Source of the DNA: Niallia sp. FSL W8-0635
Lineage (GTDB): Bacteria; Bacillota; Bacilli; Bacillales; Cytobacillaceae
Direction of reading: 5' to 3'
Assembly (NCBI RefSeq): GCF_038007965.1
Contig: NZ_JBBOYD010000002.1
Span: forward strand, 310,001 to 374,000
Length of the DNA: 64,000 nt
The translations under genes and the position numbers were made by a program. The notes beneath the pieces are model-generated. The model was not told the origin of the DNA. It searched no databases and saw only the letters and a program-made list of their open reading frames with translations. Shown here one piece after another: positions 1-64,000 of this stretch. Within the stretch, counting starts at the first letter, position 1, and every line of letters begins with the position of its first letter.

Positions 1-1125
1 GTGGGTCTGCCGGTGTTCCATCAGGGAACGGGGCGTTAGCAGTATTCGTTAAAATAACGGTTGTACCAGGAGCTAAAGTAGAGAAATCAATAAGGATATC
101 TGCTCGTTCTGCCGGTGAAATCAAAAGTGAGGAAAGTTCTACAGCTTGAGGTAAATAACCTCCATCGGTGCCAATCTGGATAAATTTCTGTTTATTGGAA
201 AGCTGTAAACGATAAAAACGAGCATTTGAACCATTCAGAACACGAAAACGGTATTGTTGAGGTTTGACATTAAGGTTCGGCCACACCTTACCATTCACCA
301 TTATCGTGTTTCCAAAAACTCTGGTACCACATAAGGATGAATACTTGGGTTAGCCCCCATATGATCATAGAAAAGAGAACCATCAGTATTAAAAGATCGG
401 TCCTGAATGTTGAGTGGAATCTCATTTTCTCTACTAGGAAGAAACGGGACAATGGGGTCATTCATATCACGGAGCAAATAGAACCCTGTAAGCCCGGCGT
501 AATTATTCAATCGAGTCATTCCCATGGTATGGTCATGATACCAAAGAGCTGTAGGCTGTTGTACATTGGGGAATGTATAGGTATTAGTTATGAAAGCCAT
601 ACCGGTCCTTCCATCTGCAGTAAACCAAGCATCAGGATAACCGTCAAAATAAGATGGATGCTCTCCTCCGTGCAAATGAGGGACAATAGGTACTGGTTGC
701 TGTGCTAGGGGAAATCCTGGTGGAAATGATGGAAATGGTGGTAGAGGAACTGACATGGAATTTGGATTTGCCCAATCGAGTGTCGGATCAACCGGAAGAA
801 AATGGGGACCAGTAATGTTGTTTATCCATTGAACATGTACAGGAATTCCTCGAATGGCTTCAAATGTGGAACCTGGAGCACTTTTATAGTAAACCGCTCT
901 TCCCGTGTACGGGTCCTGTATCATACCACTGTAACCAAAAACTTTCGTGGTACCGAATCCAGGCGGTAAGATTTGCTGCTGGAATTCACTTGCTTCAATT
1001 TTATACGCATGCCCGATCACTTCACCAGATATTGGCTGTCTAAGAATAGTAGGCATATATACCGGTGGGATAACGAGTTGATTTACGAATTTAGGAATCC
1101 TTTTAGGATCTAAAGGTTGTACCAT
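1..1125 (-). pseudogene. cotA: Multicopper oxidase, CotA laccase/bilirubin oxidase type, frameshifted and running off the window
   Basis: Copper oxidase of the spore-coat laccase family. The start at 1125 follows AGGAGAGG. The N-terminal 270 residues show two copper-ligand pairs: HLHG (His150, His152) and WYHDH (His197, His199), plus the family stretch YAGLTGFYLLRD. After VVPEF at about 314-318 the frame is lost by one missing base in an A/T run (five A on the plus strand). The other frame continues perfectly as GNTIMVNGKVWPNLNV and stays open to base 1, with the expected second cupredoxin domain. The C-terminal copper ligands lie outside the window. A proline-rich stretch (about 126-140) sits between the first strands. 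Either a true pseudogene or a sequencing indel; other nearby genes are also broken, which favours decay. Confidence 0.85.
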
Positions 1126-1223
1126 TTCATCCTCTCCTCTTCATATCACTACGGTATATGCAGGAAAGGAGCATTTCATGCGTATATTCATACTAGAATA
1201 ATCTATTTACTTGAAAACGTTCC

Positions 1224-1245
1224 TCAACAATCTGGCCCTTTAATG
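1224..1245. repeat. Dispersed 22-bp repeat, copy A
   Basis: The sequence tcaacaatctggccctttaatg recurs at 6038-6059 with two mismatches (20 of 22 identical). Both copies lie in spacers of the degraded left region. The remaining spacer between 1126 and 1443 is AT-rich and shows no other gene. Confidence 0.5.
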
Positions 1246-1407
1246 GAATATCATAACTGTTGTTTTAACCACTTAATTTTAAGTTGAAGAACTTTATTTT
1301 AACTTATCAGCTATCATTTTAAGATAACTTTTTTATTACTTATAATGCAAAATAGCGATTAAAATTGGTGCAAAATAACGTCTAAAGTGACAATCATAGT
1401 TAAGAGC

Positions 1408-1418
1408 GTCTCATAAGA
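1408..1418 (+). repeat. 11-bp direct repeat GTCTCATAAGA (second copy 2872-2882)
   Basis: GTCTCATAAGA occurs just before the recombinase start and again at 2872-2882, after the 154-residue gene. The pair brackets recombinase plus hypothetical gene. It could be an end or crossover sequence of a small unit, or chance. Confidence 0.3.
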
Positions 1419-1443
1419 CTTGTCTCAAAAACGAGGTGATATT

Positions 1444-2019
1444 TTGCGGAAAATCGGTTATATACGTGTTAGTTCGACCAGCCAAAATCCTTCAAGGCAA
1501 TTTGAGCAGCTAAATGAAATTGGAATGGATATTATATACGAAGAAAAAGTTTCTGGAGCAACAAAGGATCGCGAGCAACTTCAAAAAATGTTAGAGGATC
1601 TACAGGAAGATGACATCATTTATGTTACAGACTTAACTCGAATTACTCGTAGCACACAAGACCTATTTGAATTAATCGATAACATACGGAAAAAAAAAGC
1701 AAGCTTAAAATCACTAAAAGATACATGGCTAGATTTATCAGATGATAATCCATACAGCCAATTCTTAATTACAGTAATGGCTGGTGTTAACCAATTAGAG
1801 CGAGATCTTATTCGTATGCGACAACGTGAAGGGATTGAGTTGGCTAAGAAAGAAGGAAAGTTTAAAGGTCGGTTAAAGAAATATCATAAAAATCACGCAG
1901 GAATGAATTATGCAGTTAAGCTATATAAAGAAGGAAATATGACTGTAAATCAAATTTGCGAAATTACAAATGTGTCTAGAGCTTCATTATATAGAAAGCT
2001 ATCAGAAGAGAACAAATAG
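1444..2019 (+). CDS. Serine recombinase, resolvase/invertase family
   Basis: Site-specific recombinase of the small Tn3 resolvase/DNA invertase type, 191 residues from a TTG at 1444. That start is preferred over an upstream TTG at 1420 because GAGGTG ends five bases before it. The N-terminus reads KIGYIRVSSTSQ with the catalytic serine in the VSS motif. The dimer-interface region DLTRITRSTQDLFELID and the long E helix with QLERDLIRMRQREG follow, and the C-terminal 45 residues form a Hin-type helix-turn-helix (QICEITNVSRASLYRKL). All family landmarks are intact. No transposase lies beside it, so it may be a resolvase for the replicon or what remains of a Tn3-type unit. Confidence 0.92.
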   Translation: MRKIGYIRVSSTSQNPSRQFEQLNEIGMDIIYEEKVSGATKDREQLQKMLEDLQEDDIIYVTDLTRITRSTQDLFELIDNIRKKKASLKSLKDTWLDLSDDNPYSQFLITVMAGVNQLERDLIRMRQREGIELAKKEGKFKGRLKKYHKNHAGMNYAVKLYKEGNMTVNQICEITNVSRASLYRKLSEENK

Positions 2020-2299
2020 TCCTTCCTTACCCCATATTCCAGAAAAGGCCATATAGTTGAATAAATAACTTTTTGTCACGTGATTTTTGATTCCATCACG
2101 AGTGATTTCTTAAAAGTTAACAACTATTTTTTGAATGAGCTGCATTTTTCAACGAAAGGATGAGCTTCTAACCGTTAAAAGTAAACATATTCAGCTTGTG
2201 GTGCATATACTGGATTGGTCCTTTATATAGGGTAGTAAATAAGATATCTAATCCTTTATTCTTCAGAACATAAACTTTAAATTTAGGGGGAGATTAGTA

Positions 2300-2764
2300 T
2301 TGCAAACTGCACAGCAAACAATGGTTAGTATTCCATTCCCATCAGTATGGGGTATCCATGCTGCTATAGCTGGTAAACCAATCGTTTGGGGCGTACTCAA
2401 CATTAACTCTATTACAGATAACAGGGTAATTGGTACGGTTAATTTTCGTGGTACACCTATTCCTATTAGTGGATATTGGGATGAGAATACTAAACAGATA
2501 AGATTTGATTCACCTTATGCTATGTTCTCCGGTACATTAACTATCATTGATGATGCTACAATTAGAATTCGACATTTTATTTTAAATGGACGATTTATTA
2601 TGAAACCTCCTTCTTTACAAGCAGGCGAATACGGAACATGGATTGCTACAACCGATAGAGCTCTTACCGGATATCCCGTAATTAGTGGTACCTTGCCCCC
2701 TGTTGGAGTCTTTTTAACATCAAATATACTTAGTCAGCTACAGCAGAATTATGTAAGATTTTAG
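2300..2764 (+). CDS. Hypothetical beta-rich protein, 154 aa
   Basis: Start TTG at 2300 with a strong AGGGGGAG eight bases upstream. No signal peptide, no membrane segment and no motif that I recognise. The sequence alternates hydrophobic and polar residues with many glycines (IPISGYWDENTKQIRFDS, MFSGTLTIIDDATIRIRHF), which suggests a small beta barrel or sandwich. It stands alone behind the recombinase with its own spacer of about 280 bases. Function not assigned. Confidence 0.65.
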   Translation: MQTAQQTMVSIPFPSVWGIHAAIAGKPIVWGVLNINSITDNRVIGTVNFRGTPIPISGYWDENTKQIRFDSPYAMFSGTLTIIDDATIRIRHFILNGRFIMKPPSLQAGEYGTWIATTDRALTGYPVISGTLPPVGVFLTSNILSQLQQNYVRF

Positions 2765-2871
2765 GTTTAAATGGAATAAATGTAAAACGGACCTCCATTT
2801 TTGTTTTTCGATCCATTTCCAACGTTTAAATTCCTGTGACAAAATAAACTAATTACAAAATTATTTTGGGT

Positions 2872-2882
2872 GTCTCATAAGA
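2872..2882 (+). repeat. 11-bp direct repeat GTCTCATAAGA, second copy
   Basis: Identical to 1408-1418; see that entry. Confidence 0.3.
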
Positions 2883-2971
2883 AAAGGTATCTAAACAATT
2901 CCTTCGTATTCCAAACGTATACTCGCTACATAGTTTGGACATGTTAAGAGAAACAGAAGGAGGGATTCCAG

Positions 2972-4465
2972 TTGGAGTGGATTTTTTATCTATACCTGTT
3001 AAATATGTTCTTTATCTTATTCATAGCAATTTGGGAAGTACGTAGGCCTGCCAAGGCATTGAATTGGATAATAATCGTCCTTCTTTTGCCAGTCATTGGT
3101 TTCTTGCTTTATCTTAGCGTATCAAACCCTAAGTTTATTCATCGAAAAAGATTGAACTCTTCTAAAAATGAATCTAACAAATTACCTGAGACATTCGGTG
3201 ATTCAGCATCGGTAATTGCCGATGCTTTACGGCATTTCACTGTGAATGGGCTTCGAATGGGCCAAGTCCAAGTGTTTAACAATGGAATAGCAAAATATGA
3301 ACAACTCCTTGAATCCCTAAAAAAAGCCCAAAAAACAATTGATCTGGAATATTTCATATATCGGAATGACCAAATTGGTAATCGCATCACAGAACTGCTA
3401 ATCGAAAAAGCAGTAAATGGAGTGCAGGTTCGTTTTATGAGAGATGGCTTGGGGAGTTATAAATTCCCGCGTGAAAAAATCACGCAGATGGTGGAAGCAG
3501 GGATAGAATGCAGGACAATATTTCCTTTACGATTTCCCTGGATTTTGTCCAATTGGAATTATCGGGATCATTGTAAGATGGCCATAATCGACGGAAAGAT
3601 AGCTTTTAATGGTGGCATGAACGTAGGATATGAATATACAGGATTGAAGCCTGACGTTGGCTTCTGGCGGGATACTCATTTGCAAGTCATAGGAGAAGCA
3701 TAAGTCGATTTGCTGACTGTCTTTGATGTTCATTGGGAAATCGCTGTGCCGGAACGGATAAAATCAAAAACAAATTTGAAAACAAAATCAAAGGTAACGA
3801 AAATCAACTCAATCGGCAGAGCAGATCATTCCAAATGGTCAGCCGAATTGGGATCAGAGTTGAGCACCCTTGATGATAAAGAAATGGACATATCCGCAAA
3901 AACTAGGACATTGCATAAAGCGTATATCCATACGTTGGAAGGAAACCCTGGAATTCCTACCCCAGTCATTCGGCAAGCTTACTTTATATGTATAACACAG
4001 GCGACCAAGACTATTGATTTAACAACACCCTATTTTGTACCAGAAACGGATATTATCATGGCATTAAAGACAGCAGTAGCTCGTGGTGTGCACGTAAGAT
4101 TGCTGGTTCCTCGCCACATTGATCAAAAAAGCGTGGGCTATGCAAGTCGTACCTATTACGGGGAACTTATAGAAGCTGGGGTCCAAATCTACCAGTACAA
4201 TAAAGGAATGTTACATGCGAAACTGATGATCATTGATGAGGAAATTGCAGAAGTAGGCGCAGCAAACTATGATATGAGAAGTTTTCGCCTGAATTATGAG
4301 GTGTGTCAAGTCGTGTACAGTGCTGATGTGGCAAGAGAACTCACAGAGCAGTTCGAGGGGGATCTTACTGATTCTGTACCATTAAGAATTGAAGACTTGT
4401 TGCAACGATCCCTGACCGAGCGCATTGTTGAACAAGGTGCTCGTCTGCTTTCTCCATTATTATAA
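2972..4465 (+). pseudogene. cls: Cardiolipin synthase with an in-frame stop
   Basis: Phospholipase D-superfamily cardiolipin synthase. TTG start at 2972 behind GAAGGAGGG. Two N-terminal membrane helices, then the first HKD motif HCKMAIIDGK (about residue 200) and the second, HAKLMIIDEE, after the break. The frame is unchanged across a TAA at 3701-3703: GEA, stop, VDLLTVFDVHWEIA, where intact synthases read on continuously through GEAV..L. A single substitution therefore ends the protein between the two catalytic halves. The 251-residue second half has a possible TTG start at 3710 but no good ribosome site. Without both motifs no activity is expected, unless the stop is read through. Confidence 0.88.
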
Positions 4466-4698
4466 GTTGATGTATCCTGTTTTTATTGTTCTATCTTAAA
4501 TCTAGATTTAACTTTGTTTTTAATATATTTCTGACTTATTTGAAAAAAAGTCGAAAACCCGTGTATTATAAGAACTTCCAACATGGGTTTTTTCTTATTT
4601 ACGATGGAAATTCATTACTAAAAAACGGTAATACTAAAAAGGCAGCTCAAAGAGTTTGAATTCAAAAATATCTGTTACCTTTTCATTTAAATATAGAG

Positions 4699-5276
4699 GT
4701 GATATCAATAGATAATATATTTGAAAATCTTAAGGAAATACGTTTATTAGAAGATAAGCTCTATCATTTAGAATTAAATGGTTGGCTAAAAAATGAGTTT
4801 TTAACTTGGGAATGGTGGATACTAGTCGTTTTTTTAGTTGTGCCTTGGGTTATATGGGCTAAACTTGTTAAACGAGACATTATTTTAGAAATTTTGTTAT
4901 TTGGTACCATAATTATCATAACAACAACCTTATTAGATGTAGTTGGCTTACAATATAGGTTTTGGGATTATCCAATTGCATTCTACCTATTATTCCTAGG
5001 GCCTTTCCCTTTGATTTTTCAATGATACCTGTAGCTTACATGTTGTTATATCAATATTTTAGAACATGGAAAATTTTTATAATCGCACAAATCACTATGG
5101 TACTCACATACGCCTTTATTGGTGAACCTTTTTCCGAGTGGGTCGAACTTGTGTATTATTATGAGTGGAGATACAGTTATTCATTCATATATTACATCAT
5201 GGTTGGAATTGTAACTCGAGCTTTAATACTAAAACTAGCCTCTTTATCTAAACCTCAAGATCTTACAACTAAGTAA
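4699..5276 (+). pseudogene. CBO0543-family membrane protein, frameshifted
   Basis: Several-pass membrane protein resembling the CBO0543 family of spore-formers. The first frame gives helices ending in DVVGLQYRFWDYPI; at about 4978-4990 one base is missing, and the next frame continues with the family hallmark LPIIPRAFPFDFSMIPVAYMLLYQYF and two more helices to 5276. The start is doubtful: GTG at 4699 overlaps the best ribosome-site match. Function of the family is unknown. Followed 23 bases later by the YetF-like gene. Confidence 0.7.
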
Positions 5277-5299
5277 AATTTAAATTGGAGGAAAAAACG

Positions 5300-5983
5300 T
5301 TGGAAGAAGTCAATATTGGTTTACTGACGATCAAAGTCATCGTTGGTTTTGCCACTTTATTTTTTATCATTATCATAACAGGCAGAACATCCATCTATCA
5401 GTTAACCCCGTTTCACTTAGTTTTTGTGTTAGTACTTGGAGATCTTTTAGGAAATACCATTTATGAAGATAAGGTAGGGATTTTTCATTTTTTATATGCC
5501 ATCGGATTGTGGACGTTTCTTATGTTTGGAATAGAGTTTATGACTCTAAAAAATAAATCGACACGTTCTCTCTTATTAGGCAATCCTAACATCATCATTC
5601 GAGATGGTGTTATGGACAGGAAGTTACTTACAAAGAACAAATTGGATGTAAATCAAGTATTGAGTATACTCCGTCAAAATAATGTCTTTTCAGTTCGCGA
5701 AGTCAAATACGGTATATTGGAAGCTAATGGGCAAATAAGTTTATTATTAAAATCCAAGTATCAAAAACCAGACAAGCAAGATCTCAATCTTCCAGAAAGT
5801 CCAGTAGACCTCCCAACATCGTTAATTATAGATGGGGAAATTTTATGGGATAATTTACATGAACTCGGATTTGATCAACAGTGGTTAGATAACCAATTAA
5901 CTACCAATGGATATGATAATGTAAAGCGTATACTTTACGCAGATTGGCGAGAGAGTGAAGGCATACATGTAAGTCCTAAATAA
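5300..5983 (+). CDS. YetF/DUF421-family membrane protein
   Basis: Three N-terminal membrane helices (about residues 7-27, 36-56, 61-82) followed by a soluble domain with RSLLLGNPNIIIRDGVMD and VNQVLSILRQNNVFSVREVKYGILEANGQISLLLKS, the pattern of the YetF/YdfS/YcaP (DUF421) family. The TTG at 5300 is chosen because GGAGG at 5287-5291 is placed correctly for it; the TTG at 5285 would overlap the site. 227 residues, usual for the family. Apparently intact, unlike its neighbours. The biochemical role is not established; germination or spore-resistance roles are known for some homologues. Confidence 0.85.
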   Translation: MEEVNIGLLTIKVIVGFATLFFIIIITGRTSIYQLTPFHLVFVLVLGDLLGNTIYEDKVGIFHFLYAIGLWTFLMFGIEFMTLKNKSTRSLLLGNPNIIIRDGVMDRKLLTKNKLDVNQVLSILRQNNVFSVREVKYGILEANGQISLLLKSKYQKPDKQDLNLPESPVDLPTSLIIDGEILWDNLHELGFDQQWLDNQLTTNGYDNVKRILYADWRESEGIHVSPK

Positions 5984-6037
5984 AATTTGTTAGGATAAGA
6001 GCACATCAATTTTCTTGGTGAATATAAACTTTAGTCT

Positions 6038-6059
6038 TCAACAATCAGGCGCTTTAATG
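6038..6059. repeat. Dispersed 22-bp repeat, copy B
   Basis: tcaacaatcaggcgctttaatg, 20 of 22 identical to 1224-1245. Confidence 0.5.
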
Positions 6060-6086
6060 AAGTAACTAAAGCCTAATTTTTCACTT

Positions 6087-6284
6087 ATAACACCGAGAAA
6101 TTAGACTTTTTATATTTTGATTTCCTTAACGTTGTAAATCCGCATTTTCCTGACGCTACCCCTAATAGAACCCTGAAAAGAATAACGAAAGATATAGAAA
6201 TCGGACAAGTATTTAAAATAGAAAAGGTTAATGGGGATTGGGTCGCATTCACGAAAGACAAAAAAGATGGTCAGAGAAAATGAA
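6087..6284 (+). pseudogene. Relic reading frame, start lost
   Basis: An open frame without a start codon ends in NVVNPHFPDATPNRTLKR, IGQVFKIEKVNGDWVAFTK and a TGA at 6282-6284. It reads like the C-terminal end of a real protein, but I cannot name the family. It may instead be noise. Confidence 0.3.
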
Positions 6285-6320
6285 TTATGGTTTAATAAAT
6301 TACTAATAGGAGTAGTATTT

Positions 6321-6527
6321 ATGAATGACGTTTGGGACGTATCAATGCTAAAAGGTGTAGCGGATGTGTGAGGTTACCAAATAAACGCAACAAGCGCTAC
6401 AGAAGCTGTCTTGGTCGCTGAACAATCCTTTTTAGGTAAGGTCATAAGGGAGGCTTTAGCGGAGTACGCTTAAGACTAGATGAAGACAATGAATATAAAC
6501 TCGTTATAAATGTGATGGTACAATAGA
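6321..6527 (+). pseudogene. PepSY-domain protein relic
   Basis: ATG at 6321 behind AATAGGAG. After about 16 residues a TGA interrupts; the same frame then gives INATSATEAVLVAEQSFLGKVIREA and, after a frame change near 6455, LRLDEDNEYKLVINVMV. The combination AE.SF.GKVI..LDEDN.Y.LVINV is the PepSY repeat. At least one stop and one frameshift make it a pseudogene. A terminator-like stretch follows at about 6533-6560. Confidence 0.55.
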
Positions 6528-6568
6528 CAACAAGGCGGACTGAATAAGGTCTGTTTTTTTTGTTTATC

Positions 6569-6601
6569 AAAGGGTTGTACGAATATACAACCCTTTTTTT
6601 T
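6569..6601 (+). terminator. Intrinsic terminator
   Basis: Perfect stem AAAGGGTTGTA / TACAACCCTTT with a short loop, followed by a run of T. The T-run is on the plus strand, so it ends rightward transcription and also separates it from the integrase gene on the minus strand. Confidence 0.85.
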
Positions 6602-6618
6602 ATATTGTCACCTGTAAA

Positions 6619-7782
6619 TCACAATGAATTAATGATACTTGAATTTTTCCAAGCATGTCCCGCATTGTTTTCTCTTCTTGATTTCTTCTGCAGATAAATA
6701 GATGTTGTTTGAATCGATTTGTGCCCCAATGCAATTTTAATTTGATCCAAACTCGCCCCTTGATCAGAACTAATTTGTGCAAAAGCATGTCTTAGTGTAT
6801 GTGGTGTAATTGGATTTTTCCTTGTTTTGATGAAAGGTAAATCCGCTTCATTAATTTTTTTTGTTAAATAATTAGATAAATACTTATAATTGTATGGTTT
6901 CCCTTTGTTCGTCATAAAAATATACGAATTATCACTACCATCTAATATAAAATCTAACCGTCTTGTTCGTCGAAATTTCCGTATTTCTTCTATTATATAT
7001 GGATGTAAGAGTACCTCTCTTTCATGTCTCCCTTTTCCTAATACATATAACCAGTAATCTCCATCCACATAAGAAATATCCGATATTTTACTATGACATA
7101 ATTCGTTTATTCTAAGCCCTGTTGTAATTAAGGTTGCTAGTAAACCATGAACAATGGGATGGTCTTTATAATAGTCCAATATCTGCACTACCTCATTTTT
7201 TCCTAAATCCCTATCTGGCCGATCAATATCCCGCACATTACTACTCAACATTTTTTCATGCAGCGGAACTTCTATATACTTTGTTTTATACAAAAAAGAA
7301 AGAAATCCTTTAAGAACTACCATTTTACGACTCAGTGTAGAAACTGCGTATGGCTTCTTCCCCTTCCCTAACGGAGCTGCAGCTAACCACTCTTGAAATT
7401 TTCTAATATGTACATGATTGAGTAGTTTAAATACCTGATAGGGATTTTGCTGTGCATTTAAATCTAATCCAATGGAAAAAGCATTTTCTATTATCTGTTT
7501 ATACATGATAAGTAAATCTCTGCTGTACTCTTTGATGGTGTTCTCCATTTTATTCTTTCGTATATCCATATCTTTCTTTTGGTGTAAAAATAAATACATC
7601 ATTTCCAAGTCATTTATTTCCTTATTGTTAGATACGTCCTCCATAATGATTAACTCGTCAGGTAAATTTTGAAATAGCGATGGATCTGTTAAAGTTTTTG
7701 AAAACGATGCGATGGACGACTGACTTCCAGTAAATTCTAACGAATTTTTGTTCGAATGGAATGAAATTTCCTTTTCTAGCAT
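6619..7782 (-). CDS. Tyrosine recombinase/integrase
   Basis: Phage/ICE-type integrase, 387 residues from the ATG at 7782, which follows AGAGGTG; an upstream in-frame ATG at 7815 has no such site. An N-terminal SAM-like core-binding domain (FQEWLAAAPLGKGKKPYAVSTLSRKMVVLKGFLSFLY) precedes the catalytic domain: Arg in TTGLRINEL, Lys in the GKGRHEREV turn, HTLRHAFA, LGHKSIQTT and the nucleophile Tyr in SIYLQK. All catalytic residues are present. No obvious excisionase directly precedes it, but the gene at 8525 has excisionase-like HTH units. It could drive integration or resolve multimers. Confidence 0.93.
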   Translation of the reverse strand: MLEKEISFHSNKNSLEFTGSQSSIASFSKTLTDPSLFQNLPDELIIMEDVSNNKEINDLEMMYLFLHQKKDMDIRKNKMENTIKEYSRDLLIMYKQIIENAFSIGLDLNAQQNPYQVFKLLNHVHIRKFQEWLAAAPLGKGKKPYAVSTLSRKMVVLKGFLSFLYKTKYIEVPLHEKMLSSNVRDIDRPDRDLGKNEVVQILDYYKDHPIVHGLLATLITTGLRINELCHSKISDISYVDGDYWLYVLGKGRHEREVLLHPYIIEEIRKFRRTRRLDFILDGSDNSYIFMTNKGKPYNYKYLSNYLTKKINEADLPFIKTRKNPITPHTLRHAFAQISSDQGASLDQIKIALGHKSIQTTSIYLQKKSRRENNAGHAWKNSSIINSL

Positions 7783-8066
7783 TTTTTCACCTCTTTTAGC
7801 ATTTTTTGAAAACAAAGTGATTATATGGTTATATGTGACTCGTTATTAATTTAATTTAGGTATATTTAATATCTACTTCTATATTAGTAGAAAAATACTT
7901 TATTTGTCTACTATATATACATATAAATAAAATTAATATTTAAAATACATTTTAATATAAAATAGTAGGTATTATATTTTTTTATATAAAATAGATATTA
8001 AACCTTTGTTTAATATTAAGATACATATTATAATCTTATTAATGATAAAAGGAAGAGGTGGATTTT
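7783..8066. promoter_or_regulatory. AT-rich divergent promoter region
   Basis: About 280 bases between the leftward integrase and the rightward 8067 gene, almost entirely A and T. Near-repeats are visible, for example tataaaatagtaggtatta and tataaaatagatattaaa (7957-8003). Promoters for both genes, and possibly integrase arm or core sites, must lie here, but I cannot pick individual sites. Confidence 0.4.
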
Positions 8067-8390
8067 TTGATTAGCGAAAGTTTATACCGAGCATTAGATG
8101 AAAGTACTTTTTTTGTAAGTAAATATGAAGTGCAAGTGAAAACTTATTTCTTACAAAAATCCAAATATGGTCTTAGAGTGCAAGTTAGTAGATTTGTAGA
8201 TAAAAGAGGAAGTTTGAGTCGAGAAAAAGATACAGTGGAGATTAAATTATTGATAGGGGGAGGAGGGGTAGTTATTGATAAAACTTTTAAAAGTATTACA
8301 TTAGAAAAACCAACAAGAAAAAAGGTAGAAGAATGTATAACAGATTTTTTAGAGAATGCTAGTGAGTATTGTAAACAAAGCAAGAATTAA
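8067..8390 (+). CDS. Hypothetical protein, 107 aa
   Basis: TTG at 8067 placed behind GGAAGAGGTGG; the upstream GTG at 8058 overlaps that site. A short soluble protein with a basic middle (TYFLQKSKYGLRVQVSRFVDKRGSLSREKDTVEIKLLIGG) and C-terminal helix (RKKVEECITDFLENASEYCKQ). No family recognised. Lies between integrase and HTH regulator. Confidence 0.6.
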   Translation: MISESLYRALDESTFFVSKYEVQVKTYFLQKSKYGLRVQVSRFVDKRGSLSREKDTVEIKLLIGGGGVVIDKTFKSITLEKPTRKKVEECITDFLENASEYCKQSKN

Positions 8391-8406
8391 TACATAAATT
8401 AGAATT

Positions 8407-8521
8407 ATTCCCCAATTGAATATTGACTATAGTAAATGGTAACATATAAATAGATTATAATATTGAGTTAATATTAAATGATATGTATACACTATTTTAA
8501 TAATGATTAGTTGGGGAGAAT
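8407..8521. promoter_or_regulatory. Promoter and flanking inverted repeat of the dual-HTH gene
   Basis: TTGACT (8423-8428), 16-base spacer, TATAAA (8445-8450) forms a good sigma-A-like promoter. It is flanked by an inverted repeat: attattcccca near 8404-8414 and ttggggagaat at 8511-8521, the right arm carrying the ribosome site. The left arm is upstream of the start point, so a DNA-binding (autoregulatory) role is more likely than RNA pairing. Confidence 0.5.
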
Positions 8522-8524
8522 AAA

Positions 8525-9505
8525 ATGGGCCAAGAAGATAAGAAAAAGCAAATTACTACAAAACAGGCTGCAGAATTATTAGGTGTTGCTGAGAATACAG
8601 TTTTATCATATTCCAGACAAGGCATATTAACTGCAGTGAATGAAAAAAGTTGGCAAATTGACAATACGAAGTACTTTTATATAGATGATGTAGAAGAGGT
8701 AAAAGACAAATTAAAAAAGCCAGGACTTAGCACTGGTGAAGTTGCTGCACAATTAGGTGTATCTACTGTAACGGTATTTAACTATATAAAGGATGGTAAA
8801 CTTACTGCAGAGAAAGAAGTTTATAGAGGTAGGGAATTATATTTTATTAAACAAACGGAGCTTGAACGTTTTCAAAAAAATTATAAAAATATGAGAAGTA
8901 GAAATAATAAAGAGTTTTATTCCAAACCAAATAAACATGGTTGGTTTCAATTGTTTATTCATGAAAGAAGTGAAGAACATGGAAGATTGATGGTTGGGGA
9001 AGATGAAGATTACTTTTTATTAACTGCTAGTGGAAATAAGATTCCATATACGAAAATTGAGCAATATGGTTTTAAACCGGTTTATTTAATTGAAAGAGGT
9101 TCTATAATTTCCAAAAGGAAATTTGCTAAGTTTGTGTTCCCTTATGAATATAAGGTTAAAACTAATATATACTCTTTCATAGATAAATGTTATGAATATA
9201 TCACTCCAACAAATATGAAGATGAACATAAATAAACAAACAATCGAGTTAGAAATTAAACCATATTGTTTTCCGTACGATACTTTAGATGAAGAAACGAT
9301 TAAAACTATTAAGAAGTATATGGTGGAAGGTTCTATAATCTCAACGGTTAAAGGAATTTATATAGATTCTGAATATGAGTTGCTATCTATAGAAATACCT
9401 ACCCAGGTTAAGGATTCTTTGAAACAGATTGCTTCTGAGGGGAATTTTACTTTAGAAGAGTTGGTTTCTGAAATTCTTTTAGAGTATGTTAACGAAAAAC
9501 ACTAA
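8525..9505 (+). CDS. DNA-binding protein with two excisionase/MerR-type HTH units
   Basis: 326 residues, ATG behind TTGGGGAG. Residues about 9-55 (ITTKQAAELLGVAENTVLSY) and 67-115 (LSTGEVAAQLGVSTVTVFNYIKDGKL) are two tandem winged-HTH units of the excisionase/MerR-like type, each followed by a wing and the YFYIDDVEE or YFIKQTELE helix. A middle domain of about 150 residues is unfamiliar. The last 40 residues (LSIEIPTQVKDSLKQIASEGNFTLEELVSEILLEYV) look like a ribbon-helix-helix. Probably a regulator of the integrase/defence region or a partition-type protein; the assignment is inference. Confidence 0.7.
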   Translation: MGQEDKKKQITTKQAAELLGVAENTVLSYSRQGILTAVNEKSWQIDNTKYFYIDDVEEVKDKLKKPGLSTGEVAAQLGVSTVTVFNYIKDGKLTAEKEVYRGRELYFIKQTELERFQKNYKNMRSRNNKEFYSKPNKHGWFQLFIHERSEEHGRLMVGEDEDYFLLTASGNKIPYTKIEQYGFKPVYLIERGSIISKRKFAKFVFPYEYKVKTNIYSFIDKCYEYITPTNMKMNINKQTIELEIKPYCFPYDTLDEETIKTIKKYMVEGSIISTVKGIYIDSEYELLSIEIPTQVKDSLKQIASEGNFTLEELVSEILLEYVNEKH

Positions 9506-9707
9506 ACTTTTTTATCTGAATAAACTCGTTTTATAGGAAAAAGTAATTTAGACTTTCTGCTAAAATGCAAAAGGATAAGGTGGGTATTAAGCATAGAGCG
9601 GAGAGGTTAATTAATAAAATTATTGAAATCTAACATTGAAATTAGAAATTGTCGTATCTTTCGCTATTAATACACTTAAAAAACGAAGGTTTAGAGAAGG
9701 AGATTGC

Positions 9708-11378
9708 ATGATAAACACGGTAAGAAATGTTGTAGATGAATATATATTAAAAAGAGATAATATTGGTCCTATTGATCCAGAGAGGGAAGAAATTATTAAT
9801 CAATATTTTCGAAATAGGAAAGGAGAAGAAATCGCAGAGCATTTAATAAATGCTACTGTTAGTGAAACTGGCGGTTTGACAGCTTTATCGGGATTTTATT
9901 ATCAATTTTTAGTTACAATTGAATATATTGTAGAGATGTTAGAGGATAAATGGGATTTTGTTATTATGGAATACCATGATGATATTGTAGTAGGTAAAGG
10001 CAATAAAGTTCGCTTTGTACAAGTAAAAACTAGTCAGAAAATCAAACTGGAAGTCACGGAGTCTCCTGCTTCAAGTTTATATAGAAGGAGCAATAAAGAA
10101 ATAAACAAGAAACAATTTCTTCAAGCTAATTCCTGGGTAGATAAATTGTTATTAAATGCAACTCTAACTAAAAAATCTGAAGAATACGAAACAGAATTTC
10201 AATTATATTCAAGTTATCATTTTATTCGTACCAAAAATTATAATTTTGATCATTATACAGATAATAAGTTATTTAATAAAGAGGTTTCTTCAGATGATGG
10301 TTTGCTCAAAGTATTATCGGAGAAAGTGTTTGACGATAAAGGAACAGAGTTTACTTATTTAAGTTTATGTGGAGAAAGTATAGAGTCACTACTAAAACGT
10401 TTTTATTTACATACGGGATCATCTTTGCAAGAAATAGATAAGTTTCAAGATTATTTATGTATGAAACTTAATAGAATTATTTTTAGTGGGTATGGGGAAA
10501 ATGTATCTATTGCCGTTTCAGATTTAAATTTTATTATAGGGTATTTATTTGAAGAATGTACTGATAAAACTAATATAGAACGATTAATTATTACAAAGGA
10601 AAAGATCGTTAATTTATTAGATATCGTTAGAAAGAAAGCACTGTCCCAAGCCAGTTTAATAGTAAACCAGCATGAAGGCATTACTATTATTAATAGAGTT
10701 ATAGATGAATTATTAAATAGCGTTAAAGACTTTAGAAATTCAGAAATCGTTAATAGTTTAATTTATGAATATAAGAAGTATTTAGAGTGTTGGATATTAA
10801 ATGAGGGTGGAGATATAAAAAAATTATTTGAACGTCTATTTGATGGCACTAATAAAACCTCAATTTATTCAAGATTAAGCACTAATATGAAAGAAAATAG
10901 TTTATTGGAGTTATTTACTCTAATAATAATGCTCACAGTGAGTAAAAATAAAAAGACAAGATTCGATGGAAACGAATCATTGGTAGCGAAAAAATTTGAA
11001 GATATAGATGAAATTTTTGCATTTTTAAGATTAGAAGTTGCAAAAAAGAAACCCGAAGTTATTGAAAGATTAAACGGTATTATAAAAAATGCAAGTTTAA
11101 AAGAGCAGCTTTATCTAATGGGAATAGATTTAAATATCATTATACAAAATTATAATGATAGAAAGTTTGACAAAATTGAACCTCTCAAGATATACGTTAA
11201 GGAATCAATAGATATTGAAGAGTTGGAAGATAACCAAAAACTAAATGAGGTTCCAATCATAGCTAAATTATTACCCGGAAATATTATGAAAGCTGATTTT
11301 TATGATGCTTTGGAAGAAGATGATATAGAAAAGTATTTAGTGGAAAGGTTAGAAGAGTTAGAGGAGGGTGTTCTTTGA
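9708..11378 (+). CDS. DUF4297 (Cap4-type) nuclease effector of a Lamassu/ABC-3C-like defence system
   Basis: 556 residues from the ATG at 9708, behind AGAAGGAGAT. The N-terminal third carries the DUF4297/Cap4 double-strand nuclease pattern: GGLTALSGFYYQFLVTIEYI, then the PD-(D/E)XK core with Asp residues in EYHDDIVVGKGN (about 88-95) and the VRFVQVKTSQ strand (about 100-107), whose Gln-x-Lys is the catalytic end. The rest is helical, with no further recognisable domain. It overlaps the next gene by four bases and the three genes form one operon. In known systems a DUF4297 effector is held by an SMC-like sensor and degrades DNA on infection. Lamassu type I from Bacillus has the same effector domain. 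Confidence 0.85.
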   Translation: MINTVRNVVDEYILKRDNIGPIDPEREEIINQYFRNRKGEEIAEHLINATVSETGGLTALSGFYYQFLVTIEYIVEMLEDKWDFVIMEYHDDIVVGKGNKVRFVQVKTSQKIKLEVTESPASSLYRRSNKEINKKQFLQANSWVDKLLLNATLTKKSEEYETEFQLYSSYHFIRTKNYNFDHYTDNKLFNKEVSSDDGLLKVLSEKVFDDKGTEFTYLSLCGESIESLLKRFYLHTGSSLQEIDKFQDYLCMKLNRIIFSGYGENVSIAVSDLNFIIGYLFEECTDKTNIERLIITKEKIVNLLDIVRKKALSQASLIVNQHEGITIINRVIDELLNSVKDFRNSEIVNSLIYEYKKYLECWILNEGGDIKKLFERLFDGTNKTSIYSRLSTNMKENSLLELFTLIIMLTVSKNKKTRFDGNESLVAKKFEDIDEIFAFLRLEVAKKKPEVIERLNGIIKNASLKEQLYLMGIDLNIIIQNYNDRKFDKIEPLKIYVKESIDIEELEDNQKLNEVPIIAKLLPGNIMKADFYDALEEDDIEKYLVERLEELEEGVL

Positions 11379-11935
11379 ATAATTTTAATTTAGTACATAA
11401 TAGACTAATTCAAAAGAATTTTAAAGCATTAGAAAATGAAGAAGTGGAGAAGCTAGGCTTTTCCCTATATGGAAATGAAACAATTAGAGTTTTTCTTAAG
11501 CGATTACACATGGAATTAGAACATGAAAATATAAATATCTATTCCAATCAAATAAGAATACTGCTATTAGAGCAAAGTGAAAATATTTATAATAGTTATT
11601 TTATCCTTTGTACAGATGAAGAAATAAACTATGAACAGTTTTTCATGATAGAACGTAATAATATAGCGTTAAGAAAGTATGTTGTTAGGGATGAAAATGA
11701 TTTAAATCGAATTCCATTTTTGGATAATACAGTCGATAAAAAAGGAGGTAATTCAGAAAATTTAAGGGAAACTGAATATAATGAGGAAGTGAAAGTGTTA
11801 TTTTCTCTTTTAAAACAATATGATAGTGAAAATATTAAATTGAAAGATTATCAAGTTGGGGAAATAGTAAATACTTTAATGCAAGGGATGGAAATTGATT
11901 ATGAACATTCAAAAGTTGATAATAAAGAATTTTAA
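11375..11935 (+). CDS. Middle component of the Lamassu/ABC-3C-like operon
   Basis: 186 residues, TTG at 11375 within the last codons of the nuclease gene, with GGAGGG just upstream. Acidic helical protein (NFNLVHNRLIQKNFKALENEEVEKLGFSLYGNE). No catalytic motif. Size, position between effector and ATPase, and translational coupling on both sides match the LmuC/middle-component proteins, which bridge effector and SMC ATPase. The function is inferred from this context only. Its end overlaps the ATPase gene by 35 bases. Confidence 0.65.
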   Translation: MNNFNLVHNRLIQKNFKALENEEVEKLGFSLYGNETIRVFLKRLHMELEHENINIYSNQIRILLLEQSENIYNSYFILCTDEEINYEQFFMIERNNIALRKYVVRDENDLNRIPFLDNTVDKKGGNSENLRETEYNEEVKVLFSLLKQYDSENIKLKDYQVGEIVNTLMQGMEIDYEHSKVDNKEF

Positions 11936-14597
11936 AAACTATATGGGAGAGGTCGTATTTGATTTATCCAAGGAAGTTATACTTCTATACGGTGCCAATG
12001 GATTTGGTAAAAGTTCTTTCTTTGATGCTATTGAATGGTGTTTAACAGGAAAAATAAATAGATTTGATGGTTCAGAAAATGAGCTGAAATACGATATTGT
12101 TAATAAAAGAATTCATATTGAAGAGAGCTTTGAAGTAGCAGTTACTTTAGAATTCGATGGGAATACTTTAATTAGATACTTTAATGTAACAAATGGTAAC
12201 GTTGGAAATTTGCAAGTGAGAATTATATCAAAAGATGACAATGTTCATATTGGTCAAGAACAAATAGAAAATTTCTTAAAAATGCACACTGCGAATTCTA
12301 TTACATATGAACGAGGGGGTTTTAGTCAATTATTAAAGCAAGCTTATATTCTATCTCAAGATCAAGTGACAGATTTTATTACAAGTGAAGATTCGAAAGA
12401 ACGGTATAAAGCTTTAGCTAATATAATGGGTTTAAAATCAATGCTTCTCGAATTTGATAATTTTAAAAGAGTATTAAAAGGTTTAGAAAAAAATAAAGAT
12501 AATTTATCTGACCAAATTAGTGAGTTAGATAAGGCTATAATAAACAAGAAAGAAACAATGCACTATTTTGAAAGAGAGAAATTAGACGAATTATCGAGTA
12601 CGTATGGAATTTTATTATCGGATGGCAATACAAAAATCAATGTGGAAAATGAAATAGCTAAAAGACTAAATACTAAAAACCATTTAGAGAAATACATAGA
12701 ATTTTACAGTAAAATAGAAGATGGGCAAAGAAATAGTAGCCTTAATGAATTGAAGAATCTTTTGAATGATTATGAATCTAGAGAAGAACTTCTTTTAGGT
12801 AAAAAGAAAAAAGCAGAACTTCTATTAGAACGTTTAAGCGATAAAATACTGAGTTTGTCAAATTTAGAAGAGAATTTAGAAAAAGTTAACGGATTAAAAG
12901 GTGAACTTAATGGTCTACAGATTTTATTGAAAGAGTTAAATGTTGAAGAAAGTAATATCGATGAATTAAATGAAAAGCTTGAATTACTAAGAAGTGAGCA
13001 ATTAAAGATAGAATACAATTTAGCAGCTGTAAAATTTAAAAGTATAAATATTCCTCTGATTGAAAATGCAAAAAAATCTATTGATTTTATAATGGAAAAA
13101 TTAGAACGATTAAGTAGTCGATTTCAAAAAAATAATAGTGTATCGGAGAAAATAGAGAGAATTATTGAGGAGAATAAAGATCAAGTTCTAGCTAAATTAA
13201 TATCAGGCATTAGAGATGTTCAAGTATACACGAATAAATATGATTTAAATTATTGTCCTGTTTGTTCTTCACAAACAAATAATTTAAATAGTGATATAGC
13301 TCAAAATTTAAATGATTATTTGAATCAACTTAATGATGAAAGTAGTTATTATGAGAAATCTATAAGCTTATCAAAACATCTTGAAAATAGAAAGAAGAAA
13401 TTAAAAGAAGAAATTAGAAGGCTAAAAAGAAATCAAGAGGAAAATGAAACTAAAATAAAAAACTTTGATAATGAAATAGCTAATTATAAATCATCAGATT
13501 TATTTGATGAAATGTTATTTTCAGAAAAACAATCTATTCTAGAAGAGCATTTAGCAAAAAATTCACTAGAAATAAATCAAAGAAAAGAAGCAATTGAAGT
13601 AATTTTAAAAATAGAAAAAGTATCAAGTGATATATCAGGTTATGAAAAAACCTCTAAAGTTACTAATAAAATAAAGTCTGCTAAAGACCTGAAAAAAAGT
13701 GTTGATAAGAATACTGCGAGAAAATATTTTGTGAATGCGAAATATAAAAATAATATTTCTTTACTTAAAGAAATAAAGAATAATATTTCAAGCGTAAATT
13801 TAATTATTCTCAATCTACAAAGTTTATTGAATGAGAATCAATATAATCAAAGGTTTATAGAAATATTTGATTTTGCTTTAGAATCAATACAAAAAATTGA
13901 CATTGAGATTGATGAAATAAATTTTATTAAAGATTTGTTAGTGAAACAGGAAATTAATAATAATGTTCTAAAACAAATCTCTAATATCCAAAAAAATAAA
14001 AATGATTTAAACTCTAAAATGGGCAAATTGAATTCTTATATAGGTTTATTAGAAAAATATAAGCAAGAAAAACGAAGTTTGATAGGAGATGGGATTTCGG
14101 ATTTTCTTAATCGAGGCAATTCTACCGTGCAAAGATATTTTAGATATTTAGATCCGATTCCAAGTGATTGTGATTTAGTATTTGAAGGAAGCGAAGAGCA
14201 AATAAATATAAAAGTAGCGTATAATAAAGAATTACGTGATAAGCCTGGTGGAAAAAGTAATGCTAAAAATATTTTAAGTTCAGGGCAATTAAATGTATTA
14301 GCCATATCTATATTTTTAGCAATTAATAAAGAACAACAAATACATTCACTAAATTTTGTAGGTATAGATGATCCAATCCAAAATATGGATGATATTAATC
14401 AATACACTATGTGTGACGTTTTAAATAATATAGAAAAGCAACTCATAGTTTCTACACATGATTTTAATTTCTTAAAATTATTTATAAAGAAAAATGAGCA
14501 TAGAAAAAATGATATAATTATCTATAATTTAAAAAGTCCTTACATTAGTTCTGACAAATTAGAAATGATTAAATTTGATTCTCATAGATCAATTTGA
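11901..14597 (+). CDS. SMC/Rad50-like ATPase with zinc hook, Lamassu LmuB-like
   Basis: 898 residues from ATG 11901 (a TTG six bases earlier is possible). The N-terminal ABC ATPase half starts MNIQKLIIKNFKNY and has Walker A GANGFGKSSFFDAIEW (about 30-42). A long coiled coil surrounds a zinc hook, YCPVCSS at about residue 452. The C-terminal half carries the signature-like LSSGQLNVLAISIF and the Walker B/D-loop GIDDPIQNMDD, then STHDFNF. Together with the DUF4297 nuclease and the middle protein this defines a Lamassu or ABC-three-component system. The ATPase is expected to sense aberrant DNA ends and release the nuclease. Confidence 0.87.
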   Translation: MNIQKLIIKNFKNYMGEVVFDLSKEVILLYGANGFGKSSFFDAIEWCLTGKINRFDGSENELKYDIVNKRIHIEESFEVAVTLEFDGNTLIRYFNVTNGNVGNLQVRIISKDDNVHIGQEQIENFLKMHTANSITYERGGFSQLLKQAYILSQDQVTDFITSEDSKERYKALANIMGLKSMLLEFDNFKRVLKGLEKNKDNLSDQISELDKAIINKKETMHYFEREKLDELSSTYGILLSDGNTKINVENEIAKRLNTKNHLEKYIEFYSKIEDGQRNSSLNELKNLLNDYESREELLLGKKKKAELLLERLSDKILSLSNLEENLEKVNGLKGELNGLQILLKELNVEESNIDELNEKLELLRSEQLKIEYNLAAVKFKSINIPLIENAKKSIDFIMEKLERLSSRFQKNNSVSEKIERIIEENKDQVLAKLISGIRDVQVYTNKYDLNYCPVCSSQTNNLNSDIAQNLNDYLNQLNDESSYYEKSISLSKHLENRKKKLKEEIRRLKRNQEENETKIKNFDNEIANYKSSDLFDEMLFSEKQSILEEHLAKNSLEINQRKEAIEVILKIEKVSSDISGYEKTSKVTNKIKSAKDLKKSVDKNTARKYFVNAKYKNNISLLKEIKNNISSVNLIILNLQSLLNENQYNQRFIEIFDFALESIQKIDIEIDEINFIKDLLVKQEINNNVLKQISNIQKNKNDLNSKMGKLNSYIGLLEKYKQEKRSLIGDGISDFLNRGNSTVQRYFRYLDPIPSDCDLVFEGSEEQINIKVAYNKELRDKPGGKSNAKNILSSGQLNVLAISIFLAINKEQQIHSLNFVGIDDPIQNMDDINQYTMCDVLNNIEKQLIVSTHDFNFLKLFIKKNEHRKNDIIIYNLKSPYISSDKLEMIKFDSHRSI

Positions 14598-14617
14598 ACA
14601 AACTTTTTGTTTATTGC

Positions 14618-14675
14618 AAAATAAAAGTGCAGAGCTTTGCATAGGTAAAATGCAGGGTCCTGCACTTTATTTTAT
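14618..14675 (+). terminator. Terminator of the defence operon
   Basis: aaaataaaagtgcag and cctgcactttatttta form a long, nearly perfect stem right after the ATPase stop. The T-run is broken, so strength is uncertain. Confidence 0.6.
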
Positions 14676-14762
14676 AAGTGCATAAAAAAAGACTTGCCCG
14701 TCACCCCAAGTCCCTCTACTGTAATGGTGTCGAATCATTTACAAGTGGAGGAATATGAAAGG

Positions 14763-15473
14763 ATGCTAGCAATGTCTGGTACTCATTGTATCAAAAACTT
14801 GAGAAACAACAAGGGTTTATCTATATCTAAGATCTAAAAAACACTTGGTATTAACTGGAGAACAGCTAAGAAGTATGGGGATAATGAACAATTGCCTCAA
14901 TCTAAAATAAAGCAGAAGAAAGGAATGATGACTGAAGGTAACTGGGTCGAGATGGTTTCCGATTGCCTCTTTGAGGACAGTAAGTTAAAGAAAAAGTCAC
15001 GTCATACGAAGAAAGCAATTTTTGAAGAACTTCAAAGTCATAGATTTCAAGGTTCTTACAGAACTGTTTGCTATTTTGTATCTGATTGGGAAAATAGCCA
15101 TAATGATCACCAAGATAAAGGCCATGATCGTTTAGAACACCCTCCTAGTGAAGCACAGGTAGATTTCGGAATAATGGAAGCAGTAAAAGACGGAGAATTC
15201 GTTGATATACATGCCCTTGTGATGTCTTACCCATGCAGCAATGCAGCTTTCGTTGTACCATTACCATCAGAAAACCAAGAGTGTTTTCTTCAAGGGCTTA
15301 AATTGCTGTTTCACCAAGCAAAAGGCGTTCCTAAGAATATAAGAATTGATAATTTAACGCCTGCCGTAAAGAAGATAAGGTCAAAGTTTGAAGCTACAAA
15401 GGAACAACTAGATAAGATAATAAAAGAGTTCTGTGTAAACTCCCACCAATATAAGAAATTAAGTGGTAAATAA
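14763..15473 (+). pseudogene. IS21-family IstA transposase, disrupted and truncated
   Basis: ATG at 14763 follows GTGGAGG. The N-terminal HTH (LSISKI, stop, KTLGINWRTAKKYG) is cut by TAA at 14835-14837 in the same frame as the rest. The frame then continues through the DDE core: first Asp in SEAQVDFG, second in IRIDNLTPAV. It ends at FCVNSHQYKKLSGK before the third acidic residue, so the C-terminus is missing. No istB helper gene is present. An inactive IS21 remnant. Confidence 0.8.
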
Positions 15474-15581
15474 TCAGTAATTATTGCTTTTTTCAAAATA
15501 ATCAACTAGAATTTATATATACATTTTTTTGTAATTTTTATTTTTAGCTATCTTTATGATAAGCATATTCTAATAGACACG

Positions 15582-15652
15582 AAGCCTTTGGGCCTTTGAT
15601 TTTTACTTAACAATATTTTTGTTAGGTTAATAAAAGGACCAAAGGCTTTTTT
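15582..15652 (+). terminator. Leader terminator 1, upstream of the 15686 gene
   Basis: Stem aagcctttgg / ccaaaggctt extended inward by CCTTT/AAAGG and an inner TTAACAA/TTGTTA hairpin, followed by tttt. A -10-like TATGAT lies at 15555-15560. The next gene starts 34 bases downstream. The flanks (acacg.agcctttggg and aaaggcttttttgtgttt) are nearly identical to leader 3 at 18194-18263. Confidence 0.75.
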
Positions 15653-15685
15653 GTGTTTATCACAGAAAGGAGCGGCATGTAATTA

Positions 15686-15913
15686 ATGAAGGGGAAATAT
15701 TTAGGAAAAGCAGATAGTGCTAACTTAGTTCCTGGAATGAGTTATTACTTATTTGAAAATGGTAAGGATTATTTTTATGTTTCTCGTTTTAACAATAAGA
15801 AGGCTCATTTTGGTTGCTACGAAAAAACACCTTTTGAAATTAATGAGGAAACAAGGGAGAAAAGTGAGGTTACATTTAAAGTAAGCAGTTCAGGACAGAT
15901 TTCATTTTTCTAA
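15686..15913 (+). CDS. Hypothetical protein, 75 aa
   Basis: ATG at 15686; AAGGAG at 15667-15672 is rather far (13 bases), but the nearer ATG at 15677 hits a stop at once. Small soluble protein (GKYLGKADSANLVPGMSYYLF, YFYVSRFNNKKAHFGCYEK) with a beta-rich look; no family recognised. First of the small-gene cluster behind leader terminator 1. Confidence 0.6.
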   Translation: MKGKYLGKADSANLVPGMSYYLFENGKDYFYVSRFNNKKAHFGCYEKTPFEINEETREKSEVTFKVSSSGQISFF

Positions 15914-15967
15914 AAGAGATCAGTTGGCATTTATCATTGGTTTTTAAATAAAAAGGGAGGCAAAAGA

Positions 15968-16267
15968 ATGGAAACTTTAATAAATACTGTAGAACAGGTG
16001 AACTTTAAAGTTGAAACTTCATGTTTTAAAACTTATGAATTTTCCACGCATAATGGATTATATGTTGAAGAGGCACAATCGGAGTTTAGTTCATTTCGTT
16101 TAATGATCTATAAAAATGAAGAAGCGGCTATATTTGTTGCAAATGAGTTTGATTATGATATTAGCGAAGAGGTTTCTTATTTATTTGATATCGAAAAGAT
16201 TAAAAATATTTGTGAAAACCAAAAGGATGTACCAGATTTCTCTGATGATTACTATAAAGAAAATTAA
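15968..16267 (+). CDS. Hypothetical protein, 99 aa
   Basis: ATG 15968 behind AAAGGGAGGC. Acidic soluble protein with alternating aromatic residues (VETSCFKTYEFSTHNGLYVEEAQSEF split in two strands) and an acidic C-terminus ending DYYKEN. No recognised domain. Likely co-transcribed with the preceding 75-aa gene. Confidence 0.6.
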   Translation: METLINTVEQVNFKVETSCFKTYEFSTHNGLYVEEAQSEFSSFRLMIYKNEEAAIFVANEFDYDISEEVSYLFDIEKIKNICENQKDVPDFSDDYYKEN

Positions 16268-16332
16268 AAATTCTGATATTTTTTTGAAATCATATTAGTA
16301 ATAATTGGTACAGGTTAAATGGAGGAACTGAG

Positions 16333-16521
16333 ATGTATTACGATCGTGAAATACATATAAGAGTGGAAAGAGAGAGAAAAAGAATAATCGAATTCCTAAA
16401 AGAAAAGGGGATCACACGAAATAAAGATGATGAAAAAATAGATGATTTAACACTTTTGTCATTAACTTTAATGGAAAATGAATTACTAGCAGATATAAAT
16501 ACCAAAAAAGTATCTATATAG
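16333..16521 (+). CDS. Small basic protein, FbpA-like
   Basis: 62 residues, ATG behind TGGAGG. The core RKRIIEFLKEKGITRNKDDEKIDDLTLLSL resembles the FbpA (Fur-regulated basic protein) family layout: a basic helix, a G.. turn and a leucine-rich LS.EL helix. The match is by eye and modest. No Fur box was seen. Confidence 0.5.
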   Translation: MYYDREIHIRVERERKRIIEFLKEKGITRNKDDEKIDDLTLLSLTLMENELLADINTKKVSI

Positions 16522-16533
16522 GAGGATTATTTA

Positions 16534-16707
16534 ATGATTAGTTATACTGAAGAAGAAAAAGAAGTTGTGACTAAATTAGTTATGGAGTTAGCAAGAATAG
16601 ATAATAAGAAAAGAAGAAAAGATTTAGTTTGGTGGTATTCCATGGCCAGTGGAATCAATAATAATGAAAAAACTAAGAAAATCATGGAGGATATAGAAGC
16701 AATTTAG
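16534..16707 (+). CDS. Small hypothetical protein, 57 aa
   Basis: ATG at 16534 twelve bases after the preceding stop, with TAGGAGG correctly spaced. Begins MISYTEEEKEVVTKLV, contains a basic KKRRKDLVWWYSM segment and ends MEDIEAI. Helical, charged, no family recognised. The excellent ribosome site and tight spacing argue for a real gene. Confidence 0.6.
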   Translation: MISYTEEEKEVVTKLVMELARIDNKKRRKDLVWWYSMASGINNNEKTKKIMEDIEAI

Positions 16708-16821
16708 CTTTGCCTTTTCTGAAAGGAGAGTTTAGTTTTTTTTGGGTTGAATTTTTCTATTTTTATCCTTATTATAAATATATAGGAAATTAGAAGAGTG
16801 AATATAATATATTGAGAAATG

Positions 16822-16876
16822 GGAGCACCCCAATTACTAAGTAAAGTCTTAGTATATTGGAGTGCTCTCTTTTTTG
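16822..16876 (+). terminator. Leader terminator 2, upstream of the nuclease lipoprotein gene
   Basis: ggagcaccccaattactaag pairs with cttagtatattggagtgctc (a few mismatches) and is followed by tctttttt. A TATAAT at 16803-16808 would start transcription only a few bases before the hairpin. The coding start is 17 bases after the T-run. Confidence 0.8.
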
Positions 16877-16892
16877 GAAATGAGGGGTTTAG

Positions 16893-17513
16893 ATGAAAAA
16901 GATTATTTCCACTTTATTTATTTTATTTTTATTAAGTGGATGTTCAACAGATAGCCTAGTTACTTACCAGTCTAAAGAGAACTACAAGACTGATAATCAG
17001 GTAGAAAAGGAGATTTCGTTTAAGAAGTACTTTAATGATGTCAATCGTTCTAGTGAAAAGGCAGCTGATATTAAAACAGAAAAACACAAAGCTATAGTAA
17101 AAAAAGTGATAGATGCTGACACTTTAGTTTTGGAAGCAGATAAGTATACCGCTTTGAGGTTAATCGGAATAAATGGACCTGAAATTACAAAAGGGAAGAA
17201 TGAGCCATTTGGACAAGAAGGTAAGGAATATCTGGCTAACCTTATAGAAGGAAAGGAAATTACCTATCAATTGGATCCTAATGCTGATGAAAAGGATAAG
17301 TACGGAAGAATTTTGGCGCATGTCTTTTTAGATCAAATTAGTATTCAGTCATATTTATTAAAAGAGGGATATGTTAAATTAGCTTACTTATTTGATGAAT
17401 ATGAATTTATTGATGTCTATAAGGATGCAGAAAATATAGCAAAAGAAAAACAATTAAATATTTGGAGCATCCCTGGTTATGCAGATACTGACTTAAATGG
17501 TTTTGTTAAGTAA
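16893..17513 (+). CDS. Thermonuclease-like (SNase) lipoprotein
   Basis: 206 residues. Signal peptide with lipobox LLSGC (Cys17), so anchored outside the membrane. SNase domain from about residue 65: VIDADT (Asp76, the D21 equivalent), LRLIGINGPE (Arg89 and Glu97, the R35/E43 equivalents) and DKYGRILAHVF (Arg139, the R87 equivalent). The calcium ligand pair D40-T41 of staphylococcal nuclease is Asn94-Gly95 here, so metal binding may be altered. Such nucleases are common on Gram-positive conjugative elements. Preceded directly by leader terminator 2. Confidence 0.85.
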   Translation: MKKIISTLFILFLLSGCSTDSLVTYQSKENYKTDNQVEKEISFKKYFNDVNRSSEKAADIKTEKHKAIVKKVIDADTLVLEADKYTALRLIGINGPEITKGKNEPFGQEGKEYLANLIEGKEITYQLDPNADEKDKYGRILAHVFLDQISIQSYLLKEGYVKLAYLFDEYEFIDVYKDAENIAKEKQLNIWSIPGYADTDLNGFVK

Positions 17514-17553
17514 TACAAAGATATTCTAAAACAATAAAATTGGAGGAATACTC

Positions 17554-17727
17554 ATGTATAAACTAAGAGATCAAATAGAGCGGGTAAGAGAAGAAATGTT
17601 AAAAATTGCATTCTCAGAGGGATTTAATTCTCCCGAAGCAATAAAGAAGAGTAAAGAGTTAGATGAATTAATACTAAGATATCAGCAAATGAACCAAAAT
17701 GAATCGGTAGAAGTTAGAATTTGTTAA
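17554..17727 (+). CDS. Spo0E-like aspartyl-phosphate phosphatase
   Basis: 57 residues, ATG behind TTGGAGG. Two short helices with the family signature SKELDELILRY; Spo0E-type proteins carry S.ELD.LI, the Asp being needed to dephosphorylate Spo0A-P. The N-terminal helix LRDQIERVREEMLKIAF fits the family hairpin. On a mobile element it could delay host sporulation. Function is inferred from the motif. Confidence 0.75.
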   Translation: MYKLRDQIERVREEMLKIAFSEGFNSPEAIKKSKELDELILRYQQMNQNESVEVRIC

Positions 17728-17757
17728 GAGGGTAAGAATAGTTTAGGAGGGGACATA

Positions 17758-18003
17758 ATGATAGATTGGAGAGAAGAAGACGTTAATAGATTCTTTAGCT
17801 ATCATAAAACAATTACTTATTATGGTGATGAAATACCTAAGTATCTGGTTCTAGAAAATCCAGATGGGGACGGTTGGATAATTGGTATGTTTTATCCATT
17901 TATAGGAGGAGAGTACGTTCCATTAGAAGAAGCGGGAGACGTACGACTATTATTTTCTACATTAAAGTCAGCAAAAAATTATGTGGATTTTAATTTATGG
18001 TGA
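17758..18003 (+). CDS. Hypothetical protein, 81 aa
   Basis: ATG behind TAGGAGGGG. Small acidic protein with DWREEDVNRFF, a LENPDGDGWIIG turn and aromatic C-terminus NYVDFNLW. No family recognised. Last gene before leader terminator 3. Confidence 0.6.
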   Translation: MIDWREEDVNRFFSYHKTITYYGDEIPKYLVLENPDGDGWIIGMFYPFIGGEYVPLEEAGDVRLLFSTLKSAKNYVDFNLW

Positions 18004-18193
18004 GAAGTGATCAAATAATAAAAATTCTTAGACTTGAAAATTTATATCTAGTAAAAAGGGATAGGTTTACTATCTCTTTTTAAATTGTGTAGTGTTATAA
18101 GAAAGAAAATCGTATAATAAATGTATAACCATTTTTTCTTTTTTCTTTTTTGGCAATCCTATTTAGGATTAGCGTCTTAACTAATAAACACGC

Positions 18194-18263
18194 AGCCTTT
18201 GGGCTAATAGGCATAATACATGTAACGCATGTATTTATTGTCTATTGCCTCAAAGGCTTTTTT
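18194..18263 (+). terminator. Leader terminator 3, upstream of the DUF4257 gene
   Basis: agcctttgggctaatagg pairs with tattgcctcaaaggct (bulged) around an inner catg hairpin, followed by tttttt. A TATAAT lies at 18113-18118. The coding start is 37 bases beyond. Outer flanks match leader terminator 1. Confidence 0.78.
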
Positions 18264-18299
18264 GTGTTTGCGCAAATTTTTCAAGAGAGGTGAATAGGC

Positions 18300-18626
18300 A
18301 TGTTAAATAAAATAATTTTGGCTGGTTGTATTGGATTTGGTATGGGAGTTTTAACTCACGCAAAGAGGTATGGGACAATAAAAAAACCGAGGAATAATAA
18401 ACTTACATTCTATCCGGGTTTCTTATTGGATGGTTGTTTTGGAGCTGTTGGAGCTATTGTTACGATTTTATTCAGTGATCCAAATGGAACGGAACGAGTA
18501 ATTTTAACATCAATCTTAGGTGGATATGTAGGTGAAAATGCAATTATTAAAGTTGAAGAATCACTTCAATCAAAGAAGGAAAGCAGAATAGAGGAAATAA
18601 ACAGAAAGATAAATCAGGATCTGTAG
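18300..18626 (+). CDS. DUF4257-like membrane protein
   Basis: 108 residues, ATG behind AGAGAGGTG. Hydrophobic N-terminus (LAGCIGFGMGVLTHAKR), then GFLLDGCFGAVGAIVTILFSDP and VILTSILGGYVGENAI, with the spacing of small DUF4257 membrane proteins of Bacillus plasmids and chromosomes. Two or three membrane helices and a basic/acidic C-terminal tail. Function unknown. Confidence 0.65.
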   Translation: MLNKIILAGCIGFGMGVLTHAKRYGTIKKPRNNKLTFYPGFLLDGCFGAVGAIVTILFSDPNGTERVILTSILGGYVGENAIIKVEESLQSKKESRIEEINRKINQDL

Positions 18627-18741
18627 TGTTTATTTTTTCAACATGATTTCGATATGTTATAATATTTATAACAATAATCGTAGTATAGTGCAGAAGAGCA
18701 TAGAATATAGTCGAGGTAAGATAGACGAGAGGAGAGAAATC

Positions 18742-18996
18742 ATGAAACTGAATGATATCCTAACGGAAGAAGAAAAAAAACAAGTTAATGATTTAATGGT
18801 AGAGTTAGACGATTGTATTACTGAACGCCAAATGGATAAGATAACTAAGGCTATAGAAGAGATTTTTAATGAAGCTAAAAAAAGATATTATGAATCAATA
18901 GGTTCAAATAAAGAGCAAGCCGCTTCATTACAGGAAGATAGAAGGATATTTCATAGAAGATCCCCTAAGCGATTAAGAAAAGTATCATCTTACTGA
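18742..18996 (+). CDS. Hypothetical helical protein, 84 aa
   Basis: ATG at 18742 behind GAGAGGAGAG; the frame is open further upstream but without a ribosome site. Helical charged protein (LTEEEKKQVNDLMVELDDC) with a very basic end FHRRSPKRLRKVSSY. It may bind nucleic acid or another protein; no family recognised. Confidence 0.6.
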   Translation: MKLNDILTEEEKKQVNDLMVELDDCITERQMDKITKAIEEIFNEAKKRYYESIGSNKEQAASLQEDRRIFHRRSPKRLRKVSSY

Positions 18997-19000
18997 ACAG

Positions 19001-19028
19001 AGAAGAGATTAATAATCTCTTCTTTTTG
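19001..19028 (+). terminator. Intrinsic terminator
   Basis: agaagaga / tctcttct stem followed by tttttg, directly after the 84-aa gene. Confidence 0.75.
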
Positions 19029-19131
19029 TTTTGTTTTTGATAAGTACATAAGCACGATTCTTATGAAAATAAGAAAATAAAAGTGCTTATAGGATAAAGG
19101 AACATTAAATTAATGAAAATTAATAACAACT

Positions 19132-19240
19132 AGACTTTTCGTTATATGGTTGCTATAATTTACCTATATAAATAACGAAGAGGGAATCCCCCTAGATGAA
19201 GACATATAAACTGTATGTCTTATTCTAGGGGGATTTTTTT
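19132..19240 (+). promoter_or_regulatory. Promoter plus leader terminator 4
   Basis: TAGACT, 17-base spacer, and an extended -10 TGCTATAAT (TATAAT at 19155-19160). About 20 bases after the predicted start point a strong hairpin follows: aatccccctaga with gaagacata, paired with tatgtcttat and tctagggggatt, then ttttttt ending at 19240. The ribosome site AAGGAG and ATG 19262 follow at once. Unless read through, most transcripts would stop before the gene. Confidence 0.78.
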
Positions 19241-19261
19241 GTTGAAAGGAGAAAAAACGTC

Positions 19262-19717
19262 ATGGAAAGAGAGAAAAAACTGAAAGAAGGCACATACTGT
19301 ACGAATGTTTTATTAAGATGGTTAACAACAGATTTATTATTAACTAATAAAAGGTTTAAAGGGTATGATCGTAATACCGTTTTAGGTTTAATGCCTATAG
19401 GAAAAAATGAAGTTACTATGTCCTTAAAGAACATAGCTAGTGTTTCAACATCAACAAAATTTCATCTAAAGAGATTTTTGTTTGGTCTGTTTTTTACATT
19501 CATATTAGGACTTCCTTCTTTTGTTAATGGTGATTTTTTCATAGGATTAGTCCTTATTCTTATCGGTATTGTTCCCTTGTTTAACAGTTATACTTGTTCG
19601 TTAAATGTATCGAATAATGGAGGGGTAGCTTTACCTATTGAGATTTCTATACTGGAAAGAGGGAATTTACAAGAATTTGCAAATGCGATTAATGACACAA
19701 TTGCTGAAGTAGAATAG
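19262..19717 (+). CDS. PH-domain-like membrane protein
   Basis: 151 residues. A soluble N-terminus (YCTNVLLRWLTTDLLLTNKRF, a pattern seen in bacterial PH-like domains: L.LTNKRF) is followed by two membrane helices (about 80-98 and 100-118) and a C-terminal strand/helix. The bPH family match is by motif only. Preceded by leader terminator 4 and followed closely by the 93-aa gene. Confidence 0.55.
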   Translation: MEREKKLKEGTYCTNVLLRWLTTDLLLTNKRFKGYDRNTVLGLMPIGKNEVTMSLKNIASVSTSTKFHLKRFLFGLFFTFILGLPSFVNGDFFIGLVLILIGIVPLFNSYTCSLNVSNNGGVALPIEISILERGNLQEFANAINDTIAEVE

Positions 19718-19732
19718 GGGGCTTAGAAACAA

Positions 19733-20014
19733 ATGTCTCTATCTTCAGAATTAGTTAAAAACGACTTTATTCAATTTCCTACAGATTATACAGATATGGT
19801 AATTAGATATGAATTAAGTAAATATGAATATATTGAAATACCCTTTATTAAAAAAAAAATTGAGAGTAAAGAATTAGCAGAATTAATTATAGAAAAAAGT
19901 AGTAGAGAAGAGAAAAAAACGCTTGTTGAGATGATAAACCGTATTCAAAAAAGAAATAGCTCGACAAAAGGGTATTTGGGGATCCTAGCAGTAGCTTTAT
20001 CTACCAAAGAGTAA
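19733..20014 (+). CDS. Hypothetical protein, 93 aa
   Basis: ATG 15 bases after the preceding stop, ribosome site GGGGGC. Soluble, lysine- and glutamate-rich with a helical middle (ESKELAELIIEKSSREEKK) and C-terminus GYLGILAVALSTKE. No family recognised. Co-transcribed with the PH-like gene. Confidence 0.55.
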   Translation: MSLSSELVKNDFIQFPTDYTDMVIRYELSKYEYIEIPFIKKKIESKELAELIIEKSSREEKKTLVEMINRIQKRNSSTKGYLGILAVALSTKE

Positions 20015-20070
20015 TGTTTGAGAAAGTAATCACTTGATTTAACAAAGGTTTGATAGAGAGTGAGAAGTAA

Positions 20071-20166
20071 ATGTGTATAGGAAAAGTACTTTTTGGTCTG
20101 AATATGGGCATTGTGCTAGCATTACCTCAATTAATCCTAATTTTAATTGATTATTTAAAGTGTTAA
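20071..20166 (+). CDS. Possible 31-aa hydrophobic peptide
   Basis: ATG 20071 behind GAGAGTGAG. The product starts MCIGKVLFGLNMG and has one hydrophobic helix (IVLALPQLILILIDYL). Could be a small membrane peptide, or chance. Confidence 0.3.
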   Translation: MCIGKVLFGLNMGIVLALPQLILILIDYLKC

Positions 20167-20204
20167 TACATGAATATGTTGAACAAATTGAAAATTCAAA
20201 TGGG

Positions 20205-20266
20205 ATAACCCCAAGATTCATAGAGAGACATTCATTTCTATGTATTCTTGGGGTTATTTTTTGGGG
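20205..20266 (+). terminator. Leader terminator 5, upstream of the wall hydrolase gene
   Basis: ataaccccaaga plus tcataga pairs with ctatgta plus ttcttggggttat, followed by tttttt. The ribosome site GGGGAGGG (20263-20270) touches the end of the T-run and the ATG is at 20276. Confidence 0.8.
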
Positions 20267-20275
20267 AGGGTTAAA

Positions 20276-21871
20276 ATGAGTAGTAAAATTAAAAGTATCA
20301 CTTTTCTTTCTGCTATTGGGTTATCCATAGGGTTGATAAATGGACCAATCCATGTTGATGCAAATGAGAGTGAAAAAGAAATAACAACGATTGATTCGAT
20401 TGATGAATATAATAAAAATTTGAAAGAACAAATTGTAAAGATGGATAAGGCTATAAATATAACCCAAAATGAATTAGTTTTAAAAAAAAGGCAACTAAAT
20501 CATTTAAAAACAGCAATAGACTTAAATAAAAAGCAGGTAAAAAAAGTTAAAGATGAACTGGCCGCGAAAGAACATGAATATCAGGAAAAAAAGAAAAGTT
20601 CGGTGAATGATCTACCCTTTCTTTCGGATAATTTGGCCGGGATAAATGAAGATATTATTATAAAGAAGCACGTAAAGAACTTTAATTTCGTAGAAGATTT
20701 GAACAGAGATTTTACGTATTTAATGGAAAAACAAACATTACTTAATGAATTTAGCGATTTGAATGAACAATTGCAACAACAACAGGAAGCTTCCAGTAAA
20801 TTAATAGATGCATTGAATGAAAAAGAGGATACTTATAAAGTAGAAAAAGAAAAATTAGAATTAAAAAGCAAAACTTTATCAAAGGATAAAGAGATGATTG
20901 AAGCCGCTATTACTAATGAAAATGCCAGGGTAAATGGAGAACGATTTGAAAGTGATTTTTACCAAAAAAGCATTACATCATCTAAAGAGGTACCAGAAGA
21001 ATATATGCTATATTATCTTTATGGTGAACAGACATATAACATACCATGGTATTACTTAGCGGCTATACATGCTGTAGAAACCTCCTTTTCCACTCATGTT
21101 ACCATGGAATCCAGTGTTGGAGCCATAGGACCTATGCAATTTATGCCTTCTTCATGGGTAGGATATAAGTACGATATTGGTGGAGGATTAGTAGCTGAAG
21201 ATATAGACATCACCGATTTAGAAACCATAAAAAGAGGAAACGGGTTTGGAATTGATGCTAATAATGATGGAAAAGCAGACCCATGGAATCCAGCGGACAG
21301 CATTGCAAGCGCAGCGTATTACTTAGCCTCTCATGGATTTGAAAATAACAAAGAGAAGGCAATATGGGCCTATAACCATGCAGATTGGTATGTTGATAAA
21401 GTTATAAAGTTAGCAGAGAGCTTTAAGTTCCAAAAGGACATATCTATAATCGATCTAAATATTAATAAAAGTAGTGGGATTGATGTTACAACAGTAGGAT
21501 ATAAGTGGATAAATAATTCTTATTACGTATTTGGAGGAGGAAGGAGCAAAGAGGATATAAGTAGAGGGTATTTTGATTGTTCTAGCTTTGTTCATTGGGC
21601 ATTTGAACAAGTTGGAGTAACCTTAGGCAATAGAAGCGGAGTGACAACAGACACTCTTAAAGAAATGGGGAATGCGGTTAATTATGAAGCTGCTAAACCA
21701 GGAGATCTCGTATTCTTTGATACTTATAAAAAAGATGGGCATGTTGGGATTTATTTAGGAGAAGGGAAATTCATCGGCGCCCAAAGCTCTACCGGAGTTG
21801 CAATTGAAGATATGGAAATAGGATATTGGAGTCAAAAGTTTAATGGAAGAGTTAAAAGGATTACCCATTAA
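20276..21871 (+). CDS. Secreted wall hydrolase: coiled coil + SLT transglycosylase + NlpC/P60
   Basis: 531 residues from ATG 20276; the upstream frame at 20240 runs through the hairpin and lacks a ribosome site. Signal peptide to about residue 28, coiled coil to about 225, a lytic transglycosylase domain with catalytic Glu in AIHAVETSFS (about 265) and GPMQFMPSSW, a calcium-loop-like DANNDGKADPW, and a C-terminal NlpC/P60 domain with Cys in YFDCSSF (about 433) and His in DGHVGIYLG. Resembles CwlT/conjugation hydrolases that open peptidoglycan for the transfer channel, here with a long coiled coil. Confidence 0.88.
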   Translation: MSSKIKSITFLSAIGLSIGLINGPIHVDANESEKEITTIDSIDEYNKNLKEQIVKMDKAINITQNELVLKKRQLNHLKTAIDLNKKQVKKVKDELAAKEHEYQEKKKSSVNDLPFLSDNLAGINEDIIIKKHVKNFNFVEDLNRDFTYLMEKQTLLNEFSDLNEQLQQQQEASSKLIDALNEKEDTYKVEKEKLELKSKTLSKDKEMIEAAITNENARVNGERFESDFYQKSITSSKEVPEEYMLYYLYGEQTYNIPWYYLAAIHAVETSFSTHVTMESSVGAIGPMQFMPSSWVGYKYDIGGGLVAEDIDITDLETIKRGNGFGIDANNDGKADPWNPADSIASAAYYLASHGFENNKEKAIWAYNHADWYVDKVIKLAESFKFQKDISIIDLNINKSSGIDVTTVGYKWINNSYYVFGGGRSKEDISRGYFDCSSFVHWAFEQVGVTLGNRSGVTTDTLKEMGNAVNYEAAKPGDLVFFDTYKKDGHVGIYLGEGKFIGAQSSTGVAIEDMEIGYWSQKFNGRVKRITH

Positions 21872-21897
21872 TGACATGCTGGAGGAATGGGAAATGG

Positions 21898-22092
21898 ATG
21901 ATAAAAATCAGAGCGAAAATAGACGATGTGATTATCTTTTTGAGAGCAAACCAAGAGGTGACAGGAGTAGTAACCTTAGTTAAGGAAAATTCAGTTATTG
22001 TTCAGTTATCTTCTTATGATACAAATTTTCTTCAATATGAAAGTAATTTAACAGTGGTTAATCATAAGAATTACACTGTACTAGCAAATTAA
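21898..22092 (+). CDS. DUF2187-like small protein
   Basis: 64 residues if started at ATG 21898 (GGAGG at 21881-21885); an ATG at 21871 overlaps the hydrolase stop and is possible. The sequence IDDVIIFLRANQEVTGVVTLVKE, then SNLTVVNHKNYTVL, has the VTG.V..V.ENSVIV and TVVNHKNY motifs of the YkvS/DUF2187 family, a small KOW/SH3-like beta barrel. Coupled to the preceding gene. Confidence 0.75.
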   Translation: MIKIRAKIDDVIIFLRANQEVTGVVTLVKENSVIVQLSSYDTNFLQYESNLTVVNHKNYTVLAN

Positions 22093-22106
22093 TCTATATA
22101 ACTGCT

Positions 22107-22147
22107 GAACCTAAAGTCTTTCTAAAAAGGAAACTTTAGGTTCTTTT
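22107..22147 (+). terminator. Intrinsic terminator
   Basis: gaacctaaagt / actttaggttc perfect stem followed by tttt; ends the hydrolase/DUF2187 unit. Confidence 0.8.
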
Positions 22148-22194
22148 GGTAGTTTTGATATAAAAAAGAAAAATTTAAAAGAAGAAGGTGATGA

Positions 22195-22392
22195 TTTGAT
22201 ATCAGTCATAATGTTTTAAAGAAAGTTGGAGTCTCTTTTACTAAGAAACACCTTACATAGTTATTAAAAGAGAATCCTCCCTTGCAAATCTAAAATCTCT
22301 GCTATTGAAATCTCTGCTAGGATGACATTTAAAGGGATGAAACCTGCTACTAATGCTGTTCAACTTGTAGCGAAGAAACATATGAAATGCTA
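22195..22392 (+). pseudogene. Unidentified gene relic
   Basis: After a ribosome-site-like aagaaggtgatg the reading is broken by many stops, but pieces such as VLKKVGVSFTKKHLT, LLKENPPL and MTFKGMKPATNAVQLVAKKH look like coding remains in different frames. I cannot name the family. Confidence 0.3.
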
Positions 22393-22450
22393 ACATAGAA
22401 AATAGCTATGAGTATAGAATTTTTTGAATACAATGAGGTGATACGGGGTT

Positions 22451-23005
22451 ATGTTTGATTTTATGTCGGAGATAGATAAATATAGAAATAAGAGATCTTT
22501 TTCTAAAGTAAACTCACAGGACTTGAAAAGCGTCTTAAAAAATGAACTAACTAAAATAGGAGATGATCCTGAAAAATTAGTACTAGATGTAGTGTACAAA
22601 AATGAAGAAATATTAATTGTATATCGTAATAATCTTGATTTAGAGGACAAGTATGGAAATTTTTTCATTGAACTAAAAGTAATTACTTCTCAAGGCGTTC
22701 TAAAAGACAGGGTTAGATTGGCGGCGAAATATATAATGAGAGAAGTAATAGAAATTCTTGAAATACAAGTATTTGGAGATAATCAGCATAGGGGATATGG
22801 TTCAGTTTTATTAACTGCTTTGATTGATATTGCGCTAGAGAATTCTATTAAAGAAATATCCGGATGGATTTCTTATGCTGATGAGGATCATTTTGATAAA
22901 CTAGATTATTTTTATAAAAAACATGGATTTGCTGTATTCTGGCTTGATAACAAAAGACATGTTCATAAAGCAGCTGATATTATTTGGATAAATGATAGAT
23001 ATTAA
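22451..23005 (+). CDS. GNAT-family acetyltransferase
   Basis: 184 residues. The C-terminal half shows the acetyl-CoA binding pattern: IEILEIQVFGDNQHRGYGSVLLTALIDIALENS (Q..RG.G..L motif A), followed by YFYKKHGFAV, the motif B end. The N-terminal half is not typical. The substrate is unknown. It lies 53 bases before the giant YobI-like NTPase on the same strand and may modify it or the same target. Confidence 0.75.
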   Translation: MFDFMSEIDKYRNKRSFSKVNSQDLKSVLKNELTKIGDDPEKLVLDVVYKNEEILIVYRNNLDLEDKYGNFFIELKVITSQGVLKDRVRLAAKYIMREVIEILEIQVFGDNQHRGYGSVLLTALIDIALENSIKEISGWISYADEDHFDKLDYFYKKHGFAVFWLDNKRHVHKAADIIWINDRY

Positions 23006-23058
23006 TTAACATTTTAATCATTTTTGAATATGGAAGTTGCTTAATAGAGGAGAATATA

Positions 23059-26000
23059 ATGACCGAAATTAAATATGAGAGCTTAGCAGCTAAGAAGGAT
23101 CTTGGTGAAGATGATGTAATTAAGAAATCCTACTTTTATGCATTAGATGAAGCGTTAAAGGAAAGGGATAATAAGAATATTGCTATTACAGGTGGTTATG
23201 GTGCGGGAAAAAGCACTATAATAGAATCTTACTTTGAAAAAAATGATAAAAAAGCAAAAAAAATGATGCGAGTATCAATTGCCACATTTCAATTAGAACA
23301 GAATTCGGACCCGAATTTAAATGAAAATCTACTAGAACAACAAATTTTGCAACAAATGTTTTACCAAGTAAATCCAGACCAAATTCCTAATTCAAGATTT
23401 ACTAAGATTAGCGATTTAAATTTTTGGTATGTTTTTCGTATATTAGTATTTCTGATGTCCACCATAATTTTTACTTATTTATTAATAAGTAATGAATGGA
23501 TGAATAGTCTTAAAGAAGTTTTAATTGATTGGGTGGGGAAAGGATTGTGGTCAAACGTAATGTTATTTTTAGGATATATAATTTTAACATTACTTTATGC
23601 TCCTGCTATTTATTTGATGTTAATGATTTTTAGAAAACTAGGTGTTAGTAAGTTTGGAATTGCAAATGCAAACATTGAGTTTAAATTGCAGGATGGAAAC
23701 ACTGTATTTAATAATTATATGGACGAAATAATATATCTCTTTCACAAATCAAAGTACAAATATATTGTATTTGAAGACTTAGATAGATTTAAAAATTTAA
23801 AGATATATGAAAGCCTTAGGAGTTTAAATACTACACTTAATAATTCAGCCCTATTAAAAGATTCAGATATAAAATTCATCTATGCATTAAAAGATGATAT
23901 TTTCACTAACGAAGATGAATCAGAGCTAATTAATAATCGTACAAAGTTTTTTGATTTTATAATACCAACAATTAAAGTTATGCATAGCTCTAATGCTGAA
24001 TCATTTCTATTGGGCAAACTAAAAGATGTAATTGAAGAAGAGAATTCAATCGGAGTAGTCAGTAACCAGCAAAAAATAAGCAAAAAGTTAATAGAAGATC
24101 TATCCTTATTTATTAATGATATGCGTACCCTCATTAACATTTGTAATGAATTCCAAGTATACCGTACTAGGTTAGAAGACTCTAGTGTTATTTATGATCA
24201 ACTTTTTGCTTTCATTGTTTATAAGAATATCTATCCTAAGGATTATTCACATTTATTAGAGAATAAGGGATTAGTTTATAGAATTTTTAATAATAAAACA
24301 GAAATTATTTCAAACTTAAAAAATAAGATATCAGAACTAGAAAATAAAACAAAAAATGGAATCGGTAATATAATAACGTCTAAAGAAGATGTTGCTATGT
24401 TGTTTGCTAGAAAACAAAGATTAATGGATACGGTTTTAAAACAGGAACATAATATAATATTGAACATGACTAGTTATTCTAAAGATTATACGGCTGTTGG
24501 GATAAGTGTGCTTGATTATATTATGAATAATGGAATAGTTGGTCAATTTGGGGTCTACTCCAGGGATAATCATTATAATATGATAAATTCATATTCAAAT
24601 TTAGAAGAATTTGTTACTATTGATAATACTAACTTTTTAAATCTATACAAAGATTTTGATCGAAATATTGTTCGACAAGAACTAGAAGTAGATGTGCAAA
24701 TTAAAAACCTGGAGAAAAAAATAAAAAATATACAATCCAAGTCTATCTCAAGGTTAATGTTAGAAGATAAAATAGATCTTCATGTTGATTTATCTAATAA
24801 AGGATTACTGCAGCTACTTATACGAAATAATTGGTTAAATGAGTCTTATGAAGATTATTTGTCAGTTTTTCAGGAAGGTTCACTAAAAAAATTAGATATA
24901 GAGTTTATTCAAGCAGTTAAAAGAGGATTGGATGACAAAAAACATCTAGATGCTCCTTTAAAGAGTATTGAGAAAATCTCAAAGAAAATTAGAGTCGATG
25001 ATATATCTAGTGTAGCTGTACTTAATATATATTTTATTAAATATTTACTAGAGTTTAATACAGAAGAAAATAATGAAAAACTATCGAAGATAATAAATAT
25101 TTTATATATGGATATTGAGCAAGAGGATAGTGAACAAGAAAAAAAGATTGAAGAATATATAGAGTTTCTTGAAAGTTTACGGGATGAGAACGACCAATCA
25201 GAAAACCTAATTAGAAAGTTTCTGAAAAAAGCTATTACTAACGACATTGATATATGGGATATAGTAGTAATGAATGAGGATATTCCTATTGTACTAATTG
25301 ATAAATATGTAAATTTAATCTTAATGAATGCCGATTCTATTGATTTAGAAAAATTGAAGAGTATTGATAATTTACGTCACTATATCTCAAAAGAAACTGA
25401 TGTAACTAATATTTCTCTATCCGAAAACTTTCTTAAAATCGTTGGAAAACTAGATATTAAATTTAGTTCTTTAATTGGTTTTTCAGATGAAGTACTCGCT
25501 TGTTTAATAGAGATAGATGCTTACGAAATAACTCTTGAAAATTTAAGTGAAATATTTAAAGAACAGAAAATTTCTATAGAATTAATTAAAGGAAATAAAA
25601 GTGTTGAAAAATATACCTTTAATAATTTTGATATCTTAATAGATAAAGTTTTAGTATTTCAAAGTGAATATAATGAAAATGAAGAGGTATTAATCAACTT
25701 TATTAATACTATTGAAGAAGAAGATTATTCTATTCTGGAACCCTTGATAGTAAAATGGAATGGTACTGTAAGTGACTTATCTGCCATAAATCCAATTAGT
25801 TTGTTAGAAATGTTATATAAGAATAAAAAGTTTTCTCTCACTTGGTCAAATATAAAATATTGTACAGAGGCATTTAAAAATAGCAATATTAGCTTTAAAA
25901 TTGGCCATTTATTATCAACTGATGAAAATTGGTTAGATTTAATAGAAAATAGTTTGAATTCTATACAAGAGGTAAATGCTAATAACGGCTTTTATAATGG

Positions 26001-27096
26001 ATTTGTTAACTCGATTTTGGAATTAGGTATCCAAGATTATTCCTTGTTAGAAATGTTTATTAAAAAGTTAAACTACCCTGTAAAATTTGATACCTCTTTT
26101 CATATAAATCAGGAAACATTGAATGTGCTTATTGATAATGAATTACTTATATGGGATAAATCCGTATATATTCATTTAGAATCTTTAAATCATAAAAATA
26201 AGTATGTCTTAGACAAATTTAAGGATGCAAAAGAAGATATATCTTCTCTGATTTCAGAGAATGAAATGGAATGGTCGTTAAATATTTTAGAAATAATTCT
26301 CGAGGAAGGTAATACAGAAACTGTAACTATTAAGAACTACCTTAGTAATAAAGTTTCAGAGATACAGCTACGAGAATTTAAATTTATATTAGAAGAGGGA
26401 TTTATCAGTTATGATAATGATATCCTTCAGTCATTGTTAAATGAACCTAACAAAAGTGAGTTAGTAATTGAATACCTACTATTTCTGTTATTAAATGGTC
26501 GTGAAGAGAGGGTAATAAAAGTATTTGAAGAAGATGAAATTACTTGGGATTATAGACTCTTTGAAGAGGTCAGAAAAATAAGTGCCGACGCTGCAAGTAT
26601 ATACTTAATAGATAATAAAGAAAAAATAGATAGTATTCAAATGGATCAGAAATTATTTGAAGGACTAATTAAACACTCAGCGGACGTCAGCTTAAGTCTG
26701 TCTGTAATTAACAATAATTATCTAAATATCAATATTAACTCAGTTGTTTCCAAAAAAATATACGAGCATTTTCAAAATAATAGTGAACTTGTTATTGATA
26801 CCCTAGAAAATGTGTCTATCATAGGAATAATCAGAAATTTACCTATAGAAAATGCTTCAACTATGTTATTAGAGTTATTGAAAGTAAAACTTTTTGATCG
26901 GGAAGAAACATTTATAGTCCTCTCACAAATACAAACACCTTTTAATGAAATAAAGAGAAACGGTAAAAAGGTAGAGATTGATACTGTAGATAATAATATA
27001 AGCGAACTATTAGAGTACTTAAAAGTAAATCTACAAGTAATACTTGATTATACAGAAGAAGAAAAAGGTTATATTGTTAGAAATAAAAGGAAGTAG
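23059..27096 (+). CDS. YobI-like P-loop NTPase with two membrane helices
   Basis: 1345 residues, ATG behind AGAGGAG. Walker A TGGYGAGKST (about 45-53). The NTPase domain is split by two membrane helices (about 131-153 and 172-195), as in KAP/YobI-type NTPases, then Walker B-like YIVFEDLDRFKN (about 235) and KFIYALKDDIF. The remaining roughly 1000 residues are helical repeats without a known domain. YobI-like and KAP NTPases occur on mobile elements and are suspected conflict proteins. The gene is flanked by defence loci; a defence role is an inference. Confidence 0.8.
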   Translation: MTEIKYESLAAKKDLGEDDVIKKSYFYALDEALKERDNKNIAITGGYGAGKSTIIESYFEKNDKKAKKMMRVSIATFQLEQNSDPNLNENLLEQQILQQMFYQVNPDQIPNSRFTKISDLNFWYVFRILVFLMSTIIFTYLLISNEWMNSLKEVLIDWVGKGLWSNVMLFLGYIILTLLYAPAIYLMLMIFRKLGVSKFGIANANIEFKLQDGNTVFNNYMDEIIYLFHKSKYKYIVFEDLDRFKNLKIYESLRSLNTTLNNSALLKDSDIKFIYALKDDIFTNEDESELINNRTKFFDFIIPTIKVMHSSNAESFLLGKLKDVIEEENSIGVVSNQQKISKKLIEDLSLFINDMRTLINICNEFQVYRTRLEDSSVIYDQLFAFIVYKNIYPKDYSHLLENKGLVYRIFNNKTEIISNLKNKISELENKTKNGIGNIITSKEDVAMLFARKQRLMDTVLKQEHNIILNMTSYSKDYTAVGISVLDYIMNNGIVGQFGVYSRDNHYNMINSYSNLEEFVTIDNTNFLNLYKDFDRNIVRQELEVDVQIKNLEKKIKNIQSKSISRLMLEDKIDLHVDLSNKGLLQLLIRNNWLNESYEDYLSVFQEGSLKKLDIEFIQAVKRGLDDKKHLDAPLKSIEKISKKIRVDDISSVAVLNIYFIKYLLEFNTEENNEKLSKIINILYMDIEQEDSEQEKKIEEYIEFLESLRDENDQSENLIRKFLKKAITNDIDIWDIVVMNEDIPIVLIDKYVNLILMNADSIDLEKLKSIDNLRHYISKETDVTNISLSENFLKIVGKLDIKFSSLIGFSDEVLACLIEIDAYEITLENLSEIFKEQKISIELIKGNKSVEKYTFNNFDILIDKVLVFQSEYNENEEVLINFINTIEEEDYSILEPLIVKWNGTVSDLSAINPISLLEMLYKNKKFSLTWSNIKYCTEAFKNSNISFKIGHLLSTDENWLDLIENSLNSIQEVNANNGFYNGFVNSILELGIQDYSLLEMFIKKLNYPVKFDTSFHINQETLNVLIDNELLIWDKSVYIHLESLNHKNKYVLDKFKDAKEDISSLISENEMEWSLNILEIILEEGNTETVTIKNYLSNKVSEIQLREFKFILEEGFISYDNDILQSLLNEPNKSELVIEYLLFLLLNGREERVIKVFEEDEITWDYRLFEEVRKISADAASIYLIDNKEKIDSIQMDQKLFEGLIKHSADVSLSLSVINNNYLNININSVVSKKIYEHFQNNSELVIDTLENVSIIGIIRNLPIENASTMLLELLKVKLFDREETFIVLSQIQTPFNEIKRNGKKVEIDTVDNNISELLEYLKVNLQVILDYTEEEKGYIVRNKRK

Positions 27097-27179
27097 TTTT
27101 ATTTTATGTTATAAATCGTAGAGACATTGATTTTTTCGAAAATGTAAGACGCTCAAAACTATAGATGATCTTTATTAAT

Positions 27180-27221
27180 AAAAATCCTTTGCTATAATAA
27201 AATGTAGAGAAGGATTTTTTT
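27180..27221 (+). terminator. Terminator after the YobI-like gene
   Basis: aaaaatcctt pairs with aaggattttt, the T-run continuing to 27221. Confidence 0.7.
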
Positions 27222-27331
27222 ATATAATTTGGATTATACTAAAGAAGGGACAGCATTTATAGCAGGTGTTTAACTATTCGTATAATACAAATTTTACGAA
27301 TAAATATATAGAAATCAGAATGTATGTTTGG

Positions 27332-27380
27332 TATAATAAAAAGGATTAGAATAATCAATATTCTAATCCTTTTTATTATA
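27332..27380. repeat. Perfect 22-bp inverted repeat with 5-base loop
   Basis: Arms 27332-27353 and 27359-27380 are exact reverse complements (left arm begins TATAATAAAAAGG, ends ATTAGAATA); loop ATCAA. The right arm has a T-rich stretch but ends in ATTATA. It abuts the structured RNA candidate at 27381. Could be a terminator, a protein-binding palindrome or an element end. Confidence 0.75.
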
Positions 27381-27490
27381 GGTATGGGAACTACGCACCG
27401 CTGATTCAATGGCGCAGTGAGTACTTCCACCAAGTAATAAATAACGTGTCGCTATTTAAAGGCGCAACAAGTTATGTATTACTATACCCA
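27381..27490 (+). ncRNA. Two-hairpin structured element upstream of DUF3800 gene
   Basis: GGTAT (27381-27385) pairs with ATACC near 27487, closing two hairpins. Hairpin 1: ggaactac / gtacttcc with cgcaccgct and ggcgca inside. Hairpin 2: gtaataaataac / gttatgtattac (one mismatch) with cgtgtcgct and ggcgca inside. Both hairpins share the inner motif CG..(C/T)CGCT...GGCGCA. The segment is much richer in G and C than its surroundings and is non-coding. Conserved DUF3800-associated RNA motifs are known upstream of DUF3800 genes; which subclass this is cannot be told by eye. Confidence 0.6.
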
Positions 27491-27549
27491 AAATTAATGA
27501 TTTATATATTATTATGCATGATTATAATTAAATTGTAAAGAGGGATTTT

Positions 27550-28356
27550 ATGGAAAGAGACTTTGGGAGTATAAATTTAAAAATATTTTTTGATGAAAGC
27601 GGTAAAAATCAAACAAAACCTCATTTAATGGGCGGTTTAGCAATTCCAGAGTCTTATTATAACTCGCCTAAAGTACTTGCTTTAAATGAATTAATAAGAA
27701 AAAAAGAAATTCATTGGACTGCCTATGGAGGTGATAGTACAGAGAGAAATATAATTTGGAAAATAATATTGACATTGCTAGAACACCAATACCTATTGAA
27801 AATGAATGTTATTTCTTATAACCAGTCAAAGATTGAGGAAATTTCCAAAAAAATCAAAAATGTTTATGAAAATATTGCTGATCAAACAATTTATATGAAA
27901 TTTCCTGAAAGGATAATATATGGACTTTTAAGAAAATATGGTTCTCATGTTCACTTAAATACTCAAATTTATATAGAACATGATACCACTTATCAAAATA
28001 AAAATTACGATTTAAGAAATCAACTTTTTGAACAGTTGAATATACAATCTGTTTATAGAGGTGAACATTTTACTATCCAAGAATCTAACTATTATTCAAA
28101 ACAAGAAGAAGTTGGTATTGAATCAATAGATATTCTTTTAGGTATGGTACGTACTATAATTCGCAACGACTCCCCTACTTCCAAGAGAATTAGAGAAAAA
28201 AATAATCTAGTTATGAAGTTGCTTCTAAATGAAAAATTTTATCGTTTTATTACGCAAATTAAATACTTTGAATGGTCAAATTCTCCAGAATTAATTGAAG
28301 TAGACTTTGAAAATTATGTTCATATTTTTATGAGTTCAAATCAGACATTCGAATGA
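27550..28356 (+). CDS. DUF3800 protein, RNase H-like fold
   Basis: 268 residues. The N-terminal INLKIFFDESGKN carries the DESG signature of DUF3800; conserved acidic positions follow in IYIEHDTTYQ (about 138-147) and GIESIDILLGMVRTII (about 193-208), where family members have the final Asp of an RNase H-like metal site. The start follows AGAGGG. The gene is preceded by the structured element at 27381-27490. DUF3800 proteins are predicted nucleases linked to RNA motifs and mobile elements. Confidence 0.8.
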   Translation: MERDFGSINLKIFFDESGKNQTKPHLMGGLAIPESYYNSPKVLALNELIRKKEIHWTAYGGDSTERNIIWKIILTLLEHQYLLKMNVISYNQSKIEEISKKIKNVYENIADQTIYMKFPERIIYGLLRKYGSHVHLNTQIYIEHDTTYQNKNYDLRNQLFEQLNIQSVYRGEHFTIQESNYYSKQEEVGIESIDILLGMVRTIIRNDSPTSKRIREKNNLVMKLLLNEKFYRFITQIKYFEWSNSPELIEVDFENYVHIFMSSNQTFE

Positions 28357-28378
28357 GAAATCTAGGATGGTGGTAAAT

Positions 28379-28933
28379 TTGAAATATGATAAATTATATC
28401 TTATTAAAGTAGCAAAAGAGAATGCAGCATATTTTTCATCAGTTTCAACCTGGAATCAGCATGCTCAAGAGAATAATCTTCCAAGAGCAATGACATTTTC
28501 ATATTATTTTGGGAGTTGGAATAAGGCTAAAGAGGAATTGTTTCCGAACATTGAAGTTTATAATCCATTCTTATCTGATTATACCAAAGAAGATCTTATA
28601 AAATTCGCTGAAACATATAAAAAGGAATTTACTACAGCTAGAAACTGGAATGATTTTAGTAAAGTACAGGGTCTTCCATCTTCCAAAGTTTACATTTATA
28701 TATTTTCTTCATGGAACAACGCTAAGAAAGTGATTTTTAACAATTCATCTGTTAGAAAACGATATTATGAAGAAGATGAACTAGTAAATATTGCTTTAAA
28801 ACACAACAAAGTTTTCACAACTATTAGTCAATGGACAACTTATTCTAAAATTAATAATCTCCCCTCTTCCAAAGTCTATGAACAACGTTTTGGCAGCTGG
28901 AATAAGGCTAAAGATAAAATATTTAATTCTTAA
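28379..28933 (+). CDS. Protein with three homing-endonuclease-associated (HNH_repeat-like) units
   Basis: TTG at 28379 behind GGATGGTGG (ATG 28367 is the alternative). Three units of about 55-65 residues, each W..(H/F/Y)...N.LP....Y...FGSWN.AK: SVSTWNQHAQENNLP, TARNWNDFSKVQGLP, TISQWTTYSKINNLP. This is the small helical repeat often found beside homing endonucleases and thought to bind DNA. No nuclease domain is present here. The last 55 bases recur at 30244-30298. A related protein is encoded at 50171. Confidence 0.7.
   Translation: MKYDKLYLIKVAKENAAYFSSVSTWNQHAQENNLPRAMTFSYYFGSWNKAKEELFPNIEVYNPFLSDYTKEDLIKFAETYKKEFTTARNWNDFSKVQGLPSSKVYIYIFSSWNNAKKVIFNNSSVRKRYYEEDELVNIALKHNKVFTTISQWTTYSKINNLPSSKVYEQRFGSWNKAKDKIFNS
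28879..28933 (+). repeat. 55-bp direct repeat, left copy (right copy 30244-30298)
   Basis: The last 55 bases of the HNH-repeat gene, from tgaacaacg through its stop, recur at 30244-30298 with a single C/A difference. The two copies bracket the two-gene cassette 29026-30223. Confidence 0.9.
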
Positions 28934-29025
28934 AGTAATAGAAGATGTTCCTCTGCCATCTGTTATAAATGTAACTTCATTTTTTATTATTATTACTTCA
29001 ATGATTTAAAAAGGAGATGAAAAAA

Positions 29026-29823
29026 ATGACTAAAATAGTTAGTTTGTTTAGTAGAAAACCAAATATGCAATATTTTTACAAAATTTTATCAAGGTTTGAG
29101 AGAGAAGTAGATTTCATAGTAGCTGATTATGCTCAATGGAGTGAAAAAATAGAAAAAGCAGATTTTGTAAGTAATGTAAATCTATATAAAAGACAAAACA
29201 GTGAAGAAACATATGAGGAATTATTTGCTAGGATTTCGAGTTCATTAACGGTGATAGAATCCCTCTGGAATTATTATGTTTTTGAAGATGATTTTATTAA
29301 GCGTACAAATGAATTAAATAGGAAAATAACACAACTTAAGAAAAGTGTGAGTATGGTTAAACAGAAATCAGATGAAATTACACAGGAATCCTTTTCACAT
29401 ATATTAAAAAAGATATGTGAAGAAAAAAACAATACAATAACTAGAGAAAATATCAAGAACATTTTATCAGTTTCTTATTCTGATTTTATTAATGAAATAT
29501 TGATTCTCCCAATACATATAAAAAAGAAAGCCTATTTGTCACTAATTGAAACATATATTTTGGATTGTCAACATGGTAACTTTCGTTCTAGTAAATTTTC
29601 AATGAAAGTAGCTGAAGGTATTCATAACTTACCTTTTTTCTTATCCCGAGACCTAGAAAATTTTGAAGATGATTATTTTTGGCATCCTATTTTCAATTCT
29701 AAAACAAAAAATTATTTAGTTCAGCATTTTTTTAAAGGGTTAGTAAGTGCAATTGTATATCATCCGTCAGGGAGTGATTATTTAAATGAAAGCAATACCT
29801 CAAAGAGACATGAAGCCCATTAA
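29026..29823 (+). CDS. Hypothetical helical protein, 265 aa
   Basis: ATG at 29026, nine bases after AAGGAG (the ATG at 29017 touches that site). Mostly helical and charged, with a possible coiled coil around NELNRKITQLKKSVSMVKQKSDEI (about 100-125 region, split) and C-terminal AEGIHNLPFFLSRDLENFE. No catalytic motif or membrane helix. The end overlaps the following HTH gene by 38 bases, suggesting a functional pair such as toxin/regulator; that is inference only. Confidence 0.6.
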   Translation: MTKIVSLFSRKPNMQYFYKILSRFEREVDFIVADYAQWSEKIEKADFVSNVNLYKRQNSEETYEELFARISSSLTVIESLWNYYVFEDDFIKRTNELNRKITQLKKSVSMVKQKSDEITQESFSHILKKICEEKNNTITRENIKNILSVSYSDFINEILILPIHIKKKAYLSLIETYILDCQHGNFRSSKFSMKVAEGIHNLPFFLSRDLENFEDDYFWHPIFNSKTKNYLVQHFFKGLVSAIVYHPSGSDYLNESNTSKRHEAH

Positions 29824-30223
29824 AGAAAAGGTAGCAATACGGTTAAAAGCAATTCAAAAAGAGTATAGTCTATCTTTATCAGAAATGGCTATGTTATTAG
29901 AAATTCCAAAAGCTACTCTCAATTCGTATCTTAGAGGCTTAGCATTACCACCACTTTCGGTAGTAGAAAAATTTAAATTTAGCGATTTAGATGTTGAATG
30001 GCTTTATTACGGAGATATAGTTGAATATATAGGAGACTATTTGCTATTCAGAGGGCATGGGAAATTTCTAGATAGTCACCCGAATACTCCGCAGATGGTG
30101 TATCTGATGTATGACATAACTACTAGTGGTTCCAATCCTTCTGAAAAGGTAAGTTTAACAGATAAAGATATAGAGAGATTTTTTGAGAAGTACTATCGTG
30201 AGTGTATTAAACAAGTTTATTAA
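29786..30223 (+). CDS. XRE/cI-type HTH regulator
   Basis: 145 residues, ATG inside the end of the preceding gene, ribosome site GGGAG. HTH at about residues 15-60: KVAIRLKAIQKEYSLSLSEMAMLLEI, PKATLNSYLRGLALPPLSVVEKF. The C-terminal half (WLYYGDIVEYIGDYLLFRGHG) is not recognised. Probably controls its own operon. Confidence 0.75.
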   Translation: MKAIPQRDMKPIKEKVAIRLKAIQKEYSLSLSEMAMLLEIPKATLNSYLRGLALPPLSVVEKFKFSDLDVEWLYYGDIVEYIGDYLLFRGHGKFLDSHPNTPQMVYLMYDITTSGSNPSEKVSLTDKDIERFFEKYYRECIKQVY

Positions 30224-30243
30224 AATAAAATAGTTTTAGAATT

Positions 30244-30298
30244 TGAACAACGTTTTGGAAGCTGGAATAAGGCTAAAGATAAAATATTTAATTCTTAA
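30244..30298 (+). repeat. 55-bp direct repeat, right copy
   Basis: Orphan copy of the 3' end of the HNH-repeat gene, coding FGSWNKAKDKIFNS and stop without the rest of the gene; see 28879-28933. Confidence 0.9.
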
Positions 30299-30348
30299 TA
30301 TAGTTGTTGAGAAAAATAACTAATTCGGTTTGAAAGGAGAGTAGAATT

Positions 30349-30591
30349 ATGAAACTTACTGGTTTAAAAGATTTATATAAAAGTATGAAACAACAAAATA
30401 TTGATAGATACCAATTCGACTTTACATACTATAATGTAAAATTTGATGTACTTTACTTTATAGATGAAGTGCCTAATAAATTGGGATTCGGGATAAAGAC
30501 ACATAATTATTATTTTGAAACAGAAGTTAAAGCTGGATTTTATATAAGAGAATTTATAGACGGTGTTTGTCAACATAGTTGTCGCATTTAG
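30349..30591 (+). pseudogene. 5' part of a gene split by the IS3 element (DUF6037-like)
   Basis: ATG behind GAAAGGAGAG; 80 residues (KLTGLKDLYKSMKQQNIDRYQFDF, FDVLYFIDEVPNKLGFGIKTHNYYF in short pieces) ending two bases before the IS end. The sequence beyond the IS, 32317-32725, is open in one frame upstream of its first ATG (TSILTEGVEEISTFYKIMKF) and probably is the second half. The combined protein of about 215 residues resembles DUF6037 proteins; this name is from memory and uncertain. Confidence 0.5.
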
Positions 30592-30640
30592 TTACTTTAG
30601 TGTTGTGTTCAGTCAAGGCTACCGCGTTACGCTTGCTGGC

Positions 30641-30690
30641 CTGATGATTTGAATGGAAAGGAAATCCATTCTTTCCATTCAAATCATCAG
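30641..30690. repeat. Perfect 20-bp inverted repeat inside the IS3 end
   Basis: Arms 30641-30660 (ctgatgatttgaatggaaag) and 30671-30690 are exact complements around a 10-base loop. It lies between orfB and the IS end and may stop transcription entering or leaving the element. Confidence 0.75.
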
Positions 30691-30714
30691 GGAATAAAGT
30701 GTATTAAGGCGGAC

Positions 30715-31782
30715 TCAACGTTTCCTTTTTCCCTCATCACGCATTGGATTAAGTGCTACTTTTTCAATAGGTGTCCAATTTCTTAGACTCCTCGCCCAGC
30801 GTTCTGGATGCTTCGCTTTTGCGGCTTCATATACGTCTTTTCTCTTTGTCAATATGGTTACGTGTTCTCCGGCATGACACTGTGCCGGTGTTACATAATT
30901 CAGCCCACTATGCAGATGAATATGATTATACCAATGGACAAATTGGTGTGCCCATTGTCTGGCTTCTTCAAGTGAGGTAAAGCCCTTATGCGGATAATCA
31001 GGGCGGTATTTAAGTGTTCGAAACATGGCTTCTGAATAAGGATTATCATTGCTTACACGTGGTCTTGAAAAGGAACTTTGGATCCCCAACTTCTCAAGTA
31101 AACTTAAAAAAGTCTCAGCTTTCATCGGACTCCCATTGTCTGAATGCAACACCAGTGGTGCCCCTTGGATTTTCTCATTAATGACTGCTTTTTTTACAAG
31201 TGATTCAGCGTGTGTCGCTTCTTCCTTTTCCCATACTTCCCACCCAACTGCTTTTCTACTAAATAGATCGAGTATTAAATAGAGGCGATAATACAAGCCT
31301 TTCACAGGTCCACCAAGCCACGTAATATCCCATGTCCACACCTGATTTGGCGATGTGGCCAGATGACTCTCGGGGATTCTTCGTGTTGGCTTTTGACTAC
31401 GTCCACGGTGGTGTTGCATCTTTCCTTCACGTAAAACACGGTAAAACGTAGATTCTGACGCAATATATGTTCCTTTATCCGCAAGCTTTGGGACAATTTG
31501 TGTCGGCGGTAAGTCGGCATATTCTTCTTGTGTAACAACCTCGAGTATTTCCTTTTTCTCTTCCTCGGACAACTTATTTTTTGGAACAGGTCTTTTCGCA
31601 AAGGGACGCTGATCGACCTTAACCTTACCATCTGCCACCCAGCGCTCGTAGGTTCGTACACTAATATAAAGTTCCTCACAAGCCTTCGCTAACCGCGCAC
31701 CATTTTGATTGGCTTCTTGGATGAGTTCTACAGCTAATGCGCGATTTGATGGGCTAATCATTCTTCCTCGTCGTCCCCCCAA
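30715..31782 (-). CDS. IS3-family transposase OrfB (DDE catalytic part)
   Basis: rve/DDE integrase domain: Asp in WTWDITWLGG, Asp in LHSDNGSPM, Glu in NPYSEAMFRTLKYR. An N-terminal HTH_21-like region (ESTFYRVLREGKMQHHRG) precedes it. The frame overlaps orfA by 25 bases at a run of six G (ttggggggac on the minus strand), the likely -1 slippage site that makes the OrfAB fusion. A free start TTG at 31782 is therefore not needed. Confidence 0.9.
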   Translation of the reverse strand: MGGRRGRMISPSNRALAVELIQEANQNGARLAKACEELYISVRTYERWVADGKVKVDQRPFAKRPVPKNKLSEEEKKEILEVVTQEEYADLPPTQIVPKLADKGTYIASESTFYRVLREGKMQHHRGRSQKPTRRIPESHLATSPNQVWTWDITWLGGPVKGLYYRLYLILDLFSRKAVGWEVWEKEEATHAESLVKKAVINEKIQGAPLVLHSDNGSPMKAETFLSLLEKLGIQSSFSRPRVSNDNPYSEAMFRTLKYRPDYPHKGFTSLEEARQWAHQFVHWYNHIHLHSGLNYVTPAQCHAGEHVTILTKRKDVYEAAKAKHPERWARSLRNWTPIEKVALNPMRDEGKRKR

Positions 31783-32270
31783 ATCGCTTGGGCCTTTTTT
31801 CTAAGTAATAATAACGCCGCAGCTTCCGCTAATGCTTTCTCCTTCTTTTGAAGATCTTTTTCTAACTGTTTTGCCCGTTTCTGTTCTTCCTTTAACGCAC
31901 CAGATAACTGCTTTGATTGATCAAATACTTGTCCGTTTGCCTGGAGACAAACAGATCGCCATAATTCAATCTGTTCACGGTACAAACCCTTTTTACGACA
32001 GTATTCAGCCAATTCCGTTTCGTTCATCGCAAAGGTCTCCATCACGATTAAAAACTTATCTTGACTGGTCCATTTGTCACTTGTTTGTCCATTGCCAGGC
32101 GTTGCCACACCAGCTTCACGTGCAGCCTTACGCCACTTGTACAACGTTGGTTCTGTGATGCCTTCTTCCTTCGAGATAGTAGCCACTGATTCGTTATGTG
32201 GTGGCATCATTCGTTTAACAATTGCCTCTTTTTGTTCCTTCGAGTATCGTACTCCATTTTTTTCTTTCAT
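31758..32270 (-). CDS. IS3-family transposase OrfA
   Basis: 170 residues. HTH_8-like N-terminus (YSKEQKEAIVKRMMPPHNES, VATISKEEGITEPTLYKWR) for binding the IS ends, and a C-terminal leucine-rich coiled coil (LEKDLQKKEKALAEAAALLLL). Ends WGDDEEE just after the G-run where ribosomes slip to orfB. Confidence 0.9.
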   Translation of the reverse strand: MKEKNGVRYSKEQKEAIVKRMMPPHNESVATISKEEGITEPTLYKWRKAAREAGVATPGNGQTSDKWTSQDKFLIVMETFAMNETELAEYCRKKGLYREQIELWRSVCLQANGQVFDQSKQLSGALKEEQKRAKQLEKDLQKKEKALAEAAALLLLRKKAQAIWGDDEEE

Positions 32271-32316
32271 ATCGATCGACCTCCGTGTTATTTACTTAAA
32301 GTATAACACTAAAGTA

Positions 32317-32725
32317 TCGTACGACATCTATCCTAACAGAGGGGGTAGAAGAGATAAGTACATTTTACAAAATTATGAAATTTAAAAGCAACAAGGAATC
32401 CCCATTTAAACCCAGTTATTTTTTTGAAGTATTTAATAAGCAAATACCTAATCAAGCTTTAAGAACGAATGTACCTCGTCCTAGTACTATTGCTACTTAT
32501 AGAAAAGACGTGGATGAAGCAGACAAGATTTATTTTAAAGGCTGGATAAATCACAAAATAAAAAAAGTATCACCAGAAAATCTGGATAAAACTAAAAAGC
32601 TCCTCTCTTATAAGGCTTATGTTATGTGTAAAAATAAAAATATTAGTAGTAGTTGGAGTCCTAATCCTACGGATGAAAAACAATACGATTTATCAAAAAA
32701 AATGGAGTTCATGGAGGAAGATTAA
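32317..32725 (+). pseudogene. 3' part of the gene split by the IS3 element
   Basis: The frame is open from the IS edge. The first ATG (32375) has no ribosome site, as expected of an interrupted gene. Contains ESPFKPSYFFEVFNKQIPNQ, IYFKGWINHKIKKVSPENL and MCKNKNISSSWSPNP. The TAA overlaps the ATG of the next gene (taATG), so the split gene and the 131-aa gene were translationally coupled. Confidence 0.5.
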
Positions 32726-33120
32726 TGTTTAAGAGTGTAATAACTTCTCTACCAATTACTAAATTTAAAATTGATCATACCCGAATAGAGGAGAAAACAG
32801 AAGAAAATCTATTACAAAAAATTGCAAAAGATTATGAAAAGAAAACTGGAGTATCGATAACAAATGAGTATACCCTCCATCTAGTGCATATAAATGACAT
32901 TCTACAGTGGGAGGCTACTAAAGAGCTAATTGGTGCTTTTTTTACTCAAACGTTAACTAATGGTTGTGGAGATCCACTAAGGTATTTGACCATGTTATTG
33001 GTGACTGGTAGAGCCCAAAAAAATATTGTTATAATTGAATGCGATGAAATAGAAAAGATTAGAAAAATTGAAGATCAGAGTTTAACACAAGCAATTGATG
33101 CAGAGACAATTTACTTATAA
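32725..33120 (+). CDS. Hypothetical protein, 131 aa
   Basis: ATG overlaps the stop of the split gene, ribosome site TGGAGGAAG. Soluble mixed alpha/beta protein (MFKSVITSLPITKFKID, LHLVHINDILQWEATKEL, NIVIIECDEIEKIRKI). No family recognised. Coupled to the split gene; expression now depends on the IS or a hidden promoter. Confidence 0.6.
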   Translation: MFKSVITSLPITKFKIDHTRIEEKTEENLLQKIAKDYEKKTGVSITNEYTLHLVHINDILQWEATKELIGAFFTQTLTNGCGDPLRYLTMLLVTGRAQKNIVIIECDEIEKIRKIEDQSLTQAIDAETIYL

Positions 33121-33218
33121 AAAATATAAAATGTGAAGATATTATGTAATGTATCTCACATAATATATTATAGAGTTTGATAAGTAATAAGATGGAGTGT
33201 TTAAAGGGGTATCAATAC

Positions 33219-33232
33219 GCTAGTTTGCCCTA
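33219..33232. repeat. Shared spacer motif GCTAGTTTGCCCTA
   Basis: Recurs with one extra G at 36679-36693 (gctagtttggcccta). Both are in non-coding spacers in the same orientation. Meaning unknown. Confidence 0.35.
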
Positions 33233-33276
33233 CTTTTGTACTTTAATTAAGAATGATTTAAGGTGGTTCCTAAATT

Positions 33277-34959
33277 ATGTTTTATAAAAATTTAAATTTA
33301 TTTGGAATTCTTACATTTGAATCCAATAATTATAATAAAATACTTAAAGCAATAAAAGATTCCAAAGCTTATATTTCATTCGTAGAATCTAGTAAGGATA
33401 AAGGTACTCTGAATAAAAGGTATGAAAATTATGTTATGTTAAAACAGGCAGCTTATACTTTTAATGCACCTAAACGTAATAAGGATTCGAATACAACGAG
33501 TATCTATTCGTTGTTAACACCCCAGAGTATTTCAACTGAAATGATAGATAAATTTCTCAATGAACATGGAATGAACGATGACTTTGAGTATGAATATGGA
33601 ATTGAACATTCTCAAGAGTCTGTGTATACAGCTACTCATAAAGTGATTCCGATTGAATATAGTACGTTTCATTTAGCTGTGGATCTTGATAATCATTATG
33701 AACAACTTAATCGACGGTATTTAAACGACACTTTTTTATTTAATAACTATCAAAGATTTTTTTTAATTCCCTTTTTAGGAAAATATGAAAACAAGTATGT
33801 TAAGCCGGTTGTAATTGTGAATGTATATGATGTCGGTATAATCACCATTCAACTTTCAATTGCTATTTCTAAAGGGAAAATTGAAATTACAAACAAAGAA
33901 CCTAATTCCATTCAGTTAACAGATGTAGAGTTTTATCAGGAAAAAAATAATTTCTCGAAAAAGGATTATTGGAAAAGAAAGAAAGTTGATAGTGTTACAA
34001 TTTATCAAATCATGGATTACTATTTCGATTTGCTGCAGTTAATTTGTAAGAAACAAGAACTAGTCCCTCAATCGCAAAAACAAATCGCATGGGTTTTAGG
34101 AGATTTTGAACCAAATAAAAGATCGTTGCATAAAGAATTTGTCGACAAAAATAAAGGTTTATATGTTTCCTATTTGACAAACGCACAAAAGGATATCATA
34201 GAGCGTATGCCAGATGAGTATTTAGATGAATACTTAAATAAAACAATAATTAATAAATATAACACTATGCATTTTTATTGTTCTGATGCTATTTCATTAC
34301 TTAGTTTTTCTCACTCTGCTTTTCATAAGGAAGCAGTTGCAGCTTTAAAGGAAAATGAAAAAGAATTAAAAAAGGAAAAAGTATACGATCAAGCATTAAG
34401 TGAAAGCTATATTCAATATTCTATGTTTTATATGTCTGAGTTTCTAAGATTCTACGAATTAACATTTATTAAGAGGTTCTATGCTTTAAAATTATTAAAT
34501 AGCTTATCTAGTAGTTCGTTTAATTCATTAAAAGAGTATAACTCTAATCGGAAAGAATTTAATGCTCTAAAAAGAAATTATGATGAACAACTTCTTTTTA
34601 AAACCTATGGAAGCCCAATGGAGTTGTACATTAATATACTAGAAAAGTCTGGGACGGATAAAATAGTAGATAAAGTTGAGAAACTTTTTACTAGTGCACG
34701 AGAAGATATTAGTAGTGCACGAGAATTTGCAATAAAACAATCGGAAACCTATATACTTATTATATCTTCAATTCTAACTGTCTTATTAGGTTACAGAGGA
34801 ATTCAGTACTTAGTAGAGGGGTTATTGTTTAATTTGCCATTTAAGGTTGGGGAGATAATTGCTTTGCATCCCTTTAGATGGACAGTTTCTCTTTGGTTAA
34901 TACTCTGTTTTAGTATGTTAATCTTAAATCTTATTAGATTTAAAGCGATTAAAAAATAA
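33277..34959 (+). CDS. Unknown 560-aa protein with C-terminal membrane anchor
   Basis: ATG behind AAGGTGG. A long soluble part (about 1-480) includes a beta-rich region (FLIPFLGKYENKYVKPVVIVN, VYDVGIITIQLSIAISKGKIEI) and helices (YIQYSMFYMSEFLRFYELTF). A hydrophilic helix SAREDISSAREFAIKQ leads into two membrane segments at about 490-515 and 535-555. No catalytic motif seen. It follows the split gene/131-aa pair in the same direction and precedes defence genes. Effector proteins with terminal membrane anchors are common in defence systems, but this assignment is speculative. Confidence 0.65.
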   Translation: MFYKNLNLFGILTFESNNYNKILKAIKDSKAYISFVESSKDKGTLNKRYENYVMLKQAAYTFNAPKRNKDSNTTSIYSLLTPQSISTEMIDKFLNEHGMNDDFEYEYGIEHSQESVYTATHKVIPIEYSTFHLAVDLDNHYEQLNRRYLNDTFLFNNYQRFFLIPFLGKYENKYVKPVVIVNVYDVGIITIQLSIAISKGKIEITNKEPNSIQLTDVEFYQEKNNFSKKDYWKRKKVDSVTIYQIMDYYFDLLQLICKKQELVPQSQKQIAWVLGDFEPNKRSLHKEFVDKNKGLYVSYLTNAQKDIIERMPDEYLDEYLNKTIINKYNTMHFYCSDAISLLSFSHSAFHKEAVAALKENEKELKKEKVYDQALSESYIQYSMFYMSEFLRFYELTFIKRFYALKLLNSLSSSSFNSLKEYNSNRKEFNALKRNYDEQLLFKTYGSPMELYINILEKSGTDKIVDKVEKLFTSAREDISSAREFAIKQSETYILIISSILTVLLGYRGIQYLVEGLLFNLPFKVGEIIALHPFRWTVSLWLILCFSMLILNLIRFKAIKK

Positions 34960-35134
34960 TATTTCGTAATTATTGTATTATACGAATGTTTGTTCTATTC
35001 GGTTATATAAAATATATTTGTTATTTATGGAATATATTATTTAATAAATATTCCTAATTTCACCTTATAATATTAATTTGTCCTTTTATTTAAATAAAGA
35101 GCCCGTTAATGCAATAAGGAAATTTATTTTCTTC

Positions 35135-35226
35135 CTACCAATGTACTTGAAGTTAATTACCATTTGGATCATAAAAGTGGAAATATGAATGACCGTTATC
35201 TTCTTGTATAACCTCAACTTTACCTT
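35135..35226 (-). pseudogene. Glyoxalase/VOC-domain relic
   Basis: Reads KVEVIQEDNGHSYFHFYDPNGN, stop, LQVHW, stop. The pattern F.DPNGN(Y)L.VHW is the typical end of a VOC-superfamily domain, the stop replacing the usual Tyr. Nothing of the N-terminus remains. The rest of 34960-35471 holds no gene I can support. Confidence 0.5.
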
Positions 35227-35248
35227 ATTACAACTTTTTGTTAGATAA

Positions 35249-35280
35249 AATGGCAGCATGGCTTTATTCATGCTGCCATT
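35249..35280. terminator. Bidirectional hairpin
   Basis: aatggcagcatg / catgctgccatt perfect 12-bp stem with an 8-base loop. T-runs are weak on both sides. Confidence 0.5.
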
Positions 35281-35471
35281 TATCGTATTAGTTACTTTAT
35301 TATTCGATTTACAATTACTTCATAAGAGAATCGAGAACATCAAATTTCTGACCTGGGCGACTTAGATTTTTACAATAACACCCTGGTTTGGCAAATATGG
35401 ACAGTAGATATTGCTATTCGGTTTTTTTGTTTAAATATAATTTTTAGTGTAAGTGTTGACCATAAATTATG

Positions 35472-36125
35472 TTAGAGTTTTATCAATAAATCATCTAGGT
35501 TACCATTATAGGATTGGTTTTCTATAGAATTAACTAGAAGAGTGGCATTTGTATGAACTGCATATAAGTATCTAAATATATCTCCTGCCATACATTCCAT
35601 TGAAAGGGTATCATTTAGTAAATAAGCATCAATATATGGATTCCTTTTAAGCTCTTGTGCTTTGACTCTATGATTTCCATCGATAACAATTACAGTATTA
35701 TGAGGATCATATGCAACGATAAATATTGGATTAACTTTTGTGAAATTGATGCAAGATTGTACTTTTAAAGGGTTTAATTGTGTTAGTCCATCAAGTAAAT
35801 ATTTTACTGGTACAGCCTCTGGTTTTAGCTTATTCCTTTTTATTATTTTGGTAGCTAATTCAATATCCCAATACAAACTAAAAAAATCTTCATCATCGAA
35901 ATAAAATTCACGATGATAAAACTGTTTCATACCAAATCTTGAAAAATTGGGAACTGGCGCATTTTTCAATTTTTTATATAAATCCTCCATTAAATTCAAA
36001 TGCCTAATCTCAATAGAGTCACTATATTCTATAAAAAAGTCACTGAAAAAATTATCAAGCCTATGAAAATTAATCTGTTTAAATTTATTTAATAATTCTA
36101 AATCTGTTAGTAGTTCCTGATTCAT
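35472..36125 (-). CDS. ParB/sulfiredoxin-fold protein
   Basis: 217 residues, start ATG 36125 with AGGGTTA only weakly matching a ribosome site. The core VKYLLDGLTQLNPLKV, then NTVIVIDGNHRVKAQELK holds the DGNHR motif of ParB/Srx-like domains, which bind or hydrolyse nucleotides. There is no ParB HTH part. The N-terminal half is helical. It stands alone on the minus strand downstream of the Gabija-like pair, 740 bases away. Role unknown: partition is unlikely without ParA. Confidence 0.65.
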   Translation of the reverse strand: MNQELLTDLELLNKFKQINFHRLDNFFSDFFIEYSDSIEIRHLNLMEDLYKKLKNAPVPNFSRFGMKQFYHREFYFDDEDFFSLYWDIELATKIIKRNKLKPEAVPVKYLLDGLTQLNPLKVQSCINFTKVNPIFIVAYDPHNTVIVIDGNHRVKAQELKRNPYIDAYLLNDTLSMECMAGDIFRYLYAVHTNATLLVNSIENQSYNGNLDDLLIKL

Positions 36126-36864
36126 AATTAACCCTCAAATCTATTACCAATATTTTATGTATTTCTTTCTCTTTCAATATAAATTTATACTTATTTAAAT
36201 TTAATAAATCTTCTTATATTTATATCATATTTTTGTTCTAGAAGTTTAGTAACAATTGGAAAAAACAAGAGCAAGGTTAATTATTAGCTTTAATCAATCT
36301 GTGGCCATTTTTAATTTTGGGGAAGGGGAATATCCTATATCTCTTCTGAAAACCTGATTACCTCAAAAAAAGGAGTCGCAGATAATCAGCTTCTTTTATG
36401 TATTAGAATTATTTGTATATAGAAGTTAATCGAAGGATAATATTATCTTAACTTCCTAATGACGCCGTTATTAGTGAAACTTGTTGAAGAATACCTGTAG
36501 CAAGAAGATTTCCTGTCATAAAGACTAAAATTAAAATAATATAGAGAATATAAGGACTCATTCATATTAGATAAATATAAGTACGAGCCTTATATTCAAC
36601 AATCGCCCCCCCTTTTATCTATTATTAGCAAGGGTTTCACTTATTACAGGGTTGCTTGCTGCCCCTTTTCTTCCATAAGCTAGTTTGGCCCTATTGCAGT
36701 TGAGGGAATTGAAGGGCTATCCTTTTTATAAAGTGAAGATCTCTGCTCTTCTATTTTACAATATACAACATCTTTTATTTTTTATTACCTCTTTTAACAA
36801 GCCTCTCATTATCTATCTTTAAGCATAATTACTTCCATATAACATTATAATTAACTACCTTTTA
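36126..36864. other. 740-base spacer, no supported gene
   Basis: Mostly degraded AT-rich sequence. It contains a ctgatta/taatcag hairpin near 36354-36390, the shared motif gctagtttggcccta at 36679-36693, and a 37-aa frame on the minus strand (36448-36561) for a hydrophobic peptide (YILYIILILVFMTGNLLATG) without a clear ribosome site. Confidence 0.4.
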
Positions 36865-38547
36865 TCATGTTATTAATGTACTTTTTTCTCTTAGTTGAAT
36901 TACTTCAAAACCTAAAGTTACAAGCTTCATCCTATTTTCATCACTGATAGCTTCCATTTTAATTATTAACCTGTTTTGAGCTCTACTCAACGCAACATAG
37001 TAAACCCTATGTGATTCTTTATTCATATCCGGTTTAATAAGAAAATCAATTTCTTTGCCATCACCCTTTGAAGGTAGACTTACACAAACTGTCTCATATT
37101 CTTCACCTTTAGATTGATGAATAGTTTTAAAATTGATCAATCCATTTTCTATAATCTTTATTTGCGAGACTAGCTGTATATAAGTTAATTTATCATATAA
37201 AGCCTTTACTTTACCTCTAGTAATTTTCCCTGTTACGTCATAATGACCAACTATATAATTATTGTGAAGATCGGTAATACTTTCATTTTGGATAACTTCA
37301 TAATCATTTATAAGTCTCCTTAAGTTTTCTAAAGCTTCCTTTTCAGTAAACCCAATTGTCTTCCGATAGGCCTGTTTCATATATTTTAATGCATTCTTTA
37401 TATCAAGATTTTTAGCTAGTTCTAAAGCTTGAACTAAATAATATATTCTCCAACTTCTATCTCCATCTGAATCATCTACCAAAATATTCACATTGGGTTG
37501 ATTGGTATTTTTATACGATAAAAACATAACCTGCCCTAAATTATCTTTTAAATAAGAGTCTGCTTCTGAACTATCTCCAACTAGAATCATCGGTGCTGGA
37601 CCATCTAAGTTAGTAGGGGAATATTGCTTAAAATCCACTGATTCTCTCATATGGTTTAATACATTAATAATTTGATTTGTAGATCGTCGATTTCCAGACA
37701 AAATATAAACTTTCATTTCATTTAAAGAAAATTCTCTGAATAAATCCACATTAGCTCCTTGAAAGGAATATATAGATTGACATATATCACCAATAATCCC
37801 AATACAAGTTTCCTTTTCACCAATCATTTTTAAAATTTCTGTTTGGATTGGACTAGTATCTTGAAATTCATCAATCAAAATATAAGGAAATCTAGCTCTT
37901 ATAATTTCTATGACTTCTGGTTTTTCTTTAAGAATACGATAGGTGAAATAAAGGACATCGTCGTGGCTTATTTTACCCTCCGTCCAATATAATTGTTTAT
38001 AAAGCATATACGATTGTTTCTTAATTGAATAGCTTCCAATTCGTCCATCATTAAATTTTATAAACTTAAGTACTGGTTCCCCAGCTTCTAAAATCCATTT
38101 TAGTTTCCCTAATGCTTCTACTAAAGATTTATCATCAGCAAAATGTAACTGCTGACTCCTTGTTTTAAAATCTCTTAACTGACTTTTTCTTAGCTTAATT
38201 TCCTCGTGCCCATCCATTTTTTCTAAAGGAATTAAAGGATCATTTAAAACCCAAATATATGGCTTTACAATAAATTTATAACAAAAACTATGAATTGTGG
38301 AAACTTCTGTAGAATTTGTACAACCTTGCAATCTTTGAATTAGAGTATTCACCGCTGTATTGGTATAAGTGATACAAGCAATTTGTCTGGATTTCTTTAG
38401 TTTATGTGACTTTTTGAGAATATTTCTAATATGATTTGTCAAAAAAGTAGTTTTCCCTGCACCTGGACCTGCATAGAGTTTAAAATTCTGGTCAATAGGA
38501 ATTTCACTTAAGCTATTTTCCAATTCAATTGCTACTGAGATATCCAT
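36865..38547 (-). CDS. UvrD/Rep-family helicase, GajB-like
   Basis: 560 residues. Superfamily 1A motifs in order: Walker A AGPGAGKTTFL (26-36), Ia CITYTNTAVNTLIQR, II LIDEFQDTS (about 225), III GDICQSIYSFQGA, IV GNRRSTNQI, V TIHQSKGEEYETV, VI VYYVALSRAQNRL. Overlaps the OLD-nuclease gene by 16 bases, its start lying inside that gene. A class-2 OLD nuclease with a UvrD-like helicase is the Gabija defence pair. The ribosome site is within the upstream coding sequence (AGAGGCGA). Confidence 0.87.
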   Translation of the reverse strand: MDISVAIELENSLSEIPIDQNFKLYAGPGAGKTTFLTNHIRNILKKSHKLKKSRQIACITYTNTAVNTLIQRLQGCTNSTEVSTIHSFCYKFIVKPYIWVLNDPLIPLEKMDGHEEIKLRKSQLRDFKTRSQQLHFADDKSLVEALGKLKWILEAGEPVLKFIKFNDGRIGSYSIKKQSYMLYKQLYWTEGKISHDDVLYFTYRILKEKPEVIEIIRARFPYILIDEFQDTSPIQTEILKMIGEKETCIGIIGDICQSIYSFQGANVDLFREFSLNEMKVYILSGNRRSTNQIINVLNHMRESVDFKQYSPTNLDGPAPMILVGDSSEADSYLKDNLGQVMFLSYKNTNQPNVNILVDDSDGDRSWRIYYLVQALELAKNLDIKNALKYMKQAYRKTIGFTEKEALENLRRLINDYEVIQNESITDLHNNYIVGHYDVTGKITRGKVKALYDKLTYIQLVSQIKIIENGLINFKTIHQSKGEEYETVCVSLPSKGDGKEIDFLIKPDMNKESHRVYYVALSRAQNRLIIKMEAISDENRMKLVTLGFEVIQLREKSTLIT

Positions 38548-40679
38548 TTTATCGCCTCTCTTATATAATCTGGGGGACTAATTAAGTTTTCCTCATCATT
38601 ACTAATTAAGTAAGCCATTTCTTGTGCTGCTTCCCCTTTTTTAACAGATAAAAGAAATCTACTTGCAAGTAATGCAATTCTATTTTCCTTAGAATCTTTC
38701 AAAACTCCATTTTCTACCGATTCTAATAGTTCCGTTTTAAATTTTGATTTTCTAATCCTACTTATCATTTCTTCTAAAGCTTCTTCTCGGTCAACCATTT
38801 TAAATAATTCTTTCAACTCATTACTATTAGAGATTGAACTTGTTACTAAGATATCATTGGTATAATTTGTTCTGATCATTTCATATTCAAAAGTAGAGCT
38901 CAAACCAATTGGTTGTGTATATACTCTTATGTTAGATGAATAGCTTTCTCTGTTACTGATAAGGTGATTCGATGTTTCTTTGTAATCATATAATTCATTA
39001 TTTATACTAAAAAAAATAGGATGACATTTTTCCCAATTGCTTGAATCATCTTCTGTAGTGTCATAATTAGCATTTGCTTCTGCTGATGTTCCTTCAATTA
39101 TTTTCTTTCTCACCGGGTCTAAATCCGTAATACAAGCAATTTTTTTATTAATTGCATAAGGAGATTTAATAGTATTAAATAATTTTAAGAAATGATCAAA
39201 ATATCTGCCACCAATATTTAAAACTGTTGTATGGCTATCTTCCAAAGATAACCCTAGTTTACTAGCAAACTCTGGTATAACTAGTTGTTCTGCAATTCCC
39301 TCAACTAGTATAATATTTTTTGCGAAAAATAGATCCGCCTTAGTTACATCCAAAAATCTTTTTACATAATCTCTAGACTTCTGATCTTCTTCAGAATAGG
39401 TATTACCTTCTTTAGTTTCAAAAACTTTATATGGGTAAGCCGGCCTTATAACTTCTATAGGTTTTTCGTTTCCAATGTTAACTTTTAATTTTTGCATAAT
39501 TATTATATCTTCTAAGTCAACAGCGGCTGTTATATTAGGAGAATGAGAAGTAATAAATATCTGTCTTACTTCAGATTCTTTATTTCTTTTTAGAAATTGT
39601 AAAAACTTGTATTGCATACTAGGGTGTAAATGAGCCTCTGGCTCTTCAATTGCTAAAATTGAAAATACTTTAGAATTAGATCCTAGATACTCTCCAGAAG
39701 AGTCCTTTTGCATTTTGGAAAGCAATAAAGAGATAAAGATTAAATTGTTATATCCTAAACCATTGCTTGTTGCGGGTAACTTAACACCCGTTTCCTTTTC
39801 TACAATTAATCTTAAAGCCGAATATAATTCATTATCGAGAATTTCACCTTCAAAAACGGGTTTCGAATTGTCTATACCTGCACCCGTATTTTTTACATAC
39901 TTCAGAATTTGTTCTTCACCTTGAGTCATTCTATCTTTTAATGACTTTATTAATTTCTTTGATTCTTGAGCAAAACTATCTTTTTTTTGTTGAATTTTAT
40001 CAAGCTTTTCTTGGATTTCTAAATTTACATCATTTTTAATTTCATAGTCCATATAAAAATCTATTACTTCTTTTAATAACATATTGTTACCTTTAAATAA
40101 ATCCCTTTCAACATCCCTTATTGCACTAAGAAATTGAAAGTCGAATCTAGATAGTTCTGAGAAATTAACCTGATTTTTTAAATCTGCATTTCCCACATAT
40201 GTTTTGCTAACATATTTCTTTAAAAAATGTTGCTCGATTACTTTCCAGTAAACATTTATATCAGTACTAGATATTTCATTCATTAATTTTCTGTATGTAT
40301 CTACATCATTATCAGGTAAGAAAAAATTGAATGTTATAGTAGCTTCATATGGAGTACCTATACTTGTCAGCCAGTTAGAAACTGCAACCAATTCATCCGA
40401 GTACGATTCTTCATTATCTGATTCCATTAATTTCGCGGATATAGAGATATTGGGAGGATTAGATTTTAATTTATCTAATGCTAAATTGTGATTAAAATCA
40501 TTAATATTTAGTTTTCTAGAGGATTTACTGTCAAACAAGATTTCTAAAGCTTTAATTATTGTAGTCTTCCCTGCGTTATTTTGACCAATTATCACGTTAA
40601 TCCCTTCTTTAAATTCAATAACAGTTGGTTCACTAGTAAATCCTCTAAAATTAGTAACTTTTAATTCTGATATAAACAT
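38532..40679 (-). CDS. OLD-family ATPase/TOPRIM nuclease, GajA-like
   Basis: 715 residues, ATG 40679 behind AAGGAG. ATPase: ISELKVTNFRGF, Walker A GQNNAGKTT (32-40), Walker B with ILAIEEPEAHLHPSMQYKF (about 343) and FITSHSPNI. TOPRIM nuclease: ILVEGIAEQLVIPEFA (Glu about 457), NIGG, ITDLDP (about 518). The architecture and adjacent UvrD gene match GajA, which nicks or cuts DNA when nucleotides fall during infection. It is longer than the best-known GajA, with extra sequence both between Walker A and B and after the TOPRIM. Confidence 0.87.
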   Translation of the reverse strand: MFISELKVTNFRGFTSEPTVIEFKEGINVIIGQNNAGKTTIIKALEILFDSKSSRKLNINDFNHNLALDKLKSNPPNISISAKLMESDNEESYSDELVAVSNWLTSIGTPYEATITFNFFLPDNDVDTYRKLMNEISSTDINVYWKVIEQHFLKKYVSKTYVGNADLKNQVNFSELSRFDFQFLSAIRDVERDLFKGNNMLLKEVIDFYMDYEIKNDVNLEIQEKLDKIQQKKDSFAQESKKLIKSLKDRMTQGEEQILKYVKNTGAGIDNSKPVFEGEILDNELYSALRLIVEKETGVKLPATSNGLGYNNLIFISLLLSKMQKDSSGEYLGSNSKVFSILAIEEPEAHLHPSMQYKFLQFLKRNKESEVRQIFITSHSPNITAAVDLEDIIIMQKLKVNIGNEKPIEVIRPAYPYKVFETKEGNTYSEEDQKSRDYVKRFLDVTKADLFFAKNIILVEGIAEQLVIPEFASKLGLSLEDSHTTVLNIGGRYFDHFLKLFNTIKSPYAINKKIACITDLDPVRKKIIEGTSAEANANYDTTEDDSSNWEKCHPIFFSINNELYDYKETSNHLISNRESYSSNIRVYTQPIGLSSTFEYEMIRTNYTNDILVTSSISNSNELKELFKMVDREEALEEMISRIRKSKFKTELLESVENGVLKDSKENRIALLASRFLLSVKKGEAAQEMAYLISNDEENLISPPDYIREAIKWISQ

Positions 40680-40888
40680 TAAAGTACTCCTTAATAGTTA
40701 AATTTTGTAATTCTATTTAATTATTTATATATTAACATATATTAATTTACAATATTCGAACATTTCCTTTATTCTTATTCCTCTATACGGCAACTAATCT
40801 ACCATTTTGACATATGAATAAATACTTATCTCTGTTAAATACACAGTTTCAGGCAGTAATAAGCGTTAATCCTTCTTAATTTGAATTA

Positions 40889-40942
40889 TGATATAATAAA
40901 GAAAACGTCTAATCCCTTATATACCAAGGTTTTAGACGTTTA
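40889..40942 (+). promoter_or_regulatory. XerS-gene promoter and leader hairpin
   Basis: Extended -10 TGATATAAT (TATAAT 40892-40897), then a hairpin aaacgtctaa (40903-40912) / ttagacgttt (40933-40942) starting at about the predicted transcription start. No U-run follows, so it is not a terminator. It could be an RNA stabiliser or a recombinase/operator palindrome. Confidence 0.5.
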
Positions 40943-41010
40943 CCATTAGAAATTATTTAAGAGTTATTATACATTATGTAAAGAAATGTTTTTATTTAGG
41001 GGTGATAGAA

Positions 41011-42117
41011 TTGGCTATAACAAAACAACATGAATATTATGAAAAGCGATTAGGGGAACTTCTAAAGGAAATGCCAGACTTTATAAATGAATATGTAGAA
41101 GCCAAAATGGATAATCGCTCCCCTCTTACCCTATTCAATTATGTTAGAGATTATAAGGAGTTTTTATCATGGTTAATGGCTGATGAAAGGGTCAAATGGT
41201 CTAGTTTAAAAACATTTCCAGTAAGCTTGTTAGGATCTCTTCCCCTATCAGATGCACAAGATTACTTTAAATATGTCAGTCGAAAAAAGTACGAGAAAGC
41301 AAATGAATCTCATAAAATAAGTTCAAAAACGGTTAATAGGCATAAGTCCTCCCTTCGTTCGCTTTTCAATTATTTAACGATTGAAGCAGAAGTTTTAGGA
41401 ACACAAGGTGAACCATACTTTCATCGAAATGTAATGAAAAAAATTCCTATCAAGAAAGTTTCGGAAACTTTTAATGAAAGAGCACGAAAGATTTCGGAGA
41501 AAATCTTTATAGGAAATGAAGATCTCAATTTTTTGGAGTATATAAAAAATGAATATGAAAACACTCTTTCCCCTTCAGAATTAAAGTTCTTTAATCGTGA
41601 CAAGGAACGAAATTTTGCTATCATTTCATTATTTTTGGGTAGCGGAATTAGAGTAAATGAACTGATAGAATTACGCCTTAAAGATATCGATAGTAAAAAT
41701 AACGAAATAAGTATTATTAGAAAAGGCGGTAAGAAAGATACTATTCCAGTTACTCCTTCTTCGATGTTAGATGTATTAGATTATCTATCTATAAGAAATG
41801 AAAGGTATAACGCAGGAAATGAGGAAAGTCAGTATTTATTTGTTAAACAATATAAGGGAGATACACTCCCTCTTACTGCACGTGCTGTTGAGAATATAGT
41901 TTATAAGTATACCAAATCATTTGATAAACGAATGGCCCCCCATAAATTAAGACATACTTACGCTACTAATTTAGCAGAACAAACAGGAGGAGACATTCCG
42001 CTTATTATGAACCAATTGGGTCATACACAATCTGACATTTCCTTGCTTTATATCAATACATCTAGAGAAAAAGCTAAGCTTGCTGCAGAACGTCTTGATC
42101 AAAGGAGAAATAAATAA
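41011..42117 (+). CDS. Tyrosine recombinase, XerS-like
   Basis: 368 residues from TTG 41011, behind TTAGGGGTGAT. The N-terminus ITKQHEYYEKRLGELLKEMPDFINEYVEAK, RSPLTLFNYVRDYKEFLSWL is the pattern of XerS recombinases of Firmicutes. Catalytic residues: Arg in GSGIRVNELIEL, Lys in RKGGKKDT, HKLRHTYA, LGHTQSDIS and Tyr in LLYINTS. Intact. On plasmids such proteins resolve dimers. Ends at a perfect terminator. Confidence 0.88.
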   Translation: MAITKQHEYYEKRLGELLKEMPDFINEYVEAKMDNRSPLTLFNYVRDYKEFLSWLMADERVKWSSLKTFPVSLLGSLPLSDAQDYFKYVSRKKYEKANESHKISSKTVNRHKSSLRSLFNYLTIEAEVLGTQGEPYFHRNVMKKIPIKKVSETFNERARKISEKIFIGNEDLNFLEYIKNEYENTLSPSELKFFNRDKERNFAIISLFLGSGIRVNELIELRLKDIDSKNNEISIIRKGGKKDTIPVTPSSMLDVLDYLSIRNERYNAGNEESQYLFVKQYKGDTLPLTARAVENIVYKYTKSFDKRMAPHKLRHTYATNLAEQTGGDIPLIMNQLGHTQSDISLLYINTSREKAKLAAERLDQRRNK

Positions 42118-42158
42118 CAAAGGGAGCATTAAAGTGATAACTTAATGCTCCCTTTGTT
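42116..42158. terminator. Strong terminator after XerS-like gene
   Basis: aacaaagggagcattaa (42116-42132) pairs perfectly with ttaatgctccctttgtt (42142-42158). Confidence 0.85.
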
Positions 42159-42269
42159 TAGAAATAATAAAGATGATTAAAAATAAAATAGCTGTTTAAA
42201 AAGTACAATAAAGTCACTTCGTGAACGTAACATCCATAAGTAATTTTTTTCGTTGTTACTTTGACTTAC

Positions 42270-42488
42270 TTAACGATAAACTGGTTGCTCTGTTCTACTA
42301 ATAATTTCAGAATCTTTTAACCCATGTATTTTACGAGAATACTCAGTCCCACACTTCGGACATTCGCCTACCATTCTAGGAGAGAAATCCTCTGAATATG
42401 AAAAGTCAATCACATTATCACAACTTTTATTAAAGCACTTGATTTTCATATGAATAATTGTATGATCTAAGGTTGGTTCAAAAAACAT
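42270..42488 (-). CDS. Small zinc-ribbon protein
   Basis: 72 residues, start behind AGGGTGAT. Two cysteine pairs: KCFNKSCDN and ECPKCGTEY, a typical treble-clef/zinc-ribbon arrangement. May start at the inner MKIKC. Function unknown; possibly nucleic-acid or protein binding. Confidence 0.65.
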   Translation of the reverse strand: MFFEPTLDHTIIHMKIKCFNKSCDNVIDFSYSEDFSPRMVGECPKCGTEYSRKIHGLKDSEIISRTEQPVYR

Positions 42489-42523
42489 TAAATCACCCTT
42501 TTTGTTTAATTATTTGTTATTTA

Positions 42524-42763
42524 TTATAAATAACGCACTTCTACTGAAGGATTGAGATCCTGAATTACTATACCTAAATCTTTTTTTATTTTATCTGAAG
42601 CCTTAACTATTAATGAAATGTGGTTAATATCTTTGTTTGGGTTATTTTTATCTCCATTCAAATCTGCTTTTTCTGTTGCACTCTCAATATTAATTTTAGT
42701 TGCTATTTTTGTTTCTCCTATTGTAAAAATTATTTCTGCATTTTTAGTTTTTTTTGAAAACAC
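42524..42763 (-). CDS. Hypothetical protein, 79 aa
   Basis: GTG start 42763 behind AGGAAG. Lysine-rich beta-like protein (AEIIFTIGETKIATKINIES, HISLIVKASDKIKKDL). No family recognised. Same direction as the zinc-ribbon gene. Confidence 0.5.
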   Translation of the reverse strand: MFSKKTKNAEIIFTIGETKIATKINIESATEKADLNGDKNNPNKDINHISLIVKASDKIKKDLGIVIQDLNPSVEVRYL

Positions 42764-42847
42764 AATCTGACTTCCTTTCTTCTATTAGTGGGTGCAAAGT
42801 TTGTAATTCCCTGAATATGATCTTTCAAAAGCCAAGTTTTTTAAACT

Positions 42848-43621
42848 TTATATTTTATAATTAAGCTCTTTCTTTTTCCTTTCTCCTTTATAAAATTTTA
42901 AAAGAAAATCAACTACTATTCCGTAAGTTTGATGAAGTAAAGATAGCCAAACTTTAGGATGAATATATCCTAATAATCCACCAATAATTAATTTTTTTAA
43001 GTAGAATTTTGTATTATATGAATTATACTTTGTATAAATGATTCCTGGAACCTCTAAGTCGTTTATTATTATTACGTTATTGTTACTTGGTCGAACTAGC
43101 ATTCTCTCCTTCTCAAGATCGGAAACTCTAATAATAACTTTATACTTTCTAGGTGAATTTTCATGCATATGTGAAAAGTAATAAGAATTGAAATTTGGCT
43201 CCATATTTTGTTCCTCTTGATGAAACCATATGTAGTTTTTTCTTTTATTTTTAAATTTCATTACATAATTTGTCTTGGCACTACTTTTAGCTTTCAATCT
43301 AATTTTACCTGTTTGTAAAAAATACTGATAGTCTTCATCAGATATGGAATTAGTGTAATGTATTAAGTGCCTATCTTTGATTTCCTCATATTCATTTGAA
43401 GTAATAGGATAAACATAAAAATTATTTGTTCTTCTTAGATAAAATTCATAAGAAATAAATAAAAGTATAAATAGTGACAATGTTAACCATTTTCCTATAA
43501 GTAGGTAAGTAACAAATATTAAAAAAATAAATAGGAGAAGATAAATAGACATGGATAATACAGCTATTGGTAGTTGTACTAATCCCCTAACTGTTCCTAG
43601 TTTCTTATTAAATAACTTCAT
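42848..43621 (-). CDS. Membrane protein with a HYT-containing cytosolic domain
   Basis: 257 residues from ATG 43621 behind AGAGGGG; the longer frame overlaps the HTH gene without a ribosome site. Two adjacent membrane helices (about residues 16-35 and 40-60), then LIHYTNSISDEDYQYFLQTGKIRLK, in which a His-Tyr-Thr strand followed by a helix recalls the start of ADP-ribosyltransferase-like domains, and further RPSNNNVIIINDLEVPGIIY. The enzymatic reading is speculative. Confidence 0.55.
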   Translation of the reverse strand: MKLFNKKLGTVRGLVQLPIAVLSMSIYLLLFIFLIFVTYLLIGKWLTLSLFILLFISYEFYLRRTNNFYVYPITSNEYEEIKDRHLIHYTNSISDEDYQYFLQTGKIRLKAKSSAKTNYVMKFKNKRKNYIWFHQEEQNMEPNFNSYYFSHMHENSPRKYKVIIRVSDLEKERMLVRPSNNNVIIINDLEVPGIIYTKYNSYNTKFYLKKLIIGGLLGYIHPKVWLSLLHQTYGIVVDFLLKFYKGERKKKELNYKI

Positions 43622-43650
43622 ATATTGTCCCCTCTTTCTAATTTTGAATG

Positions 43651-43896
43651 TTACTCCGCTTCCTTCTTTTCCACACCAAACCAAACTTCCATTGCGTCCT
43701 TTGAAAGTATCCACTCTTTTTTGGTATCAAATTTACTTTGGTGGTATTTTAACAAGCCGAGTTCAATCATTTTTTCTGTTTTTTGCCATTTTTTTTTATT
43801 TGAAGGTTTTAAATAGTTTCTTATAGTATCGGCAGGAACACCCCACCTTTCAGCTGCTTCTGAAACCGTCATAAAATTATCAATTGTTTTCTTCAT
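43651..43896 (-). CDS. HTH regulator, excisionase-like
   Basis: 81 residues, ATG behind AAAGGA. HTH: FMTVSEAAERWGVPADTIRNYLKPSNKKKWQ with a helical/wing end WILSKDAMEVWFG. Small single-domain DNA-binding protein. Divergent from the methylase gene; dyad sites at 43935-43969 flank the methylase -10. Confidence 0.75.
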   Translation of the reverse strand: MKKTIDNFMTVSEAAERWGVPADTIRNYLKPSNKKKWQKTEKMIELGLLKYHQSKFDTKKEWILSKDAMEVWFGVEKKEAE

Positions 43897-43934
43897 AAAA
43901 AAATCCTTTCTATGCTGTTTCTACTACCATTTTA

Positions 43935-43969
43935 AACCGTATATGGTTATAATACAACCATGTATAGTT
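43935..43969. promoter_or_regulatory. Operator-like dyads around the methylase promoter
   Basis: aaccgtatatggtt (43935-43948) and aaccatgtatagtt (43956-43969) are near-palindromes and near-inverted copies. A TATAAT (43948-43953) lies between them on the plus strand. Fits repression by the divergent HTH protein. Confidence 0.5.
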
Positions 43970-43989
43970 TTTGTTGAAGGAGTTTGATT

Positions 43990-44961
43990 ATGATAAAAAA
44001 TTTTAAATGTCAGTATTGTTATAATGAAGAAGTAGAGGATCTTACCTTTAATAAAGATAAAACTGGATATTGGTGTGAGGTATGTGATGGGTTTACTTTA
44101 GTTAATCAAAAGGATACAGGAAGGTATTTACTTATATTAGAAGATTCCTCTGGAAAAAACGAATCCATTGCATCTACTATTAAGTTTAAAAAGAGACTCT
44201 CACCTTTACGTTATCCTGGTGGTAAGAGTAAAATGGTCAATTACATATATAATCAACTCGATAATAAAAAAATGAATCACTTTGTTTCACCATATACAGG
44301 TGGTGGAAGTGTAGAATTCGCATTGTTAGAAGCGGGCGTTATTAACCACTTACATATAAATGATAATGATTTTGGTGTATATGCCCTTTATTGGGTAATT
44401 TTTAATATGCCATTTGCTTTAACGGAACGATTGAAAACATATACTCCTTCACGTGAGGATTTTTACAAAGCACAACTTACTATTAAGAAGGACTTTGACA
44501 AAATAAACATTGTAGAGGCAGCATGGAATACTTTGATTGTTAACAGGTTAGCTTATTCCGGAATATTTAATGCTAATCCACTGGGAGGAAAGAAAGGTAC
44601 ACCGCAACAATTAACTTCTAGGTGGAATCCAGATGAACTAATAAGACGAATAGAAAAATTACATTCCTTTTCAGACCAAGTAACGATAACTAATCAGGAT
44701 GCTTGTGAAATGATTGAAGAGAGTTATTGGTGGGATCAAACTACTATTTTTATTGATCCCCCATATGTCAATAAAGCCTCTTCACTATATCGATGTTATT
44801 ACAAAGAAGAGGATCACATTAAACTTAATTGTTTATTAGATACTTTATATCATGGTTTTGATGGTGCGGACTTAATTATAACTTATGACAATAATGAATG
44901 GCTGGAGAGCTTATATTTATACCCAACTGTTAAAGCTGTATCAAGAGCTTACACCATTTAA
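43990..44961 (+). CDS. dam: D12-class DNA adenine methylase with N-terminal zinc ribbon
   Basis: 323 residues, ATG 43990 behind AAGGAG. The N-terminal 45 residues form a zinc ribbon (FKCQYCYNEE, YWCEVCDGF). The methylase has the AdoMet motif LRYPGGKSKM, YTGGGSVEF and the catalytic DPPY in IFIDPPYVNK. No cognate endonuclease is beside it, so it is likely a solitary regulator or an anti-restriction enzyme. Target sequence not predictable by eye. Confidence 0.88.
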   Translation: MIKNFKCQYCYNEEVEDLTFNKDKTGYWCEVCDGFTLVNQKDTGRYLLILEDSSGKNESIASTIKFKKRLSPLRYPGGKSKMVNYIYNQLDNKKMNHFVSPYTGGGSVEFALLEAGVINHLHINDNDFGVYALYWVIFNMPFALTERLKTYTPSREDFYKAQLTIKKDFDKINIVEAAWNTLIVNRLAYSGIFNANPLGGKKGTPQQLTSRWNPDELIRRIEKLHSFSDQVTITNQDACEMIEESYWWDQTTIFIDPPYVNKASSLYRCYYKEEDHIKLNCLLDTLYHGFDGADLIITYDNNEWLESLYLYPTVKAVSRAYTI

Positions 44962-45025
44962 ATATCAAGAACATTTTAAAATCGTCGATAATAATAGTAG
45001 ATAAGAAAGGAGATTGTAAATTATA

Positions 45026-45673
45026 ATGAGTTGGCCGTTTAGTAAAGAAAGATTATTTTTATATCTCTCATTTGTTATATATAGTTTTATAGTTATCTAT
45101 GCTATTACATACATATATCCAAATTACTTTAATGAAACGATAGTTATATTCCTTGCTGTAATGTTTTTCAGCTATGGTGCATACTTGATATCCTGCTTAA
45201 CTGGTGTTTATAAAAAGGTGCAGGAAATCGAGGGGGAAATTTATCGACAAGAAATTAAGAAAGCATATGCTCATTTCTACTCAGAAAAAAAGAGCGATAT
45301 TAGGAATTCTGCTTCTTCAAAGGAAACGAAAGTGGAAAAAGAGGAATGGATAGAATTCGAGAAGGCTCAATGGTCTTGGAAAGGGAAAACCAACCGTGAA
45401 TTAACAGCTGCAGAGAGGTATTTCAAAACTGAAAATAGTTTAAGACGGATAAATACTTTCGATAGGATTATAAATCTCATTTCTTCTCATTGTTACGGAT
45501 TCTTTATTTTAGTTAATCCTCTCTATGCTTTTCTAACAACTATTCCAGTAGTTATCATTTCATTAGTACTATTTTTAATCTACAGAAAACTAAGAAAAAA
45601 ATTACAGGAATTGTATATTGAAGTATACCCCGAAAATGTACGAGAGACATTGGAGAGTCTTGGTATAAAATAA
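45026..45673 (+). CDS. Hypothetical membrane protein, 215 aa
   Basis: ATG behind AAAGGAG. Two membrane helices near the N-terminus (about 9-30 and 36-58), a charged middle part (QEIEGEIYRQEIKKAYAHFY, WIEFEKAQWSWKGKTN) and two more helices at about 152-185. No family recognised. Shares a terminator with the convergent polymerase gene. Confidence 0.6.
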   Translation: MSWPFSKERLFLYLSFVIYSFIVIYAITYIYPNYFNETIVIFLAVMFFSYGAYLISCLTGVYKKVQEIEGEIYRQEIKKAYAHFYSEKKSDIRNSASSKETKVEKEEWIEFEKAQWSWKGKTNRELTAAERYFKTENSLRRINTFDRIINLISSHCYGFFILVNPLYAFLTTIPVVIISLVLFLIYRKLRKKLQELYIEVYPENVRETLESLGIK

Positions 45674-45695
45674 AATCCCCCTTTAAGGGGGGATT
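45674..45695. terminator. Bidirectional terminator
   Basis: aatccccc / gggggatt stem between convergent genes, with a T-rich stretch on the minus strand side. Confidence 0.75.
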
Positions 45696-46956
45696 AGGCT
45701 CTATGCCCACCAACCAATTTGGAACGGTGTACAGCTGTCCCTCCTGGAGTATAGGAGACTGCCCTTAGTAAAGAGGTGGGACCAAATTTATTTCTTAATT
45801 CGTCTACTACATAACCTATTTTTCGTTTTTTCCAACTATTAGTATCAAAAAGATCCAATTGCACTTCGTAATCATCTACGAGTTTGGACAAACTAACAGA
45901 TATTTGTCTAACAATTTGTCCGCGATAATTTTCTCTCATAATATCCAAACATACCTTATATATATCCATGGTTGCATTAGTAGGATTTTCGATTGTTCTT
46001 GACCGATTAAATCCCCCACCATACTCATCTCGACTATATCCTAACCCAAAACTTATAGTGCGAACCGCATGATGATTTTTTCTTGCTCTTTTACATACCT
46101 CTTCGCACATTTCTAATACTACAGTTTCTATCTCTCTTCTTTCCTTGTAATCCCGAAGTAATATTTGACTTTTACCGTAACTGACTTGTCCAGCCATAAT
46201 TGGTGAACCAATTTCGGATAAATCTATTCCCCAAGCATGATGAAACAATTGGTTTCCCAATATTCCAAACTTATTTTCCAGTAATTTTAAATCGTATCTA
46301 GCAAGTTGCCCTATAGAAAATATCCCCATACTGTTTAATGTTTTTTCAGTTCGCTTACCAATCCCCCACATTTCACTTAATGGTGATATTGGCCATAATT
46401 TCATTTGTACATCATTGAAAGTCCAAGTTGCAATACCACTATCCACCTTTTTAGCTTCTAAATCTAGACACAGTTTTGCCATAAGCATATTTGGACCGAT
46501 TCCTACTGTACAGGGGAGTCCGAAATCACTGTAAATATCATATTGAATTTGTTTAGCTATTTCTTCTGGAGTGCCCCATTTATCAGAAGGGCCAAGTTCT
46601 AAAAAGCTTTCATCGATGGAGTAAACATGTACTTTATTAGGAGGTACATATCTATAAAATAACTTAATAATTTCTGTAGATACGCGGACAAATAAGGACA
46701 TCGATGGATCCACTACAACAATACGAGGATCTTTTGGAATTTCAAACTTCCGAGAACCCGTTTTTATCTTAAAATCTCTTTTCATAGCAGGAGAGGCAGC
46801 AAGTACTATACTCCCCTCCCTCTCCATATTCCCTACTACAGCTAAGTGACAAGTAAGAGGGTCGAGACCTAATAATACAGCTGATACTGATGCATAAAAT
46901 GACTTCATATCAACGGCTAGTATGTTTTTATGAGGAAACTGAGAGTAGTCGAACAT
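45694..46956 (-). CDS. uvrX: Y-family DNA polymerase, UvrX/YqjW-like
   Basis: 420 residues from ATG 46956 behind AGGTGAT. Catalytic palm: ILAVDMKSFYASV (first Asp) and VYSIDESFLELG (Asp-Glu); thumb GIGKRTEKTLNSMGI; little-finger region in the C-terminal third. Error-prone lesion-bypass polymerase of the UvrX/YqjW group. Follows the YolD-like gene, which in Bacillus is the standard SOS partner, and is under the same LexA-box promoter. Confidence 0.9.
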   Translation of the reverse strand: MFDYSQFPHKNILAVDMKSFYASVSAVLLGLDPLTCHLAVVGNMEREGSIVLAASPAMKRDFKIKTGSRKFEIPKDPRIVVVDPSMSLFVRVSTEIIKLFYRYVPPNKVHVYSIDESFLELGPSDKWGTPEEIAKQIQYDIYSDFGLPCTVGIGPNMLMAKLCLDLEAKKVDSGIATWTFNDVQMKLWPISPLSEMWGIGKRTEKTLNSMGIFSIGQLARYDLKLLENKFGILGNQLFHHAWGIDLSEIGSPIMAGQVSYGKSQILLRDYKERREIETVVLEMCEEVCKRARKNHHAVRTISFGLGYSRDEYGGGFNRSRTIENPTNATMDIYKVCLDIMRENYRGQIVRQISVSLSKLVDDYEVQLDLFDTNSWKKRKIGYVVDELRNKFGPTSLLRAVSYTPGGTAVHRSKLVGGHRA

Positions 46957-46966
46957 AAACAATCAC

Positions 46967-47188
46967 CTATTTTGTTATTTTACTTATCATTGAAAAAGGT
47001 AAATATAAAATTTCTTCTGTTGTATCTTTAACTAATCGAAAATGCTTGTTGTTGTAATCAATGAATATGGTTTTCCCTGTTATGATTGTCTCGCCTAATG
47101 CTAGGTGGTCAAAAACATAAAAAGAAACCGAAGAATTAGTTTCCATTGCATTATAAATTGTTTCTTCTTCAAGAAAAGAATAAGTCAT
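46967..47188 (-). CDS. YolD-like protein
   Basis: 73 residues from ATG 47188 behind GGAGGAG. C-terminal YolD pattern: GETIITGKTIFIDYNNKHFRLVKD, EEILYLPFSMISKI. The usual N-terminal segment is short. YolD proteins are encoded next to UvrX-type polymerases, as here. Confidence 0.75.
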   Translation of the reverse strand: MTYSFLEEETIYNAMETNSSVSFYVFDHLALGETIITGKTIFIDYNNKHFRLVKDTTEEILYLPFSMISKITK

Positions 47189-47214
47189 TACTATCTCCTC
47201 CAATTAATATAAAA

Positions 47215-47236
47215 ATTATATAAGAACTTATGTTCG
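47215..47236 (-). promoter_or_regulatory. LexA (SOS) box overlapping the yolD-uvrX promoter
   Basis: GAAC-TTAT-GTTCG (core 47224-47235) matches the Bacillus LexA/DinR consensus CGAAC-N4-GTTCG. On the minus strand a TATAAT -10 (47215-47220) follows directly, so bound LexA would block the promoter. Confidence 0.8.
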
Positions 47237-47420
47237 ATTACAATGTTATTTTCTTACTGGAATGTGTGATTTATACTATCGAATTTCAAATAATTGATAT
47301 GATGAAATGAGAAAATGGAAGAAGAAGGTGAAATAAAAATACCTGTTATTGGAGAATTTAATTGAAGATGAATAGAGAATGTTAGAGGATTATCTATCTG
47401 TGATTTTAGATCCTAACGGA

Positions 47421-47456
47421 TTGAAATTTTTGTAGTAAGGGTATATTATAATATAT
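47421..47456 (+). ncRNA. Candidate antisense RNA promoter (antitoxin)
   Basis: TTGAAA (47421-47426), 17-base spacer, TATTAT (47444-47449), start about 47456. A transcript would run rightward through the toxin terminator hairpin and into the 47527-47679 gene in antisense, as in type I toxin-antitoxin loci with 3' overlap. Its end is not identified. Confidence 0.4.
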
Positions 47457-47468
47457 AAGAATTAAACT

Positions 47469-47496
47469 AAAAAACCAAGGAGCTACAACTCCTTGG
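47469..47496 (-). terminator. Terminator of the 50-aa gene
   Basis: ccaaggag / ctccttgg perfect stem (47475-47496) followed on the minus strand by six U. Confidence 0.8.
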
Positions 47497-47526
47497 ACAA
47501 CTACTTACGAGTGGTATGCTAAATAG

Positions 47527-47679
47527 TTATTTAGAAGACCCACCCTTTTGCTTCCTACGGCGCGGGGCGGGTTTTCGTTTGTTCTTCTTTTTGCTTGCAA
47601 AGCGATTTGCATAGCCTGCAGCAAGAGTAGTAAAAAAGATTTTTGCTACATCTTTGAGTAAGTCCAATACGAAATCCAT
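47527..47679 (-). CDS. Small hydrophobic-basic peptide, candidate type I toxin
   Basis: 50 residues from ATG 47679 behind a near-perfect AAGGAGGTGA. An amphipathic/hydrophobic N-terminal helix (MDFVLDLLKDVAKIFFTTLAAGY) is followed by a very basic tail (SKKKNKRKPAPRRRKQK). An extended -10 TGATATAAT on the minus strand (about 47753-47761) gives a leader of about 70 bases. A strong terminator and an opposing promoter at the 3' side complete a type I toxin layout. No known toxin family is recognised by eye. Confidence 0.6.
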   Translation of the reverse strand: MDFVLDLLKDVAKIFFTTLAAGYANRFASKKKNKRKPAPRRRKQKGGSSK

Positions 47680-47812
47680 TTGTATGTCACCTCCTTTCCC
47701 TCTTAGACAGGAAAAGAGTGCATACCACCCGCACCTATGTAGTTGTATCACCATTATATCACACCATTTTTCCATTAGGACAAACAAAACCCCTTACATT
47801 GTGTAAAGGGTG

Positions 47813-48673
47813 TTAAATGATAAATTTTTGAAAGCTAGCACTTCTCATAAAACCTTTAGAAGTTAAACATTGATATTTAATTTCGCCCTTTAGAAGAGGG
47901 TCTAAATATACAAAGTTCTTATCTTCTCCGATAATTAATTGTTTTGAAATTTTATAAAAGGCTTCCCTTTCCTTTTTGGGGACAAATTCCACAATTCCTC
48001 TTGATTGGTTCCCTTCTTTTATCAACCATCCAAAAGAGTTTTTTTTATATCCATAAATATTTCCTATTAAGAATTGGTAATTTTTGATTTTTTGGAAAGC
48101 GAAGGTTCGACTATCTAATATATATTTAGATGAGAGTTTTTTACTTACTATCCCTTCTAATCCTAGCTCCTTCACTTTATTAAATAAGGTTAGTCCATCG
48201 TTAAATGAGGTAGCTGCTGAAATTAGATGGTCATTATCAATAATCGAACTTAAGATATCTAATCTCTTTTCTAGGGGATCATGTATTGTAGATACTCCAT
48301 TAAGGAAAAGAATATCAAATGCAACGAAGTGTACGGGGATAGCTTTCGCTAGAGAAACAATTTTATCTCTTTGAGACGCTTGAAATCGTGCCATTAGGCA
48401 TTCGAAATTTGGTTTGGGTATTTCACCATTCTTATCAAGAACAATCACTTCTCCGTCCAATATACATGTTTGGACAGGCAAGTTTAAATTAAGTAATTCA
48501 ATGTACTTTAATGTAACATCATTTCCATGTCTGGTGTAGATAGTGATTTTCCCATGATCGTAATGGAATAAAGCTCTATGTCCGTCAAATTTCAACTGAT
48601 GTATATAATTTGAATCAGTTGATATAACCTCAGATGGTTGTAATAACATTGGTTTTAAAGGAGTGTTTAACAC
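47813..48673 (-). CDS. ATP-dependent DNA ligase
   Basis: 286 residues, GTG start 48673 behind GAGGTG. Nucleotidyltransferase motifs: KFDGHR with the adenylated Lys (about residue 28), motif III CILDGEVIVLD, motif IV EGIVSKK, motif V FAFQKIKNY. Short ligase like those of SPbeta-type phages and LigD catalytic domains; OB fold follows. Repairs nicks, perhaps after conjugative entry. Confidence 0.88.
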   Translation of the reverse strand: MLNTPLKPMLLQPSEVISTDSNYIHQLKFDGHRALFHYDHGKITIYTRHGNDVTLKYIELLNLNLPVQTCILDGEVIVLDKNGEIPKPNFECLMARFQASQRDKIVSLAKAIPVHFVAFDILFLNGVSTIHDPLEKRLDILSSIIDNDHLISAATSFNDGLTLFNKVKELGLEGIVSKKLSSKYILDSRTFAFQKIKNYQFLIGNIYGYKKNSFGWLIKEGNQSRGIVEFVPKKEREAFYKISKQLIIGEDKNFVYLDPLLKGEIKYQCLTSKGFMRSASFQKFII

Positions 48674-48996
48674 AGATTTTTCACCTCTTCTAATATCATA
48701 ACAGAGACAGATTGGTCGATAAATAGAACGTTATTGTTAAAAGAGGAATAATGTGGTGACATAACCAAGGATAAGCCCTTCAGTTTATTAGAAGGACTTA
48801 AGTGTGGTGATTCATGCTTTAAGACTAATATATAACCATCCCGTCTATTTTATGCATTTGAAGTATGTATGATTGTATTAATTTTGATTACAGTTTTATC
48901 GTGGCGAAGAACATTGACTAAACATTGGTAATAATTTATAATTCAGTTATAAGCGGTGTAGTCATTGTTTTGTTCATAAAAAGGGAGAGGGCAGTT
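48674..48996. other. 320-base spacer between divergent genes
   Basis: Holds promoter sequence for both sides and a small hairpin (aagcccttc / gaaggactt, about 48774-48800). A broken frame near 48850-48930 reads LFYAFEVCMIVLILITVLSWRR, possibly a membrane-protein remnant. No supported gene. Confidence 0.35.
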
Positions 48997-50178
48997 ATGA
49001 ATACGATACTTACATTCCTTAACGGTTTTGTTCAATACCGAAGGGGGAAACAGACAGGTTTAGCTGGATTATTAGGACTTATTATTTTTGTTTTGGCAGT
49101 TTACAGATGGGATATTACTTATCCAATTTTAGAATCGCTAAAAATTATTGATTTCTTTGATAATTTGGGTTTGATATATGAGGGCGAACCAGGAACGACG
49201 TTGTACGCAATAATGTTATTCTTATCAAGAGCAGCAATAGTAATAATGTTTTTCTTAGCAGTAGCTTTAATTCTAAGTTTATTTTTAATGATTATTGGAT
49301 CTTCTAAGTTAGGCCAAAATTTATTAGCATACGTTGTATTAGTTATTATGACACCATTGGCAGTCTTGTGGATTATAGGATATGAGATTCTTCACTTATT
49401 GGGTTTCCGAACAAAAAAGGAAAAGGCAGAGGAGTCATATGAAAACTGGCATCAAGAGACTTTTGGAGAACATTCTGATAGATATAAGGAAGAGCAATTA
49501 AAGTATGAAGAGTCTCGTCTTTCCCCTTCTGATTTATTAAAAAAATACTGCACTACTTATTATATAGAGGATACAATTAGTCAGTTAAATAGATTGCCCA
49601 TGTTTGGTGATACAGTTTTCATGCTAGGAGAAACCTATGATGGATCACTCTATATCTTAATGCCTGACCCTTTATTGAAATATAATAGAAAGATGGATAT
49701 CGAATATAGGAGGAACTATTCTACTCCTATTAAAGCAGTACCATTTACTGTGAAAAATGTTGTGTTAGAAAAAAAAGATGATTCTAATATCATGAAATAT
49801 AGACCAGAAAAAATGGTCATTTCTTTGAAGAAAAATCCCGAGTATAATGTAAATAGTGAATTAATTAAATATGAATTTTTAGTGGATATAGACTTTTTGG
49901 ATATCAAGTCTTTTTATATGCCGGATCTTGATTTAAAAGACATTAAGCATTACATTAGCTCTTTCGGCAAAAGAAATGATTATCGAAGTTATTTAGAAGA
50001 TAAGGTAGAAAAGTATTTTTCTCAAAAACAACATCTTTTAAATTTTTTATATAGAGACATATCAAGCGAAAAATTTCAAGAAGTTACTAATGACCTTAAA
50101 GAATTAAATGCAACAAATGAAGATATAGTTAAAATGATAAATGATTCTCCCAAAATACTAGGAGTGAATAATGAATAA
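48997..50178 (+). CDS. Membrane protein, unknown, 393 aa
   Basis: ATG 48997 behind GGGAGAGGG; the longer frame has no ribosome site. Three membrane helices in the first 135 residues (LAGLLGLIIFVLAVY, AAIVIMFFLAVALILSLFLMI split, LLAYVVLVIMTPLAVLWII), then a long soluble domain rich in charged residues (EYRRNYSTPIKAVPFTVKNV, SFYMPDLDLKDIKHYI). Overlaps the next gene by eight bases, so the two are coupled. Function unknown; a partner in transfer or surface functions is possible. Confidence 0.65.
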   Translation: MNTILTFLNGFVQYRRGKQTGLAGLLGLIIFVLAVYRWDITYPILESLKIIDFFDNLGLIYEGEPGTTLYAIMLFLSRAAIVIMFFLAVALILSLFLMIIGSSKLGQNLLAYVVLVIMTPLAVLWIIGYEILHLLGFRTKKEKAEESYENWHQETFGEHSDRYKEEQLKYEESRLSPSDLLKKYCTTYYIEDTISQLNRLPMFGDTVFMLGETYDGSLYILMPDPLLKYNRKMDIEYRRNYSTPIKAVPFTVKNVVLEKKDDSNIMKYRPEKMVISLKKNPEYNVNSELIKYEFLVDIDFLDIKSFYMPDLDLKDIKHYISSFGKRNDYRSYLEDKVEKYFSQKQHLLNFLYRDISSEKFQEVTNDLKELNATNEDIVKMINDSPKILGVNNE

Positions 50179-50917
50179 AGAAACTTTAATAGAATTGTTA
50201 ATTCCTCATAAAGAACATTTAACAACGGTAGGCAAGTGGGAAGAATATGCTTCAAAGCACAACCTACCATCCTATTACTCATTAAGAAAGTTCTTTAATG
50301 ATTGGAACGAAATTAGAATCGCTTTAGGAACAGAGATAAAGGGAAAATATGATCGAAATAGCCTTATTCAAATCGGAAAGGAACATAAAGAGCACGCTAA
50401 AACAATAAGAATGTGGAAAGATTACTCTGCTAATCAAACACTAGATCTTCCGTCTCCTGGTCAGATTTTAACAGTATTTAAAGATTGGTCATCGTTTAAA
50501 AATGCCATTGGAGTAGAGAATGAAAGAACTCCGAAGTATACAAAGCAAAAAATAAAAGAAATTCTTGAAGAACATAATGAATTTTTTATTTCACGTTCTC
50601 AATGGGATATATATGCTTCTGAGAATAAATTACCAACTTATAAAACAATTAGAAATCATTATACGTACGATGAAATATTGGATATAGTAGGAAAGAAAAA
50701 AGTTTTTAATTTATCAAAAGAAGAACTAATAATACTTACATTAAAACCAGAGTATTTATACAAATTTCTCAATTCTACTAAAACAAAGTGGGATGAATTT
50801 GCAAGGGAAAATAATTTACCTTCTTCATATAAGTATATAAAAACTTTCGATACATGGTTAAAAGCAAAAGAAGAAATTGATAAAGCCTATCTAACAATGT
50901 CAAAAGGTACGGAATAA
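50171..50917 (+). CDS. Protein with four HNH_repeat-like units
   Basis: 248 residues, ATG inside the preceding stop region. Four units of W...(Y/F)A..N.LPS.....F..W...: TVGKWEEYASKHNLPS, TIRMWKDYSANQTLDLPS, SRSQWDIYASENKLPT, TKTKWDEFARENNLPS. Same small helical repeat as at 28379. No nuclease domain. Coupled to a membrane protein, which is an unusual partner for a DNA-binding repeat. Confidence 0.7.
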   Translation: MNKETLIELLIPHKEHLTTVGKWEEYASKHNLPSYYSLRKFFNDWNEIRIALGTEIKGKYDRNSLIQIGKEHKEHAKTIRMWKDYSANQTLDLPSPGQILTVFKDWSSFKNAIGVENERTPKYTKQKIKEILEEHNEFFISRSQWDIYASENKLPTYKTIRNHYTYDEILDIVGKKKVFNLSKEELIILTLKPEYLYKFLNSTKTKWDEFARENNLPSSYKYIKTFDTWLKAKEEIDKAYLTMSKGTE

Positions 50918-50934
50918 TTACTTTACCGTACCTT
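50904..50934. terminator. Terminator shared by convergent genes
   Basis: aaggtacgg / ccgtacctt stem overlapping the ends of the HNH-repeat gene and of the last conjugation-operon gene. Confidence 0.7.
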
Positions 50935-51565
50935 CTATTTGTTTAACTATTTCCCAAGCGGAAGTTACAATAGAATATGTGGAATGGTGATGCTCCTCTG
51001 AGTGAGCGTACTCCGAGGGAGAAATACGAATTTCTATCCTTTTAGAAAGACCGTCTGAGTATTTTAATTCTAATAATACTCTATTAGAATTAGGACCAAT
51101 CCCTTCTTTCGCTTCTTTGATTTTTAATCCCTCAATACTGCCGTTTCTTGAAATTCTGTTTATTATTTCCTTTACCACTAATTCTTTGTCCTCTTCTTTT
51201 GATTGGAATAAATCCTGTGAAAGAACTTCAATATCAAATGCAGAAGTAAAATAATCAATATTATCTTGTAATAACCCAGTCATAAAGTAGTTGATGACGT
51301 TTCTCTGAGGAGAAACGTCACTATGTTCATTTGGTTCATAAAAACCTAAGTCTAACTCCATGTCACCTTTTGCATTTTTTTCTGCCCACTCCATTGTCTT
51401 TTTTTGATATTCTTTATTAAATGATACTTCCTTAGCCACATTGTTTTGCATATCTTTTAAATCAACTGGAGTAAGTTTTTGACTGGAAGAAACATTGATA
51501 TATATCGCAATACAGATTGTGATTATTGAGATACTGATAATCCAAATATAATGTTTTTTCATCAT
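50918..51565 (-). CDS. Single-pass conjugation protein, possibly VirB8-like
   Basis: 215 residues from ATG 51565, overlapping the lipoprotein stop (ATGA) and behind GGAAGAAG. One membrane helix (IWIISISIITICIAIYI), then an outer domain with NVINYFMTGLLQDNIDYFTSAFDIE and strands RVLLELKYSDGLSKRIEIRIS, a layout like NTF2-fold VirB8/TcpC proteins. Last gene of the transfer operon. Assignment by layout only. Confidence 0.55.
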   Translation of the reverse strand: MMKKHYIWIISISIITICIAIYINVSSSQKLTPVDLKDMQNNVAKEVSFNKEYQKKTMEWAEKNAKGDMELDLGFYEPNEHSDVSPQRNVINYFMTGLLQDNIDYFTSAFDIEVLSQDLFQSKEEDKELVVKEIINRISRNGSIEGLKIKEAKEGIGPNSNRVLLELKYSDGLSKRIEIRISPSEYAHSEEHHHSTYSIVTSAWEIVKQIEGTVK

Positions 51566-52107
51566 TTTTCTTCTTCCATAGCTGCACTTGCCAGCTCTTC
51601 TCTTAGTATTTTCCATTGGTTAGCAGTATTTGCTTGTTCCTTTTTAATTTCTATATATTCTTGTCTTAATGTGTCCTTATCCATGGTATTAGATTCATCT
51701 GTACTACTATTATTGGCACTTTCAATTGCTGTAAGTAATAATTGATGCGAACGATTGACTAAGACAATAAGATTTTGGTGTGCCTCAAAAAGTTCTGGAT
51801 TAACATCTAGTGCCTCCACGTTGGAAACTAGTTCATTTGATTTTTTTATTGTTTCTTTCATTATTGTTGCAAATTGACTATTACTTACCTCATGGGTGTA
51901 TAGTCCATCTAAAGAATTGTTAAAATTTGTTAAAATACTAGTCATTTCTGTTATAAATGTTTGTAACGATTCATCGTATTCAATGAGGTAGTCTATATTA
52001 TCTTCTGTCACTTTTATATTAGCTTTAGAACTTGAAGAGCATCCACTTAAAATTATTACTAACGACAAAATTAGAAAAGAAAAACGTAGTTTACTAGTAC
52101 CTTTCAT
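51562..52107 (-). CDS. Lipoprotein of the transfer operon
   Basis: 181 residues, signal peptide with lipobox ILSGC (Cys23). The mature part is helical and rich in Asn, Glu and Ser (YDESLQTFITEMTSIL, SNELVSNVEALDVNPEL, coiled-coil-like EIKKEQANTANQWKILREEL). No known domain. 17 bases after the wall hydrolase. Confidence 0.7.
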   Translation of the reverse strand: MKGTSKLRFSFLILSLVIILSGCSSSSKANIKVTEDNIDYLIEYDESLQTFITEMTSILTNFNNSLDGLYTHEVSNSQFATIMKETIKKSNELVSNVEALDVNPELFEAHQNLIVLVNRSHQLLLTAIESANNSSTDESNTMDKDTLRQEYIEIKKEQANTANQWKILREELASAAMEEEK

Positions 52108-52124
52108 ATACTCACCCCTATAAC

Positions 52125-54197
52125 TTAAAATTTGATGTATAAAGCGGGATTTTTAGCATTTGCTTTATTTGCAGTCCATGCTGGTGAATGGATTTCAAAA
52201 TGCAAATGAGGTCCGGTGACGTTCCCAGTACTACCCATATATCCTAAAAACTGCCCTTGTTTTACTTTTGTACCGGCAGAAACAGCTCTATTTTGCATAT
52301 GTGCATATACAGTTTCATATTTCTTACCACCTATTGTATGTTGAATGTAAACAACATTCCCATATGAACTACTTAGATAGGATCTATGAACGACACCATC
52401 TGCAGCAGCATATATTTTCACGTTTGATCTACCACCTAATCCAATATCTATACCATAGTGAGTAGCACCCCATCTTGCACCAAATCCAGAAGTAACTTTT
52501 CCTGTGGTAGGTCTAATAAAACTTCCTGGATTTAGTTCTGGTGAATCAGATCCACCGCTATAACTAGCGCTTGTTTTGAATTTTTCTGACCTAGCTAGTA
52601 CATCGTTAACATACCAATCTGCATGGTTATATTGATAAATTGATTTTCTCTTATCTGTAGAGTAGCCGTTCTTTGAAAGATAATTTGCTGCGGTGAAAAT
52701 AGCATCTTCTAAAGTAAATGGATCTGCCTTTCCATCATTATTACCATCTACTCCGTATCCTCCACCTGCTTTAATAACATTCAAATCTGTATAATTTGTA
52801 GTATTTGAAACTCTTCCCCCTCCAATATTGTATTTCCATCCTGCCCAAGTTGCAGGAAGAAATTGCATGTGACCAACAGCTCCTGCATAAGAAAGCATTG
52901 GTTTTATTGTACTGAAGGCTGTCTCCTTACTATGAATAGCGGCTAGTGTATACCAATGTACCCCATACTTTTTTTCTGCAGCAAGGTATATAGGCATGTA
53001 TTGCGGAGGTACCCCAGCTCCAGGAATTATGTCACCATCATAACTGATATCATCAAACCCATATACGCCACCATTCCCTTTCAACCAATCTATATAATTT
53101 ATATCTCCTTCAAGGAAGCTATAATTTGCTTCTATAAGCATCTTATCGTCCAAGCCCAGTCCCATTGAGTTTAATATTGCATCAAAATTCGCATAATCTT
53201 GTTTTACTTGTTTACTAGATTCAAAATATTGCTGTCTAGTTTTAGTTGTAGTTTTTACTTCTACAATTCTTTCAACTTTAACTGTCTTAGTTTTTAAAAG
53301 GTACACTTTAACATAACCTGAAGTGTTAATCTTATTTTTTTTCTGTCTGGTTTCTTCTGCTAGTAGTGATTTCCACGTTTTGCTGTTTGAATTATAAAAT
53401 GGAAAGTAAGGATCTGACCTATCTACAAGATACATAGGGACTTCTAACGCTTTCCAATAGTCAACTTTTTTATTTTCTTTTATGGTTTTGTGGGTAATGA
53501 CTGTATTTGATTTCCACGCTGTGACTTTGGGTTTATAGGTGAATATAGTTGAACCATTCCAATATTCTACAGAATTTAATTTGGTTACCATGTTTTTTGT
53601 ATGTTGAACTTTCCCAACATTACATTCTTTACCTTCCTCACAAACAGTCACTTGCTTTTCTTTCCATTCATCATATTGACCATACTCAAATTCAGGAGCG
53701 AGTTTAGTAGCCATGTTTCTAATAATTTTTTTCGTTTGGGAAAGACTGTAATCTTTTTGCTCAAAAAAATCTAACATTATAGTTGAGGATATTAACCCTT
53801 CTGGTACACGATAAGGTCTTTCTAAATCACTATCCATATTCACAGTAGATTCGGATTGTTCCTTAATATACGCTTGAATTTTTGCATCATCACCACTTAA
53901 ATTATCATCTGAAGTCCAAAAAAAGGATAATGCAACAGAGATGATAACAGTTACAATTATTATTCCTAAAGTTATTAAGATACCAGGAATACCTACTGTA
54001 CCAATTAACCAAGCAAAAATCTGTTTTAGTACTTTTAATATTACTTTGGCTGCAACTTTTATGGCTTTTTTTGCAACCGCAGCAGCTTTTTGTTTAAATT
54101 TTTTACTGAAGGGTTTAGATAGTAATCTACCTAATCCCTTCATTCCATTTACTAATTTTTCATTTAAGGTTTCTTGAGTATTTTTGTTATCACTCAT
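52125..54197 (-). CDS. Transfer-associated wall hydrolase: SLT transglycosylase + M23 peptidase
   Basis: 690 residues from ATG 54197 behind AGGTGAT. Basic N-terminus rich in Lys/Ala, one membrane helix (about 68-92), a Lys-rich spacer, then the SLT domain with Glu in AIHSKETAFS (about 419), GHMQFLPATW and a DGNNDGKADPF loop, then an M23 endopeptidase with HYGIDIG (His/Asp about 581-585) and GPHLHFEIH (about 664). VirB1-like role: local wall opening for the conjugation channel. Its SLT domain is clearly related to that of the 20276 protein, but the second hydrolase differs. Confidence 0.9.
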   Translation of the reverse strand: MSDNKNTQETLNEKLVNGMKGLGRLLSKPFSKKFKQKAAAVAKKAIKVAAKVILKVLKQIFAWLIGTVGIPGILITLGIIIVTVIISVALSFFWTSDDNLSGDDAKIQAYIKEQSESTVNMDSDLERPYRVPEGLISSTIMLDFFEQKDYSLSQTKKIIRNMATKLAPEFEYGQYDEWKEKQVTVCEEGKECNVGKVQHTKNMVTKLNSVEYWNGSTIFTYKPKVTAWKSNTVITHKTIKENKKVDYWKALEVPMYLVDRSDPYFPFYNSNSKTWKSLLAEETRQKKNKINTSGYVKVYLLKTKTVKVERIVEVKTTTKTRQQYFESSKQVKQDYANFDAILNSMGLGLDDKMLIEANYSFLEGDINYIDWLKGNGGVYGFDDISYDGDIIPGAGVPPQYMPIYLAAEKKYGVHWYTLAAIHSKETAFSTIKPMLSYAGAVGHMQFLPATWAGWKYNIGGGRVSNTTNYTDLNVIKAGGGYGVDGNNDGKADPFTLEDAIFTAANYLSKNGYSTDKRKSIYQYNHADWYVNDVLARSEKFKTSASYSGGSDSPELNPGSFIRPTTGKVTSGFGARWGATHYGIDIGLGGRSNVKIYAAADGVVHRSYLSSSYGNVVYIQHTIGGKKYETVYAHMQNRAVSAGTKVKQGQFLGYMGSTGNVTGPHLHFEIHSPAWTANKANAKNPALYIKF

Positions 54198-54203
54198 CAC
54201 TTA

Positions 54204-57200
54204 TCACCTTAAAGAACTAGTAAATGCCTTATTTCTATGCATTTCTAATTGCTTTCTTGCAAAATTACGTTTATTTGGTACAGCATATGCCATTAAATCT
54301 TCGGGTTTAAGTGAAGTTGTAAAGTCACTATCACTAAAAGAAGGAATTAATTTTTTATTTCGTACTTCACAATTAGCAGTTATTGTTTTATCATTTTGAA
54401 CTCTTGCATCCCCTGGACCGTAAGGAGAAATACGATAAGTCGTTCCATTTCTAGTACCAGTCATATAACTTCTATTATGATCAATGACCATTTTGATGTT
54501 TTCCATTTCGTTTAAAGCATCTTTCATGTAATACTGTCCACTATCGACTAATTGATTGTAGCTTTGAACCTCTTGTACTACTCTTGGAGTCTTACTAGTG
54601 TTTCTATTGGTAAATAACTGGTTTGGATTTACATTAATTTTAGGTGCTGGTACTTTACCACCTCCACTGTCTAAAGAGTAGGAAGAACTTGCGGATAATA
54701 ATTGACCGTCCCTAACAGTTAAATCTTGATAAACCACTTGGTTATTTTTCAGTCCAGAGTGACCTGAAGCCATACGCGAAACTACATGAGTTTGACCAGT
54801 TTTATCCCTAACTTGGACAACTGTATTCTTATTATCAGTTACCATTTGAATAGCCCCTTGTGCAATTTCAGTTTGGCCATTATCTAAAGTAACTGTTTGA
54901 GCCATATGTGCAACATCAGAAATTTCTTTTATTTGTTTATTAACTGCATTATTATATGGATTAAAACCTTTTAGACCAAAAGCCTTTGAGTTGCTCATAC
55001 TTGGAGCGGCATATTTAGCCATCACTTGATAACCCCCAACTCCTGCAACCATACCACCAGCATAAGCAACAGCGTTTCGGAATTTCGCTTGCTTTTCTAC
55101 CAAATTACTTGGAGTATATGTTTTAAAATCATTGGTAAAAGCCTTACTACCATCAATTAAGCTTTCCTTAGCTGCCGTCATTTTATCAGTTAAGCTTGTT
55201 AAATTTGGCTGTTTAGCAATATATGAAGTCGCCATTGCATTACCAAATGATTTAGTAGCATGACCAATTTTGGTATCTCCAACAAATTGACTTACCTCTT
55301 TAAGACCAGAGGCACCAACAACACCTTGTACTAATCCATTTCCTAGTCCAGCTGTAATACGTCCAGCTGAATTCTGAATAATTCTTTGTCCTAATGGAAT
55401 GTTAGAAGGCATCGACTTTTGAACAGACGAAGTAATCTCTTGGGCTTTGCCACTTGAATCAAAGTTTTGATACGCTTGTGCGCGTGGTAGATTACTATTA
55501 TTCGCAAAGGTCTCTCTAGCTTCATTTATTTTCATACTTGCTATTTGATTATTAACATAAGGAACATTCACTTCCTTACCAGAGTACATGGAAGTCCCTT
55601 TAACAGATGCAATTGAATCTTTTACATTATTAATAGAACTAATTGATTTTAACCCTTTATCAACTAACGATGGTGATGAAATACCTGTTTGAAGTTGTTG
55701 AGTAATAGCATTCATACCAGCTGTATTGTTAGAACTAATTCCCATTTCTTTTGCGATAGCTGAAGTTACTTTACTAATTTGAGAAGGAGTTCCATGAAGA
55801 ACAGCATTGCTATTATCTCGGATAATATTACTAATACTTTGTTGTTTTTGTTGAACCTCAGAATTCCATGCTTTTTCTTTTTGTTGATTATGACTCGTTA
55901 TCATTTCAGAAGTTGCATTGGCAGGAAGTGGATTAGACTTATCATAATTTTTCATGAAATTTTGTTTGTTGTTCTTTGCCCAACTAGATGCTAATACTTC
56001 AGTAGTATTGCTTACTTTTGAACTAGCACCTTGTACTGACGACAATCCAGTTTGTACTTGTGATGAAATAGCATTCATTTTACTACTATCAGAAGTACTA
56101 ATTCCTAGTTCTTGTGCAATTGACTTTGTAACATTTTCTAGTGGAACATTTTTACCACTCATTATTGCGTTACTTTGGCTAGTTAAAATATTTCCAAGTT
56201 TTTGTTGCTTTTGTTGTACCTGGTTATCCCAAGCATTCTGTTTTTGTTGAGCATGGTTTGCTTTTACTTCAGATGTTGCATTATCTGGAAGTGGATTAGA
56301 TTTATCATAATTTTTCATAAAGCTAGCTTTATTATCTTTAGCCCAACTGGATGTTAATGATTGAGTAGCGGTAGAAATCGGATTAGGTGAATACACATTA
56401 TGAAGTTGATCACTTATTTGATCCATTTTTTCTGAGTTTTCGTTTACACCTATAATAGAACCGATATCTTTTGCCAATTGATTAGTAAATAGCTGATTTT
56501 TTTCTTGGCCATTTCTTAATTTCAAATTCCCATTGCCAAGAACATTAGCTATACTTTTCTGTTTATTATCAATTTCATTTTTCCATGCTTCTGCTTTAGC
56601 ATTTGAGTGTGCAGATTTTTGTTCTGCAGTCGCATTTAAAGGTAAAGGATTTTTCTCATCATAATTTTTCATAAAGTTATCTTTGTTATCTTTAGCCCAA
56701 TCTTTGGCAAGGTTTGTACTTGTTTTAGCAATAGCCTTTTGGGATATACCACCAGCCATTCTTTCGGCCATTCTTTTTTCAAAGTCCTCTTTATTTATAT
56801 AACTATGATTTAGGGAAGCACCATTTCCGATATCATTAGCAACATCACTCGCTAAATTTTGTATCGAGCTTTCTTTTTCCTTTAATTGAGATTGCCATGC
56901 ATTTTCACGAGCATTTTGATGGCGTGATATCTCCTCTTTACTTGCATTTTCGGGAAGAGGATTTTTCTGATCATATTCCTTCATAAATGGTTCTTTATTT
57001 TTCTCTGCCCATTTATTAGTTAGATTACTAGTTGCGTTTTTAACTAAAGAAGAAGCATTAGCATTTTTCCCTTCTTTGCTTTTCATACCCGCAACCATTC
57101 CTCTTGCTTCATTTAAAAATCCTGCTTTTTTTGAAGCTTTTTCATTATCCCAAGCTTTATTCACAGCTTCTTCATGGGCATCCGGGAAACGTTCTTTAAA

Positions 57201-58586
57201 GTCTTTTCTGAACCCTTCTTCATTTTCATTTGCCCATGCTGTAGCTTTTTCATCAGCAATAGTATTAGCTAGTTGTTCATCCGCTGCTTTATCAGCATTA
57301 TTAATATCTTTAAAACCTTTAAGTCCACTTTTTAAAAGAGCTGAACCTCTGTTTGCTAATAATTGAGCACTTGCTCCACCAACTCTTCCTGCAAGTCCAC
57401 CAGCAACACCGCCGGCATGAAAACCAATTGTTGAACCAGTTAGCACACCCATTGGTCCAAGAGCAGAACCAGCAAGGGCACCAGTAGCCCCAAATACAGC
57501 TTTACCACTTCTAGACAAAATGTTTCCTGGCTTTAACATTTTTTCAGCATTAGCAGTAGTCCCAGTATCTGTTCCTGTATTTCCTGCAAGAGTTTTTTTG
57601 ATGTCACCTACTGTATCATTATCTTCTGATGATACATTGTCAGAGTCTTTTCCGTTACCTTTACCTTTGTTTTTAGCATTAAGGTATCCCCTTTTAATAG
57701 CATCTGTAACGGATGTACCTTCTAATGCCCCTTTAGCTGCTCCATACATACCAACTAAAGCGGACCCACCCATCATAGCAGCTGCTTTTGAGAAGCCATC
57801 ATTCATTTTTCCTCCAAGACCTATTAAAGCTCTTAAAGATTCAGTTACTGGAATAAAGATAATCATTAGAATAACTGCTTCAATCGGATTTGCTGCACCA
57901 ACCATAACAGCCATTATGAAATAAACGGCTGCATGAATAGATTGAACAAATATAGTGCCTACTAATTCTTTAAACCATGCCACTGTAATGGACTTTGTTT
58001 GAGGAATTAAGAAAAATACCAGCATCAAAGGACCGGTAATTAACAACAACATAAGTGTAAATTTCCGCATTGAATAATAGAAATAAGCCCATATACAAAG
58101 ACCGACTTTTACAATCGTAATTGCTAAAACACCTAACACTCCACCTGGATATTTAGACATTTCTATAGCATTTTTTAAATTTAACAAGTCTACATCAGAT
58201 CCAAATAATCCGACAATTGCCTGGTTAGTAAGAAACAAAATGGCATAAATTGAGTATAAGTTTGCGAATAGTACTGAAACTAATAATAATTCTTTAAAAT
58301 ACTCAATTACATAGGTTCTATTAGATGGATTGATACTGGTCGATGAAATTTTCATTGCTGCCATAATAATACTAATTAATAAAGCGGTAACTGCTAAGGC
58401 TGTGAAAATATTCATTCCTGGAGTGTAAACCTTAGTAATTTCATTTTCTGTAAAAGTTAAGAAAGCTAAATTTTCATCCCCTCCAAAAATCAAATTCTTT
58501 AATGTTGGGAGACTTTTAAAAGGCGATGCTATCCAATCACCCATAGCAGAAAAAAGTGAGGATATAAGTTCCTGGATTTTATTCAA
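54204..58586 (-). CDS. Giant VirB6/TrbL-like conjugation protein with tandem repeats
   Basis: 1460 residues from a TTG at 58586, behind GGAAGGAGG (12 bases, long). The first 270 residues hold about six membrane helices (FTALAVTALLISIIMAAM, LLVSVLFANLYSIYAILF, FTLMLLLITGPLMLVFF and others), as in VirB6/TrbL channel proteins. A glycine/alanine-rich hinge (360-400) follows. Residues about 445-960 contain five repeats of 105-120 residues with the core WA.(D/E)NK..FMK.YD..NPLP..A....... W. The C-terminus is soluble (YYMKDALNEMENIKMVIDH). Very long for the family. Confidence 0.85.
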   Translation of the reverse strand: MNKIQELISSLFSAMGDWIASPFKSLPTLKNLIFGGDENLAFLTFTENEITKVYTPGMNIFTALAVTALLISIIMAAMKISSTSINPSNRTYVIEYFKELLLVSVLFANLYSIYAILFLTNQAIVGLFGSDVDLLNLKNAIEMSKYPGGVLGVLAITIVKVGLCIWAYFYYSMRKFTLMLLLITGPLMLVFFLIPQTKSITVAWFKELVGTIFVQSIHAAVYFIMAVMVGAANPIEAVILMIIFIPVTESLRALIGLGGKMNDGFSKAAAMMGGSALVGMYGAAKGALEGTSVTDAIKRGYLNAKNKGKGNGKDSDNVSSEDNDTVGDIKKTLAGNTGTDTGTTANAEKMLKPGNILSRSGKAVFGATGALAGSALGPMGVLTGSTIGFHAGGVAGGLAGRVGGASAQLLANRGSALLKSGLKGFKDINNADKAADEQLANTIADEKATAWANENEEGFRKDFKERFPDAHEEAVNKAWDNEKASKKAGFLNEARGMVAGMKSKEGKNANASSLVKNATSNLTNKWAEKNKEPFMKEYDQKNPLPENASKEEISRHQNARENAWQSQLKEKESSIQNLASDVANDIGNGASLNHSYINKEDFEKRMAERMAGGISQKAIAKTSTNLAKDWAKDNKDNFMKNYDEKNPLPLNATAEQKSAHSNAKAEAWKNEIDNKQKSIANVLGNGNLKLRNGQEKNQLFTNQLAKDIGSIIGVNENSEKMDQISDQLHNVYSPNPISTATQSLTSSWAKDNKASFMKNYDKSNPLPDNATSEVKANHAQQKQNAWDNQVQQKQQKLGNILTSQSNAIMSGKNVPLENVTKSIAQELGISTSDSSKMNAISSQVQTGLSSVQGASSKVSNTTEVLASSWAKNNKQNFMKNYDKSNPLPANATSEMITSHNQQKEKAWNSEVQQKQQSISNIIRDNSNAVLHGTPSQISKVTSAIAKEMGISSNNTAGMNAITQQLQTGISSPSLVDKGLKSISSINNVKDSIASVKGTSMYSGKEVNVPYVNNQIASMKINEARETFANNSNLPRAQAYQNFDSSGKAQEITSSVQKSMPSNIPLGQRIIQNSAGRITAGLGNGLVQGVVGASGLKEVSQFVGDTKIGHATKSFGNAMATSYIAKQPNLTSLTDKMTAAKESLIDGSKAFTNDFKTYTPSNLVEKQAKFRNAVAYAGGMVAGVGGYQVMAKYAAPSMSNSKAFGLKGFNPYNNAVNKQIKEISDVAHMAQTVTLDNGQTEIAQGAIQMVTDNKNTVVQVRDKTGQTHVVSRMASGHSGLKNNQVVYQDLTVRDGQLLSASSSYSLDSGGGKVPAPKINVNPNQLFTNRNTSKTPRVVQEVQSYNQLVDSGQYYMKDALNEMENIKMVIDHNRSYMTGTRNGTTYRISPYGPGDARVQNDKTITANCEVRNKKLIPSFSDSDFTTSLKPEDLMAYAVPNKRNFARKQLEMHRNKAFTSSLR

Positions 58587-58606
58587 AGCAAGATAACGCC
58601 TCCTTC

Positions 58607-60721
58607 CTAATAAAAACTACTAGCTTTTTGTTTTTGTCTTTGCATTGTTTCTTCATAAACCGCTTCATTGGATTCAATAAAGAATAATTCTTCTTTACTA
58701 GGATTCGTTCGTAACCATACAGATGATTTTCCGACTCGGAGAATTCCTTCTCCTTTATCCGGATTACCGAATAGAATGTTAATTTCTCCTTCAGATAAAT
58801 CAAAATTTTCTCTTATAGCTTTTAAATCCAATTTGCTTTGTTTTAAAAACATAAAAGAGTAAGTGTTTTGTAGGATCCCCCTAGCTTTCTTATTTTCAAC
58901 AAAACGAACAAAATCTTGACTTGCAAGTCTTAAACCAGCGTTCCGCTTACGAGAACGTCTTGCCATTTTCTCAAGAAAGTTAACAGTTTGCTCTGAATCT
59001 ATTAAAGTCCAAGCTTCATCGGCATAAACAAATTTCTTTTTCTTTGCGTTATCCAAACTCTTAACAAAGTGTTCCCATGTATAGTTAAGGAGTACATGAT
59101 AAGCAATAGGTCTTAAAAAGCCTTCTTCCATTTGACTAATATTGAAATTTACGAGTCTAGCATTTTCTAATGATTGAGTGACTCCCTTTCCTAAAAAAGT
59201 TTGTCCATCAAAAATAGGTTTACTACCAGTTCTTAAGAATGGTTTGATGGCAGCTATTAAGCGAAACGCCCTTGGTTCTTCGCCGTATTTTGTTATTAAG
59301 TATTCATTAACATCACTTATTGTTGGTTCTGGTTTTCTAACCCTCGATTGAACAAGATGATTATCGATAGTTCTTACATTGTTTTCAAATAAGGATTCAG
59401 GGTGTGAATTTATGTTTAATTTGTTATGAATAACATGCTGAAGTGCTTCTTCCAAATAGTTTCTTTCAAAGACATCTAAACCTTCAGCTTCTTGGTTTTT
59501 ACCTCTACATATAATGTCAAAGAAATCGATTGCCTCATTGATTTTTTCTCGAATAGGTACAAATCGAATATAGATTTTCCCATCCTTTTCTATAATTTCC
59601 TTTTCGTCGCTTTCTTCTATTAAACTAAGTTCTTCATCTCCATCTTCAAAGGGAATATCAGAATAGTTTAATGCAAGAGGGTTGATACAGATATCTTCTT
59701 CTTCGTTAATATTTAAATTAATTCCACCTAAACGTTTTGTAATTTTAACAAATTCACCTTCAGGATCTATTAATCTAGCATATACATCTGCTCCGGTAAG
59801 TTCTCTTGCAATTAAGAGTTTAAGAGTAACGGACTTTCCGCTACCAGAAAATCCAGAAATAAACATATTATAATTATCAGGTCGAAAATCTTCATTTCCG
59901 AAACTATTTATAAATTCAAGTTGATCAGTAATTTTATTTATCCCAATAGGAACTCCACCCATGTACTTTCCACTTCCAGAAATAAAAGGCGAGAAAGTAG
60001 ATAAAGCACGTCTATCTATATTTCTAAGAGAATCATGTATTTGGTTTTTTCCAAAGGGCAAGATACTTTTGAACCCCTTTTGGATCCTGCCCCATGTACT
60101 AGTTAATCCAAAGAAAGAACTACTTAATTCATCCTCTAAAGACTCACTAAAATAGTTTAATTGCTTCTCATTTTCTGCATATAACATGGCCAAAGTTCCA
60201 ACATTAAACATATCATTTTCACCAAACTGTATTTCAGACATCAATAAGTCTGTATCTCTTATCTTTGCTGTTAAATCATTAATTTGGTCAATATTCCCTC
60301 TTTTCGTTTGAAAGGAGAGGTTAGATTCCAACATTGTAATTTGTCGCTGAAGAGTACGGATTGCATCTGATTTACCAACTTTATGAATATCAAGAAATAC
60401 ATCTACCTCTCCACTTGATAGTAAGGAATTGAGCCAATTGGTTTGCATTTTCCGTGGATATCCATCTCGAGGTATGTACATTGGTCTAAAATATGTTTTT
60501 GTACCTAATGATGTCTTTATAACCCCATAATCTTCCGACTCAATTTTTAAGCCTTCCGGAGAAATAATTTCCCACATTGTTGGTTTTGTATCAATTTGAT
60601 AATCTATATCTTTTACTTCATTGCTTTTTTTATTTTTATTCCCTTTTGCTTTCTTACTAGTATTTTTTTTAGCTAGCTTCTTTTTCTCTTGCTCTCTCTC
60701 TTTCGTTTTCATTATCTTCAT
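58607..60721 (-). CDS. VirB4-type conjugation ATPase
   Basis: 704 residues. N-terminal basic coil, then the TraC/VirB4 N-domain and the ATPase domain: Walker A SGFSGSGKSVTLKLL (about 297), Walker B KKKFVYADEAWTLIDS (about 565), followed by RRSRKRNAGLRLASQDF, the VirB4 motif D region. Energises assembly of the transfer channel. The start lies inside the end of the preceding gene (53-base overlap). Confidence 0.93.
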   Translation of the reverse strand: MKIMKTKEREQEKKKLAKKNTSKKAKGNKNKKSNEVKDIDYQIDTKPTMWEIISPEGLKIESEDYGVIKTSLGTKTYFRPMYIPRDGYPRKMQTNWLNSLLSSGEVDVFLDIHKVGKSDAIRTLQRQITMLESNLSFQTKRGNIDQINDLTAKIRDTDLLMSEIQFGENDMFNVGTLAMLYAENEKQLNYFSESLEDELSSSFFGLTSTWGRIQKGFKSILPFGKNQIHDSLRNIDRRALSTFSPFISGSGKYMGGVPIGINKITDQLEFINSFGNEDFRPDNYNMFISGFSGSGKSVTLKLLIARELTGADVYARLIDPEGEFVKITKRLGGINLNINEEEDICINPLALNYSDIPFEDGDEELSLIEESDEKEIIEKDGKIYIRFVPIREKINEAIDFFDIICRGKNQEAEGLDVFERNYLEEALQHVIHNKLNINSHPESLFENNVRTIDNHLVQSRVRKPEPTISDVNEYLITKYGEEPRAFRLIAAIKPFLRTGSKPIFDGQTFLGKGVTQSLENARLVNFNISQMEEGFLRPIAYHVLLNYTWEHFVKSLDNAKKKKFVYADEAWTLIDSEQTVNFLEKMARRSRKRNAGLRLASQDFVRFVENKKARGILQNTYSFMFLKQSKLDLKAIRENFDLSEGEINILFGNPDKGEGILRVGKSSVWLRTNPSKEELFFIESNEAVYEETMQRQKQKASSFY

Positions 60722-61577
60722 ATTCCTGAATCGTCTCCTTTACTAAGTCAATATGAGAGTCTGTTTGATCTGCAGTTACATATAATGCATCCTTTTCTTG
60801 ATTAACCAAATCTTTAAATCGGTTTTTTACAGCTTTACGACGATTAAATGTATAGTAAAGTAATTCATAAATACCTTCTGTTGGTAAAAGAGAGACATGT
60901 ATATCGGCTTTTCGCAATTGATTTCTTGCTGAATTAACCCTTCTCATTAATTCAGCAAAAGCTTTATCTACAATTTTTTCTTCTAACTCTTCTTCAGAAT
61001 CCGCGCTAATAGAGTTAACATTTATTTTATGAGTGAAAATCATATAAATTTTAGTTTCAAATCTTGGTGCAGATTTTTGCCATTCAACAATATCTGCAAT
61101 CATCGCTTTTCCAAATGAAAGGGCAGCTTCATTTAAATCCTTGGATTCTTCCATTACTTTATTCATTGCTTCAATAGGCTCCGAAACATCAACGAATCTA
61201 TTTTGGAGATAAACACTTACAGGATAATTAAGTGTTGCTGTCCAACTCTCAAAAGTCACATCAATTGCCTCTTGTTCAAATTGGCTTTTAAGAAAATAGT
61301 TAACAGGGTCTACTTCAGCGATTATAGAAAAAGAATAATCAGTATAATGAATAAGGTGATTAGATATATCTTTTACATCTGAGAATAACTCTTCGAATAT
61401 TCTTGGATCTTCTTCGGCCTGAAGAGGATTATTCTTCCCTTTTTCATTATTTTTCTTATTTAACTTTATTGGTGTTGCTTTTTTTCCTCTACCTGGGATA
61501 ATCGGTTCCTTCAGCATGATTTTCATGAAAACATATGCACCAACTGCAAAGAGCAGCATAATCAAAAGAGTTCCCAC
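60669..61577 (-). CDS. Conserved transfer protein with N-terminal membrane helix
   Basis: 302 residues, GTG start 61577 directly after the PrgI-like stop. One membrane helix at the N-terminus (LLIMLLFAVGAYVFMKI), then a soluble domain (YTDYSFSIIAEVDPVNYFLKS, FETKIYMIFTHKINVNSIS) and an acidic/basic charged tail. Between PrgI-like and VirB4 in several Gram-positive type IV systems there is a protein of this size. No catalytic motif. Confidence 0.65.
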   Translation of the reverse strand: MGTLLIMLLFAVGAYVFMKIMLKEPIIPGRGKKATPIKLNKKNNEKGKNNPLQAEEDPRIFEELFSDVKDISNHLIHYTDYSFSIIAEVDPVNYFLKSQFEQEAIDVTFESWTATLNYPVSVYLQNRFVDVSEPIEAMNKVMEESKDLNEAALSFGKAMIADIVEWQKSAPRFETKIYMIFTHKINVNSISADSEEELEEKIVDKAFAELMRRVNSARNQLRKADIHVSLLPTEGIYELLYYTFNRRKAVKNRFKDLVNQEKDALYVTADQTDSHIDLVKETIQEYEDNENERERAREKEAS

Positions 61578-61578
61578 T

Positions 61579-61929
61579 TTAACTATTCACCATCCATTTC
61601 TTTGGATACGTTCCTTTTCTCCATATGCCATTTTGTTTTTTCATGTTCATTTTTATTAAAAAGTACTGATCGAAGTTTAAATGAAGATTTTTCTTTTTAA
61701 AAAAGCCAAAAACAATTACGAAAATTGCTGTTGGAATAACACTAAATACACATGCTATCAATGCCACAATAACACCGGCACTTGAGAATATTTTGTATAC
61801 CATTGGGATATATGCATAAACTATTGACCCTGCTGCTCCTAGATAAATCAATTGTCTAATTGAGATGAATCCCAAAATAGTTTTTTGTTCAGATGCCATA
61901 TCTATTGGAACCTCAGCTCTTCGACTCAT
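61579..61929 (-). CDS. PrgI-like conjugation membrane protein
   Basis: 116 residues. RRAEVPIDMASEQKTILGF, ISIRQLIYLGAAGSIVYAY shows the P.di...e..i.g.lt.RQ. signature of the PrgI family; two membrane helices (about 28-45, 50-75) and the C-terminal YFLIKMNMKKQNGIWRKG. Inner part of the Gram-positive type IV channel, always next to VirB4. Confidence 0.85.
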   Translation of the reverse strand: MSRRAEVPIDMASEQKTILGFISIRQLIYLGAAGSIVYAYIPMVYKIFSSAGVIVALIACVFSVIPTAIFVIVFGFFKKKNLHLNFDQYFLIKMNMKKQNGIWRKGTYPKKWMVNS

Positions 61930-61997
61930 TTAATAATTTCCCTCCTAGAAATGAACCCCTCAATGTAAAGTACGATAGAGGGGTTTCAAATCAATAT

Positions 61998-62381
61998 TTA
62001 AGCTCCAAATCCTGCAAAATAACCAGCTATTACTTTTGCTTGTACAATAACAAAGACTCCGATACCCGCCATTGCAAGACCAATAAAACCTTGTGTTCTA
62101 TTTTGTGGATTCCCTTGTGAGCCTGATAACTTCATTCCAGCAAAGATAATACAAGCTAGTGCCCATATTGCACCGATTCCTGTGATAAGATATACAACGT
62201 TATTTAACTGGGTATATATCTTACTGTCTTTTACATTCCCTTGACTGGTGATTCCAGCTTTTTTCCATGCTGCTAATGCAGACTCTGGAACAAATAAGTA
62301 AAGATAGGTTAGTATCAGTGCCCCTAGGTAAAAAGGAATATCATTTAACCCTTTTACTCTTTTGATTGCCCCTGTCTTCAT
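61998..62381 (-). CDS. VirB2-like pilin
   Basis: 127 residues from ATG 62381 behind AAGGAGGG. Signal-like N-terminal helix with ESALA, two membrane helices (VVYLITGIGAIWALACIIFAGMK in parts; FIGLAMAGIGVFVIVQAKVI) and the short tail AGYFAGFGA. Typical TrbC/VirB2 layout. The same frame stays open upstream through the leader hairpin to about 62543 but without a ribosome site. First gene of the conjugation operon. Confidence 0.8.
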   Translation of the reverse strand: MKTGAIKRVKGLNDIPFYLGALILTYLYLFVPESALAAWKKAGITSQGNVKDSKIYTQLNNVVYLITGIGAIWALACIIFAGMKLSGSQGNPQNRTQGFIGLAMAGIGVFVIVQAKVIAGYFAGFGA

Positions 62382-62419
62382 TCTTAAAATCCCTCCTTTT
62401 AAATCAAGGAAAAACCAAT

Positions 62420-62487
62420 AAAAAAAGTCCCCGAAAAGACTATGGAAGATTGTACTTATGTACAATGCCATAGAATTCTCGGGGACT
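62420..62487 (-). terminator. Leader terminator 6, upstream of the conjugation operon
   Basis: On the minus strand agtccccga plus ctatgg pairs with ccatag plus tcggggact, with an inner gtac hairpin, followed by seven U (62426-62420). The operon's first start codon is 39 bases downstream. Same arrangement as leaders 1-5. Confidence 0.82.
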
Positions 62488-62514
62488 TCCCGTTGTTTTT
62501 TCACTTGTAACCTT

Positions 62515-62543
62515 ATCATAATAAAAACAAGAAATATGGTCAA
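62515..62543 (-). promoter_or_regulatory. Near-consensus promoter of the conjugation operon
   Basis: Minus strand TTGACC (62543-62538), exactly 17 bases, TATGAT (62520-62515). The start point would be about 62508, some 20 bases before the leader terminator. Confidence 0.7.
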
Positions 62544-62663
62544 GGTATTTTAGCCAAAAAATATACTGATACGAAACCCAACTTTAATTTAAAACATCAG
62601 AAAGTAAAACTATTAGAAGAAATACTAGATAATGCTGCTCTTGATATATTTATTAATATGATT

Positions 62664-63092
62664 TTAGAATTTTAATTTCTCGTGATTAATTCTTAGGAAA
62701 ATTAAATCATTCAACCAAAATATTACACTACTAGAGATGATCATATAATAAAAATTTTGGTCTAAGTAAAATTTGGGATTTAGATCGGTAGCAAGCGGAT
62801 AGAAAATCAAATTAACTATAAAACCTAATATAAAAAATAATACAAAATTTTTAATATAGGAATTATTTAGGGACTTTCTAAAGAAAAATTGAATGGGCGC
62901 TCCTAATACTAGATAGATTAAACTAAAAATTGTAAAAAATAACAAGAATGAAGCTAAATCAAAAGAGTCGAAAATAGAAAATGGAACCGTGTTAATAAAG
63001 TAAAACAAAAAAAGAGCAAGAAAAAAAGCTGAAGAAACAGAACAAATTAATAGTCTGATAAAAAAGTTGTTTATTAATTTCATGATAAACAT
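62664..63092 (-). CDS. UPF0715-like membrane protein
   Basis: 142 residues from ATG 63092 behind AGGAGG. Four membrane helices (FFIRLLICSVSSAFFLALFLF in part, ASFLLFFTIFSLIYLVLGAP, NFVLFFILGFIVNLIFYPLA, YMIISSSVIFWLNDLIF). The pattern is like UPF0715/YoaG small membrane proteins of Bacillus. Function unknown. Divergent from the secreted-protein gene. Confidence 0.6.
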   Translation of the reverse strand: MFIMKLINNFFIRLLICSVSSAFFLALFLFYFINTVPFSIFDSFDLASFLLFFTIFSLIYLVLGAPIQFFFRKSLNNSYIKNFVLFFILGFIVNLIFYPLATDLNPKFYLDQNFYYMIISSSVIFWLNDLIFLRINHEKLKF

Positions 63093-63127
63093 AGTACCTC
63101 CTCCTAATTCCAATATTAGTAAGTTAT

Positions 63128-63194
63128 ACCTATATATAGTATAGATGTATATTGTTACAATTAATTATAGCATTACTACTATACATATATAGGT
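63128..63194. promoter_or_regulatory. Inverted repeat in the divergent promoter region
   Basis: acctatatatagtatag (63128-63144) and ctatacatatataggt (63179-63194) are near-complements with one length difference. They lie between oppositely directed genes and may be one regulator's binding site. Confidence 0.45.
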
Positions 63195-63230
63195 TTGTAA
63201 TGAAAATTTAAAAAATAAAAGGAGGAAAAA

Positions 63231-64000
63231 ATGTATAAAAAAAAGATTATTTTTACTTCAATTATAGCCTTAGGATTTGCTATGTCTCCCTTAATTGTTA
63301 GCGCTGACAATGATGTAACTGTTAAAACAAATGATAATAAGGTGATCTTAGAGTTAAGCCCTAAAAAGAACGAATACTATAAAATATACAAAGACGACCA
63401 GTTAGAATATAGTGGTACAAACAATAAATATACAGACTATATTGATCAATCACAAAAATATAAAATAGGAGTCTATTCAAATGGTAAACTAAACGAGGTA
63501 CTCTCTGTTAAAGCGGCTGATAATAAACATAATATTTTTGAACCAACATCTATGAATACCGCAGAAAAAGAGGAATATATTGATAGCATAGTTCAAAATA
63601 CAAGATTAGAAACTATCGTCACCTCTAATTCAGTAACTATACAATGGCCTAAACTTCCAGATGAAGATAATGTTTATGAAATATTCAAAAATAATGTAAA
63701 AATCGCTGAGACAACAGATCTACATTATGTTGATACTAATGTAGAGAGTGGCAAAGAATACAATTACATGCTAAAAATTAATAATGTTGTTTCTGAAGAA
63801 ACTGCAGATTTAATAAAAAATGAAGCAATAAAAGAAAAAATAGTATTAACTGATGAAATGTTTGAATATGATGGCTCAATATCTACCCTAGTAGCAATAC
63901 CATCCGTAGAGGAAGAGTCATTGACTGAAGATCCAATTATGGATCCTATCTTTGAAAAGGCAAAGGGTAGCGGCACTATTGGTACAAAAGCAATTCCTAA
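63231..64000 (+). CDS. Secreted protein with FN3-like segments, cut by the window end
   Basis: ATG 63231 behind AAAGGAGG. Signal peptide (KKIIFTSIIALGFAMSPLIVSA) cleaved after about residue 24. The mature part has two beta-rich stretches of the type VILELSPKKNEYYKIYKDDQL and VTIQWPKLPDEDNVYEIFKNN, each followed by Y.D..V..G..Y.Y, a fibronectin-III-like pattern. An acidic linker (PSVEEESLTEDPIMDP) follows. The frame is open to the last base, so at least 256 residues. No enzyme domain is visible yet. Confidence 0.8.
   Translation, partial: MYKKKIIFTSIIALGFAMSPLIVSADNDVTVKTNDNKVILELSPKKNEYYKIYKDDQLEYSGTNNKYTDYIDQSQKYKIGVYSNGKLNEVLSVKAADNKHNIFEPTSMNTAEKEEYIDSIVQNTRLETIVTSNSVTIQWPKLPDEDNVYEIFKNNVKIAETTDLHYVDTNVESGKEYNYMLKINNVVSEETADLIKNEAIKEKIVLTDEMFEYDGSISTLVAIPSVEEESLTEDPIMDPIFEKAKGSGTIGTKAIP

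Follow-up and report, generated by a model that had tools for sequence, protein, structure and literature searches.

Regulation of conjugation has been described mostly at promoters, and the few processive antitermination systems known each act at single operons. In the LicT/RAT system, a protein-bound antiterminator overlaps the terminator. The same overlap is described for BglG and SacY (PMC3369931), and of the systems compared theirs is the nearest logic to one of two leader classes described below, class B, although the class B hairpin is smaller than the BglG/LicT RAT, with 4 bp and a loop of 5 nt. The dual-hairpin antiterminators of the ANTAR type come nearest in layout to the other, class A: in the EutV system two small hairpins, the second of which overlaps the 5′ arm of the terminator, precede several genes of a regulon, the eut linkers measure 5-12 nt, and hexanucleotide loops with A1 and G4 are required (PMC3369931). 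Terminators and their bypass also govern conjugation genes in Gram-positive elements, namely through conAn on pLS20 and canT on Tn916; conAn heads a long operon, within which the polymerase then passes many internal terminators (PMC8955417). The NusG paralogue LoaP binds a small leader hairpin and the polymerase then passes the leader terminator, but this target hairpin stands apart from the terminator (PMC12691694). Finally, an analysis of premature terminators grouped leader terminators into candidate regulons, some of them mobile, but its main text does not contain the word 'plasmid', and no two-class partition between transfer and establishment is apparent in it (PMC2965389). Among the matches listed from open-licence papers, none dealt with the present leaders or described attenuation that extends over a conjugative plasmid.

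The window analysed here, 64,000 nt in length, is part of a plasmid-like contig of 445,863 bp (C2) from Niallia sp. FSL W8-0635. The initial annotation had reported six hairpins with U-tracts, located 10-40 bases before start codons. All six were present at the positions given. For leaders 1 to 6, the distance from the end of the U-tract to the predicted start is 32, 17, 35, 19, 13 and 36 nt, and the folding energy is -30.7, -26.1, -34.0, -34.2, -25.3 and -37.6 kcal/mol, respectively. In a hairpin scan these were the strongest terminators within the window, and the only other hairpin at or below -25 was the opposite-strand image of leader 6. Since the nearest predicted upstream stop lies 107-488 nt from each hairpin, and since the gene preceding leader 4 has a terminator of its own (18995-19031), the six leader hairpins are not the 3′ terminators of upstream genes. 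As in an intrinsic-terminator attenuator, a GC-rich hairpin and U-tract lie between the promoter, recognised by consensus match only, and the start codon, and an alternative hairpin is mutually exclusive with the terminator. The -10 boxes noted before several hairpins were found as TATAAT for leaders 2, 3 and 4 and as TATGAT for leader 6, while inspection by eye gave no clear box for leader 5. Likewise, the stems had rightly been called dissimilar except for those of leaders 1 and 3: these two belong to one RNA family (class A), and leaders 2, 4, 5 and 6 to another (class B).

In class A, the promoter is followed by a U-rich tract, a hairpin P1 and a mini hairpin P2 that lies inside the 5′ arm of the terminator. 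Leader 1 (match at C2:325523-325661, window 15523-15661, forward strand) has its U-rich tract at 15524-15547, where, from promoter position statistics, the leader RNA would be expected to begin. It is followed by P1 (GCUAUC-UUUAU-GAUAAGC; 15547-15564, from the covariation alignment), P2 (GCC-UUUG-GGC, 3 bp only; 15584-15593) and the terminator with its U-tract (15581-15655, from the scan), before a small-gene operon that starts at 15686. On the same strand, leader 3 carries a TATAAT box at 18113-18118, as read from the sequence and from the promoter statistics, a U-rich tract at 18132-18152, P1 (GCAAUCC-UAUUUA-GGAUUAGC) at 18153-18173 in the covariation alignment, P2 (AGCC-UUUG-GGCU) at 18194-18205 according to the P2 covariation, and a terminator at 18194-18264 in the scan, before a gene assigned to DUF4257 by Pfam (start 18300). 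Across 74 copies of class A, two-sided changes were seen in 15 of 17 P1/terminator pairs; 94.9% of 1203 alignment cells were paired, and 168 cells were two-sided versus 47.3 in shuffles, none of 500 shuffles being as high. The P2 helix had 47 two-sided cells versus 16.2 and was paired in 81.7% versus 69.5, a pairing test that is blurred by loop-length variants; the alignment (A3) had moreover been fitted to the P1/terminator structure. In the list of P2 stems, each stem was picked as the best among several registers, and G-U pairs were permitted; unlike this list, the covariation test is the test of P2. The P1 loop measured 4-6 nt in 57 of the 74 copies, and of 70 folded prefixes, 60 formed P1 and 64 formed P2. 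Distances to the start, which was crudely predicted, exceeded 70 nt in 34/74 and 160 nt in 9/74. In contrast to the ANTAR type, none of 14 P1 hexaloops had A1/G4 and most P1 loops were not hexaloops; unlike in eut, the linker was 17-26 nt long and the P2 loop mostly UUUG. A search for ANTAR-domain proteins gave no match, and the control genomes were silent as well. An alternative pairing of the P1 3′ arm with the bases after CCUUUGGG was dropped, as it failed by eye in some rows.

Class B is defined by the motif N-GGG-ANNN[AC]-CCC-N′, a 4-bp hairpin that shares its 3′ strand with the terminator. In leader 2 (forward strand), the TATAAT box at 16803-16808 is followed by the candidate antiterminator hairpin U-GGG-AGCAC-CCC-A (16820-16832) and by the terminator (16821-16875), before a thermonuclease lipoprotein gene starting at 16893 (scan and Pfam). 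Leader 4, also forward, has TATAAT at 19154-19159, with a first hexamer at 19131, the candidate hairpin A-GGG-AAUCC-CCC-U at 19181-19193 and a terminator at 19184-19240 in the scan; the 151-aa gene behind it (start 19262), earlier labelled PH-like, had no Pfam match. The hydrolase and the conjugation operon named behind leaders 5 and 6 were upheld, with their starts corrected to 20276 and 62381. Leader 5 (forward strand) combines the candidate hairpin U-GGG-AUAAC-CCC-A (20201-20213) with a terminator at 20206-20262, before the transglycosylase/NlpC-P60 hydrolase gene (scan and Pfam). On the reverse strand, leader 6 shows the -10-like TATGAT at 62515-62520, the candidate hairpin C-GGG-AAGUC-CCC-G at 62480-62492 and the terminator at 62420-62489 (scan), and the T4SS operon behind it includes pilin, PrgI-family, P-loop ATPase and TrbL-like genes. 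A Watson-Crick N:N′ pair was retained in 64 of 66 class B matches, the two others being C2 position 122302 and one in P. koreensis; some matches are probably false, such as one on Man26 that lies 3673 nt from a start. For the sets of 62 or 63 elements, duplicates and matches weaker than -18 were removed, and the sets of 62, used for base counts, TATAAT boxes and folding, additionally exclude matches lacking the N:N′ pair. Within the 62 distinct elements, chosen for this pair and for energy, N was T in 27, A in 19 and C in 16. The distance to the crudely predicted start exceeded 70 nt in 12/64. On the Lysinibacillus plasmid, stems were wholly replaced (GUUCGG/CCGAAC, CACGG/CCGUG and UAAAGG/CCUUUA) around similar five-base loops.

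Strong leader terminators were in excess specifically on the plasmid. Among the hairpins of contig C2 with energies of -25 or below, 12/45 were no more than 45 nt away from a predicted start, while 2/45 followed a stop within 60 nt, whereas a 320-kb sample of the chromosome from the same genome displayed the opposite pattern, with 3/32 strong hairpins near starts and 10/32 after stops. The matches, 74 of class A and 66 of class B, came from ten sequence sets, namely nine plasmids of eight genera, as judged by genome label, and one stretch of Cytobacillus, where G209 was scanned over 140,000 of 141,026 b, G387 over 220,000 of 273,398 b and Man26 over 230,000 of 232,150 b. In a genome search for class A, which scored eight candidates per genome under stricter filters and thus yields minimum counts, at least a few matches were on chromosome-sized contigs. 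Viral contigs, searched with a single pattern for each class, gave no match. At the gathering cut-off, Rfam matched nothing in the window, and its eight matches in seven 20-kb tiles holding other leaders were all group II introns; five chromosomal control tiles returned one T-box and two PyrR sites. Three sub-threshold matches at E <= 1 (Phe_leader, miR-430 and IBV_D-RNA) were taken as chance. From their sequences, the leaders form two covarying predicted RNA families, neither of which matches Rfam.

The two classes also divide by gene function. On the nine plasmids, class B leaders precede transfer operons and class A leaders precede establishment-type genes, which are akin to leading-region genes (SSB, anti-restriction). 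When leaders were counted up to a distance of about 160 nt (A) or 130 nt (B) from the predicted start, 69 gene families present in at least five plasmids included nine with class B only, six with class A only and none with both. The leaders also flag unnamed plasmid genes (DUF6018, DUF4257, DUF4258 and others) as putative members of the establishment set. An antiterminator acting after establishment, as had been proposed, agrees with this division only by half: class A leaders stand before establishment-type genes, but class B leaders before transfer genes. Both layouts recur before orthologous genes on the nine plasmids, and the idea of a common read-through control is therefore well supported by the sequence. 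Covariation and conservation of the hairpins in relatives, the check set in advance for this idea, were both found, and the read-through hypothesis stands.

Based on this anatomy, the six leaders probably represent a plasmid-wide regulon of local attenuators from two RNA families, each with its own antiterminator hairpin. Every leader would have its own promoter, and the short RNA would end by default at the strong terminator, immediately ahead of the ribosome site. The 4-bp hairpin of class B would emerge first, its 3′ strand doubling as the base of the terminator 5′ arm; in class A, the U-rich 5′ end and P1 would precede P2, usually with a UUUG loop, in the terminator 5′ arm. An RNA-binding factor, encoded by the plasmid or the host, could hold the small hairpin and so keep the terminator from closing, which would let the gene be transcribed. 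Transfer genes would thereby be gated by class B and establishment-type genes by class A. Some observations weigh against this reading: the class B small hairpins are weak (mean -4.0 versus -30.1 kcal/mol for the terminator), and without a factor they should therefore lose to it; P2 of leader 1 is short; and part of the leaders lie far from a predicted start, with a few class A matches on chromosome-sized contigs. If the reading is true, the switch acts at elongation and is plasmid-wide, an antiterminator hairpin can be as compact as 13 nt, and the leader RNA offers a direct handle for finding the regulator. The pattern suggests that the plasmid may govern much of its life cycle through when RNA polymerase may pass.

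Conceivably, the terminators could instead be insulators that merely block stray transcription into costly plasmid genes, the small hairpins serving for tuning with no dedicated regulator. Every leader terminator would indeed also block read-through from upstream, and a terminator in that role has been reported for the mobile element Tn916 (PMC11658703). We nevertheless consider this unlikely. Promoter-like boxes that follow the upstream gene and come before the terminator are more frequent than in shuffles: an exact TATAAT preceded 33/73 class A leaders (13.0 in shuffles) and 22/62 class B leaders (11.1), and with at most one mismatch the counts were 72/73 versus 55.7 and 55/62 versus 45.0. 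An insulator at this place would therefore silence the gene's own promoter. Moreover, the covarying rival hairpin is almost absent from ordinary terminators. A competing 5′ hairpin of at least 4 bp, with at least three GC, accompanied 54/84 plasmid leader terminators outside class A, versus 2/212 plasmid and 0/67 chromosomal terminators after stops, 0/6 chromosomal leaders and 32/1204 other plasmid hairpins.

Processive antitermination, as favoured by the initial annotation in the form of a conAn-type system, would require a single loading of a conAn-, canT- or LoaP-like factor, after which the polymerase passes the terminators. Such systems act on Gram-positive conjugation and polyketide operons (PMC8955417, PMC11658703, PMC12691694), and the UUUG loop of class A P2 is reminiscent of the UNCG hairpin to which LoaP binds. 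We regard this as quite improbable here, since the terminators stand immediately before the first gene and are the first element behind separate promoter-like boxes, leaving little to be processive over; conAn and canT act from the operon start on several downstream terminators, whereas the present leaders would each provide one local attenuator per promoter. The small hairpins overlap the terminators, and every leader has, close to its promoter, a covarying hairpin of its own that cannot coexist with the terminator, an anatomy typical of local attenuation. The sole NusG-domain match in the genome (PF02357) was chromosomal, and thus LoaP was not found.

Factor-free kinetic attenuators sensing polymerase speed or nucleotide supply appear very improbable. 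In class B, the small hairpin formed first in 62/62 prefixes and full leaders formed the terminator in 54/62, so that speed alone might decide without a protein. However, the class B loop keeps A first and A or C last, the class A P2 loop is mostly UUUG and the P1 end is invariant GC/GC, which implies recognition by something. We give hardly any credence to hairpins that work in single-stranded DNA at plasmid entry, like the Frpo/ssi promoters of leading-region genes, to which the class A genes are akin (compare PMC11541004), since the -10 boxes are outside the hairpins, promoter regions fold about as well as shuffles (mean z -0.15 for 73 class A and -0.39 for 63 class B) and the U-tract suits a terminator.

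Within the preferred reading of local attenuators opened by a trans factor, a conserved S1-domain protein is the best plasmid-encoded candidate, though a tentative one. Its gene (C2:81169-82074, outside the window) was present in 9/9 plasmids and lay within 2 kb of the coupling-protein gene in 7/8 further annotated records, the distance in the Virgibacillus record being ~9 kb. CAT_RBD, sought as the mark of a BglG/LicT-type protein, had no match on contig C2, its four matches in the genome all being on contig C1. When 45 families from eight or nine plasmids were sought in three distant plasmids (Lysinibacillus, Sporosarcina and Paenibacillus Cedars), 13 were matched in both the Lysinibacillus and Sporosarcina plasmids, and S1 was the sole recognised RNA-binding family among these, as judged on families of known function; four of the 13, SSB and three T4SS proteins, had no match in Cedars. 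The 12 kb around the Cedars S1 homologue held no such leader, and among eight leader-terminator candidates on that whole plasmid one had a rival hairpin, of a different form, and none the class B motif. As this plasmid has an S1 homologue without class B leaders, the two are separable. The predicted structure of the S1 protein is a multi-OB chain (mean pLDDT 83.9, pTM 0.66) that best matches ribosomal S1, a fold that in itself says nothing about a role in antitermination. It is possible, if doubtful, that a plasmid-encoded factor, perhaps this three-repeat S1-like protein, reads two new minimal antiterminator hairpins, with states that open either the transfer or the establishment set, and that transfer and establishment of Bacillales megaplasmids are controlled chiefly at elongation. 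If so, the protein would define a novel antiterminator class, and the regulon would be, among the open-licence literature listed, the first in which attenuators acting at elongation extend over an entire conjugative plasmid. The gene for the S1-like protein is itself often preceded by a class B leader.

A hairpin scan of the window confirmed the six terminators that the initial annotation had placed just before start codons, five on the plus strand (leaders 1 to 5) and one on the minus strand (leader 6), and showed them to be unusually strong. The window spans positions 310,001-374,000 of C2, a contig of 445,863 b in a 5.14-Mb Niallia-type genome. Among the C2 hairpins with E <= -25, 12 of 45 were in leaders and 2 of 45 after stops, the corresponding counts in a 320-kb chromosome sample being 3 and 10 of 32. 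Using an 8-kb query of the leader cluster, we found 97.5% identity over 82% of the query in the Niallia circulans GN03 plasmid and 68% over 20% in that of Niallia sp. Man26. An istA-like piece (IS21 transposase; 15049-15393, plus strand) lies directly upstream of leader 1. Side-by-side reading revealed two recurrent layouts: class A (leaders 1 and 3) and class B (leaders 2, 4, 5 and 6).

The class B leaders share the motif N-GGG-ANNN[AC]-CCC-N', with GGG at constant spacing from a CCC that forms part of the base of the terminator 5' arm. The outer N:N' pair was Watson-Crick in 64 of 66 matches from ten sequence sets, a count conditional on matches having been chosen by motif and terminator, and across 62 distinct elements it was A:U, U:A or C:G. 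The motif turned up 14 times in the chromosome sample, never with a terminator. The small hairpin uses as its 3' strand the bases at the foot of the terminator stem, so the two structures are mutually exclusive. Upon folding, leader prefixes gave the small hairpin in 62/62 elements and full leaders the terminator in 54/62. A comparable rival hairpin was found in 2/212 plasmid and 0/67 chromosomal terminators after stops, and in 32/1204 other plasmid hairpins. The predicted start was within 70 nt for 52 of 64 copies. More distant plasmids kept a hairpin of this type with different stem letters and similar five-base loops. Two class B elements stand apart: a symmetrical one on C2, outside the window (168453 and 168512), has the motif on both strands and no start nearby, and one on the Man26 plasmid (79907) has its predicted start 196 nt downstream. 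These are possibly small RNAs or decoys.

The class A leaders open with U-rich sequence followed by hairpin P1, in which one end (GC/GC) is invariant and one base is bulged; a linker of 17-26 nt then leads to a terminator carrying a mini hairpin, P2, in its 5' arm. A covariance model search recovered 74 copies in 1.88 Mb; two-sided changes occurred at 15 of 17 pairs, far above shuffles and slid controls, and P2 likewise covaried, its loop being UUUG in 45 of 73 distinct copies. A -10-like box sits mostly at a narrow range of distances, from which transcription would begin close to the U-rich tract. The predicted start was within 160 nt for 65/74 copies and within 70 nt for 40/74. By eye, GCGUUUA 3' of the U-tract often pairs with UAAACGC before the stem (e.g. 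15581-15655 and 18194-18264), and the resulting longer stem would enclose the U-tract in read-through RNA. Leader-terminator candidates numbered 26 in the plasmid of Lysinibacillus irui (L234-L246) and 16 in that of Sporosarcina (L247-L260); some of them have, again by eye, a ACGGUGAA-like stretch upstream and an arm that contains a CACU..AGUG mini hairpin, and these may represent a third form akin to class A.

Within the genus, 5 of 13 genomes carried class A; across the order it was present in 23 of 397 sampled genomes, from 17 of 136 genera, and it also occurred in 5 of 9 further plasmid records chosen for an S1 homologue. It was often multi-copy on one contig much smaller than the chromosome; four matches in the order sample were on chromosomal-looking first contigs. 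The class B pattern matched 26 stretches in a species-level genome collection, 17 from Bacillales by title and nine scattered, and none in viral contigs.

The two classes were partitioned by gene function across nine plasmids (C2, Man26, Priestia koreensis and six further contigs). Class B preceded the replication-relaxation/coupling-protein and Tad/CpaF operons (8/9 each), the pilin/T4SS operon (8/8 plasmids having it) and, by regular expression, the S1-domain gene (5/9). Class A preceded genes for DUF6018 (9/9; upstream of SSB in P. koreensis), Rad52 and an ArdC-like protein (5/6 each), DUF4258 (7/8) and DUF4257 (6/6). Of 69 families in at least five plasmids, nine had only class B, six only class A and none both. 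An exception, beyond the reach of the leader-gene flag used here, is the Man26 thermonuclease with a class A copy ~217 nt upstream, its C2 counterpart being class B. The six leader terminators are real and conserved, and they belong to a system that spans the plasmid. The processive antitermination initially proposed for them, such as the conAn type, should on sequence grounds be replaced by putative local attenuation via competing hairpins.

Under such attenuation the small hairpin would emerge first and would have to be held to beat the terminator. Folding put the terminator ~26 kcal/mol ahead, which argues for a binding factor that would hold the small hairpin, as in BglG/LicT or ANTAR systems. 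One candidate is an S1-domain protein of ~300 aa with ribosomal-S1-like OB repeats, the sole family recognised as RNA-binding among those common to all nine plasmids, and likewise present in three distant records examined whole. In most records its gene lies close to that of the coupling protein, and it often follows a class B leader; counter to such a role, Paenibacillus Cedars has an S1 homologue without such leaders, and a host factor is an equally plausible candidate. Among known antitermination factors, no NusG paralogue (LoaP type) or CAT_RBD (BglG/LicT type) was found on the plasmid. The loop requirement known for ANTAR-type recognition did not fit the leader loops; a search for ANTAR-domain proteins gave no match, with control genomes equally silent.

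The window also carries a Gabija anti-phage pair (GajA, E 1e-267; GajB, E 2e-193; 36865-40679, minus strand) and, on the plus strand, a Lamassu-type pair (LmuA-like with a Cap4 nuclease domain, E 2e-22; LmuB-like, E 6e-62; 9636-14597), a large YobI-type NTPase matching the Tmn defence model (E 1e-52; 23059-27096) and a protein of 326 aa (8525-9505) that contains MerR-like helix-turn-helix repeats and has relatives on all nine plasmids.
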